DNA of 64,000 bases from Branchiostoma floridae (lineage: Eukaryota; Chordata; Leptocardii; Amphioxiformes; Branchiostomatidae). Under the pieces are notes generated by a model. The model made no database searches, was not told where the DNA came from, and worked only from the letters and a program-made list of their open reading frames with translations. Position numbers and translations under genes: made by a program. The stretch covers positions 5,530,776-5,594,775 of the forward strand of contig NC_049997.1 of NCBI RefSeq assembly GCF_000003815.2, in the 5' to 3' direction. Below, piece after piece: positions 1 to 64,000 of the stretch (the first letter of the stretch is position 1; the number at the start of each line of letters is the position of its first letter).

Positions 1-2420
1 TACTGGGGGTACTGACACTACTGGGGGTACTAACAGTACTGGGGGTACTGACACTTCTGGGGTACGGACACTACTGGGTGTATGGACACTACTGGGTGTA
101 CTGACACTACTGGGGGTACAGACACTTCTAGGTGTACGAACACTACTGTGGGTACTGACACTACGGGGGTACAGACACTACTGGGGGTACTGACACTACT
201 GGGGGTACGGACACTACTGGGGATACGGACACTTCTGGGGTACGGACACTACTGGGGGTACGGACACTTCTAGGTGTACGAACACTACTGTGGGTACTGA
301 CACTACTGGGGGTACAGACACTACTAGGGGTACAGACACTACTGGGGGTACAGACACTACTGGGGGTACATACACTACTGGGGGTACAGACACTACTGGG
401 GGTACGGACACTACTGGGGGTACGGACACTAATTGGGGTAGGACACTACTGGGGGTACGGACACTACTGGGGGTATGGACACTACTGGGGGTACGGACAC
501 TACTGGGGGTATGGGCACTACTGGGGGTATGGACACTACTTGGGGTATGGACATTACTGGGGGTACGAACACTACTGGGGGTACGGACACTACTGGGGGT
601 ACGAACACTTCTAGGTGTACGAACACTACTGTGGGTACTGACACTACTGGAGGTATGGACACTAATAGGGGTACAGACACTATTGGGGGTACGGACACTA
701 CTGGGGGTACAGACACTTCTGGGGGTACTGACACTACTGGGAGTACTAACACTTAACTGGGGGCACTGACAGTACTGAGGGTACAGACACTACTGGGGGT
801 ATAGACATTACTTGGGGTATGGACACTACTGGGGGCATAGACACTACTGGGGGTATGGACACTACGGGGGTATGGACACTACTTGGGGTACAGATACTAC
901 TGTGGGTACGGACACAACTGGGGGTACTGACACTACTGGGGTTACGGACACTACTGGGGATATAGACACTAAGGGGGGCATGGACACGAATGGACACTAC
1001 AGTGGGAATGTACACTACTGGGGGCATGGACACTAATGGACACTACAGTGGGTATGGACATTACTGGGGTTATGGACACTACTGGGGGTACAGACACTAC
1101 TGGGGGTACTGACACTATTGGGGGTACTGACACTGCTGGGGGTACAGACACTACTGGGGGTATGGACACTACTGGGGGTACAGACATTACTTGGGGTATG
1201 GACACTACTGAGGGCATAGACACTACTGGGGGTATGGACACTACCGGGGGTATGGACACTACTTGGGGTACAGATACTACTGTGGGTACGGACACAACTG
1301 GGGGTACTGACACTACTGGGGGTACTGACACTACTGGGGGTACAGAAACTCCTGTGGGGTACTGACACTACTGGGGGTACAGACACTACTGGGGGTACTG
1401 ACACTACTGCGGGTACAGACACTACTGGGGGTACTGACAGTACTGAGGGTACAGAAACTACTGGGGGTACTGACAGTACTGAGGGTACAGACACTACTGG
1501 GGGTACGGACACTACTGGGGGTACAGACACTACTGGGGGTACAGACACTACTGGGGGTACTGACACTACTGGGGGTACTGACACTGCTGGGGGTACAGAC
1601 ACTACTGGGGGTATGGACACTACTGGGGGTATGGACACTACTGGGGGTACAGACATTACTGGGGGTACTGACACTACTGGGGGTACAGACACTACTGGGG
1701 GTACTGACAGTACTGAGGGTACAGACACTACTGGGGGTAGGGACACTACTGGGGGTACTGACACTACTGGGGGTACTGACACTACTGGGGGTACAGACAC
1801 TACTGGGGGTACAGACACTACTGGGGGTACTGACACTAATGGGGGTACAGACACTACTGGGGGTACTGACACTACTGGGGGTACAGACACTATTGGGGGT
1901 ACTGACACAACTGGGTGTATGGACACTACTGGGGGTACAGACATTACTGGGGGTACTGACACTACTGGGGTACAGACACTACTGGGGGTATGGACACTAC
2001 TGGGGGTACAGACATTACTGGGGGTACTGACACTATTGGAGGTACTGACACTACTGGGGGTACAGACACTACTGGGGGTACTGACACTAATGGGGGTACA
2101 GACACTACTGGGGGTACAGACACTACTGGGGGTACTGACACTACTGGGGGTACAGACACTACTGGGGGTACTGACACTACTGGGGGTACAGACACTACTG
2201 GGGATACTGACACTACTGGGGGTACAGACACTACTGGGGGTACTGACACTACTGGGGGTACAGACACTACTGGGGGTACTGACACTACCGGGGGTACTGA
2301 CACTACTGGGGGTACAGACACTACTGGGGGTACACTGTACAGACACTGCTGGGGGTACAGACACTGCTGGGGGTACGGACACTACTTGGGGTACAGACAC
2401 TACTAGTTGTACGATTAGAC
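1..2420 (+). repeat. 18-bp G-rich minisatellite, intron 1 of paralogue A
   Basis: About 134 head-to-tail copies of an 18-bp unit close to GACACTACTGGGGGTACG, continuing off the left edge. The unit is six codons long, so many frames stay open on both strands, which explains the long TDTTGG- and VVSVPP-type open frames here; they are not genes. Scattered 17-bp units shift the frame. Each unit has a run of five G on the plus strand. It sits about 230 bp upstream of the glycosyltransferase exon, where paralogues B and C also carry this unit, so it belongs to intron 1 of the duplicated gene. Confidence 0.95.
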
Positions 2421-2515
2421 TAACTGTATTCGGAAACCTCTCAATTATCAACTGACGTTGAAAAGAGCATTGCATGTGCCAAGGAGGTTATCCTCACATG
2501 TACCAAAATTAGGAC

Positions 2516-2555
2516 CTGAGCCTAACGTGCTGCCGATTGTGCCATGGGATCTCAC
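2516..2555 (-). repeat. Residual 5' end of a tRNA-derived SINE
   Basis: This short stretch matches the 5' (tRNA-like) end of the longer SINE at 61690-62015 in paralogue C. Relative to C, about 0.9 kb between the minisatellite edge and this point is missing in A. Confidence 0.5.
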
Positions 2556-2652
2556 ATAACATTCCAATTACTCACTGATTAAATACACTTGTTAAATGCA
2601 TAGTTTTACATGTATGTTGAAGTAACAATAAATAAACTTCTCCTTGTAACAG

Positions 2653-3858
2653 AAAGCCTTGCTGTATTGCTGGTTCAGGATGAGTCCAATGCATCACAAG
2701 GCGAGATCTCCATAAATCCACAGCTGGGAAAAATACTCAAGGAGAATGCACAAGACATCCCTGTGTTTACTGCTGTTTTACAAGCAACTGAAGACGACAA
2801 AAAAGATGCACAGCAAGATGGAGTGGAATTGTTACTGCTTAAAATTGACCCATGTGACACAAGAACTGACCCATCACCTGGCTGGCTAACCTTTGACCAC
2901 CGGTCCAAATACCCACATCTTCCCTCAAAGATTCGGAGCATTGTTGGGCATGCTGGTGTCACAAGTAGGGCAACAGTAGTGATAAAGAAAGAACGGTACC
3001 CAGATGCCAGAGTCATTCTCTTCTCTAGTGACATACCAGAGGACACCGAGTACTACAGGGGAGACGAGAAGGCCATGGGGATTGGGAAGAAGGAAGACTC
3101 CATCCTGCAAGATGCACAAGAGGCTGATGTGGTCTTTTCTCTTGGACACAAGACATTTGACCACTTTCAGAACCAGTTCAGAGCTATTCCCACCAGCAAG
3201 AGGCCACAACATTTCAAGTTTGTTCCAAGGCCTTCCAAGATCTTTGTAGATGCAGAGGCTGAATTCCAGGACACACAGACAATGGTGGTTCTGTCCATTG
3301 GTAGGGTGAATGGCGCTGAAAAACTGAAGGGATATGACCTTGCTGTTGAATCCCTGAGCATTGTTGCAGACAAGATGAAAGTCAGGTATCGTGTCATAGG
3401 AGTTGACGAAGATGACTTTCAAACACGCAACGCAATCCTTGAGCAATGTAAGTCAGCCAACTTACAAATAACCCTCCTCTCATATGGCACACAGAAGGAC
3501 ATCTGTAAAGAGATGATGCAGGCTCACCTGGTCCTGATGCCTTCTCGTGCTGAACCGTTCGGACTGGTCGGCCTGGAGGCCATCGCAGCTGGCGTTCCTG
3601 TTCTTGTATCCAGCAAATCAGGATTGACAGACTTCATCCGTGAACATGTAGATGAACTGCATCATTCCATTGTTGACATGGATGGAAGTGACAAAGATGC
3701 CACTGTAAAATACTTGGCTCACAGCATTGAGAAAATGCTGAAACAGAACAGAACAGAGTTCAAAACAGCAGCAAGGGGCAAACAGCAGCTTCTGTCCTTA
3801 AAGTGCTGGGAAGAGTCCCATCAGCAGTTCATCAAAGCCTGTACAAGTAGAGACACAG
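2653..3858 (+). CDS. Exon 2 of paralogue A: GT4-type glycosyltransferase domain
   Basis: This exon encodes 402 codons. The N-terminal Rossmann half includes GHAGVTSRA and a predicted sugar/acceptor-side region. The C-terminal half has VVLSIGR followed by EKLKGYD, which are the Arg and Lys positions expected to contact the donor diphosphate. It then has SRAEPFGLVGLEAIAAGVPV, the EX7E signature of GT4 enzymes. The acceptor is a pyrimidine tract ending AACAG at 2652, and the donor is CAG/GTAAGT at 3858/3859. The exon starts at codon position 2, matching ATGG of the first exon and giving a protein start M-E-S-L-A-V. Catalytic activity is possible because key residues persist; donor and acceptor are unknown. 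Confidence 0.85.
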
Positions 3859-6800
3859 GTAAGTCAGTTTACATTAACTTTTTTGGCTATAGAAATCATT
3901 GACTGCCAAAACCATACAAGGTGAGGTGTAACATTTATCATCATTCTCATAACCCAAAATCTTTATTACCTTTGCCAGAATGGCTAAGGTTATATTTTCG
4001 GTCCGGTTGTGTGTTTTGCCCGTTTGTGAACAGCATAACAGCAAGAAGAGTTTGACGGATGCAGCTGATATTTGGTGGGTGGGTAGGGGTCTGGAAAATG
4101 AAGGAGTTGGATAATAGGCCCCCTATAGTGGCTTGCTAAGGTACTGCAGCGGAACCTCCATGCTTGATATCTCGGGTTCTGGACATGCTGTGGTCGTGAT
4201 TTTTGAGCGGTAGGGAGCCCTTAAAGCAGAGAGTGATTGCTGCGAGTTTGGGCATCCTAGCGGCTTTGTTGGAAGTGCAGGCGCCGGTTTACTCGCAAAC
4301 TTTTGTCCGCGGACAGCATAACTCGAGAAGACTTCGACGGACGCTGATGATATTTGGTGGGTGAGTAGGGGTCTGGAAAACGAAGGGGGTGTTCGATAAC
4401 AGGCCCCCTAGCGGCTTGCCTTGGTACTGCAGCGCAACTTCCGGGTGTGTTTCCTCATCTTCTAAACATGCTATGGTCACGAATTTTGTGTGTTAGATAG
4501 CTCTTGTGCTCAGGAGTTAGTGACATAAGTTTGGGCCCCCTTGCAGCCAGTTTACGGGTAGCCGGGGCATTTTTGTCAAAAACTTCTGAAGCATTACAAC
4601 CCCCCAGTCTGGTTTGGTTGATTCCACCCGTGGCAGCTGTGCAGCGCTGTTGACGCGTTGCTAAGGCCAATGGGTCAGGCTCCTTGACCTTTCCAGACAG
4701 GCGGACCGTACCATGTACATGTAGTTCAAAATGGGTAGGAATTTGTTGGTAAAATGGACTTTTTCATAACTCAAGAAGGGAACAATGGATTTTAATTATT
4801 TTTGGTATGTAGGTACCTTAGACAATGTTGTACAAAAAGAAATACTAGATATGCAGAATAAGAACACATTTGCATATTTAATTTAATGTGAATATTCCAT
4901 CATAGCAGGGTCTTTTTAATGTATCTCTTATCCCAGACGTGATATGGTCTTGACATTTGGGTGGTAGATAGCTTCCAGTGTCATGACAAAGTGACATGGA
5001 GGTTATATTTACCTTTGCCAGAATGGCTAAGGTTATGTTTTAGGCTTGTGAGTCTGTGTGTCTGTGTGTGTGTGTTAACAGTGTAACTCAAGAAGCCTTG
5101 GATGGATCCCAATAATATTTGGTAGGTGGGTAGGGGTCTGGAAAACAAAGGTCAAGTTCGATAATGGGCCCCCTAGCGGCTTGCTAAGGTACTGCAGCAA
5201 AACCTCAATTTTTTTTATATCTCGTGTTCTGGGCTTGCTGTGGTTATGATTTTTGAGTGGTAGATAGCTCTTGGGGCAGAGAGTAAGTGCTGCAAGTTTG
5301 GACTCCCTAGCGGCTTGTTTGGAACTGCAGTCGCCAATTTCCTTTCAAACTTTGGACGAGAATAACTCGAGAACGTGTTGATGGATCGTCATGGTTTTGG
5401 TATGTAGATAACCCAAGTAACAATGAATGTACACAATGGAATACTAATTATGCAAATCAGCAACTAATTTGCATAATTAATGAGGAAAGTTCATAAATCC
5501 ACTGCATTTCATGATAGGACTTTCAAACTTATATAGATGACGAAGAGAGAAATATGAACGCATATCAATTATATGACTGGTTTATTTTGAAATTCAACAA
5601 ATTGACAATGACATTGCAGCCACACGACTGAATTGCGACTTGTCATTACAAACCGTTAACATCAAAGTGGTTAAAATCGAGGCAATAACATAGTTCTTAA
5701 AAGGCATTTCAGACCGACAAATTAAAAAAGTATTGGGATAAAATGAAGTGTCATTACCAAAACATTTAAGATAGAATTTACTTAACACAGTAATATCAGT
5801 ATATAGCTATTCAAAATACATAATGCTATTTGGTACAAAAACACTGAGGTGACAATTACTCGTTCAAAAGGCGGACCATGAAGGGTACAGCGCTGTTGCG
5901 ATAGCGTTCAGTTCTACAGCGAGTAGTGTTCAGTTTGTGGGATGATCTTGTCAGTCTGCCACTGATCTCACCTCTGGCTGGTGGCAGTAAGTGCAAGAAA
6001 TGTTCAGACTGTCTGAGAGAGTTAGCAAAGTTTTTTATCAGGTCAAGACGTCGTGCTTGTAGAGAAGGTAGTCCCAAGTCAGAACAGGCATCGGTGTAAG
6101 ACGTGTAGTTGTGCCCCAGTATAATACGCACAGCTCTCCGTTGGACCTTCTCTATCCTGTCACTAAGTGCAGTGGTGAGCCCGGAATGCCAGACAGGGGC
6201 ACAATACTCCAGGACTGGTCGGATGTAAGACACATACACTGTGACAAGGTCGTCGATGGATACGTGAAAGTGTTTCAGTTTGCGGAGGAGGCACAGACGT
6301 CGACTTGATTTGCTACAAATGGAGTCGACATGGGAGTTCCATCGTAAATCAGACTGAAGCAGCACACCCAGGATTTTCATAACTACAACCTGTTGGAGCT
6401 CTGTGTTGTCGATCGTGAGAGGAGGTGTTGGGTACGGGGTCTTCCTGAATTGAATATGCATGACTTGACACTTCTTGGGATGCAGTTTCATATGGCTGGT
6501 TCGAGACCAGTTGTCCAAGTCGTTCAAGTCCTGCTGCATACTTGAAGGATTTAAGTTGGGGGTTCTTATTTCCAACAAATTCAGGTCATCAACGAATTTC
6601 CAGCGTTTGGAGGCAGCCTGATGTGCGGCGCTGTTGATATACGCAAGGAAAATCAAAGGCCCGAGTAGAGTCCCCTGGGGTAACCCACAGGTCACCTTCA
6701 AGCTGTCGGAAAGTGTTCCGTGGTAACGTACAGCCTGGCTCCTGTTAGAGAGGAAGTCTACAATCCATCTTGTCACGGAGGGGCGCAGGCCGAGATCAAG

Positions 6801-9800
6801 CAGACGTTGGATAGCAAGGTTATGACACACACGATCGAAGGCCTTGCTATAATCGGTTGAAACAAGAGAACACAGGACGCCGGGTTTATCGGTGGCTTTG
6901 AAAACCTCGTTGGTCAAATCTAGAAGGCAGTGTGTTGTCGATTTGCCCTTGAGGCAGCCGTACTGTTGAACATCGATTTGAGGAACGATGTCGGTCAACA
7001 CCCACCGCGAGACAAAACGTTCGGCAACTTTCGCTAGCAGGGATGTCAAGGAGATCGGACGAAGTTCGGTTATCGAAGGAGGTTTTGTCTTAGGTATTGG
7101 AACAATGACCGCACATTTCCATTCGTCCGGCACTAAGCCTTGTTGGAGGGAGCTATTGAGAATGTCGGTGAAGGGTTCGCTCAGTTCACACGCAAATTCT
7201 TTGATTATTTTACCAGGTATGCCATCTGGTCCAGCTGCTTTGCGTGTTTTGACCCTTTGTAGTTCTTTGTAGACATCCCAGGGTTGAACACATGGTGCCG
7301 GAAACGAAGGTAAGTACGCGGGCAGTGCTGTTGTGTCGATGGCAGGTAGAGACTGTATCACTGATCCGAGTGTTTTGTTAATCTCCATGGCAATACCGGG
7401 TTTGTCATCGGGGGCGAACCCATTGATGTGAATGACCGGTTCGGAACAGGATGAGTTCATCATGGTTTTTATCTCCTTGTACCACTGTGTGATATTGTCC
7501 TTCTTCATAGACTTTACTTTGGAGTTGTAGTAGGTCCCTTTTAAGTCCCCGATTTTCCTTTGGACTTTGTTCCTAAGGTGTTTCCAGGTGGAATCATCAT
7601 TCCTGGCAAAGGCTTGTTGTCTGCGATGTATGAGGGATTTGACCTCAGCTGACAGCCAAGGCTTGTCTTGGTGGTGAGAACGGGAAACCTTTAATGGGAA
7701 GAAGTGATCGATTTGACCTTGGAGCGTCGTGTACATAGCTCGGGATTTGTCACAAACGGAGGTAGCGGTGTAGACTTCAGACCAGCGATGAGATGTAATC
7801 CATTGCCCGAATAGTCGCAATGCTGAGTCTTTGATAGGTCTGTACACACGTCTCACTGTCCTGTTGATCACGGTTCTAGTTTTAGGTTGAAAGTCCACCG
7901 TGTTGTGATCACTAGTTCCTAAGGGAGGTGAGATGGTCGGAGGTAAGTAGTGCGATGCCAGGTTGGTGATCAGGAGATCCAAAGTGACTTGGCCTCTCGT
8001 GGGTTGCTTCACCACCTGGCACAGGTTGTGGCTTGCACACACTCTTGTTACGTCGACCCGATTAAAGTCACCAGCAACGGCTATCCCTATGTCAGGATAC
8101 TTCACACGGAGAGAGTCAATCGTATCCACTAAGTGATCGACAAGTAGCTCGTCGTGACCGGAGTTAGGTGGAGAGTACACGGCACAAACGGCTAGGCTGG
8201 AAACGTTCCGTGGAAGACGGTACGGCCGGATCTTAACCCACAAACACTCGAGTTCGTCAGGAACGAAGGTGTCGAGAAGACTTGACGGGAGGCTGTCTTT
8301 CACATAAACGGCGACGCCGCCTCCTCGACGATCGGGACGACATTTGGAGAACACCGAAAAACCGTCGACTGACATAAGCTGGTCGGGTGTTGCAGGGGTA
8401 AACCACGTCTCGGAGACTACGGCTATGTCAGTGTTGTTAATCGAAAGTACGGACTGGAACTCGTCCAGTTTGTTTAACAGCGATCTTGGGTTAAAGATCT
8501 GGAATGTTGGTAGCTGATAACCACACCTGGGTCTGTTGTTGTTTACATTCCGCCGGGGCGCCTTGGTACGATCACAGGTGATAGGACGCAGGTAACGCTT
8601 GTTGAATGGATCAGGGCCACATAGAAAGTCCGACGCTGATTTACATATCAAAGGGTGATCACTTTGCAGAGATGGGGAGGGTCGATTTCCAACAATTGTA
8701 GAGATATTACGAGCAAAGTTTGTACCTGCTTTCCTTCCTCTCGGTCTACCTCTTTTGAATAGTCCGTAGGTTTTCAGCTTTTCCTTGGCTTGTACGTCGA
8801 TGAAACCCTGTGTACATCGCCGCAGGCCTCTCAGGAATCCAGCGGAGTAACGTAGAACTCCAATGGACGCCATTTCAGAAGACAGAGATCGGCCACACAG
8901 CACGAACAGACGTCGGATACTCCTCCAAAAGTCCGCACAGCACGAAACAAACAGACACCAAACGGTTTACAGGACGGTTAGACATACACTACGTAAATAT
9001 TGCACTTCAAAGTGTTCAGAAATAAGGATGCAGACACCTTAGACGCTAGAGTAGGGGAGAGCTCAAAAGCTTGCGGCTGCCCTACACGAGCGCCACCTAT
9101 CGAAATTATGCAAATGACGGCCTCATTTTCGGATCGTCATGATTTTTGGCATGTAGTGAGCTGAAGTAAAAACTTATATAATGAGATACTAGTTATGCAA
9201 ATTAACAGCTTATTTGCATAATCAATGAGGAAATTTGATAAATCCACTGCATTCTGGGACTTTCAAACTTCTCACATATGTAACTGAGAAAGATGGCAGA
9301 GAGACATGTTTGGGTCCACTAAACGTCTTTTCTTGAACTGCAGGAGCCGGTTTTGTTTCCTACTTTGAAAGAGAATAAGTAAAAAAGGGATGAAAGGATC
9401 ATCGTGATTTTTGGTATGCTGATAGCTTAAATGATGCTTGATACAATTTAATATCATTATGTAAATAGGGATCTAATTTGTACAATAAGCAATGGCGAAA
9501 TGTTATGAACCAACTCCAGGCATATAAAATAAAATGTAATGAGTAACACATTTAATAATATGTCTACAGACATCATTCTACATAACAAACCTGGTTTATT
9601 TGGCAAAGGTATGTGTTCGTGGAACTCTAGTTGAAGCTAAAATCATATTATACAATTTTAAGAACCATTACACCTTTTATGTATAGTATATGCCTTTAAT
9701 TTGGTTCAAATTGTTTCATGGATGTAACATCTATTACCATAACTTTTCAAGTTTATTGCAATTTCTCAAGCGATATTAATTTAACAAATGATCAACGCAT

Positions 9801-12800
9801 AATTTTTCCCAGTTACGATCAATAAGTTCTCAGCCTCACACATAAATAATAAGCACAACAGAGCAATATCCACCGAATTTCAAATCATTGCAGCCATTAC
9901 TCTCCAGGCAACGCCTCTTTTAAAACTAGTAGGCAAGTGGTTAGAAAAACAAGGGTGTAATATTGTGCTTAGTAAAAGTGTTATTTAAGCAGAAGTGTTC
10001 CCTTTTCACACATGGATGATTTTGGAACTGTCTATTGTTGCATGGGGGGGGGAATGGCTGAAATATGCTGTATTTGCTCTCAAGCAAATGTCTGCCTTTC
10101 TAGTTGTTTATGAATGCATCGATATCAAAACCATTCAAAGTGTGTTGAACATGTGGATGTCTGAAGTGTGCATACCTCAGAAATTACTGTTGCTGCACAG
10201 TCAAGTAGATTTCCTTAAATTCATCGCTTATTTATTTCATGGTATTATGATTAGTGTCGGTATTATGGTAATGAATGTTACATGCATCTAACAACTTGAA
10301 ATGTGCCCACAGATACTGGTGCAAAACAGCCTGCTACAGGCCAGGAGCAGAGTGCAGTACATGGTGAGGAGATAGAGGAAGGTACGAAAAGCTTCTGAAT
10401 CAGTATCTGTCACCAACAGTTGTCAACTTGAAGGTACATGTACCTGCATTATGAAGGTCACAAAATCATCTTCAGTTGATAATGATTGAATTTTTGAGCA
10501 AAATATAACAGCAATGATTGGCACTTAACAGACCCCTTTTGTTACTTTCATTATTAAGATTGCAGGGCTGCATTGTATATTGCTTTATGTCATACCTGTG
10601 ACGCGAAAACATTCGATACGGGTGTTCCGGACCGGATGATAACTTTCCGTACGGCCCGGCCTTATCACACGCGCTCCATTCGAATAAATCGAACTGTTTC
10701 GAGTGGGCCGATTACGGCGCCATCGAAAGTTCGAATACCTGATTCGGACGTCTGAACATTACTGTTGCAACGGTTTTTTTTCGAGGGCAACAAATTTGTT
10801 CAACTTCTGGCGCATTTCACATCAAAAACAGTAGTTTTCTCAGGTGGGTATGACATAAATAAAATACAACACGGTGTATTCCGCATCACCCTCGGTCTCA
10901 GCCCTCCCACGGGTCGGACCACCCTCCGGCCTTCGGGCGATCCGACCCGCGGTCGGGCTGATACCTTGAGCGATACGGAATACACCGTGTTGTATTCTAT
11001 ATGTATTTCCATTGTTGAAAAATGTAACGTTTTTGACGGTGCAAACCAAAAATTGAAGGCTTTTAAGTTGCACCAAACAGATGAAGTAGTGAATTGCTGA
11101 CTTTTTTCACGTCTTAAATGTTGATAGAACAAAGTACTTATAATAGAACCAGTATAAGAAGTTACTGTACACTAGTAAAAGCTAGCCTGGGTACCATCCG
11201 GATAGTAGTTCGCTCCTATGTTCGCTTCTGCTATCCGTCTGGAGACGTGCGCATTCAAACCTTTTGGTGGTAAAATCAGTTAATGAGCGAATCAAGGAAT
11301 GGGTTCTAGAGCACTCGTTCGATGGCAACAGGACAGAGGGCTTGTCCGGTGTTGGAACACCGGTTCGAACGAGCGCTTGAACCCATTCCGTAATTCGGTC
11401 ATGTGTAGGGACCAATCAGCGCCTGCTTCCACTTTTTGTACGATTCCAGATGCTAAGATGGTCCGCGTTCCCAGACGGAAACACAGAGAAGCGACTGTAT
11501 ATAGTGTATAATGAATGTCAGAGCTAGAAGCGACTGTATATAGTATATAAGGAACGCCGGAGCGAACTGCTTTCCGGATGGTACCCAGGCTAAGAAAAAG
11601 CTATTATACAACTGTATATGATAAAATTATTACAGTCAATTGCTAATAAATCATCCCTGAAATGTTGATGTTGTACCAAATTTAGAATTACATACACTGC
11701 CAAAATGATTTTCGCTTATTTTGCTTACCCCATGGACAGTTCTTATATGAAGAAAAATATTCTTGCAAGAAGAAAATGTAAAAGAAAATTCAACATTTAT
11801 GCTCTTAAGAGAGGCGGTAAGGTTTGCATATTAGATTGTGCTGAGTAAGAAATTCTACGTTTTCTTTTCTGGACCAAAGATTTGCAAAATAAGATTTTTC
11901 CTGTCAGTGTGTACCTGTGACATTTGTATTCCCCCGTTGAATTTTGAGCCTTGCATAAAGATCTTAAACTTCTCCCTGCTATCTAATTGACTACCACAGT
12001 AGGCTGAAGGTGAGGATGCCTGCAATTTCTTAAATCTATGTTTTTCACATTCTCCTATTTCATCTAAAATGTTGTGAGGTGGCCATACACAATGCCTTCA
12101 AACTCTTTAATTTATAACTGGAGTCACTGTGTGATCTATTTGGAGTAAAAGTATAAATGCATGAAGATGCAACCTTATATTGTCAGACTTCAACCCGAAT
12201 TTCCAAACCTTGTTTAACAAAATGTTTTTGATTGTTTTTTTTTAATAAAAGAATGACAAATTAGCAACAACAGTAAATCTTGTGCCGGATACATTGTACA
12301 TTCTGCAATTGCTTTTCCTGGTACAGTAGCTTTACTAATCATTTGAACTTTATCCACAGGTAACAACACACAACATCCTGGAAAACTCCCAAACAGAAAG
12401 AGAGACATGGATCCTACTGGTGAGACTGGGGAAAGTAGGAAGGCCTTCAAAGGTAACTTGTAGGCAATACCTGTCAGCAGTAGAATAATGTCAGGTGCTT
12501 TATTACACTTGCCAAGAAGGTTATGTTTTTGGTGTGTTTGTCCGTCTGCATGTCTGTCTGTGAACAGCATGATTCAAGAAGCCTTGAAAGATTCAGTCTG
12601 ATGATATTTACATGTAGTAGGTAGGTAATGAAAGGGGTTGGAAATAAAGGTCATTCAAGTTCAATAATAGGCACCCTAGCAACTTTGTAAGGTACTGCAG
12701 TGGAACATCCTTTTTTTTACATCTCGTGGTAGACATGCTGTTTTCATGATTTTTGGGTGTGGTAGATAGCTCTTGGAGCAGAAAGTGCTATATCATAGTA

Positions 12801-15800
12801 TATGTTGTAAGTTGGGCTTTTTTCAGAACTATCGGGCCAATTTTGTTTCAAACTTTGGAAGAGAATAACTCGAGAATATGTTGCTGGATGATACAAATTA
12901 TTCAAATCAATTGCTAATTTGCATGATTAATTAGAAAGTTTATAAATCCACTGCATTGCATAATACTGGACTCTCAAACTTGTCAAATTATGCAGAGAGG
13001 AATGGCAATAGATATCAATTATGCTAATAAAGACCTCATTTGCATGATTAATGAGAAAATACTACAATTCCTTAGTGGTAAGTGATGGGAATTTACAGTA
13101 TTACAAAGCTAAGTAAAGATGAACATTATTGGACATAAATCATGTAGTAATTTATGAGCAAATGCTACAAAAGCCTTCTTTGCAATTTGAATACATACAT
13201 ATGGAACAATTTGTGCTATTGGGTAGAAAGATGATCACCTGAGATATGTTATGCAAATGAGGAATTTATTTGCATAATCAATAGGAAATGATATTTCTCA
13301 TATTGCTTCGACCTCCAACCTCTCCTGCCTTAATTTTTAGTAAATGCTATCAAGTTTTTTGTTTATTCCAATTGATATTTGTTGACAATAAATTGGAGCA
13401 TGATTGATTTATTTTATAGCTTGAGTTATGACTATCACTCTGATTTTGAGTTCAACCTACATTTGTTTTCTGTCATTTCAAAGTAATGATTTATAGTATA
13501 TTTCTGTTGTTATATTCAGTCTGTATTATTTCAATCTGGACTCCAGGAAGACTATGTTGAATCCCTAGTGGAGATCTCAATAAACCAAACCAAACTCGAA
13601 AAGGTTAATACAATCTGGTGAAGGTATGAGATCATGGAGAGTCTTCTTTGCATTTGCATTGTCTTCTGGTTTGGAAAGACATTGTTACTCATGATCACAG
13701 TACAAAATGCAATGAATGCTTAATTCTTTTCCAGGAGCTCCCCCTCCACTGCCCATTGTGGTGGAAATACTTGCACAAGTCAGGCCCAGTGTTAAATACC
13801 CAAAGCAAATGAAAAGCTATGCTTCAGCAAGAGAAAAACTAGTCACTTTGGATCTCACCACAGTAACAGACGAGATACTTGAATTGCTGGAACAGGTGAA
13901 GCCTGAAATAAAGACCATGGAAGACTTGCTTGACACTGCAGAGGCAATAGAACAGATAGAGAAATTCAAAGGTGTTAATGTCACTGGCATAAGGATAGGC
14001 AGTCTGGTCTTCTACCTGCAATGTACAGATTTGGGTGGCCTGGGTGAACTGTGGTTCATGTACAAAAATGGGAAACTGAATGACCTTCTGGTCAGTAGTT
14101 TGGTAAGTGAGGAAACCGTACAGCAGCTCTGTGCTGAGAGCATCTCTGTGAAGACAACCATCAACATACAGGACTTCAGGAAGGCTCTGGTCTACCTACT
14201 CACTACATCTACTGCTAACGGTAACTATATTGATATTAATTAAAAACCTTCAATTTTCTTACTTAGTCATCAGTACATCATTAAATATACCAAGGAGGTT
14301 AACCTCCTTGAATATCCTTAGAATTTTCTAAGATTGTCTCTTTCTGAAAGTCTATTGCATGCCAAATCTGTCACCAAAATCATTAATATGATAAATCAGT
14401 TTAAAGTGAGTTGTCTACATATAAATATATAATATTTACACACAATGGAAGACAAACTGAAAAGGATGCAATTCGAAATCAATTTTCATGTTGTATTGTG
14501 ATAACAAATATAATTCAATCATAAAATGTATAAAATACTAATCACCTTCAGTCTGTACCTTATATTTAAAGGACAACACACACCAAGACTACCTCAGGAG
14601 TACCCCCTCTACCATCCACACATCCACAACAGGAGCAATGTGCTGGACGTACTTCATCTTGATGACACAAAACTGACCAGGTCTACAGTGGACCTGACAG
14701 AGAACAGACAACATCATCTCAGGACCAAACTTAGCCAGCTAAAAATAGCAGGTACAAAATAAGTCATTGATTATATAGCAGAGTGAAATGTAATATGAAT
14801 GCCACAATCATGGACAATGTGATATGGGTATACATGCTCTCTTCTGCATAACAGTAGCAATATTCCCAAAATTCAGAAAAAGATCATCATAACTGGCAAG
14901 CATTGATTATTGCAAAATGTTGAAATTGCAGAAAGCCTGTGAAAATGTGATCTTGCAACACCTAAAGGAAAGTAACTTAATTTACATGTGGCCATGGTAA
15001 AAAATGGCATATTCTAACTATAGGGCAATGTACTTAACTTAGGCAATATTGAAAGCTATATTTTATGGTTTTATATGTCTGTGCTACATTATGAAATGAC
15101 CATTGCTGTATGAATTAAAAGATGACCAACATAGCTTACAAGTTAACATGATTATAAAAAAGGTCTAAATTTTTGCTATAGGTTCATGTACTTGTAATGA
15201 GTAAAATTGAAAAGCTATATTATTCAATTGTTTCATATTTCTGAGTTAAATTTTAAAATTGTTATTTGAATTCAAAGGTGACCAACAGACTACATACACA
15301 CCAGATGACACAGATGTCCCACCTGATGACACAGATGTCCCACCTGATGACACAGATGTCCCACCTGATGACACAGATGTCCCACCAGAGATGTCAGAAC
15401 TGACCTCACTGGACATCAGGGAACTGGAACAGCTGATGAAACAGCCCAGAAAGAGAACGTTTTCTGTAGGTTCTGAGTCATCAGGGTACCATACAGGCAC
15501 TCCTGGATCAGGACTCAGCAGACCTGACTCGCCTACAGGTATGGTAATGATACTTTCAAATTGGCAGTCAACCGATATGTTCTAATTTCCTAAGATGACA
15601 TGGTGGTAGCAAACAGTGAACTGCATTATCTAAAAAGCTGTCTCCCTAATACCCCTGTCACATTGTCGACAGTCTTTGGGCGTACTTTGCGATCGAGGAA
15701 GGTTTTTCAAATTTAAGATCAACAAAAGGTCGCACATATTTTTTGGCTGAAAACCGTTCCAGATTGTCACATTGAGCGTGGCATGGATGACTGCTCAAGA

Positions 15801-17476
15801 ATACATTTATGATAATCTTAGCCTCCCATGACATGCCAATGATGTACATGTACATGTAAATGTTCCTGACAAAAAGGCAAAGGGGACATAAAAAATAACA
15901 GCGACTAGTTGCTGATGTTAAGAACAAGCTTTGGTGCATAGTGAGCATCGGGCAACTCCTAAAAATTGCCAATGATCACTAAAAATAGATGTTTGCACAA
16001 TGTGACATGGGTAAACATATAACAAACTTTTGCGTGCACAAAAATACTTGAGCTCTGTGCACAGGAGATCAGGGGAAATGAACAATATGATGTGATCAGT
16101 CATAAACAAAATGTATTATTAAATACAAAATATAATAATAGAATTCTTTAACTGTGAACTTAATTAGTCAAATGCATTCACAAAAACTTGTGTTTAAAAG
16201 GCTTAAACAAGCATTACCAGGTTAAAATAATACTTAAGACCTTAATTTCTATTTGCCTTTCCTAGAAGATGAGCTTGAAACAAAGAACATGCTGAGGACC
16301 CTCCTTGCTAAACTGAACACACCTGCAGTGAGGAAAGACAAGGCACGACAGCTTGATCTGTACTGTCAGATAGGAGATCTCTACAGGACTAAACTACACA
16401 ACTTACAGTCAGCTCTGCAGTATTACCAGAACATGTTAGAGTGTTCTCAAGAACTGTCAGAAAACACAAAACAAGCGAAGGCCTACAGCAGACTGGGTCT
16501 GACATGTGACATGTTAGGTCTGCAACAGGAAGCATACGCGAACCATGAGAGAGCTCTGGCTATCTATAGAGTAGAAACCAGTAATGAAATTGACATTTGT
16601 ATAGCTTACAAGAACCTGGCCTCATCATTAGCACTGTCAGATCAAGTTTCAGATGCAAAAACTAACTATGAAACAGCCTTAGCTGTTGCCATGGAGACAG
16701 GAAACAAGACTGAACAGATGGACATTTACTGTAAGCTGGGTGATTTACACAGGGAACAGCTACATGAACCACAGGTCTCACACAAGTACTACACAGAGAT
16801 GTTGGCACTAGCCAGGGACTTGGGGAGGAAGGACAGGGAGGGGCTGGCTTACAACAGACTGGGACTGGCTTGTGATGACATGCAGGATTATGAGGCAGCT
16901 CTAGGGCAGTTTCAGAAGTACTTAAAGATGAGTGAAGAAAGTGGAAACAAGACTGCACAGATAACAGCACATCAAAACATAGTTGGTTCCTACAAGGCAC
17001 TGGGTAAACTGGACCTGGCCAGATATCACTATCAATCAGCATTGACTCTTGCCATGGAGATAGGAAACAAGACTAAACAGATGGACATTTACTGTATGCT
17101 GGGTGATCTACACAGGGAACAGCTACATGAACCACAGGTCTCACACAAGTACTACACAGAGATGTTGGCACTAGCCAGGGACTTGGGGAGGAAGGATAGG
17201 GAGAGGATAGCTTACAACAGACTGGGACTGGCTTGTAAGGACATGCAGGATTATGAGGCAGCTCTGGAGTGGCATCAGAAGCACCTGAAGATGAGCCAAG
17301 AAAGTGGAGACAAGACTGAACAGATAGCAGCACATCAAAACATAGCTGTTTCCTACAAGGCACTGGGTAAACTGGACCTGGCCAGATCTCACTATCAATC
17401 AGCAATGGACATTGCCATGGCGACTGGTAACAAACATCAACAGGAAAACATTGCTGAAAACCTGGCTAAATTGTAG
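2653..17476 (+). CDS. GT4-TRADD-N-TPR protein, paralogue A (exons 2-8, spliced)
   Basis: Seven exons are visible: 2653-3858, 10313-10381, 12360-12452, 13735-14220, 14572-14751, 15278-15538 and 16266-17476. Each is bounded by AG and GT, and each intron is phase 1. With a first exon ATGG like those of B and C, the total is 3510 nt, or 1169 residues and a TAG stop. Order: GT4-type glycosyltransferase domain, two short linkers, TRADD-N-like adaptor, Ser/Thr/Pro-rich linkers, about nine TPRs. No signal peptide or membrane segment is evident, so a cytosolic protein is likely. TRADD-N domains bridge sensing and effector modules; TPRs bind partners. The role as an intracellular immune sensor/adaptor is inferred. 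Exon 1 would lie left of the window. Two LINEs and foldback elements sit in its introns and 3' region. The open frames beginning upstream of each acceptor are intronic artefacts. Confidence 0.85.
3969..5572 (+). repeat. Dispersed hairpin-ended repeat, intron 2 (left part)
   Basis: Two consecutive units (starting near 3969 and 5011) open with the imperfect hairpin CCTTTGCCA-GAA-TGGCTAAGG. They contain repeated blocks such as GATAACTCAAGAA, GGGCCCCCTAGCGGC and TTATGCAAAT/ATTTGCATAATTAATGA. The second unit is interrupted by the LINE at 5573 and resumes at 9110. The same sequence is present in paralogue B at about 41070-43135. No coding capacity was seen. It is probably a non-autonomous transposon; class uncertain. 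Confidence 0.6.
5573..9103 (-). mobile_element. CR1-group non-LTR retrotransposon inserted in intron 2 of paralogue A
   Basis: The element interrupts a repeat that is continuous in paralogue B (42600-42625), which marks both ends. The six bases AATTAT flank it at 5567-5572 and 9104-9109 as a short target duplication. It carries a single long ORF, a 3' untranslated tail of about 280 nt with an AATAAA-like signal, and about 200 nt 5' of the ORF. It lies antisense to the host gene. Confidence 0.85.
5856..8903 (-). CDS. LINE polyprotein: AP endonuclease plus reverse transcriptase (CR1 group)
   Basis: One uninterrupted 1015-residue frame. Residues ~130-350 form an APE-type endonuclease: FNPRSLLNK (Asn), VSETWF (catalytic Glu), AGDFNR and GTSDHNTV. 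Residues ~500-800 form the reverse transcriptase: LRPISLTSLLAK, VSTDYSKAFDRV (motif A Asp), GLPQGTLLGP and KFVDDLNLLE (FVDD catalytic box). The C-terminal region has the CLLRKLKHF and YVSYIRPVLEYCAPVW motifs common in CR1/Jockey-group LINEs. The N-terminus is basic (KRGRPRGRKAG). No separate ORF1 is seen, so the element is either single-ORF or 5' truncated. The lack of internal stops suggests recent insertion. Confidence 0.9.
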   Translation of the reverse strand: MLCGRSLSSEMASIGVLRYSAGFLRGLRRCTQGFIDVQAKEKLKTYGLFKRGRPRGRKAGTNFARNISTIVGNRPSPSLQSDHPLICKSASDFLCGPDPFNKRYLRPITCDRTKAPRRNVNNNRPRCGYQLPTFQIFNPRSLLNKLDEFQSVLSINNTDIAVVSETWFTPATPDQLMSVDGFSVFSKCRPDRRGGGVAVYVKDSLPSSLLDTFVPDELECLWVKIRPYRLPRNVSSLAVCAVYSPPNSGHDELLVDHLVDTIDSLRVKYPDIGIAVAGDFNRVDVTRVCASHNLCQVVKQPTRGQVTLDLLITNLASHYLPPTISPPLGTSDHNTVDFQPKTRTVINRTVRRVYRPIKDSALRLFGQWITSHRWSEVYTATSVCDKSRAMYTTLQGQIDHFFPLKVSRSHHQDKPWLSAEVKSLIHRRQQAFARNDDSTWKHLRNKVQRKIGDLKGTYYNSKVKSMKKDNITQWYKEIKTMMNSSCSEPVIHINGFAPDDKPGIAMEINKTLGSVIQSLPAIDTTALPAYLPSFPAPCVQPWDVYKELQRVKTRKAAGPDGIPGKIIKEFACELSEPFTDILNSSLQQGLVPDEWKCAVIVPIPKTKPPSITELRPISLTSLLAKVAERFVSRWVLTDIVPQIDVQQYGCLKGKSTTHCLLDLTNEVFKATDKPGVLCSLVSTDYSKAFDRVCHNLAIQRLLDLGLRPSVTRWIVDFLSNRSQAVRYHGTLSDSLKVTCGLPQGTLLGPLIFLAYINSAAHQAASKRWKFVDDLNLLEIRTPNLNPSSMQQDLNDLDNWSRTSHMKLHPKKCQVMHIQFRKTPYPTPPLTIDNTELQQVVVMKILGVLLQSDLRWNSHVDSICSKSSRRLCLLRKLKHFHVSIDDLVTVYVSYIRPVLEYCAPVWHSGLTTALSDRIEKVQRRAVRIILGHNYTSYTDACSDLGLPSLQARRLDLIKNFANSLRQSEHFLHLLPPARGEISGRLTRSSHKLNTTRCRTERYRNSAVPFMVRLLNE
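9110..9640 (+). repeat. Dispersed hairpin-ended repeat, intron 2 (right part)
   Basis: This continues the repeat unit interrupted by the LINE and ends at TTTGGCAAAGGTATG...GAACTCTAGTT. The half-palindrome TTTGGCAAAGG pairs with CCTTTGCCA at the unit's start. From 9641 to 10312 the intron holds nothing recognisable. A 98-residue open frame at 9995-10291 is discounted because its poly-G run differs in length in paralogue B. Confidence 0.55.
10313..10381 (+). CDS. Exon 3 of paralogue A: short linker
   Basis: This is a 69-nt, phase 1-1 exon of 23 codons, acidic and Gln-rich (from DTGAKQPATGQEQ to EEIEEG). The acceptor is TGCCCACAG. The donor GTACGA is weak, so skipping is conceivable and would keep the frame. 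It is almost identical to 43816-43884. Confidence 0.65.
10862..10996. mobile_element. Small foldback MITE, family 1
   Basis: Inverted ends AATACAACACGGTGTATTCCG and CGGAATACACCGTGTTGTATT enclose a GC-rich core with a second dyad (GGGTCGGACC...GGTCGG-type). Copies lie at 44364-44499 and, in inverted orientation, at 63831-63956. Confidence 0.75.
11184..11592. mobile_element. 409-bp foldback element with ~33-bp inverted ends
   Basis: The ends are AGCCTGGGTACCATCCGG and CCGGATGGTACCCAGGCT. An internal dyad pairs AATGGGTTC...ACTCGTTCGA with TCGAACGAGCG...GAACCCATT. Paralogue B has an uninterrupted AAAAGCTATTATA at the equivalent site near 44681; in A, AAAAGCT flanks the insert on both sides. The rest of 11593-12359 shows nothing recognisable. 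Confidence 0.75.
12360..12452 (+). CDS. Exon 4 of paralogue A: short linker
   Basis: This is a 93-nt, phase 1-1 exon of 31 codons, polar and basic (NNTQHPGKLPNRKRD, then ETGESRKAFKG). The acceptor is TTTATCCACAG and the donor is AAAG/GTAACT. The identical counterpart is 45433-45525. Confidence 0.7.
12505..13310 (+). repeat. Dispersed repeat in intron 4
   Basis: Member of the family seen in intron 2, recognised by CTTGCCAAGAAGGTTATG at the left, GGTACTGCAG, GAATAACTCGAGAA, and ATTTGCATGATTAAT blocks on the right. Paralogue B carries the same copy at about 45580-46370, so it predates the duplication or was copied with it. Confidence 0.5.
13735..14220 (+). CDS. Exon 5 of paralogue A: TRADD-N-like adaptor domain
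   Basis: This 486-nt, phase 1-1 exon encodes 162 residues. The core RIGSLVFYLQCTDLGGLGEL is followed by WFMYKNGKLNDLLVSSLVSE and a terminal beta/alpha pair (SVKTTINIQDFRKALVYLL). The pattern of two hydrophobic strands around helices with a Y-x-x-G-x-L core followed by a long helix is what I recognise from TRADD N-terminal domains and their bacterial and invertebrate relatives. An N-terminal helical segment (TDEILELLEQVKPEIKTMED) precedes it. TRADD-N mediates homotypic or heterotypic assembly in death/immune signalling. The family call is by eye and needs a profile search. Confidence 0.65.
14291..14310. other. Perfect 20-bp palindrome in intron 5
   Basis: CAAGGAGGTTAACCTCCTTG is self-complementary. 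A related half-site (CCAAGGAGGTTAT) borders the minisatellite in paralogues A and C. Possibly a remnant of a hairpin-ended element. The rest of intron 5 (14221-14571) shows nothing else. Confidence 0.45.
14572..14751 (+). CDS. Exon 6 of paralogue A: linker
   Basis: This 180-nt, phase 1-1 exon encodes 60 residues. It begins with the conserved block PRLPQEYPLYHPHIHNRSNV and LDVLHLD, which paralogue B shares, and then diverges into a polar tail (ENRQHHLRTKLSQLK). The acceptor is TATATTTAAAG and the donor GCAG/GTACAA. The following intron (14752-15277) holds no recognisable element. Confidence 0.65.
15278..15538 (+). CDS. Exon 7 of paralogue A: linker with PDDTDVP repeats
   Basis: This 261-nt, phase 1-1 exon encodes 87 residues. 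Four perfect or near-perfect 21-bp repeats (15301-15385) encode PDDTDVP, followed by SELTSLDIRELEQLMKQPRK and a Ser/Gly/Pro-rich tail (SESSGYHTGTPGSGL). It has no clear sequence match in paralogue B, which has two different Ser-rich exons here. Likely disordered. The intron that follows (15539-16265) shows nothing recognisable. Confidence 0.65.
16266..17476 (+). CDS. Exon 8 of paralogue A: TPR array
   Basis: This terminal coding exon of about 403 residues ends at TAG 17474-17476. It has about nine tetratricopeptide repeats with the usual A-x-x-x-x-G/Y-A-x-x-x-F pattern, for example AYNRLGLACDDMQDYEAAL and AAHQNIAVSYKALGKLDLA. Positions ~150-400 are built from a 363-bp (121-residue, three-TPR) unit present twice (repeat register 16715 and 17078), with a partial third that caps the array. 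The units are nearly identical at DNA level. The array is expected to form a binding superhelix for a partner or ligand. Confidence 0.9.
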
Positions 17477-17518
17477 CAAGGCCTACAGGAATCTGATTAA
17501 AACAGTACAATACTGCAT

Positions 17519-20500
17519 CTCTAAAACCATTGCTGACTCTGTAGTAAGATGTGATATAAGACCAAGCATTAAAACAGATCATCAAGCAATATTCCTTAAG
17601 ATAAGCCTAAATACAAAAGATAAAGGATATGGCTATTGGAAACTAAATACAGAAGTTCTGAAAGATGAAGAATATTGTGAAGGGATAAAAAAATTAGTTG
17701 AGAATGCAAAAAAAGAGGACAGTGATTTACCACCAAGTTTGATGCTGGAACTGTGTTATGTTAGAATCAGGGACTTTTCCATATCATATTGTAAGAATAG
17801 AGCTAAGGAAAGAAAAAAGAAAGAAACAGAACTGACAGATAGAGTAAAAGCACTCACACTTTACCTAGAGAATCAAGAAAAAGGTGATGATAAAGCTGAA
17901 ACTGAACTGGAAAGAACAAAAACACAGTTAGGAAATTACTATGAGGAAAAAGCTAGAGGAGCTTACATAAGAGCAAGGGCAAAGTGGATAAAAGAAGGGG
18001 AAAAGTGTACAAAATTCTTCTTAAATCTAGAGAGGCATAATGCTACCCAATCCAATATTGACATGTTAAAACTAGGAGATAATGTGATCACAAACCAAAA
18101 TGAAATATTAACAGAAACAGTGAAATATTACAAAGACTTGTATGCACAAGAAGACATTAACCTGGAAGAGGTGGACAAATACTTGTCTGACATAGAATTA
18201 GATTGCACCCTAAGTGATGAGGAGAAAGAAAAAATACATGTAGATTTTCAGATCACAATAGAAGAATGTGAATGTGCATTAGAGAGTATGAAGAGCAACA
18301 GGGCTCCAGGACCAAACGGGCTCCCATCAGAGTTCTTCAAAAAATTCTGGAGTTTATTAGGACCTATTATTTTTAAGTCCTTTATGGAAAGTTTTGAAAA
18401 CAAAACCTTAGCATATTCACAAAGAAAAGCACTGATAAAACTACTGCACAAGAAAAATGAATTACATATGTTAAAAAATTGGAGACCAATCAGTCTACTC
18501 AACTGCGACTACAAAATAATTGCATTTACGCTTGCCAATAGAATTAAAACAGTTATTTCAAAACTTGTTCACCAAAATCAGACAGCATACATAAAAGGAC
18601 GATTCATAGGTGAAAACATAAGACTAACAAATGACATAATATTTTATACAAAACAGAAGAAAATACCTGGTAACGTTATACTTTTGTTCCTTGATTTTGA
18701 AAAAGCATATGATACGGTAAATAGAGACTTCATGTATAAAACTATGGAAAAATTCAACTTTGGTCCAAATTTCACTCAATGGATTCGCATTCTTTATAAA
18801 GATACCCGCAGTAGTATATTGAATAATGATTGGATCTCTGAACCCTTCGCACTGGAAAGAGGAATAAGACAAGGCTGTCCTCTATCATGTTTATTGTTCA
18901 TACTGGTTACTGAAATTCTGTCTACTAAATTAAGAAAATCTCAAAGTGTCAGAGGTATCACTGTTCCACATGCGGAAGGTTCAGAAGAAATAAAGATAAC
19001 ACAAGTTGCTGATGATACCACTTTAGTTCTTGCAGATGAAAGTTCAATAGAAAATGCAGTAAAACTTATCATTGACTTTGGAAGGGTAGCTGGGACAAAA
19101 CTTAATCAAAATAAAACTCAAGCTATGTGGATAGGATCATGGGAAAATAAAGAGAAGTGTATGTTGGGTTTACAATGGACCAAAGGACCAGTTAAGGCAA
19201 TTGGGGTCTACTTTGGACATGATCCTCGTGTTTGTGAGTTGTTGAACTGGGAAAAGAAAATAGAAAGATTGAAGAATGTATTTAACCTATGGAAAAATAG
19301 AAAACTAACACTCTATGGAAAAATAACCGTTGTGAAACAGTTAGCACTATCTCTGATTACATACAATTTGATGAATATAGACACTCCAGAATGGGTACTT
19401 AAAACTGTAGAAAAGGAATGTTGGACCTTTATATGGGATGGAAAGAAAGATAAGATAAGTAGAAAATGTATGATCAGAGACCACAGTGATGGTGGGATAA
19501 GTATGGTTGATTGGAGAGCCCAACACCAGGGCTTCTTAGCCCTTTGGGTAAAGAGACTCAACCAAGGACATAATGTGCAATGGAAACTTATCCCAAAATA
19601 CTATTTCAGTAAGTGTGGAATAGATAATTTGATTTTCAATATGAACTTTTGTAGGAAGGGGGACTGCCCCAAACTACCAGTTATGCCAATCTTTTATAAG
19701 GAGATAATATTGGCCTGGCATCAAGCAGGTGGAGGGGTAAAGAAGGTACCAGAAACAGCAAAAGAGATCATGAATGAGGTAATATGGGGAAATCAGTATA
19801 TTAAACTGGGTAATAGAACTTTGTATTATAAACACTGGATTGAGTGTGACCTCATACATATTCGAGATGTTTTCATGCAAGGGAAATATATAAACGCACA
19901 AGATTTATTTTTGAAATTATATGACACCAGGAATTTCCTAGTTGAACATAATAATGTATGGGTTGCTATACCAGGGCATTGGAAAGCATTGTTGAGCCAG
20001 GTTGGGGATCAGCATACAGATGGTGATGTGACCAACCATATCAGCTTGGAATTTTGAAGACTGTATTTGTTCCCCTAGACAAACTCACCTCTAGGAGTCT
20101 TTATAACCAGATAAAATCACAGAATGTTATAGAAAGTAAATGTATTGATGAGTGGATTGAACTACTTGATGTTACAATTTTAGATAAGAAGTTAATTTGG
20201 AAAAATTTAATTGTTAACATTAAAGAGAACAAATTAAAAGAACTTAATTTCAAACTCCTGCACAACATTTTACCCTGTGGATTAAAACTAAATAAGTGGC
20301 AAATTAAAAACAAACTGGGTGAAATATACAGCCCTGTATGCACACTATGCAATGAAAAAGACACCTATGTCCATATGTTCTATAACTGTAGAAAGCTGGG
20401 GTTGTTTTGGAAGGATGTTGGAAATGTGTTGTATCGAAAAGGATTACATGTCACAATAACAAAACCACTTATATTTCTTGGAATCAGTAATATATGGTCT

Positions 20501-20638
20501 GTTAACAGGATAATCTCGATTGCAAAGTTCTCTATTTTTAAACAGTGGTTGAGACATATAGATACTAATACAGAGTTATACAGCAACATATTTCAAACAT
20601 TTTTGACAGACCTAAAGTTAATGTCGCACAGAAATTGA
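17519..20638 (+). pseudogene. L1/Tx1-type ORF2 protein fragment with one frameshift
   Basis: The frame begins near the end of the endonuclease domain (KTDHQAIFLKI, the terminal SDH-like motif). It continues through a basic spacer into the reverse transcriptase: NRAPGPNGLPSEFFKKFW, NWRPISLLNCDYKI, FLDFEKAYDTVNRDF, GIRQGCPLSCLLF and QVADDTTLVLAD (catalytic DD). A stop at 20055-20057 ends this frame; the protein resumes in another frame overlapping at 20054 and ends at 20638. The tail contains CTLCNEKDTYVHMFYNC, the C-terminal CCHC-like motif of this clade. 5' truncation plus the frameshift make it inactive. The upstream 17412-17518 part of the open frame is host sequence. Confidence 0.85.
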
Positions 20639-21070
20639 AATATCCATGTTTCTGAACATATATAGTATGAAATAAGAAGAACAAAGTCTTGAGTAATTGC
20701 TGTCTTGCCCACAAGCTGGCAATATGACTGGGACTGTTGAGATGCAGATGTATCTGCTTTTTATTTGTGTTTCGATGCTTGCCATTTAATACTTTTGTTC
20801 TCCCTTCGTGAGCACTTACTTGTTGCATTTTATAAAGGGAGAGGAGCTAAGTTCTTTAGTGCCAACGTTCATACTTTTTTCAGACAGTACTAGTGTAGTA
20901 CTGAAGTCAGGGGACATGTTGTAAAATATAATAACTCGTTATATATATGTGTATATTCGACGTAATCTATTTTGTTATTGTTTGTTACCATGGTTACTTA
21001 CACACTTCATTGTATCATTGATTGTAACATTGTGAATGAAGAATAAAATGTGGAAAAAAAAAAAAATAAA
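17519..21070 (+). mobile_element. 5'-truncated L1/Tx1-type LINE in the 3' region of paralogue A
   Basis: A 12-bp target duplication ACAATACTGCAT flanks it at 17507-17518 and 21071-21082. The left end lies inside the endonuclease domain, and the right end has AATAAA (21042-21047) and an A-rich tail. It lies 31 nt downstream of the paralogue A stop and in the same orientation; paralogue B has no insertion at the equivalent place after 51712. Confidence 0.9.
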
Positions 21071-21082
21071 ACAATACTGCAT

Positions 21083-21533
21083 AATTACAGAATTTGACAT
21101 ACAGCATATCCTATATTCAAACAATGGCAGCTAATAGCAACTTCATGGTTGCAACACTCAGATGCCTTTTTATACCTACTGATAAAATGAGATTAAATGA
21201 GATTTGTACATGGACATATCATATCTGTGAAAACACTTGGTAAACCTAAGTCACATGTGCAGTGTGTAAGCACATCAGGAAGTTTGTTGACAATAATGCA
21301 AGTGTTATTGTAATTTGATGATTAAGAAAGTGTTTACATATTTCTATCATATAACTTATAAATAGAGTAATATGTACTTGCTCAATTCAACATAGTGCAA
21401 TATTTCTATCATATAGTGTATGTACTTGTAAATATTTCCAGCTTGATTCAACATTATAGTGCAATATTTCTATCAATCATATAGTGTATGTACTTGTATA
21501 TAGAACTTTAACTGGATATATGTCATGGATATA
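21083..21533. other. Downstream flank of paralogue A, AT-rich
   Basis: Aligns with the region after the paralogue B stop (about 51750-52110), including GTAAACCTAA-TCACAT and repeated TATTTCTATCATATAGTGTATGTACTTG segments. No gene seen; probably ancestral 3' untranslated or downstream DNA, displaced by the LINE. Confidence 0.5.
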
Positions 21534-21548
21534 TTAATGTCAGTTCTA

Positions 21549-22719
21549 CCTTGAAATAGTTGAACTGTAATTTCCAACACCAAAATTGGACTCACCCAAA
21601 TTTTCGACTGTACAGCATCAGTCTTTGTCAAGGAATGAACAATCCACTGCTGTTGTGACAAGTTCACAGATCATCTAAACAGCCTTGATCCTGACATAAA
21701 GTTCACATTTGAGAAGGAATTAAAAAAGAGAACAGATCCTTAGCCTTTCTTGACACTTTGACAACAGTACAAGAAGACGGGTCCCTGCGAGTGACAATCT
21801 ACCGCAAACCTACTCATACTGATCAATATTTGAACTTCCAGTCGGAACATCCGTTAGAACACAAACTAAGTGTTGTACGTACCCTTTTCCACAGGGCGGA
21901 AACAGTGATAACTGACCCTCAAGACAAACAGAAGGAGAAACTTCACATTACCCAGGCGTTGAAAACGTGCGGATACCCCACATGGGCCATAGAGAAGGCT
22001 ACAGCACCCAAACCCCCATCACCCAGTGATACTACACAGAACAACGCCAGCAGAGGGAAAAACAGGGGAATTGTTGTGCTTCCTTACGTGAAAGGTGTAT
22101 CTGAAGGACTTAGAAGAATCTTCACCTCACATGGGATAAAAACCTGTTTCAGGCCGGCGAATACTCTGCGCAACATCCTTGTAGCACCTAAAGACAAAAC
22201 CCCTAAAGAACAAAAGTGTGGTGTCATCTATCATATTAAGTGCCAAGGACAGAACATCAGGGGCCCTTGTACAGAATCCTATATTGGGGAGACTGAGAGA
22301 TCACTTAAGACCAGGTTCCTTGAGCACAAACGCCCGAGTTCAAAAACCTCAGAAGTTTCCCAACATATACACATAGAATCGCCGGGTCATTCAGTGTCAC
22401 TAGACAAAGTTGAAATTTTGGACACAGAACCAGACTTTTTCGCCAGAGGGATTAAAGAAGCAATCTACATCCGGGCTCTACAACCATCCCTGAACAGAGA
22501 CGGTGGGCGCCATAGACTTCCTGCAACCTATAATCCACTGCTTACTGAGTCACGTGTTCTATCTACATAACGTGACGTCACAACAGCAGTGGATTGTTCA
22601 TTCCTTGACAAAGACTGATGCTGTACAGTCGAAAATTTGGGTGAGTCCAATTTTGGTGTTGGAAATTACAGTTCAACTATTTCAAGAATGACTTGTACCA
22701 ACACAGATGAACTTTCAAG
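21549..22719 (+). mobile_element. Penelope-like element fragment flanked by inverted repeats
   Basis: A 15-bp direct repeat TTAATGTCAGTTCTA at 21534-21548 and 22720-22734 bounds the insertion. Just inside, a ~109-bp inverted repeat (21551-21659 and 22577-22685) encloses the coding fragment. Paralogue B lacks the insert near 52115-52140. Inverted terminal sequences are a known arrangement for Penelope elements. Confidence 0.85.
21758..22570 (+). pseudogene. Penelope-type RT C-terminus with GIY-YIG endonuclease
   Basis: The C-terminal thumb region has VTIYRKPTHTDQYLNFQS and HPLEHKLSVVRTLFHRAET, typical of Penelope reverse transcriptases. It is followed by a linker and a GIY-YIG nuclease: SYIGETERSLKTRFLEHKR, then a downstream HIHIESPGHSVSLDKVEIL and EAIYIRALQPSLNRDGG (the metal-binding Glu and terminal Asn-containing motif). 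The Y-x-G-E-T-x-R-S pattern and Cys-containing CQGQ-type finger upstream are visible. The palm and catalytic RT motifs are absent and an in-frame TAG lies near 21740, so it is a 5'-truncated copy. Confidence 0.85.
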
Positions 22720-22734
22720 TTAATGTCAGTTCTA

Positions 22735-25673
22735 GTTCACCTTTATTTGGGGGTAACATCCGTCAGCAGGGTATTTGGGGATAGTCAATGGGAGGTGGTT
22801 TCAAGTTGCAATATTTTGAAAATATTGCAGTTTGAAACCACTGTATGCCAACTTGATATCCATATATACCCTACTTGAAATACAACTGATTTAGGTTACC
22901 CTACGGATAAAAGTGAACTGATGTTATATGTTACATGAAACTGTTCTCATGGGCCTCATTGAAAACCAATGTCATGCCACTGACTGAATTAAACAGAAAT
23001 GAATGAATATGATCAGTCTTGTTCTGAATTACTTCAATAAACTCTCTGCTGTTGTCAGGATCAGTACTCTCTCTACCATTCACTTTCTAAGCGACATGGC
23101 AACTATAACTTACACTATGTGGGTAAGCAGGACTGAAAAGCTATAATGACCCCTGGTGACCTTACGTGGGACCACCCAACAAGATTAGCTGATTCCGTGG
23201 CATTTTCAATATTAAGCCTGAAGTTGTTAAAGAAAGGAACATAAGTATTTCTTAAGCTGATCTTCTGGTTGGAAAATTAGAAAGGGAAATATTTTGCTAC
23301 TCTAGTCTGACTTGACTGACTTTCTTATGCCCAATAATAATTTCTTTCCTGTTTCTCGCTCATGCACACTCCTGAGCGCTGTAGTGCATTCAGAAGCAGT
23401 AGATTTTAGTACCGACCCAAACATGAACTGATCTAAATCAAAACAATACTGAAACACTCACAGATCCTCAGATGACTTTCAGCAAGTCACAACCCCAGGA
23501 CTGTACCTCTGGTGCCGTAAAAACAACAGTCTGAAGGTGAAGAACGCTGTTTCAGTCTTCGCGCCATCAAAGGGGGAAGTCAAAGGTCACTAGACGAGTC
23601 CATCTGGAAGGGATGGAGACGACGAGGTAAACAAAAGCAGATGTTGTTAGTCTTTAAATTGAAGATGAATCCAACCAAAAAGTTGAAAGCTGTGAGATTT
23701 TAAGGTTCATTTAGATAAGAAAAATAGACAACAAGACGTGGTATCCAGCATTCGGTCCAGAGGCTGTCGTTTTCACAATTCTGTACTCTTAGCTTCTACT
23801 TGTATTTCAGTAACGTTAACGTTACAGTACATAGAGTGCCGCATCACTTTGGTAATTTTGCTAGACATCAATATGTAAATTTGCCATCAACAGACTTGGA
23901 ACAAATGTGGAATGTAATCACGTGCACTTAAGTTATTTTTTCAATTGAATAACAGGCCATAAAGTGCTTCCATTTGATGGCAGTTCAGCACCAAGGATAG
24001 TGTTGGTATTTCTGAACTGAGAAAACAAAGAAGGAAGAAAAACCTAAGAGATGGGAAATACTAGCTTGAACCTAACACAAACATTTTGGGAATAAAGAAG
24101 AAAATGTCTCTGTCCATATAAAACTATGGGTATTTTTTTAAATTTTGACCCAGTGAATATCCTCGGATTTGCTGTCTGATCTGGTAACAGAACCGTGTGT
24201 TATTTCCAAAATAGAAATATTTACCATTAAAACTACGGTTGAACCTAAAATCTATTAGCCAAGTTTTCAAACGGTCATTATATTGGGTACTTCCAAACGT
24301 TGTGATCATTGTGAGCCGGTGGGTGACAAGGGATACATATCAAACTAGAAAGGCCGACATTTGCTTAAGAGCAAATACAGCATATTTCAGCCATACCCCT
24401 TCCCATGCAACATTGGACTGTTCCAAATCACCCCTGCGCAAAAATGGAACATCCTCTTAACAGTACATTATCCCCCAAAGTGGACTGGTATTGTGAATTG
24501 ATTCCAGGTAAAAACAGAACTTGCTTCTATTTTTCAGAAAATGACAATAATCACACCTTCCATTCAGAAAATTTTCATCATGACTGAAAATTGTTGAATG
24601 ACTTCATGTAATGTCATTAACAATTTTCAGTACGATAACTAGGTGTAAGTTTAAAAAAGTATAAGCTCCTTGTGACGTGGGTACATTTATTATTGCAGTG
24701 AACTTTTTTTATTCAAGTAGGGCATACGATTTAATAATTATCAAGCAGGTGCAGGTACTGTAGGAGCGTTTGCTTTCTTCAAGCTGTAAAACTGTTAAAC
24801 TGTTTTACTTTGTATGCAATCAGCCATCGAGCCTATTCTTATTTTAGTTTAACAACTTCCTGCCAGACCCGGAAGATACGATTGAACCTTGTTCGAGGAT
24901 TTATTTTCGTCTGTCTGGTCAGTCTGTTCATACCCTGGCGCTGAGAGTGTTTTATTGGGCTGAAACTCTGGCAGTTTAAAGTTACTTACAATTTAAATGT
25001 TCAAGGTTTATGTCAAACAACAACAGCACTAGGAAATGTGGCCACTATAGACAGGTGGTCACTATAGAGAAAATGCTGATCTATTGACTAGGAGCCATAC
25101 GTTACACATGATCATTAATCATATAAACATTGCACAGGTAAGCCAATTGTTTAGATGTACAATTAAGTTCGTATAATTCTGAAGAGAAATATTGATGAGA
25201 AAATAATCATTCTCGCCACTGTCTAACTTATAATTACGTATCAAAACTAAACAAAGATTTTCTAACTAACGCACCTTTCACTGCATGAAAACCGCTTTTT
25301 AAGCTCTCTTAAAGTGTGCTTAAGGGTGCCGTATTGGCATTCTTTAAGTTACTTTACGCAATGCTTACGCCTTTTTCGCCGACTTCATCAAAGGACCGCC
25401 GGCTATCAATCAAACACGGCTGTTGATTAGACTTAGAGTTTCAAACAGTCATGTGCTGTGTGCCAGTTGACAGCGAACTTCATGCTACGTGATGTTTTAC
25501 ATTGCTTGGACCTTCTTTCCTACAGCGGTGCTTCTACAAAATATTTAGACTGTAACACTGAGTCCCACATGTTTTATAGAATAGAATTTGACGCAGAACA
25601 GCGTTTTTTGCTGGGTATTTTTCTTGAAACATATTCGTGGGAATATCAGCGAGGCGGCGACGTAGGGATATCA
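22735..25673. other. Intergenic region after paralogue A
   Basis: No convincing gene. About 22735-24600 aligns with 52130-53780 downstream of paralogue B (for example AGTACTCTCTCTA, TATGTGGGTAAGCAGGACTGAAAAGCTAT, AACGTTAACGTTACAGTACATAGAGTGCCGCATCAC), showing the duplicated unit extends here. A GTAAGCAGG donor-like site recurs in both copies. The interval 24600-25673 has no visible match or element. Confidence 0.45.
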
Positions 25674-27000
25674 GACCGTCAACAAAAGTCGCACGGCGGC
25701 TAACGGCGCATCGAAGATACTAGCGCTATAAATAAGCGCTTCAACTAAGGATGGCAACCCGTACAATATTTTTGTATACTGTTGAGCTAAGTAAAGTTTG
25801 TTGTTTATGAGGTTTTAGTTGTCTTTGAAGCTTTGACCCGAAATATTTTAAAGTCAAACTGCTGAAGAGAAGTAAGTGACTGCTACGATTATCGTAGATA
25901 TGGCCCTAAAAAAACTGATAAAAGAAGCCTTCTCAATAGTCTAAAATGCAAGAGCTTCCGGGGGGGCTTCGCCCACCTGGGTCCCCCCCCACAGTGGCCC
26001 TGCCCCTGGACCCCGCCAGGGACATTCGGCGGCCCCCGGACCCCTGTCCGACGCTTTGAAAAAATCCTGGCGAGAAGTCTGTACGGCCTGAGTCTTCAAA
26101 TTAACGTATTGTGTGGTCCCGCTTATGAATATTAATTAGCCTTCGCTTTCCTCTTCGCTGATTGGCTGAACCATTAATTGAATTAACTCTTCCTGCCGGC
26201 TAGACGCAGGTGCAGATGTCGGCTCTGTGGGGTGAACGTCCGAAAGGTCATGGCATGGAGAACAAAAGAAAACCAATTTCCCCTAAAAAAGTGCTGTAAT
26301 TAAGCCTTTTACAGTACTTTATGCCAAAAATTTTACTTGGATCATTTTACCAACTATCTTATGCCTATCTATACCAAATGTTACTCATACCAGGGTACAG
26401 GGGTGCAAAATATACCGTTATAAGACCGTCAACAACAGTCGCACGGAGCTAACAGCGCAGCGAAAATACCATCGCTAGCGTTTCAACTTCGGATAACAAG
26501 TTATAAGTACTGTTGAACTCAGTAACGTTAAAGTTTGTTTTTAGTTGCCTTTGACGGTTTGACCTGAAATAGTGTTACGCTAAACTCCTGAAGAGAAGTT
26601 AAGTGACTGCTGCGATTATCATAGATATGCCCCTAAGAACTGATACAATATAAAGCCTTCTGAATAGTGTAAAATGCGAGAGCCTTAGGCGGGCTTCGCT
26701 CCCCCTGGCGGGAACACTGCTATATACGGGATCATGAGGCCCCGCTTATGAATATTAATTAGCCTTTGGCCTCCTCTTCGCTGATTGGCTAGGTCTTTGA
26801 TTCAATTAACTCTCCGGCTGACGCGCACAGGTGTGGCTCTGTGCGGGGTCACGGAAGGTCACGTCAGGAGGCCAAAGGAAAACAAATTTCCCCTCAGAAA
26901 AGTGCCAAAATTAATCATTTTAAAGTTGTTTATGTCAAAAATTTGACTTGAATCTTGTTACCAAGTATCTAATGCCTATCTATACCAAATTTCAGGTCAT
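25674..27000 (+). repeat. Tandem duplication with 751-bp spacing
   Basis: GACCGTCAACAAAAGTCGCACGG at 25674 recurs at 26425 as GACCGTCAACAACAGTCGCACGG. Collinear blocks follow in both (TGACTGCT.CGATTATC.TAGATATG, a G/C-rich CGGGCTTCGC block, TTATGAATATTAATTAGCC). The first copy has a longer GC-rich insert near 25950-26060. No coding capacity seen. Confidence 0.7.
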
Positions 27001-27006
27001 TTAATT

Positions 27007-27525
27007 GTAATACCAGGGTACAGGAGCCAAAAGTGTCCTTTTTTGGTCAAAAATTGCAAAAATAAGCATTTTGTTGCACTGTACACCAAAAGTGTTATTG
27101 AATTTATATGAAGGTATTATCAAGGCACATCTCTGTCAAATTTCAGCTCATTTGGTTGTAATACCAGGGTACAGGGGCCAAAAGTGTCCTTTTTTTGTCA
27201 AAAATTGGTCGAAAAATCGCAAAAATAAGCATTTTGTTGTACTGTATACCAAAAGTGTTATTGAATTTATATGGGGGCATTATCAAGGCACATCTCTGTC
27301 AAATTTCAGCTCATTTGGTTGTAATACCAGGGTACAGGGGCCAAAAGTGTCCTTTTTTGGTCAAAAATTGGTCAAAAAATCGCAAAAATAAGCATTTTGT
27401 TGTACTGTACACCAAAAGTGTTATCGAATTTATATGGGGGCATTATCAAGGCACATCTCTGTCAAATTTCAGCTCATTTGGTTGTAATACCAGGGTACAG
27501 GGGCCAAAATATACAGTTTTGGTCT
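27007..27525 (+). repeat. ~163-bp tandem repeat, about 3.3 copies
   Basis: GTAATACCAGGGTACAGG recurs at 27007, 27158, 27321 and 27484. Units contain CACCAAAAGTGTTATTGAATTTATATG and CACATCTCTGTCAAATTTCAGCTCATTTGG. The overlapping open frames here are by-products of the repeat. The stretch 27526-28050 ends in GGTCATTCGGTCCAGGAACGGCGGAGATG, a dispersed-repeat terminus, and has no gene. Confidence 0.8.
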
Positions 27526-28051
27526 AAAATTGACCAAAAAAATCTCAATAAAATCATTTTAGAGGCAGATATGAAAAAACGGAGAAAAAAGCATCAAGGT
27601 ATTGGCCCATTCTACCCCTGTGCCAAATTTCAGGTCATTCGGTCCAGGAACGGCGGAGATGAATCACTTTGAAGATTTGACAGGAGAAAGAAAGAAGAAA
27701 GAAACATTTCGAATACAATATATTTCACCATACTATGTATGGCTGAAATATAATTACTTCATTGAGAAAACAAGATTTTATATGGATCAAAAGCGACTTC
27801 TATTAATCCATGTCAGTACTGCAGCAAGGGTTTACACTTGCTGCAATAATATCTCAGTTCGCTAGATGTCATCCTTGTTCTACCATGTACACCAATGACT
27901 GAAGCAACATCACTGTCTCTTGGAGCAGACGGATATTGATCAGAACGGAAATTTTAAAGGCTACTGAAGAATACGGAGTAGAGAATAACATGAGCTACGG
28001 TAAGAAATTGTGCAATTGTTTCTGTTTTCTAAGCTAAAAGTACGTATTTGT

Positions 28052-28274
28052 TAGCCTCTACCATGCTCCTGTGATCGGTGGTCTAATAGTAGAAACTGGA
28101 CAAATAGAGTCAATAGTTACGCTAGGGGAGTTGGTCGGCCAGAGGACTCATTTCTCTTCTCGCGTATTGAGGAAATTAGTCCTCTGGCCGGTCGACTCCC
28201 CTAGCGTACTAGTGACGCCTATTTGTCCAATTTCTACTGTAACACCTCTGATCTGCGAAGCCTGGTAGAGGCTA
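28052..28274. mobile_element. 223-bp foldback element with 9-bp imperfect target duplication
   Basis: The ends TAGCCTCTACCA and TGGTAGAGGCTA are inverted. The core pairs ACGCTAGGGGAGT..GGTCGGCCAGAGGACT with AGTCCTCTGGCCGGTCGACTCCCCTAGCGT. CGTATTTGT (28043-28051) and CGTATCTGT (28275-28283) flank it, differing at one base. Confidence 0.8.
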
Positions 28275-28414
28275 CGTATCTGTGAACATGATCTCATGTA
28301 GCTACAAAACCCTTTCTGTTATTGTCTGTGACCCCACAATACTCACAATGAAGTGTTTCTCAATGTGTATTAAATCTATGTATATAATCACAAAAGCATA
28401 CAAATACAATCAAG

Positions 28415-29770
28415 GTCTTTATTCATTGTGATACAGTATTATATGGTTGCACTCCGGGCTCCGGGTAACCTCCATGATGAAACAACATGATAGCAAAGAT
28501 AGAGTAGTAATAAAGAAGTAGAGAAATAAAGATACATCGAAATCAAATTATACAGCCTACAATATTTGACAAAAGCTATATTGTGAAATATACGTCCCAA
28601 TTCCCAACTTTCAACAACAGAAGTTTTGAATCATTGTTTTGAAACGCCGAGTATAAAATTTGACAATTCATCAATATTTACAAGAAAATACAGGTCTGCA
28701 ACCTTAGACATCAAAATTAAACATCGCCGTTGAAACCTGTAACGACAAAGGTTCAATCTCTCGTCGGGTTCAAGCGTTGATTTTGTAAAACACTAAAATA
28801 TTGGATTATCTCATTGCATAAATACCCAATACCAATCATCCGTGAAATCTTTAAATCATAGGATTTACATTGATTTACCATACAGAGCAACAGAGTCACC
28901 CTATGATCTATGTATTGTCACGGTGGACGGATGACACTACATCTTGTACGTCTGTATTGTTATGTACTGAATAAGTATAAACTATGCATGGTAACGTCGG
29001 TACGTCAATGAAACTGGGTGATAAATGTGTCCAAACAGCTTAGTGAAATATCTACCAGTTAAAACACCATCACAACAACCCATACACATGGAAAATGTTG
29101 AAAAAGTATTACGGGAGGTTTTCTATCTTTCCTTGTCCAGCAAGAGTTCAGTCCTATATACAAGGTAAGATGTGATTTTATTTACAATGTTTCTTGTCTA
29201 TGACGGTGATCTGTTGTTGAAAGATAGGAGTTAAACAAGTCTAGTGTACGTCTCTAGAAGTCTATGTGCCCTGTAAACAATACATTAAGAGGAGTTTCGA
29301 GTTCAGATTATAGCTGGTCATCATCAGCGCTGTGGTGGCGTTTGGAGACGACTCGTCCACGTTTCTTCTCGGAACGAGGATCAGCTGGTCATCATCAGCG
29401 CTGTGATGGCGTTTGGAGACGACTCGTCCACGTTTCTTCTCGGAACGAGGATCAGCTGGTCATCATCAGCGCTGTGGTGGCGTTTGGAGACGACTCGTCC
29501 ACGTTTCTTCTCGGAACGAGGATCAGCTGGTCATCATCTGCGCTGTGGTGGCGTTTGGAGACGACTCGGCCACGTTTCTTCTCGGAACGAGGATCATCTG
29601 GTCATCATCAGGGCTGTGGCCGGGCGTTTGGAGACGACTCGTCCACGTTTCTTCTCGGAACGAGGATCAGCTGGTCACCATCAGCGCTGTGGTGGCGTTT
29701 GGAGACGACTCGTCCACGTTTCTTCTCGGAACGAGGATCAGCTGGTCATCATCTGTGTAATGCGGAACAC
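28415..29770 (-). other. Possible terminal exon and 3' UTR of a minus-strand gene
   Basis: Read on the minus strand, sequence before ATG-TAT-TGT-TTA-CAG-GGC-ACA-TAG (ending 29264) stays open and matches the same tail in the paralogue B unit (55570-55700), where it reads PRRNVDESSPNATTVLMMTS before the same LMYCLQGT end. A minus-strand polyadenylation-like AATAAAG lies near 28420. Protein not recognised. In this copy the coding part is disrupted by a 71-bp repeat whose length is not a multiple of three, so it may no longer be functional. Confidence 0.3.
29312..29756. repeat. 71-bp tandem repeat, ~6 copies
   Basis: Units start with AGCTGGTCATCATCAGCGCTG and end in GTTTCTTCTCGGAACGAGGATC; the phase marker GGAACGAG falls at 29371, 29442, 29513, 29584, 29657 and 29728, so one unit is 73 bp. 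The paralogue B unit (55611-55674) has a single copy, so expansion happened in the A-side unit. The plus-strand open frames in this stretch are repeat artefacts. Confidence 0.9.
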
Positions 29771-29977
29771 ACGTCAAACTTATACCATGACTCCTTGTGG
29801 ATATTTTTAAATTAATAAAAGAAACATTTGTGATCATATACAATGTACTTTATACGTTTAAGTTTATCCGTCACTTCATTCTATCAGCTATGGAGAAGAA
29901 AGGAAAGGGTACTTGTTACATCACCAAGGTATGAGTGATTCAATAAAGAAATTCTTGAGAAATCTTAAGATACTTAC

Positions 29978-30023
29978 CAGAACTCGCGCCACGGAGGCGA
30001 GCAGGGCGTCTTCAGATGTGTTC
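29978..30023 (-). CDS. Candidate 46-nt internal exon of a minus-strand gene
   Basis: On the minus strand a T-rich tract ending TTTACTCCAG is followed by 46 nt and a strong donor CTG/GTAAGTA. One frame is open and reads NTSEDALLASVARVL. No counterpart was found in the paralogue B unit. It could be an upstream exon of the terminal exon at 28415-29770. Product unknown. Confidence 0.3.
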
Positions 30024-30228
30024 CTGGAGTAAACAAACAAAGAAACAAACATTGATGAGACAGGTTTACGCTCAGTCAGAGTTAAGGGAAAATCTGATAA
30101 CGGTAAAAAAAGGCTTCAAACATCTGCTTGGGGGTAAAAGTAAATTGAGTCTGAGTAGAAAAGTACATCTACGCTAATTACTAAGCATATCTTCGGAGGC
30201 TAAACCTTTACGTTTTCCTAGCTGCCAA

Positions 30229-31540
30229 TTTCCAGGAAGACGCCTTCATCACAGCAGACTGCATCAACGACCAGTGCAGCTTCTACGAGATCATTGTATT
30301 TTTGTATGATCATACAGGGTTTTTGACATACATATATAGACTATCACTGGCTTCTTGAGAATCTAAGAGGGATATTTGATTTTCTTTCTTGATGTTAAGA
30401 AGGATCCCCAGTCACCGAACCGTGAGGAGAGGTTCCGGTGGCGAGACGCCTTCATCATCGCGTACTGCATCAACGATCAGTGCAGCTTCTACGAGACAAT
30501 TGAATTTTTCTTATGATCATTAGAGTTTTTGACATACATGTATAGACTATCTGATTCACTGGCTTCTCGAGAATCTAAGAGGGATATTTGATTTTCTTTC
30601 TTGATGTTAAGGAGGACCCCAGTCGCCGAACCTTGAGGAAAAGATCCGGTGGGGGGACGCCTTCATCATCGCGTACTGTATCGACGATCAGTGCAGCATC
30701 TACGAGATCATTGTATTTTTGTATGATCATACAGGGTTTTTGACATACATATATAGACTATCACTGGCTTCCCGAGAATCTAAGAGGGATATTTGATTTT
30801 CTTTCTTGATGTTAAGGAGGACCCAGTCACCGATCCGTGAGGAGAAGATCCGGTGCCATCATCATCGCGTACTGTATCAACGACCAGTGCAACTTCGACG
30901 AGAGCAATGTATTTTTCTTATGATCATTAGGGATTTTGACATCCATGTATAGACTATCAATGGTTTCTCGAGAATTTAAGAGGGATATTTGATTTTCTTT
31001 CTTGGTGTTAAGGAGGACCCCCAGTCGACGAATCTTGAGAAGATCCGGTGGGGGGACGCCTTTATCATCGTGCACTGCATCAACGACCAGTGCAGCTTCT
31101 ACGAGATCACTGTATTTTTCTTATGATCATTAGAGTTTTTGCCATACATGTATAGACTATCTGATTCACTGGCTTCTCAAGAATCTAAGAGGGATGTTTG
31201 ATTTTCTTTCTTGATGTTAAGGAGGATCCCCAGTCGCCGAACCGTGAGGAGAAGATGCGGTGAGGAGACGCCTTCATCATCGCGTACTGTATCAACGACC
31301 AGTGCAGCTTCTACGAGATCACTGTATTTTTTATGATCATTAGGGTTTTTGACATACATGTAAAGACTATCACTGGCTTCTCGAGAATCTAAGAGGGATA
31401 TTTTATTTTCCTTCTTGATGTTAAGGAGGATCCCCAGTCGCCGAAACTTGAGGAGAAGATCCGTTGGGGGGACGCGTTCATCATCGCGTAATGTATCAAC
31501 GACCAGTGCAGCTTCGACGAGATCATGCGCTTCAAGTTCC
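30229..31540 (+). repeat. ~207-bp tandem array copying the head of a Ras-like exon
   Basis: Seven units repeat an intron tail (TTTGATTTTCTTTCTTGATGTTAAG) plus the first ~90 nt of an exon encoding EDPQSP..EEKIRWGDAFIIA and CINDQCSFYEI. Exon-head markers (GACGCCTTCATCATCGCG) fall near 30239, 30448, 30655, 30857, 31054, 31267 and 31470. Only the last unit continues into the complete exon. Several units carry frame-changing losses (for example GGACCCCAG for GGATCCCCAG near 30617). Confidence 0.85.
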
Positions 31541-31863
31541 TCATCAACCACACCAAGGGCTCGTCCGCGCACGCGCCGGAGGTGCACGTCATGGTGGTGG
31601 GCAACAAACGGGACCTCGAACTGGACAGTATGGTCAAGACTTCCGAGGGAGAGAAGATCGCCACCGCGCTTGGTTGCATGTTTCTGAAAAACCCCGCGAA
31701 GGAGTCTCATGAGGAAGTTAGAACTATGTTTGAGAAGTTGTACAAGAGGTTTAAGGCTTGTAAAGCGTTGAAACTGTCGCCCACTGCGAGTAGGAAGGTG
31801 ATGGACAAAGTTAGCATGTTTTCCTCCGGGTTAGGGAACCACGGCCGCCCGCTCAACAGATAG
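31426..31863 (+). pseudogene. RERG/RASL-like small GTPase, terminal exon (disrupted)
   Basis: The acceptor TTCTTGATGTTAAG precedes an exon in the frame EDPQSPKLEEKIRWGDAFIIA. An in-frame TAA at 31489-31491 replaces the Tyr codon kept in other units. The frame resumes with DQCSFDEIMRFKFLINHTKG, VMVVGNKRDLE (the G4 NKxD base-specificity motif), and GEKIATALGCMFLKNPAKES (G5 region). It ends in a basic tail with KVMDKVSMFSSG and a TAG at 31861-31863. The intron position just before ED matches RERG-type Ras genes. No P-loop (G1) or switch I exon was found upstream, so with the stop this looks like a pseudogene. The family is Ras-like; the precise subfamily is a judgement. Confidence 0.75.
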
Positions 31864-32160
31864 CAGAGCTTCGCAACGGACAGTAAGGAGATACGAATAT
31901 ATAGAAGTATATATAGAAGGAGAACATAGACGGATTGATAACCTTTTGTATGAAATATACCTTTTGTTGTACTAAGGTCCTGAGCGAGTATGAATACATA
32001 CCTTGCATATTTGTCCAAAGCTTTTGACCGAACATAAAATACGGGAAACGTGTTGTATATAAAACACTACGTGATTCTGATAACGACCTTACTGAAGTCC
32101 TGTGGAATGTACATTCAATGTATATTAAACATTTATTCAAGAATATTTGGTAGAATTTCA
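31864..32160 (+). other. 3' UTR-like sequence of the Ras-like gene
   Basis: CAGAGCTTCGCAACGGACAGTA.GGAGATA and the following ~250 nt recur at 56127-56400 in the paralogue B unit, including a CAAAGCTTTTG block and CATTCAATGTATATTAAAC-like end. Conservation beyond the stop supports an ancestral transcript in both units. Confidence 0.5.
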
Positions 32161-32272
32161 CTCTGTTATCGTTTACACCTTATTCATTAGTGACATTTGC
32201 TCGTGGCGCTGTGTGGTAGTGAAGAAACAAAAGACAAGGGGATCTGGATAAACCTCGCAATATAGCAAGGGA

Positions 32273-32302
32273 ACTACTACTAGTACTAGTACTACTACTA
32301 CT
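32273..32302. repeat. (ACT)n microsatellite
   Basis: Short run of ACT/AGT trinucleotides. Confidence 0.8.
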
Positions 32303-32439
32303 AAGAGTTCAGAGACCTCATATCTCCATGAAATAGTCCGATTATGTAAAGTACTATCACATTTACATAATCTATGCTTACTTATGTACACCTTTAAATA
32401 ACTTATGCCGATCCCAATGTTAATTGTCCAACAATATAC

Positions 32440-33535
32440 CATTGAGAAGAATTATAGCACTTTTATATTAATTATGCAAAGTAGGGTCTAACTTGCATAA
32501 TTGTTATCTGTTAATGTTACACCAGCCACAAAGTACATATATTACAGGTATTGGAGTCGTATAATGGATAATGGAAACACTGCAAAATTTAATATAGATT
32601 TCATTAATTATGCAAATTAAGTGCCAGTTTGCTTAATCTGCATTTTAGGATCTACATCTCTGTCAAAGCTACCTACATACAAAATATCATCTAAATTTGT
32701 CGCTCCCTTGTTCAGTTATCCTCCTAAAATTTTGAAAAAAAACGCCCCTGCCGTTCCAGAGCAACCTGCTAAGGGACCCAAACATGCACCACCTATTCCT
32801 TACGTCATAAGCTATCTGCCACCAAAAAATCAAAACCACAGCACATCCAGTTCAAAAGATACAAAAAACTATTTTTGCTGCAGTACCAAGGTCACATACC
32901 AGGGGGCCCAAGATTGACCTTGACCTTTGTCTTCCTAATACCTACTTAGTACATAACAAATATCATCGTAATCCATCTAGAGGTTCTTGAGTTATGCTGA
33001 CCACTAGGGCTGGGTATCGGTACAGTATACCGGTACAAAACCGGTTTTTCTTATTGGACCGGTCCAGAAAAACCGGACCTGAAAAAATTAGGTGGACAGA
33101 ATGCTGGACCGATTAGAAAATTAACATATTCTTTTATCAGGCATTCACACGTTTTGGCGCTTGCAGTTGGAAGAAAATGATAAGAGTGAAGTAGAGTAGA
33201 GTTTATAGCAATTTCTACCAAAGTTTACAATCAATCGTACAGGTGCAGTTAGCGTTGTAGGATTTTAAAACGCCAGTGTAAGTCTAATACTCCACCAAAC
33301 AGATTTCTTTGTAGTGAAATGGACCATTGGTATGAGTCATACTGAATCAGGTCCAGGTTCAGGTCCGGACCTGGACCTGATCCTTTGGACCTGAACCGGA
33401 CCTGGACCTGAATTTTCTGTACCGGTACCCAGCCCTACTGACCACAAATATCCGGAAACACAAACACACACACAGACACTCCCAAAACTAACGTTATATC
33501 TCCATTTTTCGTGGAGATAAATATGACAAGGGAGC
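32440..33535 (-). repeat. Dispersed hairpin-ended repeat, minus orientation, split by a hAT element
   Basis: Inverse of the family at 34727-38445: octamer-like ATTATGCAAA and TTGCATAATT blocks on the left, and an ACACACACAGACACTCCC...TAACGTTATATCTCC...GTGGAGATAAATATGAC hairpin end on the right. The hAT-type element at 33005-33437 is inserted in it. Confidence 0.55.
33005..33437. mobile_element. hAT-type MITE, 433 bp
   Basis: The terminal inverted repeats begin TAGGGCTGGGTA.CGGTAC. A perfect 8-bp target duplication CTGACCAC lies at 32997-33004 and 33438-33445. An internal dyad of GGACCTGGACCTG motifs is present. 8-bp duplications with TAGGGCTGGG-like ends are the hAT signature. No transposase. 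Confidence 0.9.
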
Positions 33536-33539
33536 TAAG

Positions 33540-34440
33540 GCGGAAAGAAACCTACAATTTCATTCAAGTAAATCATTTGCTTAGAAGTTATCTCAGTTCA
33601 CAACTTCGATGAACAAAGATTAGACAGGTACACATGTAGATAAAATGTTCCCCCCCCCCTCCGGCGATTCTTTGTGGTATGTCCCAAAAATGTTGTCCCG
33701 TAAACGCTATTTTGAACAGGTGTATGTAAGAGGGTCTACGATTGGTGCGACCTCTTAAAATGTATGCTGACTAACGTAACATTTTGAAGTTCTCAAACAT
33801 ATGATGAGTACTATTAATTATATACAGAAATACCTTCTACACTTGACACATGCAACCATGCAATCAGATGGACAAAAACTTTCATGAGAAGATCGGCCAA
33901 TGAGAAGGAGCGTAACAAGTGTCCTTTTCAACGCGCACTTTGACCTTAGCCAGGTACACGACCATAGATACCTGTTATAACCATGGACGAGGACGCCGCA
34001 CAGTTTTGTGTGTAACTCAGGTAAGTCGGCCATTGGATTCTTTCAATTGTTACCACCTAAGAGATTATGGTCTTGGGTCTACAACAAAATGAAAAGTTGT
34101 TAACTTTGTCAAGTTGTAACCTTTTACAACCGCTATCAAATTATATTTTGCTTCCGGGTACGGAAATTTTCGAACTATACTAGTACTGTAGAAATCGCAT
34201 AAACACCTTATTATGATAGTCTTATCCTCAAAACGATTTTCATAACCATCTGAAGAACTGTATATTTGTATGTTGTGGACCAAACTAGCCCTAGCCTCAC
34301 GCGTCTTCGTGCTAAAAGGAAGCCTTACCAATGTGTATCGTGGCCATACATCACTTCCGCATTTGTCGTCTTGCTCATAAATATTGTTTTTCTCACCAGC
34401 AGCTGCGACTTCAAGACAGCGCAACAACTAACAGATAAAC
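33540..34440 (+). promoter_or_regulatory. Conserved promoter/5' leader of paralogue B
   Basis: About 900 bp aligns with 56980-57930 upstream of paralogue C: GGAAAGAAAC.TACAA, GATGAACAAAGAT.AGACAGGTA, a C-tract, CTTTGTGGTATGTCCCA, and a block with a CCAAT box (GG/CGACCAATGAGAAGGAGCGTAACAAGTGTCC; CCAATG near 33898). The segment TTTTCTCACCAG..GCTGCGACTTCAAGACA just before the ATG resembles a splice acceptor, so an untranslated exon may lie further up. Conservation against a background of diverged flanks supports regulatory function. Confidence 0.55.
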
Positions 34441-34444
34441 ATGG
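34441..34444 (+). CDS. Exon 1 of paralogue B: 4-nt coding exon (ATGG)
   Basis: ATGG is directly followed by the strong donor GTAAGT. Joined to the acceptor at 39754 it gives codon GAA and the start M-E-N-L-A-V-L-L-V. Paralogue C has the same arrangement at 57931. The 5.3-kb intron between holds dispersed repeats, the inverted minisatellite and a large palindrome. Transcript evidence is needed to prove the join. Confidence 0.55.
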
Positions 34445-34669
34445 GTAAGTAGATATGTTCAAAATAAAATTAAAGAATATTCTGCCTCCGAGGAGCTAAT
34501 CTAAAAGCAGAGATAGAGGCGTTTATTTGGGGGGGGGGGTTCAACACATGCGCCAGGTCCTTGCGTCGGGAAGGTCGTGTCTACCATCAGAATGAAGTAC
34601 GCGCCCCTCCAAAATAAGCGCTGCCGCTCCCAGAAGGCTACGAAGAAGGCTTTGTTCCCTCCATGAAAT

Positions 34670-37600
34670 GTCATGAGGGTTATATTTACCTCCATGAAAT
34701 GTCATGGAGGTTATATTTACCTCCATGAAATGTCATGGAGGTTATATTTTACCCCGCGTTTGTCTGTCTGTGTCTGTGTGTCTGTCTGTGTGTAAACAAG
34801 ATAACTCAAGAACGACTGGGTGAATTGGTTTCATACTTGGTGTTTTGGTAGTGTGTGATAAAAGCTAGAAATGATTAGATTTTGGGCCCCCTATTGGCTC
34901 CCCTTGGTACTGCAGCGCAACTTCCGGTTTCCCTATCTCAGTGTTCTGAACACGCTTTGGTCACGATTTTTGAGTGTTAGATAGCTCTTGTGCTCAAGAA
35001 GAAATGACATAAGTTTTGGCCCCCTAGCGTCTAGTTTTGGGAAAGCAGGGGCATTTTTGTCAAAAACTTCTGAAGAGGATAACTCAAGAAGGGAACAACG
35101 GATTTTCATCATTTTTGGTATGTAGGTACCTTAGACAATGTTGTACAAGATAAGATATTAATTATGCAAAACAGGAGTACATAAGCATAATTAATGAGAA
35201 TATTCTATCATAGCAGTTTTTTCAATGTATCTCTTGTTCCAGACATGCTATGGTCTTGACATTTTGGTGGTAGATAGCTTTCGGTGTCATGACAAAGTGG
35301 GCCAAGTTTCAGCCTCCTAACATTTAATTGTGGAACTGCATGGGTGTTTTTGTCAAGCCACTCCAAAGAGGATAACTGCAGAACGACGGATTGCCTGCAT
35401 TTTAGGCATGCGGGTAGCTTAGGCAAAGATGTTCTTAAGGGGGCACACCCCAGTTTATTTGGGGTTTCAAATGGAGGCGGCACACCCTGAAGTCTAGCGA
35501 CCATCTCTTCCAGGGAATTATCCTGAAGCAAAATAACTAGTTATGGGGTGAGAGGATATTCCTTCAGCTACAAGACCAACTGAGTTTCGATCCTTCAACT
35601 TCTTTAATTTTGAAAAATTATAGGGAAAAAACATTATTTTCATGTCAAAAATGATGCACAAAATCGGGCATTTTCGCATTGGATAAAACAGATGAAGCAG
35701 ATTTTTCCGGCAAGCACGACTGATACTGCCAGAAAGAGGAAAGTCTGAAGAGTAATCCAGCCAATTATGAAGAAAATTCTAGTACTACAGTACTACAGTT
35801 TCCAAGACGCGCGGCATTGCAACTTGGCTTAACACAGCGCTTCAGAGGTCAATCTAGGTCACGAGCCTAATCACATTCAGGCGTAGGAATATCCCGGAAG
35901 TAAGCCGCGGACCAAAACACAATTTGCACCAAAAACACACCATTTCCTACGCTTTTCAGCCATGTAACCGTTTAATGTAATTTCGCAGGAAATAATGAGA
36001 AATCTCAACTCAAACATAGACCCTCGGAAGCCTTTCGTCACTTTTTTGTCGCGCACTACCTCGGACCCCTGTCGCGGAAGAACTGGGGTGTGCACCGATA
36101 ATGATATGCATGTTATGCAAATGAGGACTTAATTTGCATAATTAATGAGGAAATTGTATAGTTCCATTGTTTTCAATAACTGGACCTCAATACATGTAAC
36201 ACATGTTAATTATGATAGGTGGAATATAAGCAGATACGAAATATGGTAATGAGGAACTTATTTGCATAATTTATGTAAAAAATGCAAAACCGCTTTATGA
36301 TTAGTAATGGGAATTTTATAACTGTGACATGTGTACGTTAGTCAATGATGAACAACACCATGCATAAATTATGTTAATATGTTAGTCAATTGCATGAAAT
36401 TTACAAAAGCTCTAAATTTTCATGGAGGTATGAGGTCGCCGAACTCTAGTTTACCATGCGTTTGTCTATCTGTGTGTGTTTGTGTGTGTTAACAAGATAA
36501 CTCAAGAACGGCTAGGTGGATTGGTTTCATACTTGGTGTGTTGGTAGGGTGTGATGAAAGCTGAAAATGATTACATTTTGGGCCCCCTAGCAGCTTCCCT
36601 TGGTACTGCAGTGCAACTTCCGGTTTTGCTATCTCATGTTCTGAACATGCTATGGTCACAATTTTTGACTGTTATATAGCTCTTGTGTTCAGAAAGAAGT
36701 GACATAAGTTTGGGCCCCCTAACGACTAGTTTTGGGATAGCAGGGGCATTTTTGTCAAAAACTTCTAAAGAGGATAACTCAAGAAGATTTTCATGATTTT
36801 TGGTATGTAGGTACCTTACACAATGTTGTACAAGATCAAATACTAATTTTGAAAAATATGATTACATTTTCATAATTAATGAGAATATTCTACCATAGCA
36901 ATTTTTTAATGTATCTGTTGTCCCGGACATGGTATGGTTTTGACACTTAAGTGGTAGATAGCTTTTAGCATCATGACAAATTGAGGCAAGTTTCAGCCCC
37001 CTAACATGTAATCTTGGAACTGCAGGGGCGTTTTTGTCAAGACATTCCAAAGAGGATAACTGCAGAAAGGAATGACGGATTGCCATCATTCTAGGCCTGT
37101 AGGTAAATTAGGCAAAGACGCTCATAATGATATACATTTTATGCAAATGAGGTCTTAATTTGCATAACTAATGAGGAAATTGTATAATTCCATTGTTTTC
37201 AATAACTGGACTTCAATAAATGGTGAAATGTAAGCAGATATCAAATATGCAAATGAGGAACTGATTTGCATAATTTATACAAAAATTGCAAATCCGCTTA
37301 ATGACTAATGACCTGTACGTTTGTCAATGATGAACATCACCATCCATAAATTATGTAAATTGTAAGTCATTTGCATAATATTTAAAAAAGCTCTAAATAT
37401 TTCATGGAGGTATGAGGTCGCCGAACTCTAGTTTACCCTGCGTTTCTCAGTGTTTGTAAGCAAGATAACTCAAGAACGGCTGGGTGAATTAGTTTCATAC
37501 TTGGTGTGTTGGTAGTGTGTGATAAAAGCTGAAAACGATTAGATTTTGGGCCCCCTAGCGGCTTCCTTTGGTACTGCACCACAACTTCCGGGTTTGCTAT

Positions 37601-38445
37601 CTCGTGTTCAGAACAAGCTAGGGTCACGACTTTTAAGGTGTTACATAGCTCTTGTGCTCATGAAGAAGTGACATTAGTTTGGGCGCCCTAGCGGCTACTT
37701 TTGGAATAGCAGGGGTATTTTGTTAAAAACGTCTGAAGACAATAACTCAAGAGGGGAACAACGGATTTTCATGATTTTTGGTTATAGATACCTTAGACAA
37801 TGTTGTACAAAATAAAATACTAATTATGCAACATATGATACATTTGCATAATTAATGAAAATATTCTATTATAACAGTTTTTTCAATGTATCTCCTGTCC
37901 CGGTCGTGATATGGTCTTGACATTTAGCTGGTAGATAGCTTCCAGTGTCATGACAAACTAGGGAGGTTTCAGCCCCCTAACATTTAATTTCAAAACTGCA
38001 GAGGCGTTTTTGTCAAGACATTCCAAGGAGGATAACTGCAGAAAGGATTGACGGATTGGCATCATTTTAAGCATGCAGGTAGCTTGGGCAAAGATGTTCA
38101 TAATGATATGCACGTTATGCAAATGATGACTTAATTTGCATAATTAATGAGGAAATTGTATAATTCCATTGTTTGCAATAACTGGACTTCAATAAGTGTA
38201 ACACTTGTTAATTATGATAGGTGGAAAATAAGCAGATACAAAATATGGTAATGAGGAACTTATTTGCATAATTTATTAAACATTGCAAAATGGATTTATG
38301 ATTAATGATGAGAATTTTATACATGTGTATGTTAGCCAATGATGAAGAACACAATGCATAAATAATGTTAATGTTTTAATCAATTGCATGAAATTGACAA
38401 AGCTCTAAATACTTCATGGAGATATGAGGTCGCCGAACTCTAGTT
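34670..38445 (+). repeat. Three consecutive ~1-kb hairpin-ended dispersed repeats
   Basis: Units at about 34727-36443 (enlarged by a nested MITE), 36444-37428 and 37435-38445. Each starts with TTTACC..GCGTTTGTCTGTCTGTGTG, runs through GATAACTCAAGAACG, GGGCCCCCTAGCGGCT, TTTTTGGTATGTAGGTACCTTAGACAATGTTGTACAA and AATTTGCATAATTAATGAGG blocks, and ends CATGGAGGTATGAGGTCGCCGAACTCTAG. The array is led by the hairpin CCTCCATGAAATGTCATGGAGG, repeated three times at 34660-34745. Non-coding. Confidence 0.7.
35439..36098. mobile_element. Nested 660-bp MITE, Harbinger-like
   Basis: The inverted ends are GGGGGCACACCCCAGTT and AACTGGGGTGTGCACC. TAA flanks both sides (35436-35438 and 36099-36101). The two neighbouring repeat units are uninterrupted at this point (compare AGACGCTCATAATGATATAC near 37110). 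A 3-bp TAA duplication fits PIF/Harbinger; no transposase present. Confidence 0.65.
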
Positions 38446-38486
38446 TTGTATGCTTTTTGTTAGAGGGGCATTCAGGAAGTTCTCGG

Positions 38487-38668
38487 CCAGTAGTGTCCGT
38501 ACCACCAGTAGTGTCCGTACCCCCAGTAGTGTCCGTATCACCAGTAGTGTCTGTACCCCACTGGGGGTACGGACACAAGTGGGGCTACAGACACTACTGG
38601 GGGTACGGACACTACTGGAGGTATTACCACTGGGGGTATTTACACTGCAGGGAGTACAGACACAGGGT
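38487..38668. repeat. Head-to-head 18-bp minisatellite, intron 1 of paralogue B
   Basis: Four C-rich units (CCAGTAGTGTCCGTACCC) face four or five G-rich units of the same 18-bp repeat, meeting near 38560 (GTACCCCACTGGGGGTAC). The arrangement can form a long hairpin. Paralogues A and C have only the G-rich orientation. Confidence 0.9.
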
Positions 38669-38941
38669 GTATGTAATCCAAACATCAGAATTCAAAATGA
38701 GCAAATGGTCTGGGTAAGATTTTTTCTTCTTAAAATGCTATTTCCTACATTTAACTATGTAAATTTTGCTGCCAGACTAAGCTAAGTTAGATGAATTTTT
38801 TATTACAGGGATTTAAATATACACAAGGGTTTCAGCTTGATTTGGGGGGGGAGTAGTGGCTTGTTGGTCATGGTATTTTGATAACAGTCCACGTTAATTT
38901 GTAAAATCTATTTGACAGACTACACCAGAAACTTAAGGTAT

Positions 38942-39566
38942 GGCTAAATTGACATTTTTACCTTCCATTGTTCTCTCATTAATGAATTAAGAAAGAATTA
39001 AGCCGTAACGAATATTGAAAGATGGTCATACAAGAATTCTAAATCTGATTTTTGGGGGGCCAAATTGATGACGTCATCAGGTTTTATTGCCCCTAGTATA
39101 ATTTTTTTCTATGACAGAATACAGCACCTTGGTACATACCAATGCAATGAAACTATGTTTTTCATGTGCATAATGATGAAGGCTACAAACGCACTGTTGC
39201 GCAAACTGATATCTACTAGCAATCTGTAGTTATTAAGAATTAATTTTTTTTAATTAGATGAAAACAGACATTTTCTAATTACTACAGATCATTAGAAGAT
39301 ATCAATTTGTGCAACAGTGCATTTGTAGCTTTCATCATTATGCAACGAAAAACGAAGTTTCATTACAGTGGTATGTACCATAGTGCTGTATTTTGGCACA
39401 GAAAAAATAATATTAGGGGCAATAAAAATGATGACGTCATCAATTTGGCCCCCAAAAAATCAGATTTCGAATTCTTATATGCCCATCTATCAACATTCGT
39501 TACGGCTCCATTCTATCTTAATTCATTCATAAGAAAACAGTGGAAGGTCCAAATGCCAATTTAGCC
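38942..39566. mobile_element. 625-bp palindromic foldback element
   Basis: Two ~300-bp arms pair around a centre near 39254. The ends are GGCTAAATTGACATTT and AAATGCCAATTTAGCC. Each arm has a perfect TGACGTCA (about 39069 and 39433) next to GGGGGCCAAATTGA. Paralogue C has no such insert at the matching position (near 61480). The open frame at 39307-39564 is a by-product. Confidence 0.9.
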
Positions 39567-39753
39567 AACCGAAAATCCTAAATAATCTGGACATTCACAA
39601 TACAGGTGTATTGTATAGATTGCAATTCAATGTACATCCACAGGTACATACAAAATGTGCACTTGTTCCCATTATGATTGATTAAATACATGTCACTTGA
39701 CTGTTAAATGCATACATGTATGTTCAAGTAACAATTACGTCTCCTTGTAACAG

Positions 39754-40959
39754 AAAACCTTGCTGTATTGCTGGTTCATGATGAGCACAATACATCACAA
39801 GGCGAGATCTCCATAAATCCACAGCTGGGAAAATTACTCAAGGAGAATGCACAAGACATCCCTGTGTTTACTGCTGTTTTACAAGCAACTGAAGAGGACA
39901 AAAAAGATGCACAGCAAGATGGAGTGGTATTGTTACTGCCTCAAGTTGACCCAGGTGACACAAGAACTGACCCATCACCTGGCTGGCTAACCTTTGACCA
40001 TCAGTCCAAATACCCACATCTTCCCTCAAAGATTCGGAGCATTGTGGGACATGCTGGTGTCACAAGTAGGGCAACAGTAGTGATAAAGAAAGAACGGTAC
40101 CCAGATGCAAGAGTTATTCTCTTCTCTAGTGACATACCAGAGGACACCGAGTACTACAAGGGAGACGAGAAGGCCATGGGGATTGGGAAGAAGGAAGACT
40201 CCATCCTTCAAGATGCACAAGAGGCTGATGTGGTCTTTTCTCTTGGACACAAGACATTTGACCACTTTCAGAACCAGTTCAGAGCTATTCCCACCAGCAA
40301 GAGGCCACAGCATTTCAAATTTGTTCCAAGGCCTTCAAAGATCTTTGTAGATGCAGAGGCTGAATTCCAGGACACAGAGACAATGGTGGTTCTGTCCATT
40401 GGTAGGGTGAAGGGCGCTGAAAAACTGAAGGGGTATGACCTTGCTGTTGAATCCCTGAGCATTGTTGCAGACAAGATGAAAGTCAGGTATCGTGTCATAG
40501 GAGTTGACGAAGATGACTTTCAAACACGCAACGCAATCCTTGAGCAATGTAAGTCAGCCAACTTACAAATAACCCTCCTCTCATATGGCACACAGAAGGA
40601 CATCTGTAAAGAGATGATGCAGGCCCACCTGGTCCTGATGCCTTCTCGTGCTGAACCGTTTGGACTGGTCGGCCTGGAGGCCATTGCGGCAGGTGTTCCT
40701 GTTCTTGTATCCAGCAAATCAGGATTGGCAGACTTCATCCGTGAACATGTAGATGAACTGCATCATTCCATTGTTGACATGGATGGAAGTGACAAAGATG
40801 CCACTGTAAAATACTTGGCTCACAGCATTGAGAAAATGCTGAAACAGAACAGAACAGAGTTCAAAACAGCAGCAAGGGGCAAACAGCAGCTTCTATCCTC
40901 AAAGTGCTGGGAAGAGTCCCATCAGCAGTTCATCCAAGCCTGTACAAGAAGAGATACAG
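39754..40959 (+). CDS. Exon 2 of paralogue B: GT4-type glycosyltransferase domain
   Basis: This 1206-nt exon keeps the VVLSIGR, EKLKGYD and SRAEPFGLVGLEAIAAGVPV motifs of exon 2 in A. Differences from A cluster near the 5' end (LVHDEHNTSQG, LPQVDPGD) and are otherwise few (for example SGLADF for SGLTDF). The donor is CAG/GTAAGTCAG. Confidence 0.85.
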
Positions 40960-43900
40960 GTAAGTCAGTTTACATTAACTTTTTTGGCTATAGAAATCAT
41001 TGACTGCCAAAACCATACAAGGTGAGGTGTAACATTTATCATCATTCTCATAACCCAAAATCTTTATTACCTTTGCCAGAATGGCTAAGGTTATATTTTC
41101 GGTCCGGTTGTGTGTTTTGCCCGTTTGTGAACAGCATAACAGCAAGAAGAGTTTGACGGATGCAGCTGATATTTGGTGGGTGGGTAGGGGTCTGGAAAAT
41201 GAAGGGGGAGTTGGATAATAGGCCCCCTATAGCGGCTTGCTAAGGTACTGCAGCGGAACCTCCATGCTTGATATCTCGGGTTCTGGACATGAGAGTGATT
41301 GCTGCGAGTTTGGGCATCCTAGCGGCTTTGTTGGAAGTGCAGGCGCCGGTTTACTCGCAAACTTTTGTCCGCGGACAGCATAACTCGAGAAGACTTCGAC
41401 GGACGCTGATGATATTTGGTGGGTGAGTAGGGGTCTGGAAAACGAAGGGGGAGTTCGATAACGGGCCCCCTAGCGGCTTGCCTTGGTACTGCAGCGCAAC
41501 TTCCGGGTGTGTTTCCTTATCTTCTAAACATGCTATGGTCACGAATTTTGTGTGTTAGATAGCTCTTGTGCTCAGGAGTTAGTGACATAAGTTTGGGCCC
41601 CCTAGCAGCCAGTTTACGGGTAGCCGGGGCATTTTTGTCAAAAACTTCTGAAGCATTATAACCCCCCAGTCTGGTTTGGTTGATTCCACCCGTGGCAGCT
41701 GTGCAGCGCTGTTGACGCGTTGCTAAGGCCAATGGGTCAGGCTCCTTGACCTTTCCAGACAGGCGGCCATGTACATGTAGTTCAAAATGGGTAGGAATTT
41801 GTTGGTAAAATGGACTTTTTCATAACTCAAGAAGGGAACAATGGATTTTAATTATTTTTGGTATGTAGGTACCTTAGACAATGTTGTACAAAAAGAAATA
41901 CTAGATATGCAGAATAAGAACACATTTGCATATTTAATTTAATGTGAATATTCCATCATAGCAGGGTCTTTTTAATGTATCTCTTATCCCAGACGTGATA
42001 TGGTCTTGACATTTGGGTGGTAGATAGCTTCCAGTGTCATGACAAAGTGACATGGAGGTTATATTTACCTTTGCCAGAATGGCTAAGGTTATGTTTTAGG
42101 CTTGTGAGTCTGTGTGTCTGTGTTAACTCAAGAAGCCTTGGATGGATCCCAATAATATTTGGTAGGTGGGTAGGGGTCTGGAAAACAAAGGTCAAGTTCG
42201 ATAATGGGCCCCCTAGCGGCTTGCTAAGGTACTGCAGCAAAACCTCAATTTTTTTTATATCTCGTGTTCTGGGCTTCCTGTGGTTATGATTTTTGAGTGG
42301 TAGATAGCTCTTGGGGCAGAGAGTAAGTGCTGCAAGTTTGGACCCCCTAGCGGCTTGTTTGAAACTGCAGTCGCCAATTTCCTTTCAAACTTTGGACGAG
42401 AATAACTCGAGAACGTGTTGATGGATCGTCATGGTTTTGGTATGTAGATAACCCAAGTAACAATGAATGTACACAATGGAATACTAATTATGCAAATCAG
42501 CAACTAATTTGCATAATTAATGAGGAAAGTTCATAAATCCACTGCATTTCATGATAGGACTTTCAAACTTATATAGATGACGAAGAGAGAAATATGAATG
42601 CATATCAATTATGCAAATGACGGCCTCATTTTCGGATCGTCATGATTTTTGGCATGTAGTGAGCTGAAGTAAAAACTTATATAATGAGATACTAGTTATG
42701 CAAATTAACAGCTTATTTGCATAATCAATGAGGAAAGTTGATAAATCCACTGCATTCTGGGACTTTCAAACTTCTCACATATGTAACTGAGAAAGATGGC
42801 AGAGAGACATGTTTGGGTCCACTAAACGTCTTTTCTTGAACTGCAGGAGCCGGTTTTGTTTCCTACTTTGAAAGAGAATAAGTCAAAAAGGGATGAAAGG
42901 ATCATCATGATTTTTGGTGTGCTGATAGCTTAAATGATGCTTGATACAATTTAATATCATTATGTAAATAGGGATCTAATTTGTATAAGCAATGGCGAAA
43001 TGTTATGAACCAACTCCAGGCATATAAAATAAAATGTAATGAGTAACACATTTAATAATATGTCTACAGACATCATTCTACATAACAAACCTGGTTTATT
43101 TGGCAAAGGTATGTGTACGTGGAACTCTAGTTGAAGCTAAAATCATATTATACAATTTTAAGAACCATTACACCTTTTATGTATTATATTATATGCCTTT
43201 AATTTGGTTCAATGTTTCATGGATGTAACATCTATTACCATAGCTTTGGCAAGTTTATTGCAATTTCTCAAGCGATATTAATTTAACAAATGATCAACGC
43301 ATAATTTTTCCCAGTTACGATCAATAAGTTCTCAGCCTCACACATAAATAATAAGCACAACAGAGCAATATCCTCCGAATTTCAAATCATTGCAGCCATT
43401 ACTCTCCAGGCAACGCCTCTTTTAAAACTAGTAGGCAAGTGGTTAGAAAAACAAGGGTGTAATATTGTGCTTAGTAAAAGTGTTATTTAAGCAGAAGTGT
43501 TCCCTTTTCACACATGGATGATTTTGGAACTATCTATTGTTGCATGGGGGGGGGGAATGGCTGAAATATGCTGTATTTGCTCTCAAGCAAATGTCTGCCT
43601 TTCTAGTTGTTTATGAATGCATCGATATCAAAACCATTCAAAGTGTGTTGAACATGTGGATGTCTGAAGTGTGCATACCTCAGAAATTACTGTTGCTGCA
43701 CAGTCAAGTAGATTTCCTTAAATTCATCGCTTATTTATTTCATGGTATTATGATTAGTGTCGGTATTATAGTAATGAATGTTACATGCATCTAACAACTT
43801 GAAATGTGCCCACAGATACTGGTGCAAAACAGCCTGCTACAGGCCTTGAGCAGAGTGCAGTACATGGTGAGGAGATAGAGGAAGGTACGAAAAGCTTCTG

Positions 43901-46900
43901 AATCAGTATCTGTCACCAACAGTTGTCAACTTGAAGGTACATGTACCTGCATTATGAAGGTCACAAACTCATCTTCAGTTGATAATGATTGAATTTTTGA
44001 GCAAAATATAACAGCAATGATTGGCACTTAACAGACCCCTTTTGCTACTTTCATTATTAAGATTGTAGGGCTGAATTGTATATTGCTTTATGTCATACCT
44101 GTGACGCGAAAACATTCGATACGGGTGTTCCGGATCGGATGATAACTTTCCGTACAGCCCGGCCTTATCACACGCGCTCCATTCGAATAAATCAAACTGT
44201 TTCGAGTGGGCCGATTTCGGCGCCATCGAAAGTTCGAATACCTGATTCGGACGTCTGAACATTACTGTTGCAACGTTTTTTTTTCGAGGGCAACAAATTT
44301 GTTCAACTTCTGGCGCATTTCGCATCAAAAACAGTAGTTTTCTCAGGTGGATATGACATAGATAAAATACAACACGGTGTATTCCGCATCACCCTCGGTC
44401 TCAGCCCTCCCACGGGTCGGACCACCCTCCGGCCTTCGGGCGATCCGACCCGCGGTCGGGCTGATACCTTGGGCGATACGGAATACACCGTGTTGTATTC
44501 TATATGTATTTCCATTGTTGAAAAATGTAACGTTTTTGACGGTGCAAACCAAAAATTGAAGGCTTTTAAGTTGCACCAAACAGATGAAGTAGTGAATTGC
44601 TGACTTTTTTCACGTCTTAAATGTTAATAGAACAAAGTACTTATAACAGACCCAGTATAAGTTACTGTACACTAGTAAAAGCTATTATATATGATAAAAT
44701 TATTAGAGTCAATTGCAAATAAATCATCCCTGAAATGTTGATGTTGTACCAAATTTAGCATTACATACACTGCCAAAATGATTTTCGCTTATTTTGCTTA
44801 CCCCATGGACAGTTCTTATATGAAGAAAAATATTCTTGCAAGAAGAAAATGTAAAAGAAAATTCAACATTTATGCTCTTAAGAGAGGCGGTAAGGTTTGC
44901 ATATTAGATTGTGCTGAGTAAGAAATTCTACGTTTTCTTTTCTGGACCAAAGATTTGCAAAATAAGATTTTTCCTGTCAGTGTGTACCTGTGACATTTGT
45001 ATTCCCCCGTTGAATTTTGAGCCTTGCATAAAGATCTTAAACTTCTCCCTGCTATCTAATTGACTACCACAGTAGGCTGAAGGTGAGGATGCCTGCAATT
45101 TCTTAAATCTATGTTTTTCACATTCTCCTATTTCATCTAAAATGTTGTGAGGTGGCCATACACAATGCCTTCATACTCTTTAATTTATAACTGGAGTCAC
45201 TGTGTGATCTATTTGGAGTAAAAGTATAAATGCATGAAGATGCAACCTTATATTGTCAGACTTCAACCCGAATTTCCAAACCTTGTTTAACAAAATGTTT
45301 TTGATTGTTTTTTTTTAATAAAAGAATGACAAATTAGCAACAACAGTAAATCTTGTGCCGGATACATTGTACATTCTGCAATTGCTTTTCCTGGTACAGT
45401 AGCTTTAATAATCATTTGAACTTTATCCACAGGTAACAACACACAACATCCTGGAAAACTCCCAAACAGAAAGAGAGACATGGATCCTACTGGTGAGACT
45501 GGGGAAAGTAGGAAGGCCTTCAAAGGTAACTTGTAGGCAATACCTGTCAGCAGTAGAATAATGTCAGGTGCTTTATTACACTTGCCAAGAAGGTTATGTT
45601 TTTGGTGTGTTTGTCCGTCTGCATGTCTGTCTGTGAACAGCATGATTCAAGAAGCCTTGAAAGATTCAGTCTGATGATATTTACATGTAGTAGGTAGGTA
45701 ATGAAAGGGGTTGGAAATAAAGGTCATTCAAGTTCAATAATAGGCACCCTAGCAACTTTGTAAGGTACTGCAGTGGAACATCCTTTTTTTTACATCTCGT
45801 GGTAGACATGCTGTTTTCATGATTTTTGGGTGTGGTAGATAGCTCTTGGAGCAGAAAGTGCTATATCATAGTATATGTTGTAAGTTGGGCTTTTTTCAGA
45901 ACTATCGGGCCAATTTTGTTTCAAACTTTGGAAGAGAATAACTCGAGAATATGTTGCTGGATGATACAAATTATTCAAATCAATTGCTAATTTGCATGAT
46001 TAATTAGAAAGTTTATAAATCCACTGCATTGCATAATACTGGACTCTCAAACTTGTCAAATTATGCAGAGAGGAATGGCAATAGATATCAATTATGCTAA
46101 TAAAGACCTCATTTGCATGATTAATGAGAAAATACTACAATTCCTTAGTGGTAAGTGATGGGAATTTATAGTATTACAAAGCTAAGTAAAGATGAACATT
46201 ATTGGACATAAATCATGTAGTAATTTATGAGCAAATGCTACAAAAGCCTTCTTTGCAATTTGAATACATACATATGGAACAATTTGTGCTATTGGGTAGA
46301 AAGATGATCACCTGAGATATGTTATGCAAATGAGGAATTTATTTGCATAATCAATAGGAAATGATATTTCTCACATTGCTTCGACCTCCAACCTCTCCTG
46401 CCTTAATTTTTAGTAAATGCTATCAAGTTTTTTGTTTATTCCAATTGATATTTGTTGACAATAAATTGGAGCATGATTGATTTATTTTATAGCTTGAGCT
46501 ATGACTATCACTCTGATTTTGAGTTCAACCTACGTTTGTTTTCTGTCATTTCAAAGTAATGATTTATAGTATATTTCTGTTGTTATATTCAGTCTGTATT
46601 ATTTCAATCTGGACTCCAGGAAGACTATGTTGAATCCCTAGTGGAGATCTCAATAAACCAAACCAAACTCGAAAAGGTTAATACAATCTGGTGAAGGTAT
46701 GAGATCATGGAGGGTCTTCTTTGCATTTGCATTGTCTTCTGGTTTGGAAAGACATTGTTACTCATGATCACAGTGCAAAATACAATGAATGCTTAATTCT
46801 TTTCCAGGAGCTCCCCCTCCACTGCCCATTGTGGTGGAAATACTTGCACAAGTCAGGCCCAGTGTTAAATACCCAAAGCAAATGAAAAGCTATGCTTCTG

Positions 46901-49900
46901 CAAGAGAAAAACTAGTCACTTTGGATCTCACCACAGTAACAGACGAGATACTTGAATTGCTGGAACAGGTGAAGCCTGAAATAAAGACCATGGAAGACTT
47001 GCTTGACACTGCAGAGGCAATTGAGCAGATAGAGAAATTCAAAGGTGTTAATGTTACTGGCATAAGGATAGGCAGTCTGGTCTTCTACCTGCAATGTACA
47101 GATTTGGGTGGCCTGGGTGAACTCTGGTTCATGTACAAAAATGGGAAACTGAATGACCTACTGGTCAGTAGTTTGATAAGTGAGGAGACCTTACAGCAAC
47201 TCTGTGCTGAGAGCATCTCTGTGAAGACAACCATCAACATAGAGGACTTCAGGAAGGCTCTGGTCTACCTATTCACTACACCTACTGCAGAAGGTACATG
47301 TAACTTAACATTCTAAACTTCAATTTTCATGATAGCTCTTTCATAACACACATATCAATTATTTCTTTATGTTTATCATTCTTCTACAGTAAGTGCTGCA
47401 TAGTAGTGTACATGTAGAATGATACAGTGAAAAAAATATCTTAATGCTTGATTAACCCCTACTGCATATCATCTAATTAAGGGTTAATGACTCGCCCCGA
47501 GAAGTATATGGTGTCATAACGCCTGGTCCTTTGCTATAGTACCACCGAATAAAACCACAGAGTGAGTAAAGGTTACAATAGGGCACCAAGAAACCTATCC
47601 AACCATACCAATATTCGAAACATTGCAGTCTTTGACTTTTAAGAACAACAAAACTCATTATCAATGTTAACAAAAGGAGGATTCTCCCCTGCAGTCTGTA
47701 CATGTACTTATACCCTCTGCTCTGGCATATGTTTCGCTCCTTTTGATTGGCCAATGCCTGCGTATCCCTTACTTTCTTGTGTGTATCGCTCCTTCTGGTT
47801 GGTCAAAATGAATCGTTGATTTGCATCGACACCGGTGCCGGAATCGATTCATTCTGACCAATCAGAGGAGCAATACACACCGGCCTGGCCGGAATCTATG
47901 TGTTACGGCATCATAACCAATGTGGAACGGGGCCTTCTGATTGGTCTGCAGCGCCTGGCTAATGATAATGAAATGTAAATTCATTGAAAATTACTAATTA
48001 TCATCTGTGCTTGACTTTTAAAGGACAGCCCAAACCAAGACTACCTCAGGAGTACCCCCTCTATCAGCCACACATACACAACAGGAGTAATGTGCTGGAT
48101 GTACTTCATCTTGACAACCTGAAACATGACCTGCAGATCCCATCATCAACACAGACTGAGGACAGCCAGGATGGTCTGGAGATAAATCTTGGCAATCAGC
48201 AAGCAGCAGGTAATAAACAAGAGTTTGGAGACCTCATACCTATATATATGTACAGTCAATCTCATCTATCTCATCTATTTCATTAATAGCTTATATTCAG
48301 TCAGAATACGTTCAATGTACATTGTATTTTATCAGCATACTATTCCCATTGTGCACTGATTGCATCGATATCAGTCTAATGAGTACACCTATTCATACCA
48401 TATCTATGAGAGGCGAAGTGCCAACTGCCAGTACAGCGGACTCGTCTGACACTTACCGGAGGACGACGGAGACTGGCCAAGGAGTTTAGGGAATAGGTTG
48501 CGGAAAGGCGAGGCAACTAGGGACATGTTCAATAAGAGCATGAGTTTCTTCCCACCCACCCATCCAGAGTCTTTATAGACTGTGAGGACTAGTCAAGCTC
48601 TGTTGTGCAACTTCGGTGCTGTCCCCATAACTCATACGGATGATCCAATATGTGCGCAGTGGGTATAGGTTACTTACTTAACTTACCTGTTTCAGGTGAT
48701 CATCATGATGCAAACTCTGAAGATGTGCAGGTAGAGCAGGTGACATCACAGCTGGCTTCACTAGACACCTTCTGGCAATCTGATGAAGACACAGGAAAAA
48801 TCAGATCAGGAAGTATCCGGTCCACATCAAGTATTGGATCAGCAACGAGTCTTCTATCAACAAGAACTTCATCAGGAGTCAGTGCAAAAGGTACATGTAG
48901 GACCTTGTTGTTTTACATGGAAGGTAACCCTGCTGCAGCTGCTGATAGAAGTGATTTTTAGCTGACCACTAATGAAATCTAAATTTTAAAAATTACTTGT
49001 CTAGTCAGGCTATTTCAATTACAAATCAATTCATTAGTGTGCTTATCAAATTTACAATTTATCATTTTGCCTCCTTTGGTGAATTTGTCTTCCTAAAATG
49101 ATAAATGCCCAATAAGTGTATATTGTAAGATTCATTCAAACATTCAATATACATAATTATACACAATGCAGAAGTGTATGACATTGTAAATGTATACACC
49201 CCACAGATGAGCAGGTTAGAGAGGTGACATCAAAACGACGCTCAGTACTGGACATTATCAAGTGGCCTAATAAATTCCAGATCAAACAAAAACCCAGGTC
49301 AGGAAGTATCACATCAACAGCCAGCATAAGGTCAGCAGCAACTGTCCAGTCAAAAACAACCATCCAATCATCTGATAGTGGACAATCCAGAGTGACCAGT
49401 AGATCATCTGATACTGGATATGCATCAGCTGGCAGCCTCTTGACTGAAGAAGACAAAGAAAGTTTTGCTGTGGGAGGTAAGATTTAAAGTTTTCTAGACC
49501 AAACCAATCATTTCATAGGGATTCAAGTCATTTAGAAATGACTACATTGGCTCATCATTGTCACTGGTTCAAACAAATTTTATGTTTAAAACTACAGATT
49601 AATAGATCATCAACCTCACTAATATTTCAAAGAAGCCAAAAGCAAAGAAAAATCCAGCAAAAAAATGGTAAACCACAGGACTACAAAGCTGGTATTACGA
49701 ATTGAACCATAGAAAACTGTGGATCAAAAGAATCAAGTGTGTTGTTTTGGCACATGTAGGTTGTTTTGTCCACCAGAGCAGACTCAGCTGAAGTAATCAA
49801 TGTTTAATATATTCACAAGAATGATCAAAGAAGTACACTATTGCACAGTAGACGGTATATGTATATGACTCCAAGGACCGTGGATGATTATGATGATGAG

Positions 49901-51712
49901 AATACTTATTAGGGCAGTTTGACAAAATAAGCACCTTTTGCGGTAATTAAATAACGGCACATGCTGGCCTTTCGCAGCAATATGAATCGGCAATTTCAGA
50001 CTTGCATGCATATGGAGTCTCGTTGGAGGTGCCTTTTTTTAGAACAGTCAAAAAGTAATGCACACATCGATGTCATCAATAAAATCAAGTCAGTGTGGCC
50101 TAATACAGCAGCTTTGAGGTAATAATGCTCAATATTTTCAGGTAACAAGGATCCCAAAGACATCTTGAAATCCCTCCATGAACAACTGAACACACCAGCA
50201 GTGAAGAAAGACAAGGCACTACAACTCGACCTGTACTGTCAGATAGGAGATCTCTACAGAACTAGACTACATGACTTACAGTCAGCTCTGACGTATTACC
50301 AGAACATGTTAAAGTGTGCTCAGGCATTGTCAAAAGATACCCAACAAGCCATGGCTTATTGTAGACTTGGTATGACATATGACATACTAGGTAAACAAAA
50401 ACAAGCTTTTAAAAATCATGAGAGAGCATTGCATATTTACAAGGTTACATTAGAAAGAGGTGCTGACATTTGTATAGCTTACAAGAACCTGGCCTCATCA
50501 TTAACACTGTCAAATCAAGTGTCAGATGCAAAAAGTAACTATGAAACAGCATTAGCTGTTGCCATGGAGACAGAAAACAAGACTGAACAGATGGAAATTT
50601 ACTGGAAGCTGGGTGATTTACACAGGAAACAGCTACATGAACCACAGGTCTCACACAAGTACTACACAGAGATGTTGGCACTAGCCAGGGACTTGGGGAG
50701 GAAGGACAGGGAGAGGCTGGCTTACAACAGACTGGGAGTGGCTTGTTGGGACATGCAGGATTATGAGGCAGCTTTGGAGTGGATTCAGATGGACTTGAAG
50801 ATGTGCCAAGAAAGTGGAGACAAGACTGAACAGATAACAGCATATCAAAACATAGCTGATTCCTACAAGGCACTGGGTAAACTGGACCTGGCCAGATCTC
50901 ACAATCAATCAGCAATAGACATTGCCATGGAGACAGGAAACAAGACTGAACAGATGAACATTTACTGGAAGCTGGGTGATTTACACAGGAAACAGCTACA
51001 TGAACCACAGGTCTCACACAAGTACTACACAGAGATGTTGGCACTAGCCAGGGACTTGGGGAGGAAGGACAAGGAGAGGCAGGCTTACAACAGACTGGGA
51101 CTGGCTTGTGAGGACATGCAGGATTATGAGGCAGCTCTGCAGTGGCATCAGATGGACCTGAAAAATAGACAAGAAAGTGAAGACAAGACTAACCAGACAA
51201 CAGCACATGAAAACATAGCTGCTTCCTACAAGGCACTGGGTAAACTGGACCTGGCCAGATCTCACTATCAATCAGCAATGGACATTGCCGTGGAGACAGG
51301 AAACAAGACTGAACAGATGGACATTTACTGGAAGCTGGGTGATTTGCACAGGAAACAGCTACATGAACCACAGGTCTCACACAAGTACTACACAGAGATG
51401 TTGGCACTAGTCAGGGACTTGGGGAGGAAGGACAGGGAGAGGCAGGCTTACAACAGACTGGGTCTGGCTTGTGGGGACATGCAGGATTATGAGACAGCTC
51501 TAAAGTGGCATCAGATGAATCTGAAGATGACACAAGAAAGTGGAGACAAGACTGAACAGATAACAGCACATAAAAACATAGCTGCTTCCTACAAGGAACT
51601 GGGTAAACTGGACCTGGCCAGATCTCACTATCAATCTGCAATGACCATCGCCATGGAAACAGGAGACAAACATCAACAAAATAACATTGCTATAAAGCTG
51701 GCTAATCTGTAG
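39754..51712 (+). CDS. GT4-TRADD-N-TPR protein, paralogue B (exons 2-9, spliced)
   Basis: Exons: 39754-40959, 43816-43884, 45433-45525, 46808-47293, 48024-48209, 48696-48890, 49207-49476 and 50142-51712, plus ATGG at 34441-34444. All introns are phase 1, and the sum of 4080 nt is exactly 1360 codons with TAG, giving 1359 residues. Architecture as in paralogue A, with two Ser-rich linker exons in place of the PDDTDVP exon and a longer TPR array. From exon 2 to the end of the TRADD-N exon it is almost identical to A, introns included; beyond that it is clearly diverged. An AATAAA lies at 52329-52334. No premature stop or frameshift was seen, so this is the best intact member in the window. Confidence 0.87.
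41070..43135 (+). repeat. Dispersed hairpin-ended repeat pair, intron 2 of paralogue B
   Basis: Counterpart of 3969-9640 without the LINE. Start hairpin CCTTTGCCAGAATGGCTAAGG at 41071 and 42068; end TTTGGCAAAGGTATGTG...GAACTCTAGTT near 43100-43135. The continuous sequence at 42600-42625 is the empty site for the LINE in A. The remaining intron (43136-43815) holds nothing recognised. Confidence 0.6.
43816..43884 (+). CDS. Exon 3 of paralogue B: short linker
   Basis: 69 nt, phase 1-1; one residue differs from the A copy (GLEQ for GQEQ). Weak donor GTACGA shared with A. Confidence 0.65.
44364..44499. mobile_element. Small foldback MITE, family 1 (paralogue B copy)
   Basis: Same inverted ends and core as 10862-10996; it predates or was copied with the duplicated intron. 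The rest of the intron (44500-45432) shows no element. Confidence 0.75.
45433..45525 (+). CDS. Exon 4 of paralogue B: short linker
   Basis: 93 nt, phase 1-1, same protein as the A exon 4. Acceptor TTTATCCACAG, donor AAAG/GTAACT. The following intron carries the dispersed repeat (about 45580-46370) shared with A. Confidence 0.7.
46808..47293 (+). CDS. Exon 5 of paralogue B: TRADD-N-like adaptor domain
   Basis: 486 nt, phase 1-1, 162 residues, with the same core (RIGSLVFYLQCTDLGGLGEL, then WFMYKNGKLNDLLVSSL). Substitutions from A concentrate in the last ~50 codons (ISEETLQQL, TTINIEDF, YLFTTPTAEG), just before the point where the two genes stop aligning. Confidence 0.65.
47780..47880. repeat. 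Imperfect hairpin in intron 5 of paralogue B
   Basis: TGTGTATCGCTCCTTCTGGTT (47780) pairs with the reverse complement near 47844-47880 (CGATTCATTCTGACCAATC...GAGCAATACACA). Each arm carries a CCAAT/ATTGG motif. Probably a foldback remnant; absent from paralogue A. Confidence 0.55.
48024..48209 (+). CDS. Exon 6 of paralogue B: linker
   Basis: 186 nt, phase 1-1, 62 residues. PRLPQEYPLYQPHIHNRSNV and LDVLHLD match exon 6 of A; the tail (LQIPSSTQTEDSQDGLEIN) does not. Acceptor GACTTTTAAAG, donor GCAG/GTAATA. The intron 48210-48695 has nothing recognisable. Confidence 0.65.
48696..48890 (+). CDS. Exon 7 of paralogue B: acidic/Ser-rich linker
   Basis: 195 nt, phase 1-1, 65 residues: an acidic start (DHHDANSEDVQVEQVTSQL) then SGSIRSTSSIGSATSLLSTR. 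Acceptor CTGTTTCAG, donor AAAG/GTACAT. Likely disordered and phosphorylatable; no domain recognised. No counterpart in A. Confidence 0.65.
49207..49476 (+). CDS. Exon 8 of paralogue B: Ser/Thr-rich linker
   Basis: 270 nt, phase 1-1, 90 residues. It begins DEQVREVTSKRRSVLDIIKW, then a long Ser/Thr/Gln tract (SGSITSTASIRSAATVQSKT). The motif RSGSIxSTxSIxSAxx repeats that of exon 7, so the two exons probably arose by duplication. The following intron (49477-50141) shows no element. Confidence 0.65.
50142..51712 (+). CDS. Exon 9 of paralogue B: TPR array
   Basis: About 523 residues, about twelve TPRs. After three opening repeats (LDLYCQIGDLYRTRLHDLQS onward) come three copies of the 363-bp, three-TPR unit (register 50588, 50951, 51314) and a capping partial unit with the TAG at 51710-51712. 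Paralogue A has only two such units. Unit-to-unit differences sit mainly around ACWDMQDYEAAL / ACEDMQDYEAAL and the following EWIQMDLKM / QWHQMDLKN segment. Confidence 0.9.
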
Positions 51713-54220
51713 ATAGGAATCAGACGACAACAGTACCAGACTGTACAACTAATAAGTGTAACATACAGTGTATCATATTTTTCAAATGGCAGCTATGTTA
51801 CTTCAGGTTTGCAACTGTCATTCCCTACTGCAGTTTTCATTGTTAACATGTACTAACAAGACACTATAAATGCAGTTTACATACTGTGTAACCAAACATG
51901 GACATATCTTTGAAAACACATGGTAAACCTAAATCACATTTGCTATTTGTAGCATATAAGAAAATATTTCTTGACAATAACGTAACAGCTATTGTAACTT
52001 TGTGATTTAGAAAGTGTCTACAAAGTGCAATGCTTCTAGCATATATGTATTTACTTGTAAATATTTCCAGATTGATTTAACATAGTGCAATATTCATATA
52101 TTGGTTTTATGTCATGGATGTTATCATGTTAATGCTAGTTTGCCTTTATCAGGGGGTAGCCTATGTCAGTTGTCTTAAAAATGCATGGTATTTGGGAATA
52201 TCAAGTCAACAGACAGGGGTTTGAAATTGCAATATTTTCAAAATACTGCAGTTTGAAACCACTGTTTGTCAACTTGATATCCTATTGATACTCTGCTTTG
52301 AAATACAACGGATATAGGTTATCCCACAAATAAAGGTGAACAAATGTTATACTAGTCTGTTACATGCATCTGTTCTCCAGTGCCCCATTGAAAAGCAATG
52401 TCATGCCACTGAGACAGGCTACATTGGCTAAATTAAACAGAACAGAAAAATATCACAGTCTTTGATGTGAATTACTTCATCAGTACTCTCTCTATCAATC
52501 ACTTCATAAGCGACATGACAACTACTGTATATCTTTAACTATGTGGGTAAGCAGGACTGAAAAGCTATGTTGACCCCCGGTGACCTTACATGGGACCACC
52601 CATCAGGATTAGCTGATTTCGTGGCATTTTCAATCTTGAGGCCGAAATCGTTAGAGAAAGGACCATACGTATTTCTTGAGCTGATCTTAAAATCGGTAAT
52701 ATATAAAGAAAATGTCTTGCAAAAGACGCCCAGTCCCTCTCTGTTTCTCGCCCATGCACACTTCCCAATATCTCGAGCACTGCGTTCAGAAGCAGCAGAT
52801 TTTCCGACCCCTAAAATTAACTGATCTAAATCAAAACAAAACTGAAACACTCACAGATCCCCAGATGCCTTTTTAGCAAGTCAGAACACAAAGTGTACCT
52901 CTTGTGCCGTAAAAACAACAGCCTGTAGTTAAAGTGAAGAACGCTGATTATTTTTATCATGATTCGACCGTGGGTTCTATCTTCGCGCCATCCAAGAGGG
53001 AAGTCAAAGGTCACTAGACGAGTCCATCTGGAAGGGGTGGAACGACGTGGTAAACAAAAACAGATGTTGTTAGTCCTTAAATTAAAGATGGATCCAGCCA
53101 AAAAGTTGAAAGCTTTGAGATTTGAAGGTTCATTTAGATAAGAGAAGTGCACACATAAGACGTGGTATCCAGATGATTCCAGATCGATCCAGAGGCTGTC
53201 GTTTTCACAATTCTGTACTCTTAGCTTCTTACTTATATTTCGAACTCAGTAACGTTAACGTTACAGTACATAGAGTGCCGCATCACATTGGTAATTTTGT
53301 TAGACATCATAATAAATTCGCCATCAACAGACATGTGGAACATATGTGGAATGTAATTACGTGCACTTAAGTTATTTTCTTTAATTGAATAACAGGCCTA
53401 AAAGTGCGAATTTTTTAATTGATAACAGTTCAGCACCCGTGTTGGTATTTCTGAACTGAGAAAACAAAGAAGAAAGAAAAACCTAAGAGATGGGAAATAC
53501 TAGCTTAAACCTAACACAAACATTTTGGAAATAAAGAAAAAAATGACTCTGTCCATGTCGAGCTACCTCTTTCAAATCTATCCCGGGAAATTTCCCCCGA
53601 TTTGCTGTCTAATCTCGAGTGAGTGTTTTTTTTTTTCATAATTATGAGAGCAATGAAACTACTTTTGACGCTAAATCTATTAGCCAAATGATAGAATCGT
53701 CCATTAACCGACAATATGTTGTGTATTCCAAATGTTATGACCATTGATAGCCGGTGAGTGACAAGGGAGACACATCAAATTATTTCACCGAGAAAACAAG
53801 ATTTCACATGGATCAAGAGCGACTCCTATTAATCCATTTCAGTACTGCAGCATTTTGTTTTACTTACTACAATAATATTATAAGTCGCTGGATGTCACCC
53901 TTGTACCGTCCAGTACACAATGACAATGGTCTATTGCAGCAACCAGTTATTGATAAAGATGGAGACTTATTAACGCTGATGAAGAATGCCGACTAGAGAA
54001 AAACAATGAAGATAATCTCCTTACAAACAACTACTACAGGAAATGATGAAAGTGGTCTCGTTTTCTCATTATGTAGTACTAATAGACTAGCTTTCAAAAT
54101 GATACCATCGACCTACAGATGACTTTCTGTCCTTATCTGTGACCCCTCGATGCTCGTACGGAGGTACTTCTCAATATCCATAACGCCATAGACCATAGTA
54201 TGCAAGCTCAAAGGCGGAAA
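51713..54220. other. Downstream region of paralogue B, no gene seen
   Basis: Aligns in blocks with 17477-17518, 21083-21548 and 22720-24600 of the A unit and so preserves the empty sites of both retroelements. AATAAA at 52329 may be the gene's polyadenylation signal. The interval 53400-54220 aligns weakly with 23950-24100 and 27750-27950. Open frames at 52567-52824 and 53122-53370 are not conserved in A. Confidence 0.45.
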
Positions 54221-55740
54221 ATAAAAACATTTATTTATTCTTAGGCCACACCAATTAAAATGTTGCTTCTCGGACTTCCCGACCTTTTTTTTCTGATTTT
54301 GAAAAAGAATTTAGTCCCAAGAAAAATAATATTATGTTTTCTTATTGCAGACCTGTAAAACAACCACTCCAGGGGCACATGCTGCTGAAAAGTATACAAG
54401 AGGATGACAAGGCACATAACAAAAATTACCATTATGGTAATAGTAGTAATCAGAAATAAGTAAATCCAACACACATAATCTCAGTAAAAAAAACGATTCC
54501 CTTTATTCAGAACAGTGGTATCAAATCAAAGGAAGAGATTCATTGGATAAATCATGCCATGAAAATCTGAAAACTTGACTACACACCTTGTTTTTATGTT
54601 ATATAAGCCTTATATGTTCACCCCAGACTTTTTTACAATTTTTTTCGACCGACCGCCCCAATATTTTTCTGGAAAAATCCAAGAAGCAACAAATTAAATT
54701 GGTGTGGCTTTATGATACAATATGATAACTCGGACTCCATGTAATCCCTGTGATAAAAAACGTGATATTAAAGTGTGGTTGCATCAAATTAAAGATATAC
54801 TGCCTCAATCATACAATGTAATTTTCTTACATCAAAGTTACCTACGTTGTGGACTATACGTACCATTTCCAAATTTTTCAAACGCAAAAAAATTTAAATC
54901 ACTGTTGTGTAACATCGAGGATAATCTTTTGAATTGCTAAATATTTACAAGAAGATGTAGATACGTCTGTTTGCAAACCTGTAAAGACAAATACAAATAC
55001 TTAACCTCCAGTCGGGTTCAAGCGTTTATTTGGTACCACAGTCCGTTAAGTCGAAATAATAATATTGGAATATCTTATTGCATCCATGCCCAATACTTAT
55101 CATCCGTGTGTATATTTACCACATATGATTTACATTGCTTTACAATACAAGAGAAACAGAATCATTCTATGATCTATGTGATTTCAAAGTGTACTGTTGA
55201 CGCTAAATTTCGTGGGTACAGGGTCTCCTTGCTGCCCAGATACTGACCAAGTAGAAACAATCGTAACGTATTCATGTATACTGAGATGCAACTGTGTCCA
55301 CGTCCAATCCGCTAGGTGAAATATCTAACAGTTAAACACCATCACGATAACCTATACACGTAAAAATGTGGACAAAAGTAGGCACGTCAACCAACAGTAA
55401 CTAAGAACGTTTTCTATCCTTCCTTGTCCAGCAAGAGTTTAGTCTAATATTCTTATATACAAGGTAATAAGTGGTTCTATTTACAATGTAAATATGACGT
55501 CTGTGATCCGTTGTTGGATGATAGGTGCTAAACAAGTCGAGTGTACGTCTCCAGAAGTCTATGTGCCCTGTAAACAATACATTAAGAAGAGTTTCGTGTT
55601 CAGCCCATAGCTGGTCATCATCAGCACTGTGGTGGCGTTTGGAGACGACTCGTCCACGTTTCTTCTCGGAACGAGCGCTTCTTCCGGCATCTGGAACAGA
55701 ACCCCGGACAGAATAAACATGTCTTTACAGTTTTTCCACT
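54221..55740 (-). other. Possible terminal exon and 3' UTR of a minus-strand gene, B unit
   Basis: Minus strand: acceptor-like CTGTTCCAG then an open stretch MPEEALVPRRNVDESSPNAT ... LNTKLFLMYCLQGT and TAG near 55560; an AATAAA-like signal lies near 54236. This copy has one unit of the 71-bp sequence that is expanded at 29312-29756. Product not recognised; coding status unproven. Confidence 0.3.
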
Positions 55741-56085
55741 TGAAACAGAAATTTACACTCCTCAGACTTTATACTTTAAATCCTGACTAATGGAAGACTC
55801 GCAGAGATGGTGGATATTTTTTTTCTTTCTATGAATTCTTTCTTTCATTTTACAGAATATATCTCTAGAATTCCCTTATATTTATTTCATTTTTCACATT
55901 TACAGCTTAAGTGTAGTAAGGAACTTTTTTATTTTATTTTTTTATATTTTCTTTAATCGACTTTTCATACAAAGACAGTTACAGACTACTTTTTTTTTAA
56001 AAACAACAACAATAGTACATCTGTTAACTACTAAGCTTAGTGTTTGTACAGTCGAGTACTATTGCACATGGAGGGATAACATATA

Positions 56086-56300
56086 CTGGCGGACTGGGGA
56101 ACCTCAGCCGCCCGCTAAACAGACTACAGAGCTTCGCAACGGACAGTATGGAGATATGAATACTGCATACAGTATATATAGCGAAAATACTTGGAAACGG
56201 ACTGAGAACTGGTTGTATGAAATGTACCTTACAGTAAGGTCCCAAGACAATACAAAATTATATTACACATGTAATGTATACACGTACGTCCAAAGCTTTT
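56086..56300 (+). pseudogene. Remnant of the Ras-like gene 3' end, B unit
   Basis: GGACTGGGGAACCTCAGCCG encodes GLGNLSRPLN, matching the GLGNHGRPLNR end at 31836-31860, and the following 3' UTR blocks (AGCTTCGCAACGGACAGTA) also match. The TAG is lost and no upstream exon is present, so only the tail survives. The interval 55741-56085 has T-rich low-complexity DNA, and 56400-56980 shows nothing recognisable. Confidence 0.6.
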
Positions 56301-56979
56301 GTTAAAGGACGTTAAAGAAGTAAAACGCGTTGTACTTAAAACACTTGTTTTTGTTATGCATTTGCCAAAGTCATGGAAACGCACATCCGATTAATATTAA
56401 ACAGTCATTAAAGAATACGTTGTTGAAATGTGAGGCTGTTATCGTTTTCATTTTGTTCAACTGTAGTGAAAATTTCTTTATTCCAGCACCAACAATCCTA
56501 TATATAATATATACACTTTTGATTAGCAAACAAAACTGATTATGACTTTATGCTAGCGATATCAGCGACGGTGGCTTGGGTTGATATATAAAAAGATTAC
56601 ATAGCTCTTTATCTCATGCCAATACAGACACCATACACACAGACTAAATTCGGCACAAAAACAAGTTCGGAGACATGAGTGAAGCCATCATATCTCTATT
56701 GTCCCTTTTAATAGCTATAGTATTGTGTTGTGCTGTATATCATCAGAAAGCTCCTTTTTTTGTTTTGGCTGAAGCTTTGTTTAGTTGTTTAGCCAAAGTA
56801 AATCACTCGATCGGTGCGCCGTGCAGCGCTAGCATTATTCATTATTGACGTTATGTATCGTCAGTGTGACCAACGTTACAGTTGGACTCCCCCAATTGTA
56901 ACGCAGTGACAGAGAACAAACATTATGAGACCAACCTATGTGGTAATACAAATCTAAGACCCATACAACTGAATATTGC

Positions 56980-57930
56980 AAGGGAACTAAGACGGAAAGA
57001 AACTTACAACTTCAAGTAAAACATTTGCTGAGAAGCAATCTTAGTTCACGACCTCGATGAACAAAGATCAGACAGGTAGATAAAATGTTGAGAAGCTTTT
57101 GCTCCCCCCCCCCACCAGCGTTTCTTTGTGGTATGTCCCACGAATGGCGTCCAATAAAGAATGCCATTGTGTAGGTGTAACTGACCCTGTACAGGTGTTA
57201 AGTTAGGGGGTTTACGATTGGTGCGGCCTTGAAAATCTGCTGACTAACATTTTGAAGCTGTCAAACATATCCTAAGTAAAATTAAGTACCTATACAAATG
57301 CTTTCTACACTGGATGATTTAGTACTAAACATTTTCACACAGGCAACCATCAAATAGAGGAAAAACTTCCATGAGAAGATCGACCAATGAGAAGGAGCGT
57401 AACAAGTGTCCCTTTCAATGTGCACTTTGACCTTATCCAGGTACGCTACCGTTAGGTGGTACTATCAAACTTGAAACCATGGGAGAGGACGCACTTTTTT
57501 GATGTACAACGCAGGTAACGTGGGTTATTTATTGTGACCACATAAAAGATTACGTTCTTCCATCGCTATCTACAACAATACTTTCCAACTTTGTTAAAGT
57601 TGGAAACTTTTAGCAGCGCTATCAAGTTACGTTTCACTTCCGGGCACAGGGAACATTCATTACTAGTGTAAAATTCGCACAAAATGTTAACATTTCGAGC
57701 ACCTGCTGTAGTTTTCTTCCTCAAACCGATTTCAAAAGCATCCGAAGAAGTGATTCTTCGTATTTTGTCGACCAAACTTCGCCAAGCCTTACGTACATTT
57801 ATGAAAAAAGGCGTCTAACTAATGTGCATCGTGGAACCACAATACTTCCGCTTTTGTCGTCCTAATTATACATCTCATTTTCTCACCAGAAGCTGCGACT
57901 TCAAGACAACGTAGCAACTAACGGATAACC
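56980..57930 (+). promoter_or_regulatory. Conserved promoter/5' leader of paralogue C
   Basis: Homologue of 33540-34440, including the CCAATGAGAAGGAGCGTAACA block (near 57386) and TTTTCTCACCAGAAGCTGCG just before the ATG. The C-tract near 57105-57116 also recurs. Confidence 0.55.
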
Positions 57931-57934
57931 ATGG
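57931..57934 (+). CDS. Exon 1 of paralogue C: 4-nt coding exon (ATGG)
   Basis: ATGG/GTAAGTAAGT, preceded by AACGGATAACC. Joining to the acceptor at 62103 gives M-E-S-L-A-V-L-M-V. The intron of about 4.2 kb holds a dispersed repeat, the minisatellite and a SINE. Confidence 0.55.
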
Positions 57935-58039
57935 GTAAGTAAGTAACGTTACTTGTTACCAGAAAATACCCTCTGCTGCCGCCAAGCTAATCTCCAAGCA
58001 GATGTAAGGCCCGACCCAGTGCTTTGCATATGTTTTGTA

Positions 58040-59640
58040 GCCTTTTAGGAGCAGCGGCGTTTATCGTCTGCATGAGATATAGTTTTGGGTTTGTCTGTTT
58101 GTTTGCTTGTTTGTTTGTTTGTTTGTTTGTCTGTGTTTCTGGATTTTTTAGGTCAGCATAACTCAAGAACCACTTAATGGATAACGATGATATCTGGTAT
58201 GTGGGCAGGTGTTGGGAAGCCAAAGGTCAAGGTCAATTTTGGATACCCTGGTGTGTGACCTTGGTACTGCAGCAATTCCGTTTTTTTCTATCTTTTGACC
58301 TGGATGTGCTATGGTCTTGATTTTTTTGGTGGAAGATAGCTTGTAACGTAAGGAATATGTGGTGTATGTTTGGGCCCCCTAGTAGGTTGCTCTGGAACTG
58401 CAGGGACGTTTCTGTCAAAATGTTCTAAAGAGGATAACTGAAGAAGGGAACAAATTAACATGGTATTTGGTATGAAGGTAGCTTAGACAGAGATGTACAT
58501 GTATATCATCAAGTGCAAATTATGCAAACTGACACTTAATTTGCATATTCAAACGCATTCAATGCAATTTTTTTGTCTTTTCAAATTCAATTTTTAAGTC
58601 ATTTTTACACACAGTAAGGTTAAATAACACTGTGTCATTACATATCGACCTTCATTGAGCAAAGTTGAGACATCGTTGGGTGGTCAGAACTCATTGAAAA
58701 TCTGAGCGCTGCTCGTGCCATTATAATTTATATCAAATTTTCAAAACACACGCGAACATGATCCCAAATGATTCTGGAGATATCATCACCTGATCGAATC
58801 AGGTTTTGTTTTGCGCACAGGCAAATCAGATTCAATTCGCTCAGTGACCTCACGCATTCAAAATTCACCGTAAAATTTCCGAAGGGAACCGTTAGTGGTT
58901 CGACCCTGTGCTGATTTATTGAGGGACGCAATAAATCAAAGGGGTCCGTCTGCGGCATGTTTTAGTGTCCTTTAAATGCTGAAAGTACGAAATAATGATA
59001 CAAACATGGTAGCTTGGTGAAGTAAATGTCAATATCGTACCGATTGTCTCATCCAGAAATTTCCAAGTTTAAGGCTCTAAAAATTGCAATGGGTGCCTTT
59101 AATGAGGAAAATCTATATTTGTAGTGTTAACCTTTAAAGGGCTCAAATACTTGTAATATAATGTGTAGTTTCTGGCAAGTAGAACATTAACAGATACCAA
59201 TTGTGCAAATAGGTCCCTAATTTGCATGGTTAATGTAAAAGTGCCATAATTCTTCTAAGTGGTAAATGATTGGACAATCAACATTGCAACAGGTGTAAGT
59301 TACTGTAAATGCAGAAATATTTGATGTTCTTGATTTTCGTGTTGGCAATTTACCGCGAACTTCAAACCAATGCGAAAATGTTTCTATGGCAGTACGGGCC
59401 TACAGTTCAGGGTGCTACCGCGAAATTAAAACCACCGCCAACAGTTCTTTTCCCGCTACCACAAAATTAAATCCCAATGAACTTAACTGCGTTAACAGTA
59501 TTTAAAGGTGTACGTTGTACGTAACCAACCATACTTTATGTACAAGTAAATGTGGAAGTCATTTACATAATCAGACTATTTCATGGAGGTATGAGATCTC
59601 CAAACTCTTCTTTTGGAAGGGGGTGACTTTTAACCATAAG
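58040..59640 (+). repeat. Dispersed hairpin-family repeat, intron 1 of paralogue C
   Basis: Recognised by a GTTT/TTTG microsatellite start (58084-58128), CATAACTCAAGAACCACTTAATGGATAACGATGATATCTGGTATG, GGGCCCCCTAG, TGCAAATTATGCAAA...AATTTGCATATT and the terminal CATGGAGGTATGAGATCTCC. The middle (about 58560-59110) is not shared with other copies and may be a nested insert. Confidence 0.55.
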
Positions 59641-59721
59641 GGTTAGGTCCTTATGCCAGCACAGTTGTGTCTGCCATAAGAATAAAATAAGCTCCCCTCC
59701 AAAATAAATTATTGTGCCGCC

Positions 59722-60985
59722 GCTAGAAGACACTACTAGTGGTACGGACACTATTGTGGGTACCAATACATGAAGTAACTGGGGGTAAGGACACTAATGG
59801 GGGTACTGACACTACTGGGGGTAAGAACACTACTGGGGGTACAGGCACTACTGGGGGTACTGACACTACTGGGGGTAAGAACACTACTGGGGGTATGGAC
59901 ACTACTGAGGGTAAGAACACTACTGGGGGTACAGACACTATAGTGGTAGTGACACTACTGGGGGTATGGACACTACTGGGTTATGGACACTACTGGGGGT
60001 ATGGACACTACTATGGGTACGGACACTACTGGGGGTATGGACACTACTATGGGTACGGACACTACTGGGGGTATGGACACTACTGGGTTATGGACACTAC
60101 TGGGGGTATGGACACTACTATGGGTACGGACACTACTGGGGGTATGGACACTACTATGGGTACGGACACTACTGGGGGTACGGACACTACTGGGGGTACA
60201 GACACTACCGGTGGTATGGACACTACTGGGTGTACTGACACTACTGGGGTATGGACACTACTGGTGGTACTGACACTACTGGGGGTACTGACACTACTGA
60301 GGGTATGGACACTACTGGGGGAACTGACACTACTGGGGGTACGGACACTACTGGGGGTGCTGACACTTCTGGGGGTATGGACACTACTGGTAGTACGGAC
60401 ACTACTGGGGGTAAGGACACTACTGGTGGTAGTGACACTACTGGGGGTATGGACACTACTGGGGGTTTGGATACTACTGGGGGTATGGACACTACTTGGG
60501 GTGCTGACACTTCTGGGGTAAGGACACTACTGGTGGTACGGACACTACTGGGGGTAAGGACACTACTGGTGGTGGTGACACTACTGGGGGTATGGACACT
60601 ACTGGCGGTATGGACACTACTGGGGGTGCTGACACTTCTGGGGGTATGAACACTACTGGGGGTATGGACACTACTGGGGATACGGACACTACTGGGGATA
60701 CGGACACTACTGGGGGTGCTGACACTTCTGGGGTATGGACACTACTGGGGGTGCTGACACTTCTGGGGGTATGGACACTACTGGGGGTATGGACACTACT
60801 GGGGGTAAGGACACTACTGGGGGTAAGGACGCTACTGGGGGTAAGGACACTACTGGTGGTACAGACACTACTGGGGGTATGGACAATACTATGGGTATGG
60901 ACACTACTGGGGGTACGGACACTACTGGGGGTACGGACACTACAGGGGGTACAGACACTACTGGTGGTACGAAGACTAACTGCAT
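59722..60985 (+). repeat. 18-bp G-rich minisatellite, intron 1 of paralogue C
   Basis: About 70 units of the same 18-bp repeat as at 1-2420, with variants GGTGCTGACACTTCTGGG and GGTAAGGACACTACTGGG that are rare in A. Its right flank (GCATTCGGAAACCTCTCAATTATCAACTGA.GTTGAAAAGAG) matches the right flank in A. The long open frames here are repeat artefacts. Confidence 0.95.
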
Positions 60986-61689
60986 TCGGAAACCTCTCAA
61001 TTATCAACTGATGTTGAAAAGAGTGTATGTGCCAAGGAGGTTATACCCGCATGTACCAAAATTATGACAATAAATTATATTAATTTGAAATAAATACAGG
61101 TTGACCGATTGCTTGATATACGAGAATTGGCTCACGCAGGCTTCGCAGTCAGTCCATTCTCTTTCTGGGAAAAGCTCAGCTTTTTTTTGCATTTGGTCAC
61201 TTAGCTTTGTGTCTGACACTGTAATCCTTAGATCTGACTTCAAAATTAGGAAATATGGGGTCTGGGAAAATTTTTACTCACTGAAATGATATTTCCTACA
61301 TTTTGCTGTGCAAATTTTGCTGGCAGACTAAGCTAAGCTTAGACACACAATTACTTCAGCTTGACTTTTTTTTGGGGGGGGGTACATTTTGTGAGGACAC
61401 TATGTTTTGTTAGCCATGGTATTTTGACGACTGTCCATGTTAATTTCTACATGTATATTTCACAGACTACAGCAGAAAATTGATAATCTGAATAAATCAC
61501 AATACAGGTGTATTGTAATAGATTGCAATGCAATATGTTCCCATTGTTTGCATCCATCTGTCCAGAAGATAATGGTAGGCAGACCACTTGCCATTGAGGG
61601 TTATGCGACCCATCTGCCTGGCCAGCGCGTGACTTTTTAAAAGGTAAAGGAGGGGTGTGCCTCTTGTCTACTTGCGCACTAAGTCCCAC

Positions 61690-62015
61690 AGGGACAAGAA
61701 CTGCATGTCATGTGTAAGACTGCACCAACAGATGTAGGTTTGTTGTTTGGAGTTTCCGACTCCTAGGAGGACTTCCAAGCAAGGACGCAAGGGGTTCCTC
61801 CTACCCGACTCGTGTATAGCAGGTGCGTCATGCCCGGACATGCCCCTATGCTACCTGAGTAGCAGCTAGGTACTCATTTACACCTAAGTGAGGAAAGTGA
61901 GGAAAGTAAAGTGCCTATCCCAAGGACATAAGATCGGTGACATGGCAGGATTCGAAACTCGGGACCTCTTGGGCCTGAGCCCAACGCGCTGCCGACTGTG
62001 CCATGTGATCTCACA
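61690..62015 (-). mobile_element. tRNA-derived SINE
   Basis: Minus strand: TGGCACAGTCGGCAGCGCGT resembles a tRNA A box and AGTTTCGAATCC a B box about 45 nt later. A body follows with CCTTGGGATAGGCACTTTAC and TAGGTGTAAATGAGTACC, a sequence I recognise from marine invertebrate SINE/tRNA-derived repeats. The 3' boundary is approximate. Its 5' end survives in A at 2516-2555. Confidence 0.65.
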
Positions 62016-62102
62016 TAACGTACCCATTACTCACTGATTAAATACACTTGTTAAATGCATACATGTATGTTCAAGTAACAATAATACTTCTCCTTGTAAC
62101 AG

Positions 62103-63293
62103 AAAGCCTTGCTGTATTGATGGTTCAGGATGAGTACAATACATCACAAGGAGAGATCTCCATAAATCCACAGCTGGGAGAAATACTCAAGGAAAAGTCA
62201 CAAGACACCCCTGTGTTTACTGCTGTTTTACAAGCAACTGAAGAGGACAAAAAAGATGCACAGCGAGATGGAGTGGAACTGTTACTGCCTAAACTTGACC
62301 CAAGTGACCCCAGGACTGATCCATCGCCTGACTGGTTGACATATGACCACCGTGTCAAATACCCACATCTTCCGGCAAAGACAGTTAGCATTGTGGGACA
62401 TGCTGGTGTAACAAGCAGAGCAGCAGTAAGGATCAAACAAGAACGGTATCCAGATACGAGGGTAATACTCTTTACCAGTGACATACCAGAGGATACCGAG
62501 TACTACAAAGGGGATGAGGAGGCCATGGCCATCGGGAAGAAGGAAGACTCCATCCTTCAAGATGCACAAGAGGCTGATGTGGTCTTTTCTCTTGGGAACA
62601 CAATTTTTGATCATTTTGAGACCCAGTTCAAAGCAATTCCTGCCAGCAAAAGGCCTCAGCATTTCAAGTTTGTGCAGAGGCCTTCCAAGGTTTTTGAAAA
62701 GGCACAGGCAGAATACAAGAAGGCAGAGACAATGGTGGTCCTGTCCATTGGTAGGGTGAAGGGTTTTGAGAAACTGAAGGGATATGACCTTGCTGTTGAA
62801 TCCCTGAGCATTGTTGCAGACAAGATGAAAGTAAGGTACCGTGTCATAGGAGTTGACAAAGATGACTTCAAAACAAGCAAGGCAATCCTTGAACACTGTA
62901 AGTCATCAAACCTACAAATAACCCTCCTACCCTATGGCACACAGAAGGACATCTGTAAAGAGATGATGCAGGCCCACCTGGTCCTGATGCCTTCTCGTGC
63001 TGAACCCTTTGGACTGGTCGGTCTGGAGGCCATCGCAGCTGGAGTTCCTGTTCTTGTATCCAGCAAATCAGGATTGGCAGACTTCATTCATGAGCATGTA
63101 GATGAACTTCATCATTCCATTGTTGACATGGATGAAGGTACCTCTGCAAGACATTGGGCCCACTGCATCGAGAGGGTGTTGAAACACAATGAGACAGAGT
63201 TTGAAACGGCAGCGAGATGTCGGCAGAAACTACTATCATCAGAATACTGGGAAGAATCTCATCAACAGTTCATTCAAGCCTGCACAGACACAG
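62103..63293 (+). CDS. Paralogue C, exon 2: GT4-type glycosyltransferase domain (gene runs off window)
   Basis: A 1191-nt exon of 397 codons, from acceptor TTGTAACAG to donor CACAG/GTAAAT, phase 1-1. It keeps SIGR, EKLKGYD and EPFGLVGLEAIAAGVPV, but differs from A and B throughout (KLDPSDPRTDPSPDWLTYD, FVQRPSKVFEKAQAEYKKAE) and is five codons shorter in the stretch after VDMD. No stop or frameshift. Later exons are to the right of the window, so whether C has TRADD-N and TPR modules cannot be seen. Confidence 0.85.
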
Positions 63294-63487
63294 GTAAATT
63301 ATTTTTCCTCTTTAACTTAAGATTATTGTATACATTAGAAGCCAGTTAATTGCACACCGGATTAACGCACACTTCTGTTAACTGCACGGAATCCTCAAAT
63401 CCCAAAACAGTGCGGTCCGGCTAGATAACTTCACATTATTGCACCAGCCGGATAATTGCACGAAATAAGCGGCTTCTACTGTATATA

Positions 63488-63515
63488 CTTATTTATATAA
63501 TTATATATATATATA

Positions 63516-63587
<72 letters not shown>

Positions 63588-63650
63588 TACAATTATATAG
63601 TTATGGTTGTTATTAATAATTATATATAATTATATATATATATGTGCATG

Positions 63651-63697
<47 letters not shown>

Positions 63698-63730
63698 TAT
63701 TTATGTGTGTATATGCATGATATATAGATG

Positions 63731-63786
<56 letters not shown>

Positions 63787-63792
63787 TATGTA
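63488..63792. repeat. Compound AT and GT microsatellites, intron 2 of paralogue C
   Basis: (AT)n at about 63500-63580, (GT)n at 63656-63694 and (TA)n at about 63737-63782. The open frame across them is spurious. Confidence 0.9.
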
Positions 63793-63830
63793 TATTTATC
63801 TTATATTTATATATACGTGGTAGATACATA

Positions 63831-63956
63831 TAAAATACAATGGTGTATTCCGTGTCAACCGCGGGAAGGATTGCCCAACAGCCGAGGGCCGGAGGGTGAT
63901 CCGACCCGTGGGAGGGCTGGGACTGAGGGTGAAGCGGAATACACCGTGTTGTATTC
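63831..63956. mobile_element. Small foldback MITE, family 1 (inverted copy)
   Basis: Ends AATACAATGGTGTATTCCG and CGGAATACACCGTGTTGTATT; the core is the reverse complement of the copies in A and B. It lies next to the microsatellite. Confidence 0.75.
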
Positions 63957-64000
63957 TGTATGCATCTACAATGCATGTATAAATATAAGATAGATATTGT

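Follow-up and report, generated by a model that had tools for sequence, protein, structure and literature searches.

A tandem cluster of GT4–TRADD-N–TPR genes in the lancelet Branchiostoma floridae as a candidate intracellular immune family

Organization of the cluster

The 64,000-nucleotide stretch of the Branchiostoma floridae genome analysed here (the window; NC_049997.1, positions 5,530,776 to 5,594,775) carries GT4, TRADD-N-like and TPR exons, all on the + strand (Table 1), and the preliminary description of a cluster of such genes is confirmed as largely right. Its three paralogues do share a strand; however, only genes 1 and 2 have the complete GT4–TRADD-N–linker–TPR series inside the window, gene 3 being represented there by its GT4 exon alone. 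With the flanking DNA included the cluster comprises four tandem genes, numbered 0 to 3. In the models of genes 1 and 2 (1113 and 1303 codons) every exon join is GT-AG, in phase 1 and stop-free, and the GT4, TRADD-N and linker exons each read open up to their donors. Two scripts seeking a 5' coding exon shared between the genes found none, and returned minisatellite or low-complexity pairs together with two short gene 1–gene 3 pairs.

Table 1. Exons and other features of the cluster, in window numbering
Feature	Position	Strand	Remarks
Gene 0, upstream of window	GT4 -25595; TRADD-N -20838; TPR -12469		
Near-identical tract, gene 1 copy	2607..14215	+	97-99% identity with 39713-47288, two insertions excepted
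Gene 1 GT4-conflict exon	2653..3858	+	phase 1-1; PF20706 E 8.3e-62
Insertion with non-LTR retroelement	5573..9109	-	gene 1 first intron; endonuclease + reverse transcriptase frame 5856-8966
Gene 1 TRADD-N-like exon	13735..14220	+	phase 1-1; PF20694 E 0.0018; family-level support
Gene 1 linker exon A	14572..14751	+	phase 1-1; LPQEYPLYxPH...NVLDVLHLD
Gene 1 linker exon B	15278..15538	+	phase 1-1; four 21-bp repeats PPDDTDV, Ser-rich tail
Gene 1 TPR exon to stop	16266..17476	+	TPR_12 E 2e-37
Near-identical tract, gene 2 copy	39713..47288	+	
Gene 2 GT4-conflict exon	39754..40959	+	phase 1-1; PF20706 E 9.1e-64
Gene 2 TRADD-N-like exon	46808..47293	+	phase 1-1; PF20694 E 0.00066; family-level support
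Gene 2 linker exon A	48024..48209	+	phase 1-1
Gene 2 Ser-rich linker exon	48696..48890	+	phase 1-1
Gene 2 second Ser-rich linker exon	49207..49476	+	phase 1-1
Gene 2 TPR exon to stop	50142..51712	+	TPR_12 E 1e-51
Gene 3 GT4-conflict exon	62103..63293	+	phase 1-1; PF20706 E 5.5e-67
Gene 3 TRADD-N exon	ORF 66182-66742		past window end
Gene 3 TPR exons	69642-73803		past window end

Identity of the modules

By profile match the GT4 identity of the three exons in the window is certain: PF20706 scores 209.8, 216.3 and 226.8 bits against a curated cut-off of 26, and is covered from model position 1 to 383 or 384 of 385. The catalytic motif of GT4 enzymes, E-x7-E, is intact in genes 1-3 (EPFGLVGLE); in gene 0 and a paralogue at 7.92 Mb, D replaces the second E (EPFELVGLD), so that some members may be inactive, and the glycosyltransferase activity of the module is a prediction from its sequence. 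The GT4 exon is under purifying selection with a dN/dS of about 0.2-0.3 (genes 1 and 2, dS 0.071 and dN 0.022; genes 1 and 3, dS 0.48 and dN 0.096), and the genome contains at least 71 GT4 exons that cover 360 or more of 401 residues. AlphaFold2 models of the GT4 and TRADD-N-like exons, from alignments of 3 and 2 rows, reach pLDDT values of 42.1 and 38.9 respectively, too low to be of use for judging the folds.

The 162-residue exon that follows holds as TRADD-N-like at the level of the family. Taken as single sequences, the exons of genes 1 and 2 score 18.5 and 19.9 bits with PF20694, under the curated Pfam cut-off of 23.7 bits that serves as detection threshold. The preliminary description had staked this assignment on profile similarity to TRADD-N, and such similarity is found when 12 exons of the family, 9 of which pass the filter of hhalign, are compared by that program with four Pfam-match exons of the same genome (92.9%, E 3.8e-7, 61 columns); three near-identical exons alone give a probability of 30.2%. 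A family HMM scores the four accepted exons at 24.6-29.2 bits, reached by none of 5000 shuffles, and an HMM of those four exons gives 34.6 bits to the TRADD-N exon of gene 3 and 9.8-11.0 bits to those of genes 0-2, of which the gene 3 exon is not a copy. Pfam's own model does not report the gene 3 exon at E up to 1. The uS motif described for TRADD-N, which lies between strands 2 and 3 and pairs a tiny residue with Ser or at times Cys (PMC8195603), has candidate counterparts in GS (genes 0-2), GC (the four accepted exons) and AC (gene 3). A phmmer search of PDB chains with the TRADD-N exon yielded nothing meaningful (best E 0.76), and plasmid records gave no match to it.

Profile matches make it likewise certain that genes 1 and 2 end in TPR exons. 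The arrays are built of a 363-bp unit (121 aa, three TPRs), present twice in gene 1 and three times in genes 2 and 0 (2.1 and 3.1 copies for the two genes in the window); the gene 3 array is longer and has a run of N inside. The first linker exon is common to genes 0, 1 and 2 and the second to genes 0, 1 and 3, gene 2 having two serine-rich exons in place of the latter. The module assignments, array-length variation and linker turnover of the preliminary description are thus all borne out. TPR exons show a dS of 0.24 and a dN of 0.14. At the positions that we take to form the TPR groove, mean entropy is 0.91 versus 0.32 elsewhere (permutation p 0.0004; p 4e-5 in a comparison within helix A only) and 39 of 43 codon changes are nonsynonymous, as against 82 of 110 elsewhere (Fisher p 0.028), in an analysis of 9 units that are related to each other, 4 of the 13 having been dropped for low identity. 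In the repeats, the face presumed to do the binding looks like the part that changes fastest.

One gene or several

Exon phases and a recurring module order support the earlier reading of a single polypeptide, and GT4, TRADD-N, linker and TPR are probably joined by one transcript. At C19:13.73 Mb a GT4 exon is followed 1.2 kb on by TRADD-N and then by TPR in one compact locus on one strand; at C4:5.39 Mb the GT4–TRADD-N spacing is ~0.6 kb, again on one strand; and at C13:7.29-7.34 Mb three GT4 exons are each followed next, on their own strand, by a TRADD-N exon that Pfam accepts. That the exons belong instead to two or more separate, co-duplicated neighbour genes is very improbable: although the first intron of gene 1 is ~10 kb and two tries failed to find a first exon, the phase-1 joins of genes 1 and 2 and their stop-free reading up to the donors argue against it, as do the succession of GT4 and TRADD-N in 7 genes at 4 places, with gaps down to 0.6-1.2 kb, and the GT4–TRADD-N fusion published for cephalochordates (PMC8195603).

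Apparent homogenization and module exchange

The near-identical tract of genes 1 and 2 begins just upstream of the GT4 exon and takes in the first intron and all but the last 5 bases of the TRADD-N exon, unlike the TPR exons, which are 88% alike; the retroelement insertion is missing from the first intron of gene 2. Within the tract the two genes differ at 38 of 1206 GT4 exon sites and 51 of 5831 aligned intron sites (Fisher p 1e-8). Positive selection as the cause of this excess was ruled out, since the GT4 dS itself exceeds intron divergence, and patchy conversion fits better. The GT4-to-TRADD-N half of the two genes seems to have been recently homogenised, with the divergence of the TPR half kept. 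The likening of tandem copying to a diversifying immune family is accordingly too simple, applying to the TPR half but not to the homogenised one.

A clade of genes 0-3 is rejected by GT4 trees both of protein (p-AU 0.00027, 8 rows) and of DNA (p 5e-56, 7 of the 8 rows). The TRADD-N DNA tree groups gene 0 with genes 1 and 2 (92/92) and rejects its pairing with the 7.92 Mb paralogue at p 0.034, a soft value because the pair was named after the identities were seen; contrary to this, the protein tree places gene 0 weakly with the 7.92 Mb paralogue (48/75). Judged by these trees, GT4 and the remaining modules have different histories; paralogues seem to recombine as the family evolves, and GT4 exons seem to have been exchanged between clusters.

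Ten of 14 matches are strong paralogous TRADD-N exons (E < 1e-20), and within the stretches read their upstream partner is GT4 in seven, DED in two and Death in one, so that at three loci a DED or Death exon stands in place of GT4 ahead of a related TRADD-N exon. A SEFIR exon (PF08357 E 1e-12) lies upstream of the 8.18 Mb gene; that it forms part of that gene, as first assumed, is no more than possible, its apparent donor being in phase 2 and the acceptor of the DED exon in phase 1, both read by eye. No TPR is shown for four of the ten strong exons: none is present in the 7 kb read behind the 13.72 Mb exon, and none is listed at the two C4 loci and C13:20.6 Mb in a genome-wide search in which 83 of 437 candidates were scored. 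Broken paralogues also occur, with stops in the 7.92 Mb TPR and in a C19:13.69 Mb GT4, and the 13.73 Mb TPR has a frame change. Much of the stretch behind one C13 GT4–TRADD-N pair reads N.

Relation to known systems

GT4–TRADD-N–LRR proteins with a DEDD2-clade TRADD-N are described in cephalochordates, hemichordates and cnidarians (PMC8195603), and the earlier surmise that module links may be catalogued was right, GT4 before TRADD-N being on record for cephalochordates. In the same kind of animal, the lancelet cluster likewise has GT4, then TRADD-N, then repeats, but these are TPRs rather than LRRs (no LRR family is among the matches listed for the window in the profile search) and its TRADD-N type scores under the Pfam cut-off; passages of that paper on the LRR proteins describe no tandem arrangement, exon structure or exchange of modules. 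The DEDD2-clade proteins fused to TTC28-like TPRs (PMC8195603) resemble the lancelet genes in pairing TRADD-N with TPRs, whereas no GT4, which the latter add, is named there as part of such a protein. In Acropora, proteins that contain a glycos_transf_1 domain together with TPR, LRR or ankyrin repeats (PMC12314368) share the combination of a GT4-type domain with TPRs and the lineage expansion; the lancelet genes also have TRADD-N, and TRADD occurs 0 times in the main text of that paper. In bacteria, TRADD-N systems vary in their N-terminal domains and carry repeats, TPRs among them, at the C-terminus (PMC8195603); in their described layout they are similar to these chordate genes with effector, TRADD-N, repeats and an exchangeable N-terminus. 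As far as these accounts go, GT4–TRADD-N is already known in cephalochordates, and the TPR version and the module histories are new.

Proposed function and alternatives

The interpretation in the preliminary description is, as a whole, partly supported. The best joint explanation, in which we have moderate confidence, is that each gene would encode one cytoplasmic protein with a role in immunity, its N-terminal GT4 glycosyltransferase acting as effector, its C-terminal TPR array as sensor, and a TRADD-N-like adaptor and then a flexible, serine-rich linker lying between them, and that the paralogues recombine. The TPR groove would bind an invader-derived or stress ligand, whereupon the TRADD-N domains would be freed or clustered via an exposed sheet, and the clustered GT4 would place sugar onto a target of invader or host, disabling or marking it. 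We infer ligand binding, activation and enzymatic activity together with the immune role, the last being suggested by domain content, Death-family exon exchange, the expansion of the family and the way in which its TPRs vary.

Purifying selection on GT4 would suit a GT4–TRADD-N–TPR protein of metabolism or internal cell-death signalling that senses no invader and has expanded by neutral tandem duplication; TRADD-N and DED/Death exons fit cell death as well as immunity, and the broken copies are consistent with selection-free birth and death. This is nevertheless unlikely in view of the focus of variation at predicted groove positions, the number of long GT4 exons in one genome, and the conflict-system context in which this kind of GT4 family occurs (PMC8195603). 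There is scant probability that sensing and action are reversed, the TPR half being an effector scaffold and GT4 a catalytically dead sugar sensor: gene 0 and the 7.92 Mb paralogue have lost the second Glu, but it is kept in genes 1-3 and three other genes, and GT4 is the conserved part and TPR the varying one.

Beyond the favoured sensor–effector explanation, we suggest only tentatively that the genes may be germline receptors in which a constant TRADD-N–linker–TPR chassis receives N-terminal effectors (GT4, DED, Death, perhaps SEFIR) by phase-1 exon shuffling, the effector-adaptor half being kept uniform via neighbour gene conversion and the TPR grooves diversifying under selection, as an intracellular chordate counterpart of bacterial exchangeable-effector systems. 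If so, this would be a chordate gene family in which enzyme effector, adaptor and variable sensor recombine as units; two near-identical effector halves on different sensors would constitute a natural experiment, and one could ask what the targets of animal GT4-conflict enzymes are and what the TPR arrays recognise.

Organization of the gene cluster

The cluster is real and mostly as the preliminary description had it (Table). Inspection of the window and of 100 kb on either side, in a genome of 513 Mb, gives four genes in tandem: gene 0 lies upstream of the window, genes 1 and 2 lie inside it, and gene 3 runs past its end. Of the three same-strand GT4-TRADD-N-TPR paralogues originally proposed, each has a plus-strand GT4 exon in the window, the last belonging to the gene that extends beyond it. 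By sequence, GlgA glycogen synthases are the closest solved structures to the GT4 exons, matching in the C-terminal half at E 2.7e-8.

Features of the cluster and adjoining retroelements (window coordinates)
Feature	Position	Strand	Basis or remark
GT4-conflict exon, gene 1	2653-3858	+	profile match and exon edges
Non-LTR retroelement coding region	5856-8966	-	inside gene 1 first intron
TRADD-N-like exon, gene 1 (486 bases)	13735-14220		best Pfam match TRADD-like_N, under curated cut-off
TPR exon, gene 1	end at 17476		
Non-LTR retroelement coding region	17346-20638	+	just 3' of gene 1 stop
GT4-conflict exon, gene 2	39754-40959	+	profile match and exon edges
TRADD-N-like exon, gene 2 (486 bases)	46808-47293		best Pfam match TRADD-like_N, under curated cut-off
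TPR exon, gene 2	end at 51712		
GT4-conflict exon, gene 3	62103-63293	+	profile match and exon edges

Predicted splicing of genes 1 and 2 from GT4 exon to stop gives 1113 and 1303 codons with no internal stops, all exon joins being GT-AG and phase 1; the first coding exon of the cluster genes was searched for and not found. Elsewhere in the genome, the locus at 13.73 Mb of contig C19 carries the modules in the identical order over ~6 kb, its TPR part showing a frame change; at C4:5.39 Mb the gap from GT4 to TRADD-N is ~0.6 kb; and at C13:7.29-7.34 Mb three GT4 exons are each followed next, on their own strand, by a Pfam-accepted TRADD-N exon.

Assignment of the TRADD-N exon

Of 14 matches in the genome, 10 are strong paralogous TRADD-N exons (E below 1e-20). 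A family alignment of 12 exons, of which the hhalign filter kept 9, was compared with four accepted exons (L003, L005, L006 and L007, chosen as Pfam TRADD-N hits), and the similarity to TRADD-N sought by the preliminary description was found (92.9% probability, E 3.8e-7, 61 columns); with the query narrowed to the exons of genes 0-2 the probability was 30.2%. Against the family HMM the accepted exons score 24.6-29.2 bits (0 of 5000 shuffles as high) and the gene 3 exon 10.2 bits (1 of 5000). The reverse search with an HMM of the accepted exons gives 34.6 bits for gene 3, 11.0 for gene 2, 10.9 for gene 0 and 9.8 for gene 1; among 10,000 shuffles (5000 each from genes 2 and 3) one reached the gene 1 score and none the others. 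A G-S pair is present where the published uS motif sits. The gene 3 exon has no TRADD-N match in Pfam at E up to 1, and the predicted structure of the TRADD-N exon was too poor for use. The 486-base exons are very probably TRADD-N; of the modules named in the preliminary description, GT4 and TPR hold and TRADD-N stands as probable, its best Pfam match lying below the cut-off.

Probable exchange among modules

Same-strand GT4 is the upstream partner of 7 of the ten strong TRADD-N exons, DED of two (PF01335, E 6.9e-9 and 1.3e-11) and Death of one (PF00531, E 4.8e-13), with no GT4 within roughly 4, 9 and 6 kb upstream at these last three loci. The DED exons have a phase-1 donor, by eye compatible with the TRADD-N acceptor; the single Death exon is a candidate partner with a putative join, and a further-upstream Death exon and a SEFIR exon (two loci) are putative members of TRADD-N genes. 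TPRs follow six of the ten (genes 0-2 and the loci at 13.73, 8.18 and 7.92 Mb, the last with stops); one has no TPR within 7 kb downstream, and three others have none among the matches listed genome-wide (83 of 437 candidates scored).

Genes 1 and 2 share a tract of 97-99% identity, insertions excepted, that starts 46 bases 5' of the GT4 exon and ends at most 5 bases short of the TRADD-N exon end. The sequence immediately beyond is unalike on both sides, and the TPR exons are 88% identical. Divergence within the tract is 51/5831 sites in aligned intron, 38/1206 in the GT4 exon and 16/486 in the TRADD-N exon, whose last 170 bases hold 12 of the 16 differences. Recent gene conversion or unequal crossing-over would leave such a pattern where tracts stop inside exons for want of matching introns alongside.

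The GT4 of gene 0 shares 86% identity with its counterpart in the 7.92 Mb gene versus 57-58% with its neighbours, whereas its TRADD-N is 91-92% identical to the neighbours and 85% to the 7.92 Mb gene. Trees of GT4 reject the grouping of the four neighbouring genes as one clade. The TRADD-N DNA tree places genes 0, 1 and 2 together (92/92) and rejects gene 0 plus 7.92 Mb only at p 0.034, this pairing having been chosen once the identities had been inspected; in the TRADD-N protein tree the two form a weakly supported group (48/75). Gene 3 has a TRADD-N exon of a different kind from genes 0-2. Judged from sequence, GT4 and the other modules evidently have separate histories.

The TPR half

The TPR unit is 363 bp and encodes three TPRs. 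Ligand-contacting positions, which we take to be 2, 5, 9, 12 and 13 of each repeat (15 per unit), have a mean entropy of 0.912 versus 0.321 elsewhere (permutation p 0.0004; within helix A alone, 4e-5) in 9 of 13 units, each at least 100/121 identical to the reference unit, and silent/replacing codon changes of 4/39 versus 28/82 (Fisher p 0.028); the units are related, so both statistics overstate independence. The gene 3 TPR, at positions 5642-9803 of the downstream flank, contains a run of N and its last ~100 residues twice, which suggests an assembly fault.

Genome setting

The gene 2 GT4 exon as query matches 105 genome stretches, 71 spanning at least 360 of 401 residues and one of these with a stop; the Pfam GT4 search gives at least 57 matches. 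Pfam TRADD-like_N has 69, of which 50 lie within 0.6 Mb of contig C17 (18.30-18.90 Mb), 48 on the plus strand, probably the DED-TRADD-N-WD40 expansion described in the text of PMC8195603.

An 18-bp minisatellite (unit TACTGGGGGTACAGACAC) lies upstream of the GT4 exons of gene 1 (1-2404, 133 copies) and gene 3 (59778-60971, 67 copies). Both non-LTR coding regions contain reverse transcriptase and one an endonuclease. An open frame at 21713-22570, with no Pfam match, by eye resembles a Penelope-like element end with a GIY-YIG nuclease. At 30238-31863 a Ras-family exon (PF00071, E 1.2e-10) overlaps the end of a 204-bp tandem array of 6.3 copies, which seem to copy part of that exon.

Relation to known proteins

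Among the titles listed by literature searches none concerned this gene cluster, and a full-text search for TRADD-N, GT4 and TPR together found PMC8195603 alone. Its text describes cephalochordate GT4-TRADD-N-LRR proteins, gives TTC28-like TPR fusions as a separate case, and suggests an effector role for GT4; SEFIR does not occur in the main text. GT4 and TRADD-N are common to both proteins, but the repeats are LRR there and TPR here. Measured against that text, the cluster belongs to a known kind and GT4-TRADD-N-TPR is a new architecture variant, which the figures or supplements may nevertheless draw. In the portions consulted, GT-TPR proteins are reported as expanded in corals (PMC12314368), Death domains as enriched among lancelet dispensable genes (PMC12373286), and domain shuffling in amphioxus immune genes in 2008 (PMC2575513). 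The recombination pattern makes the proposed effector/sensor division of the predicted GT4-TRADD-N-TPR protein testable.
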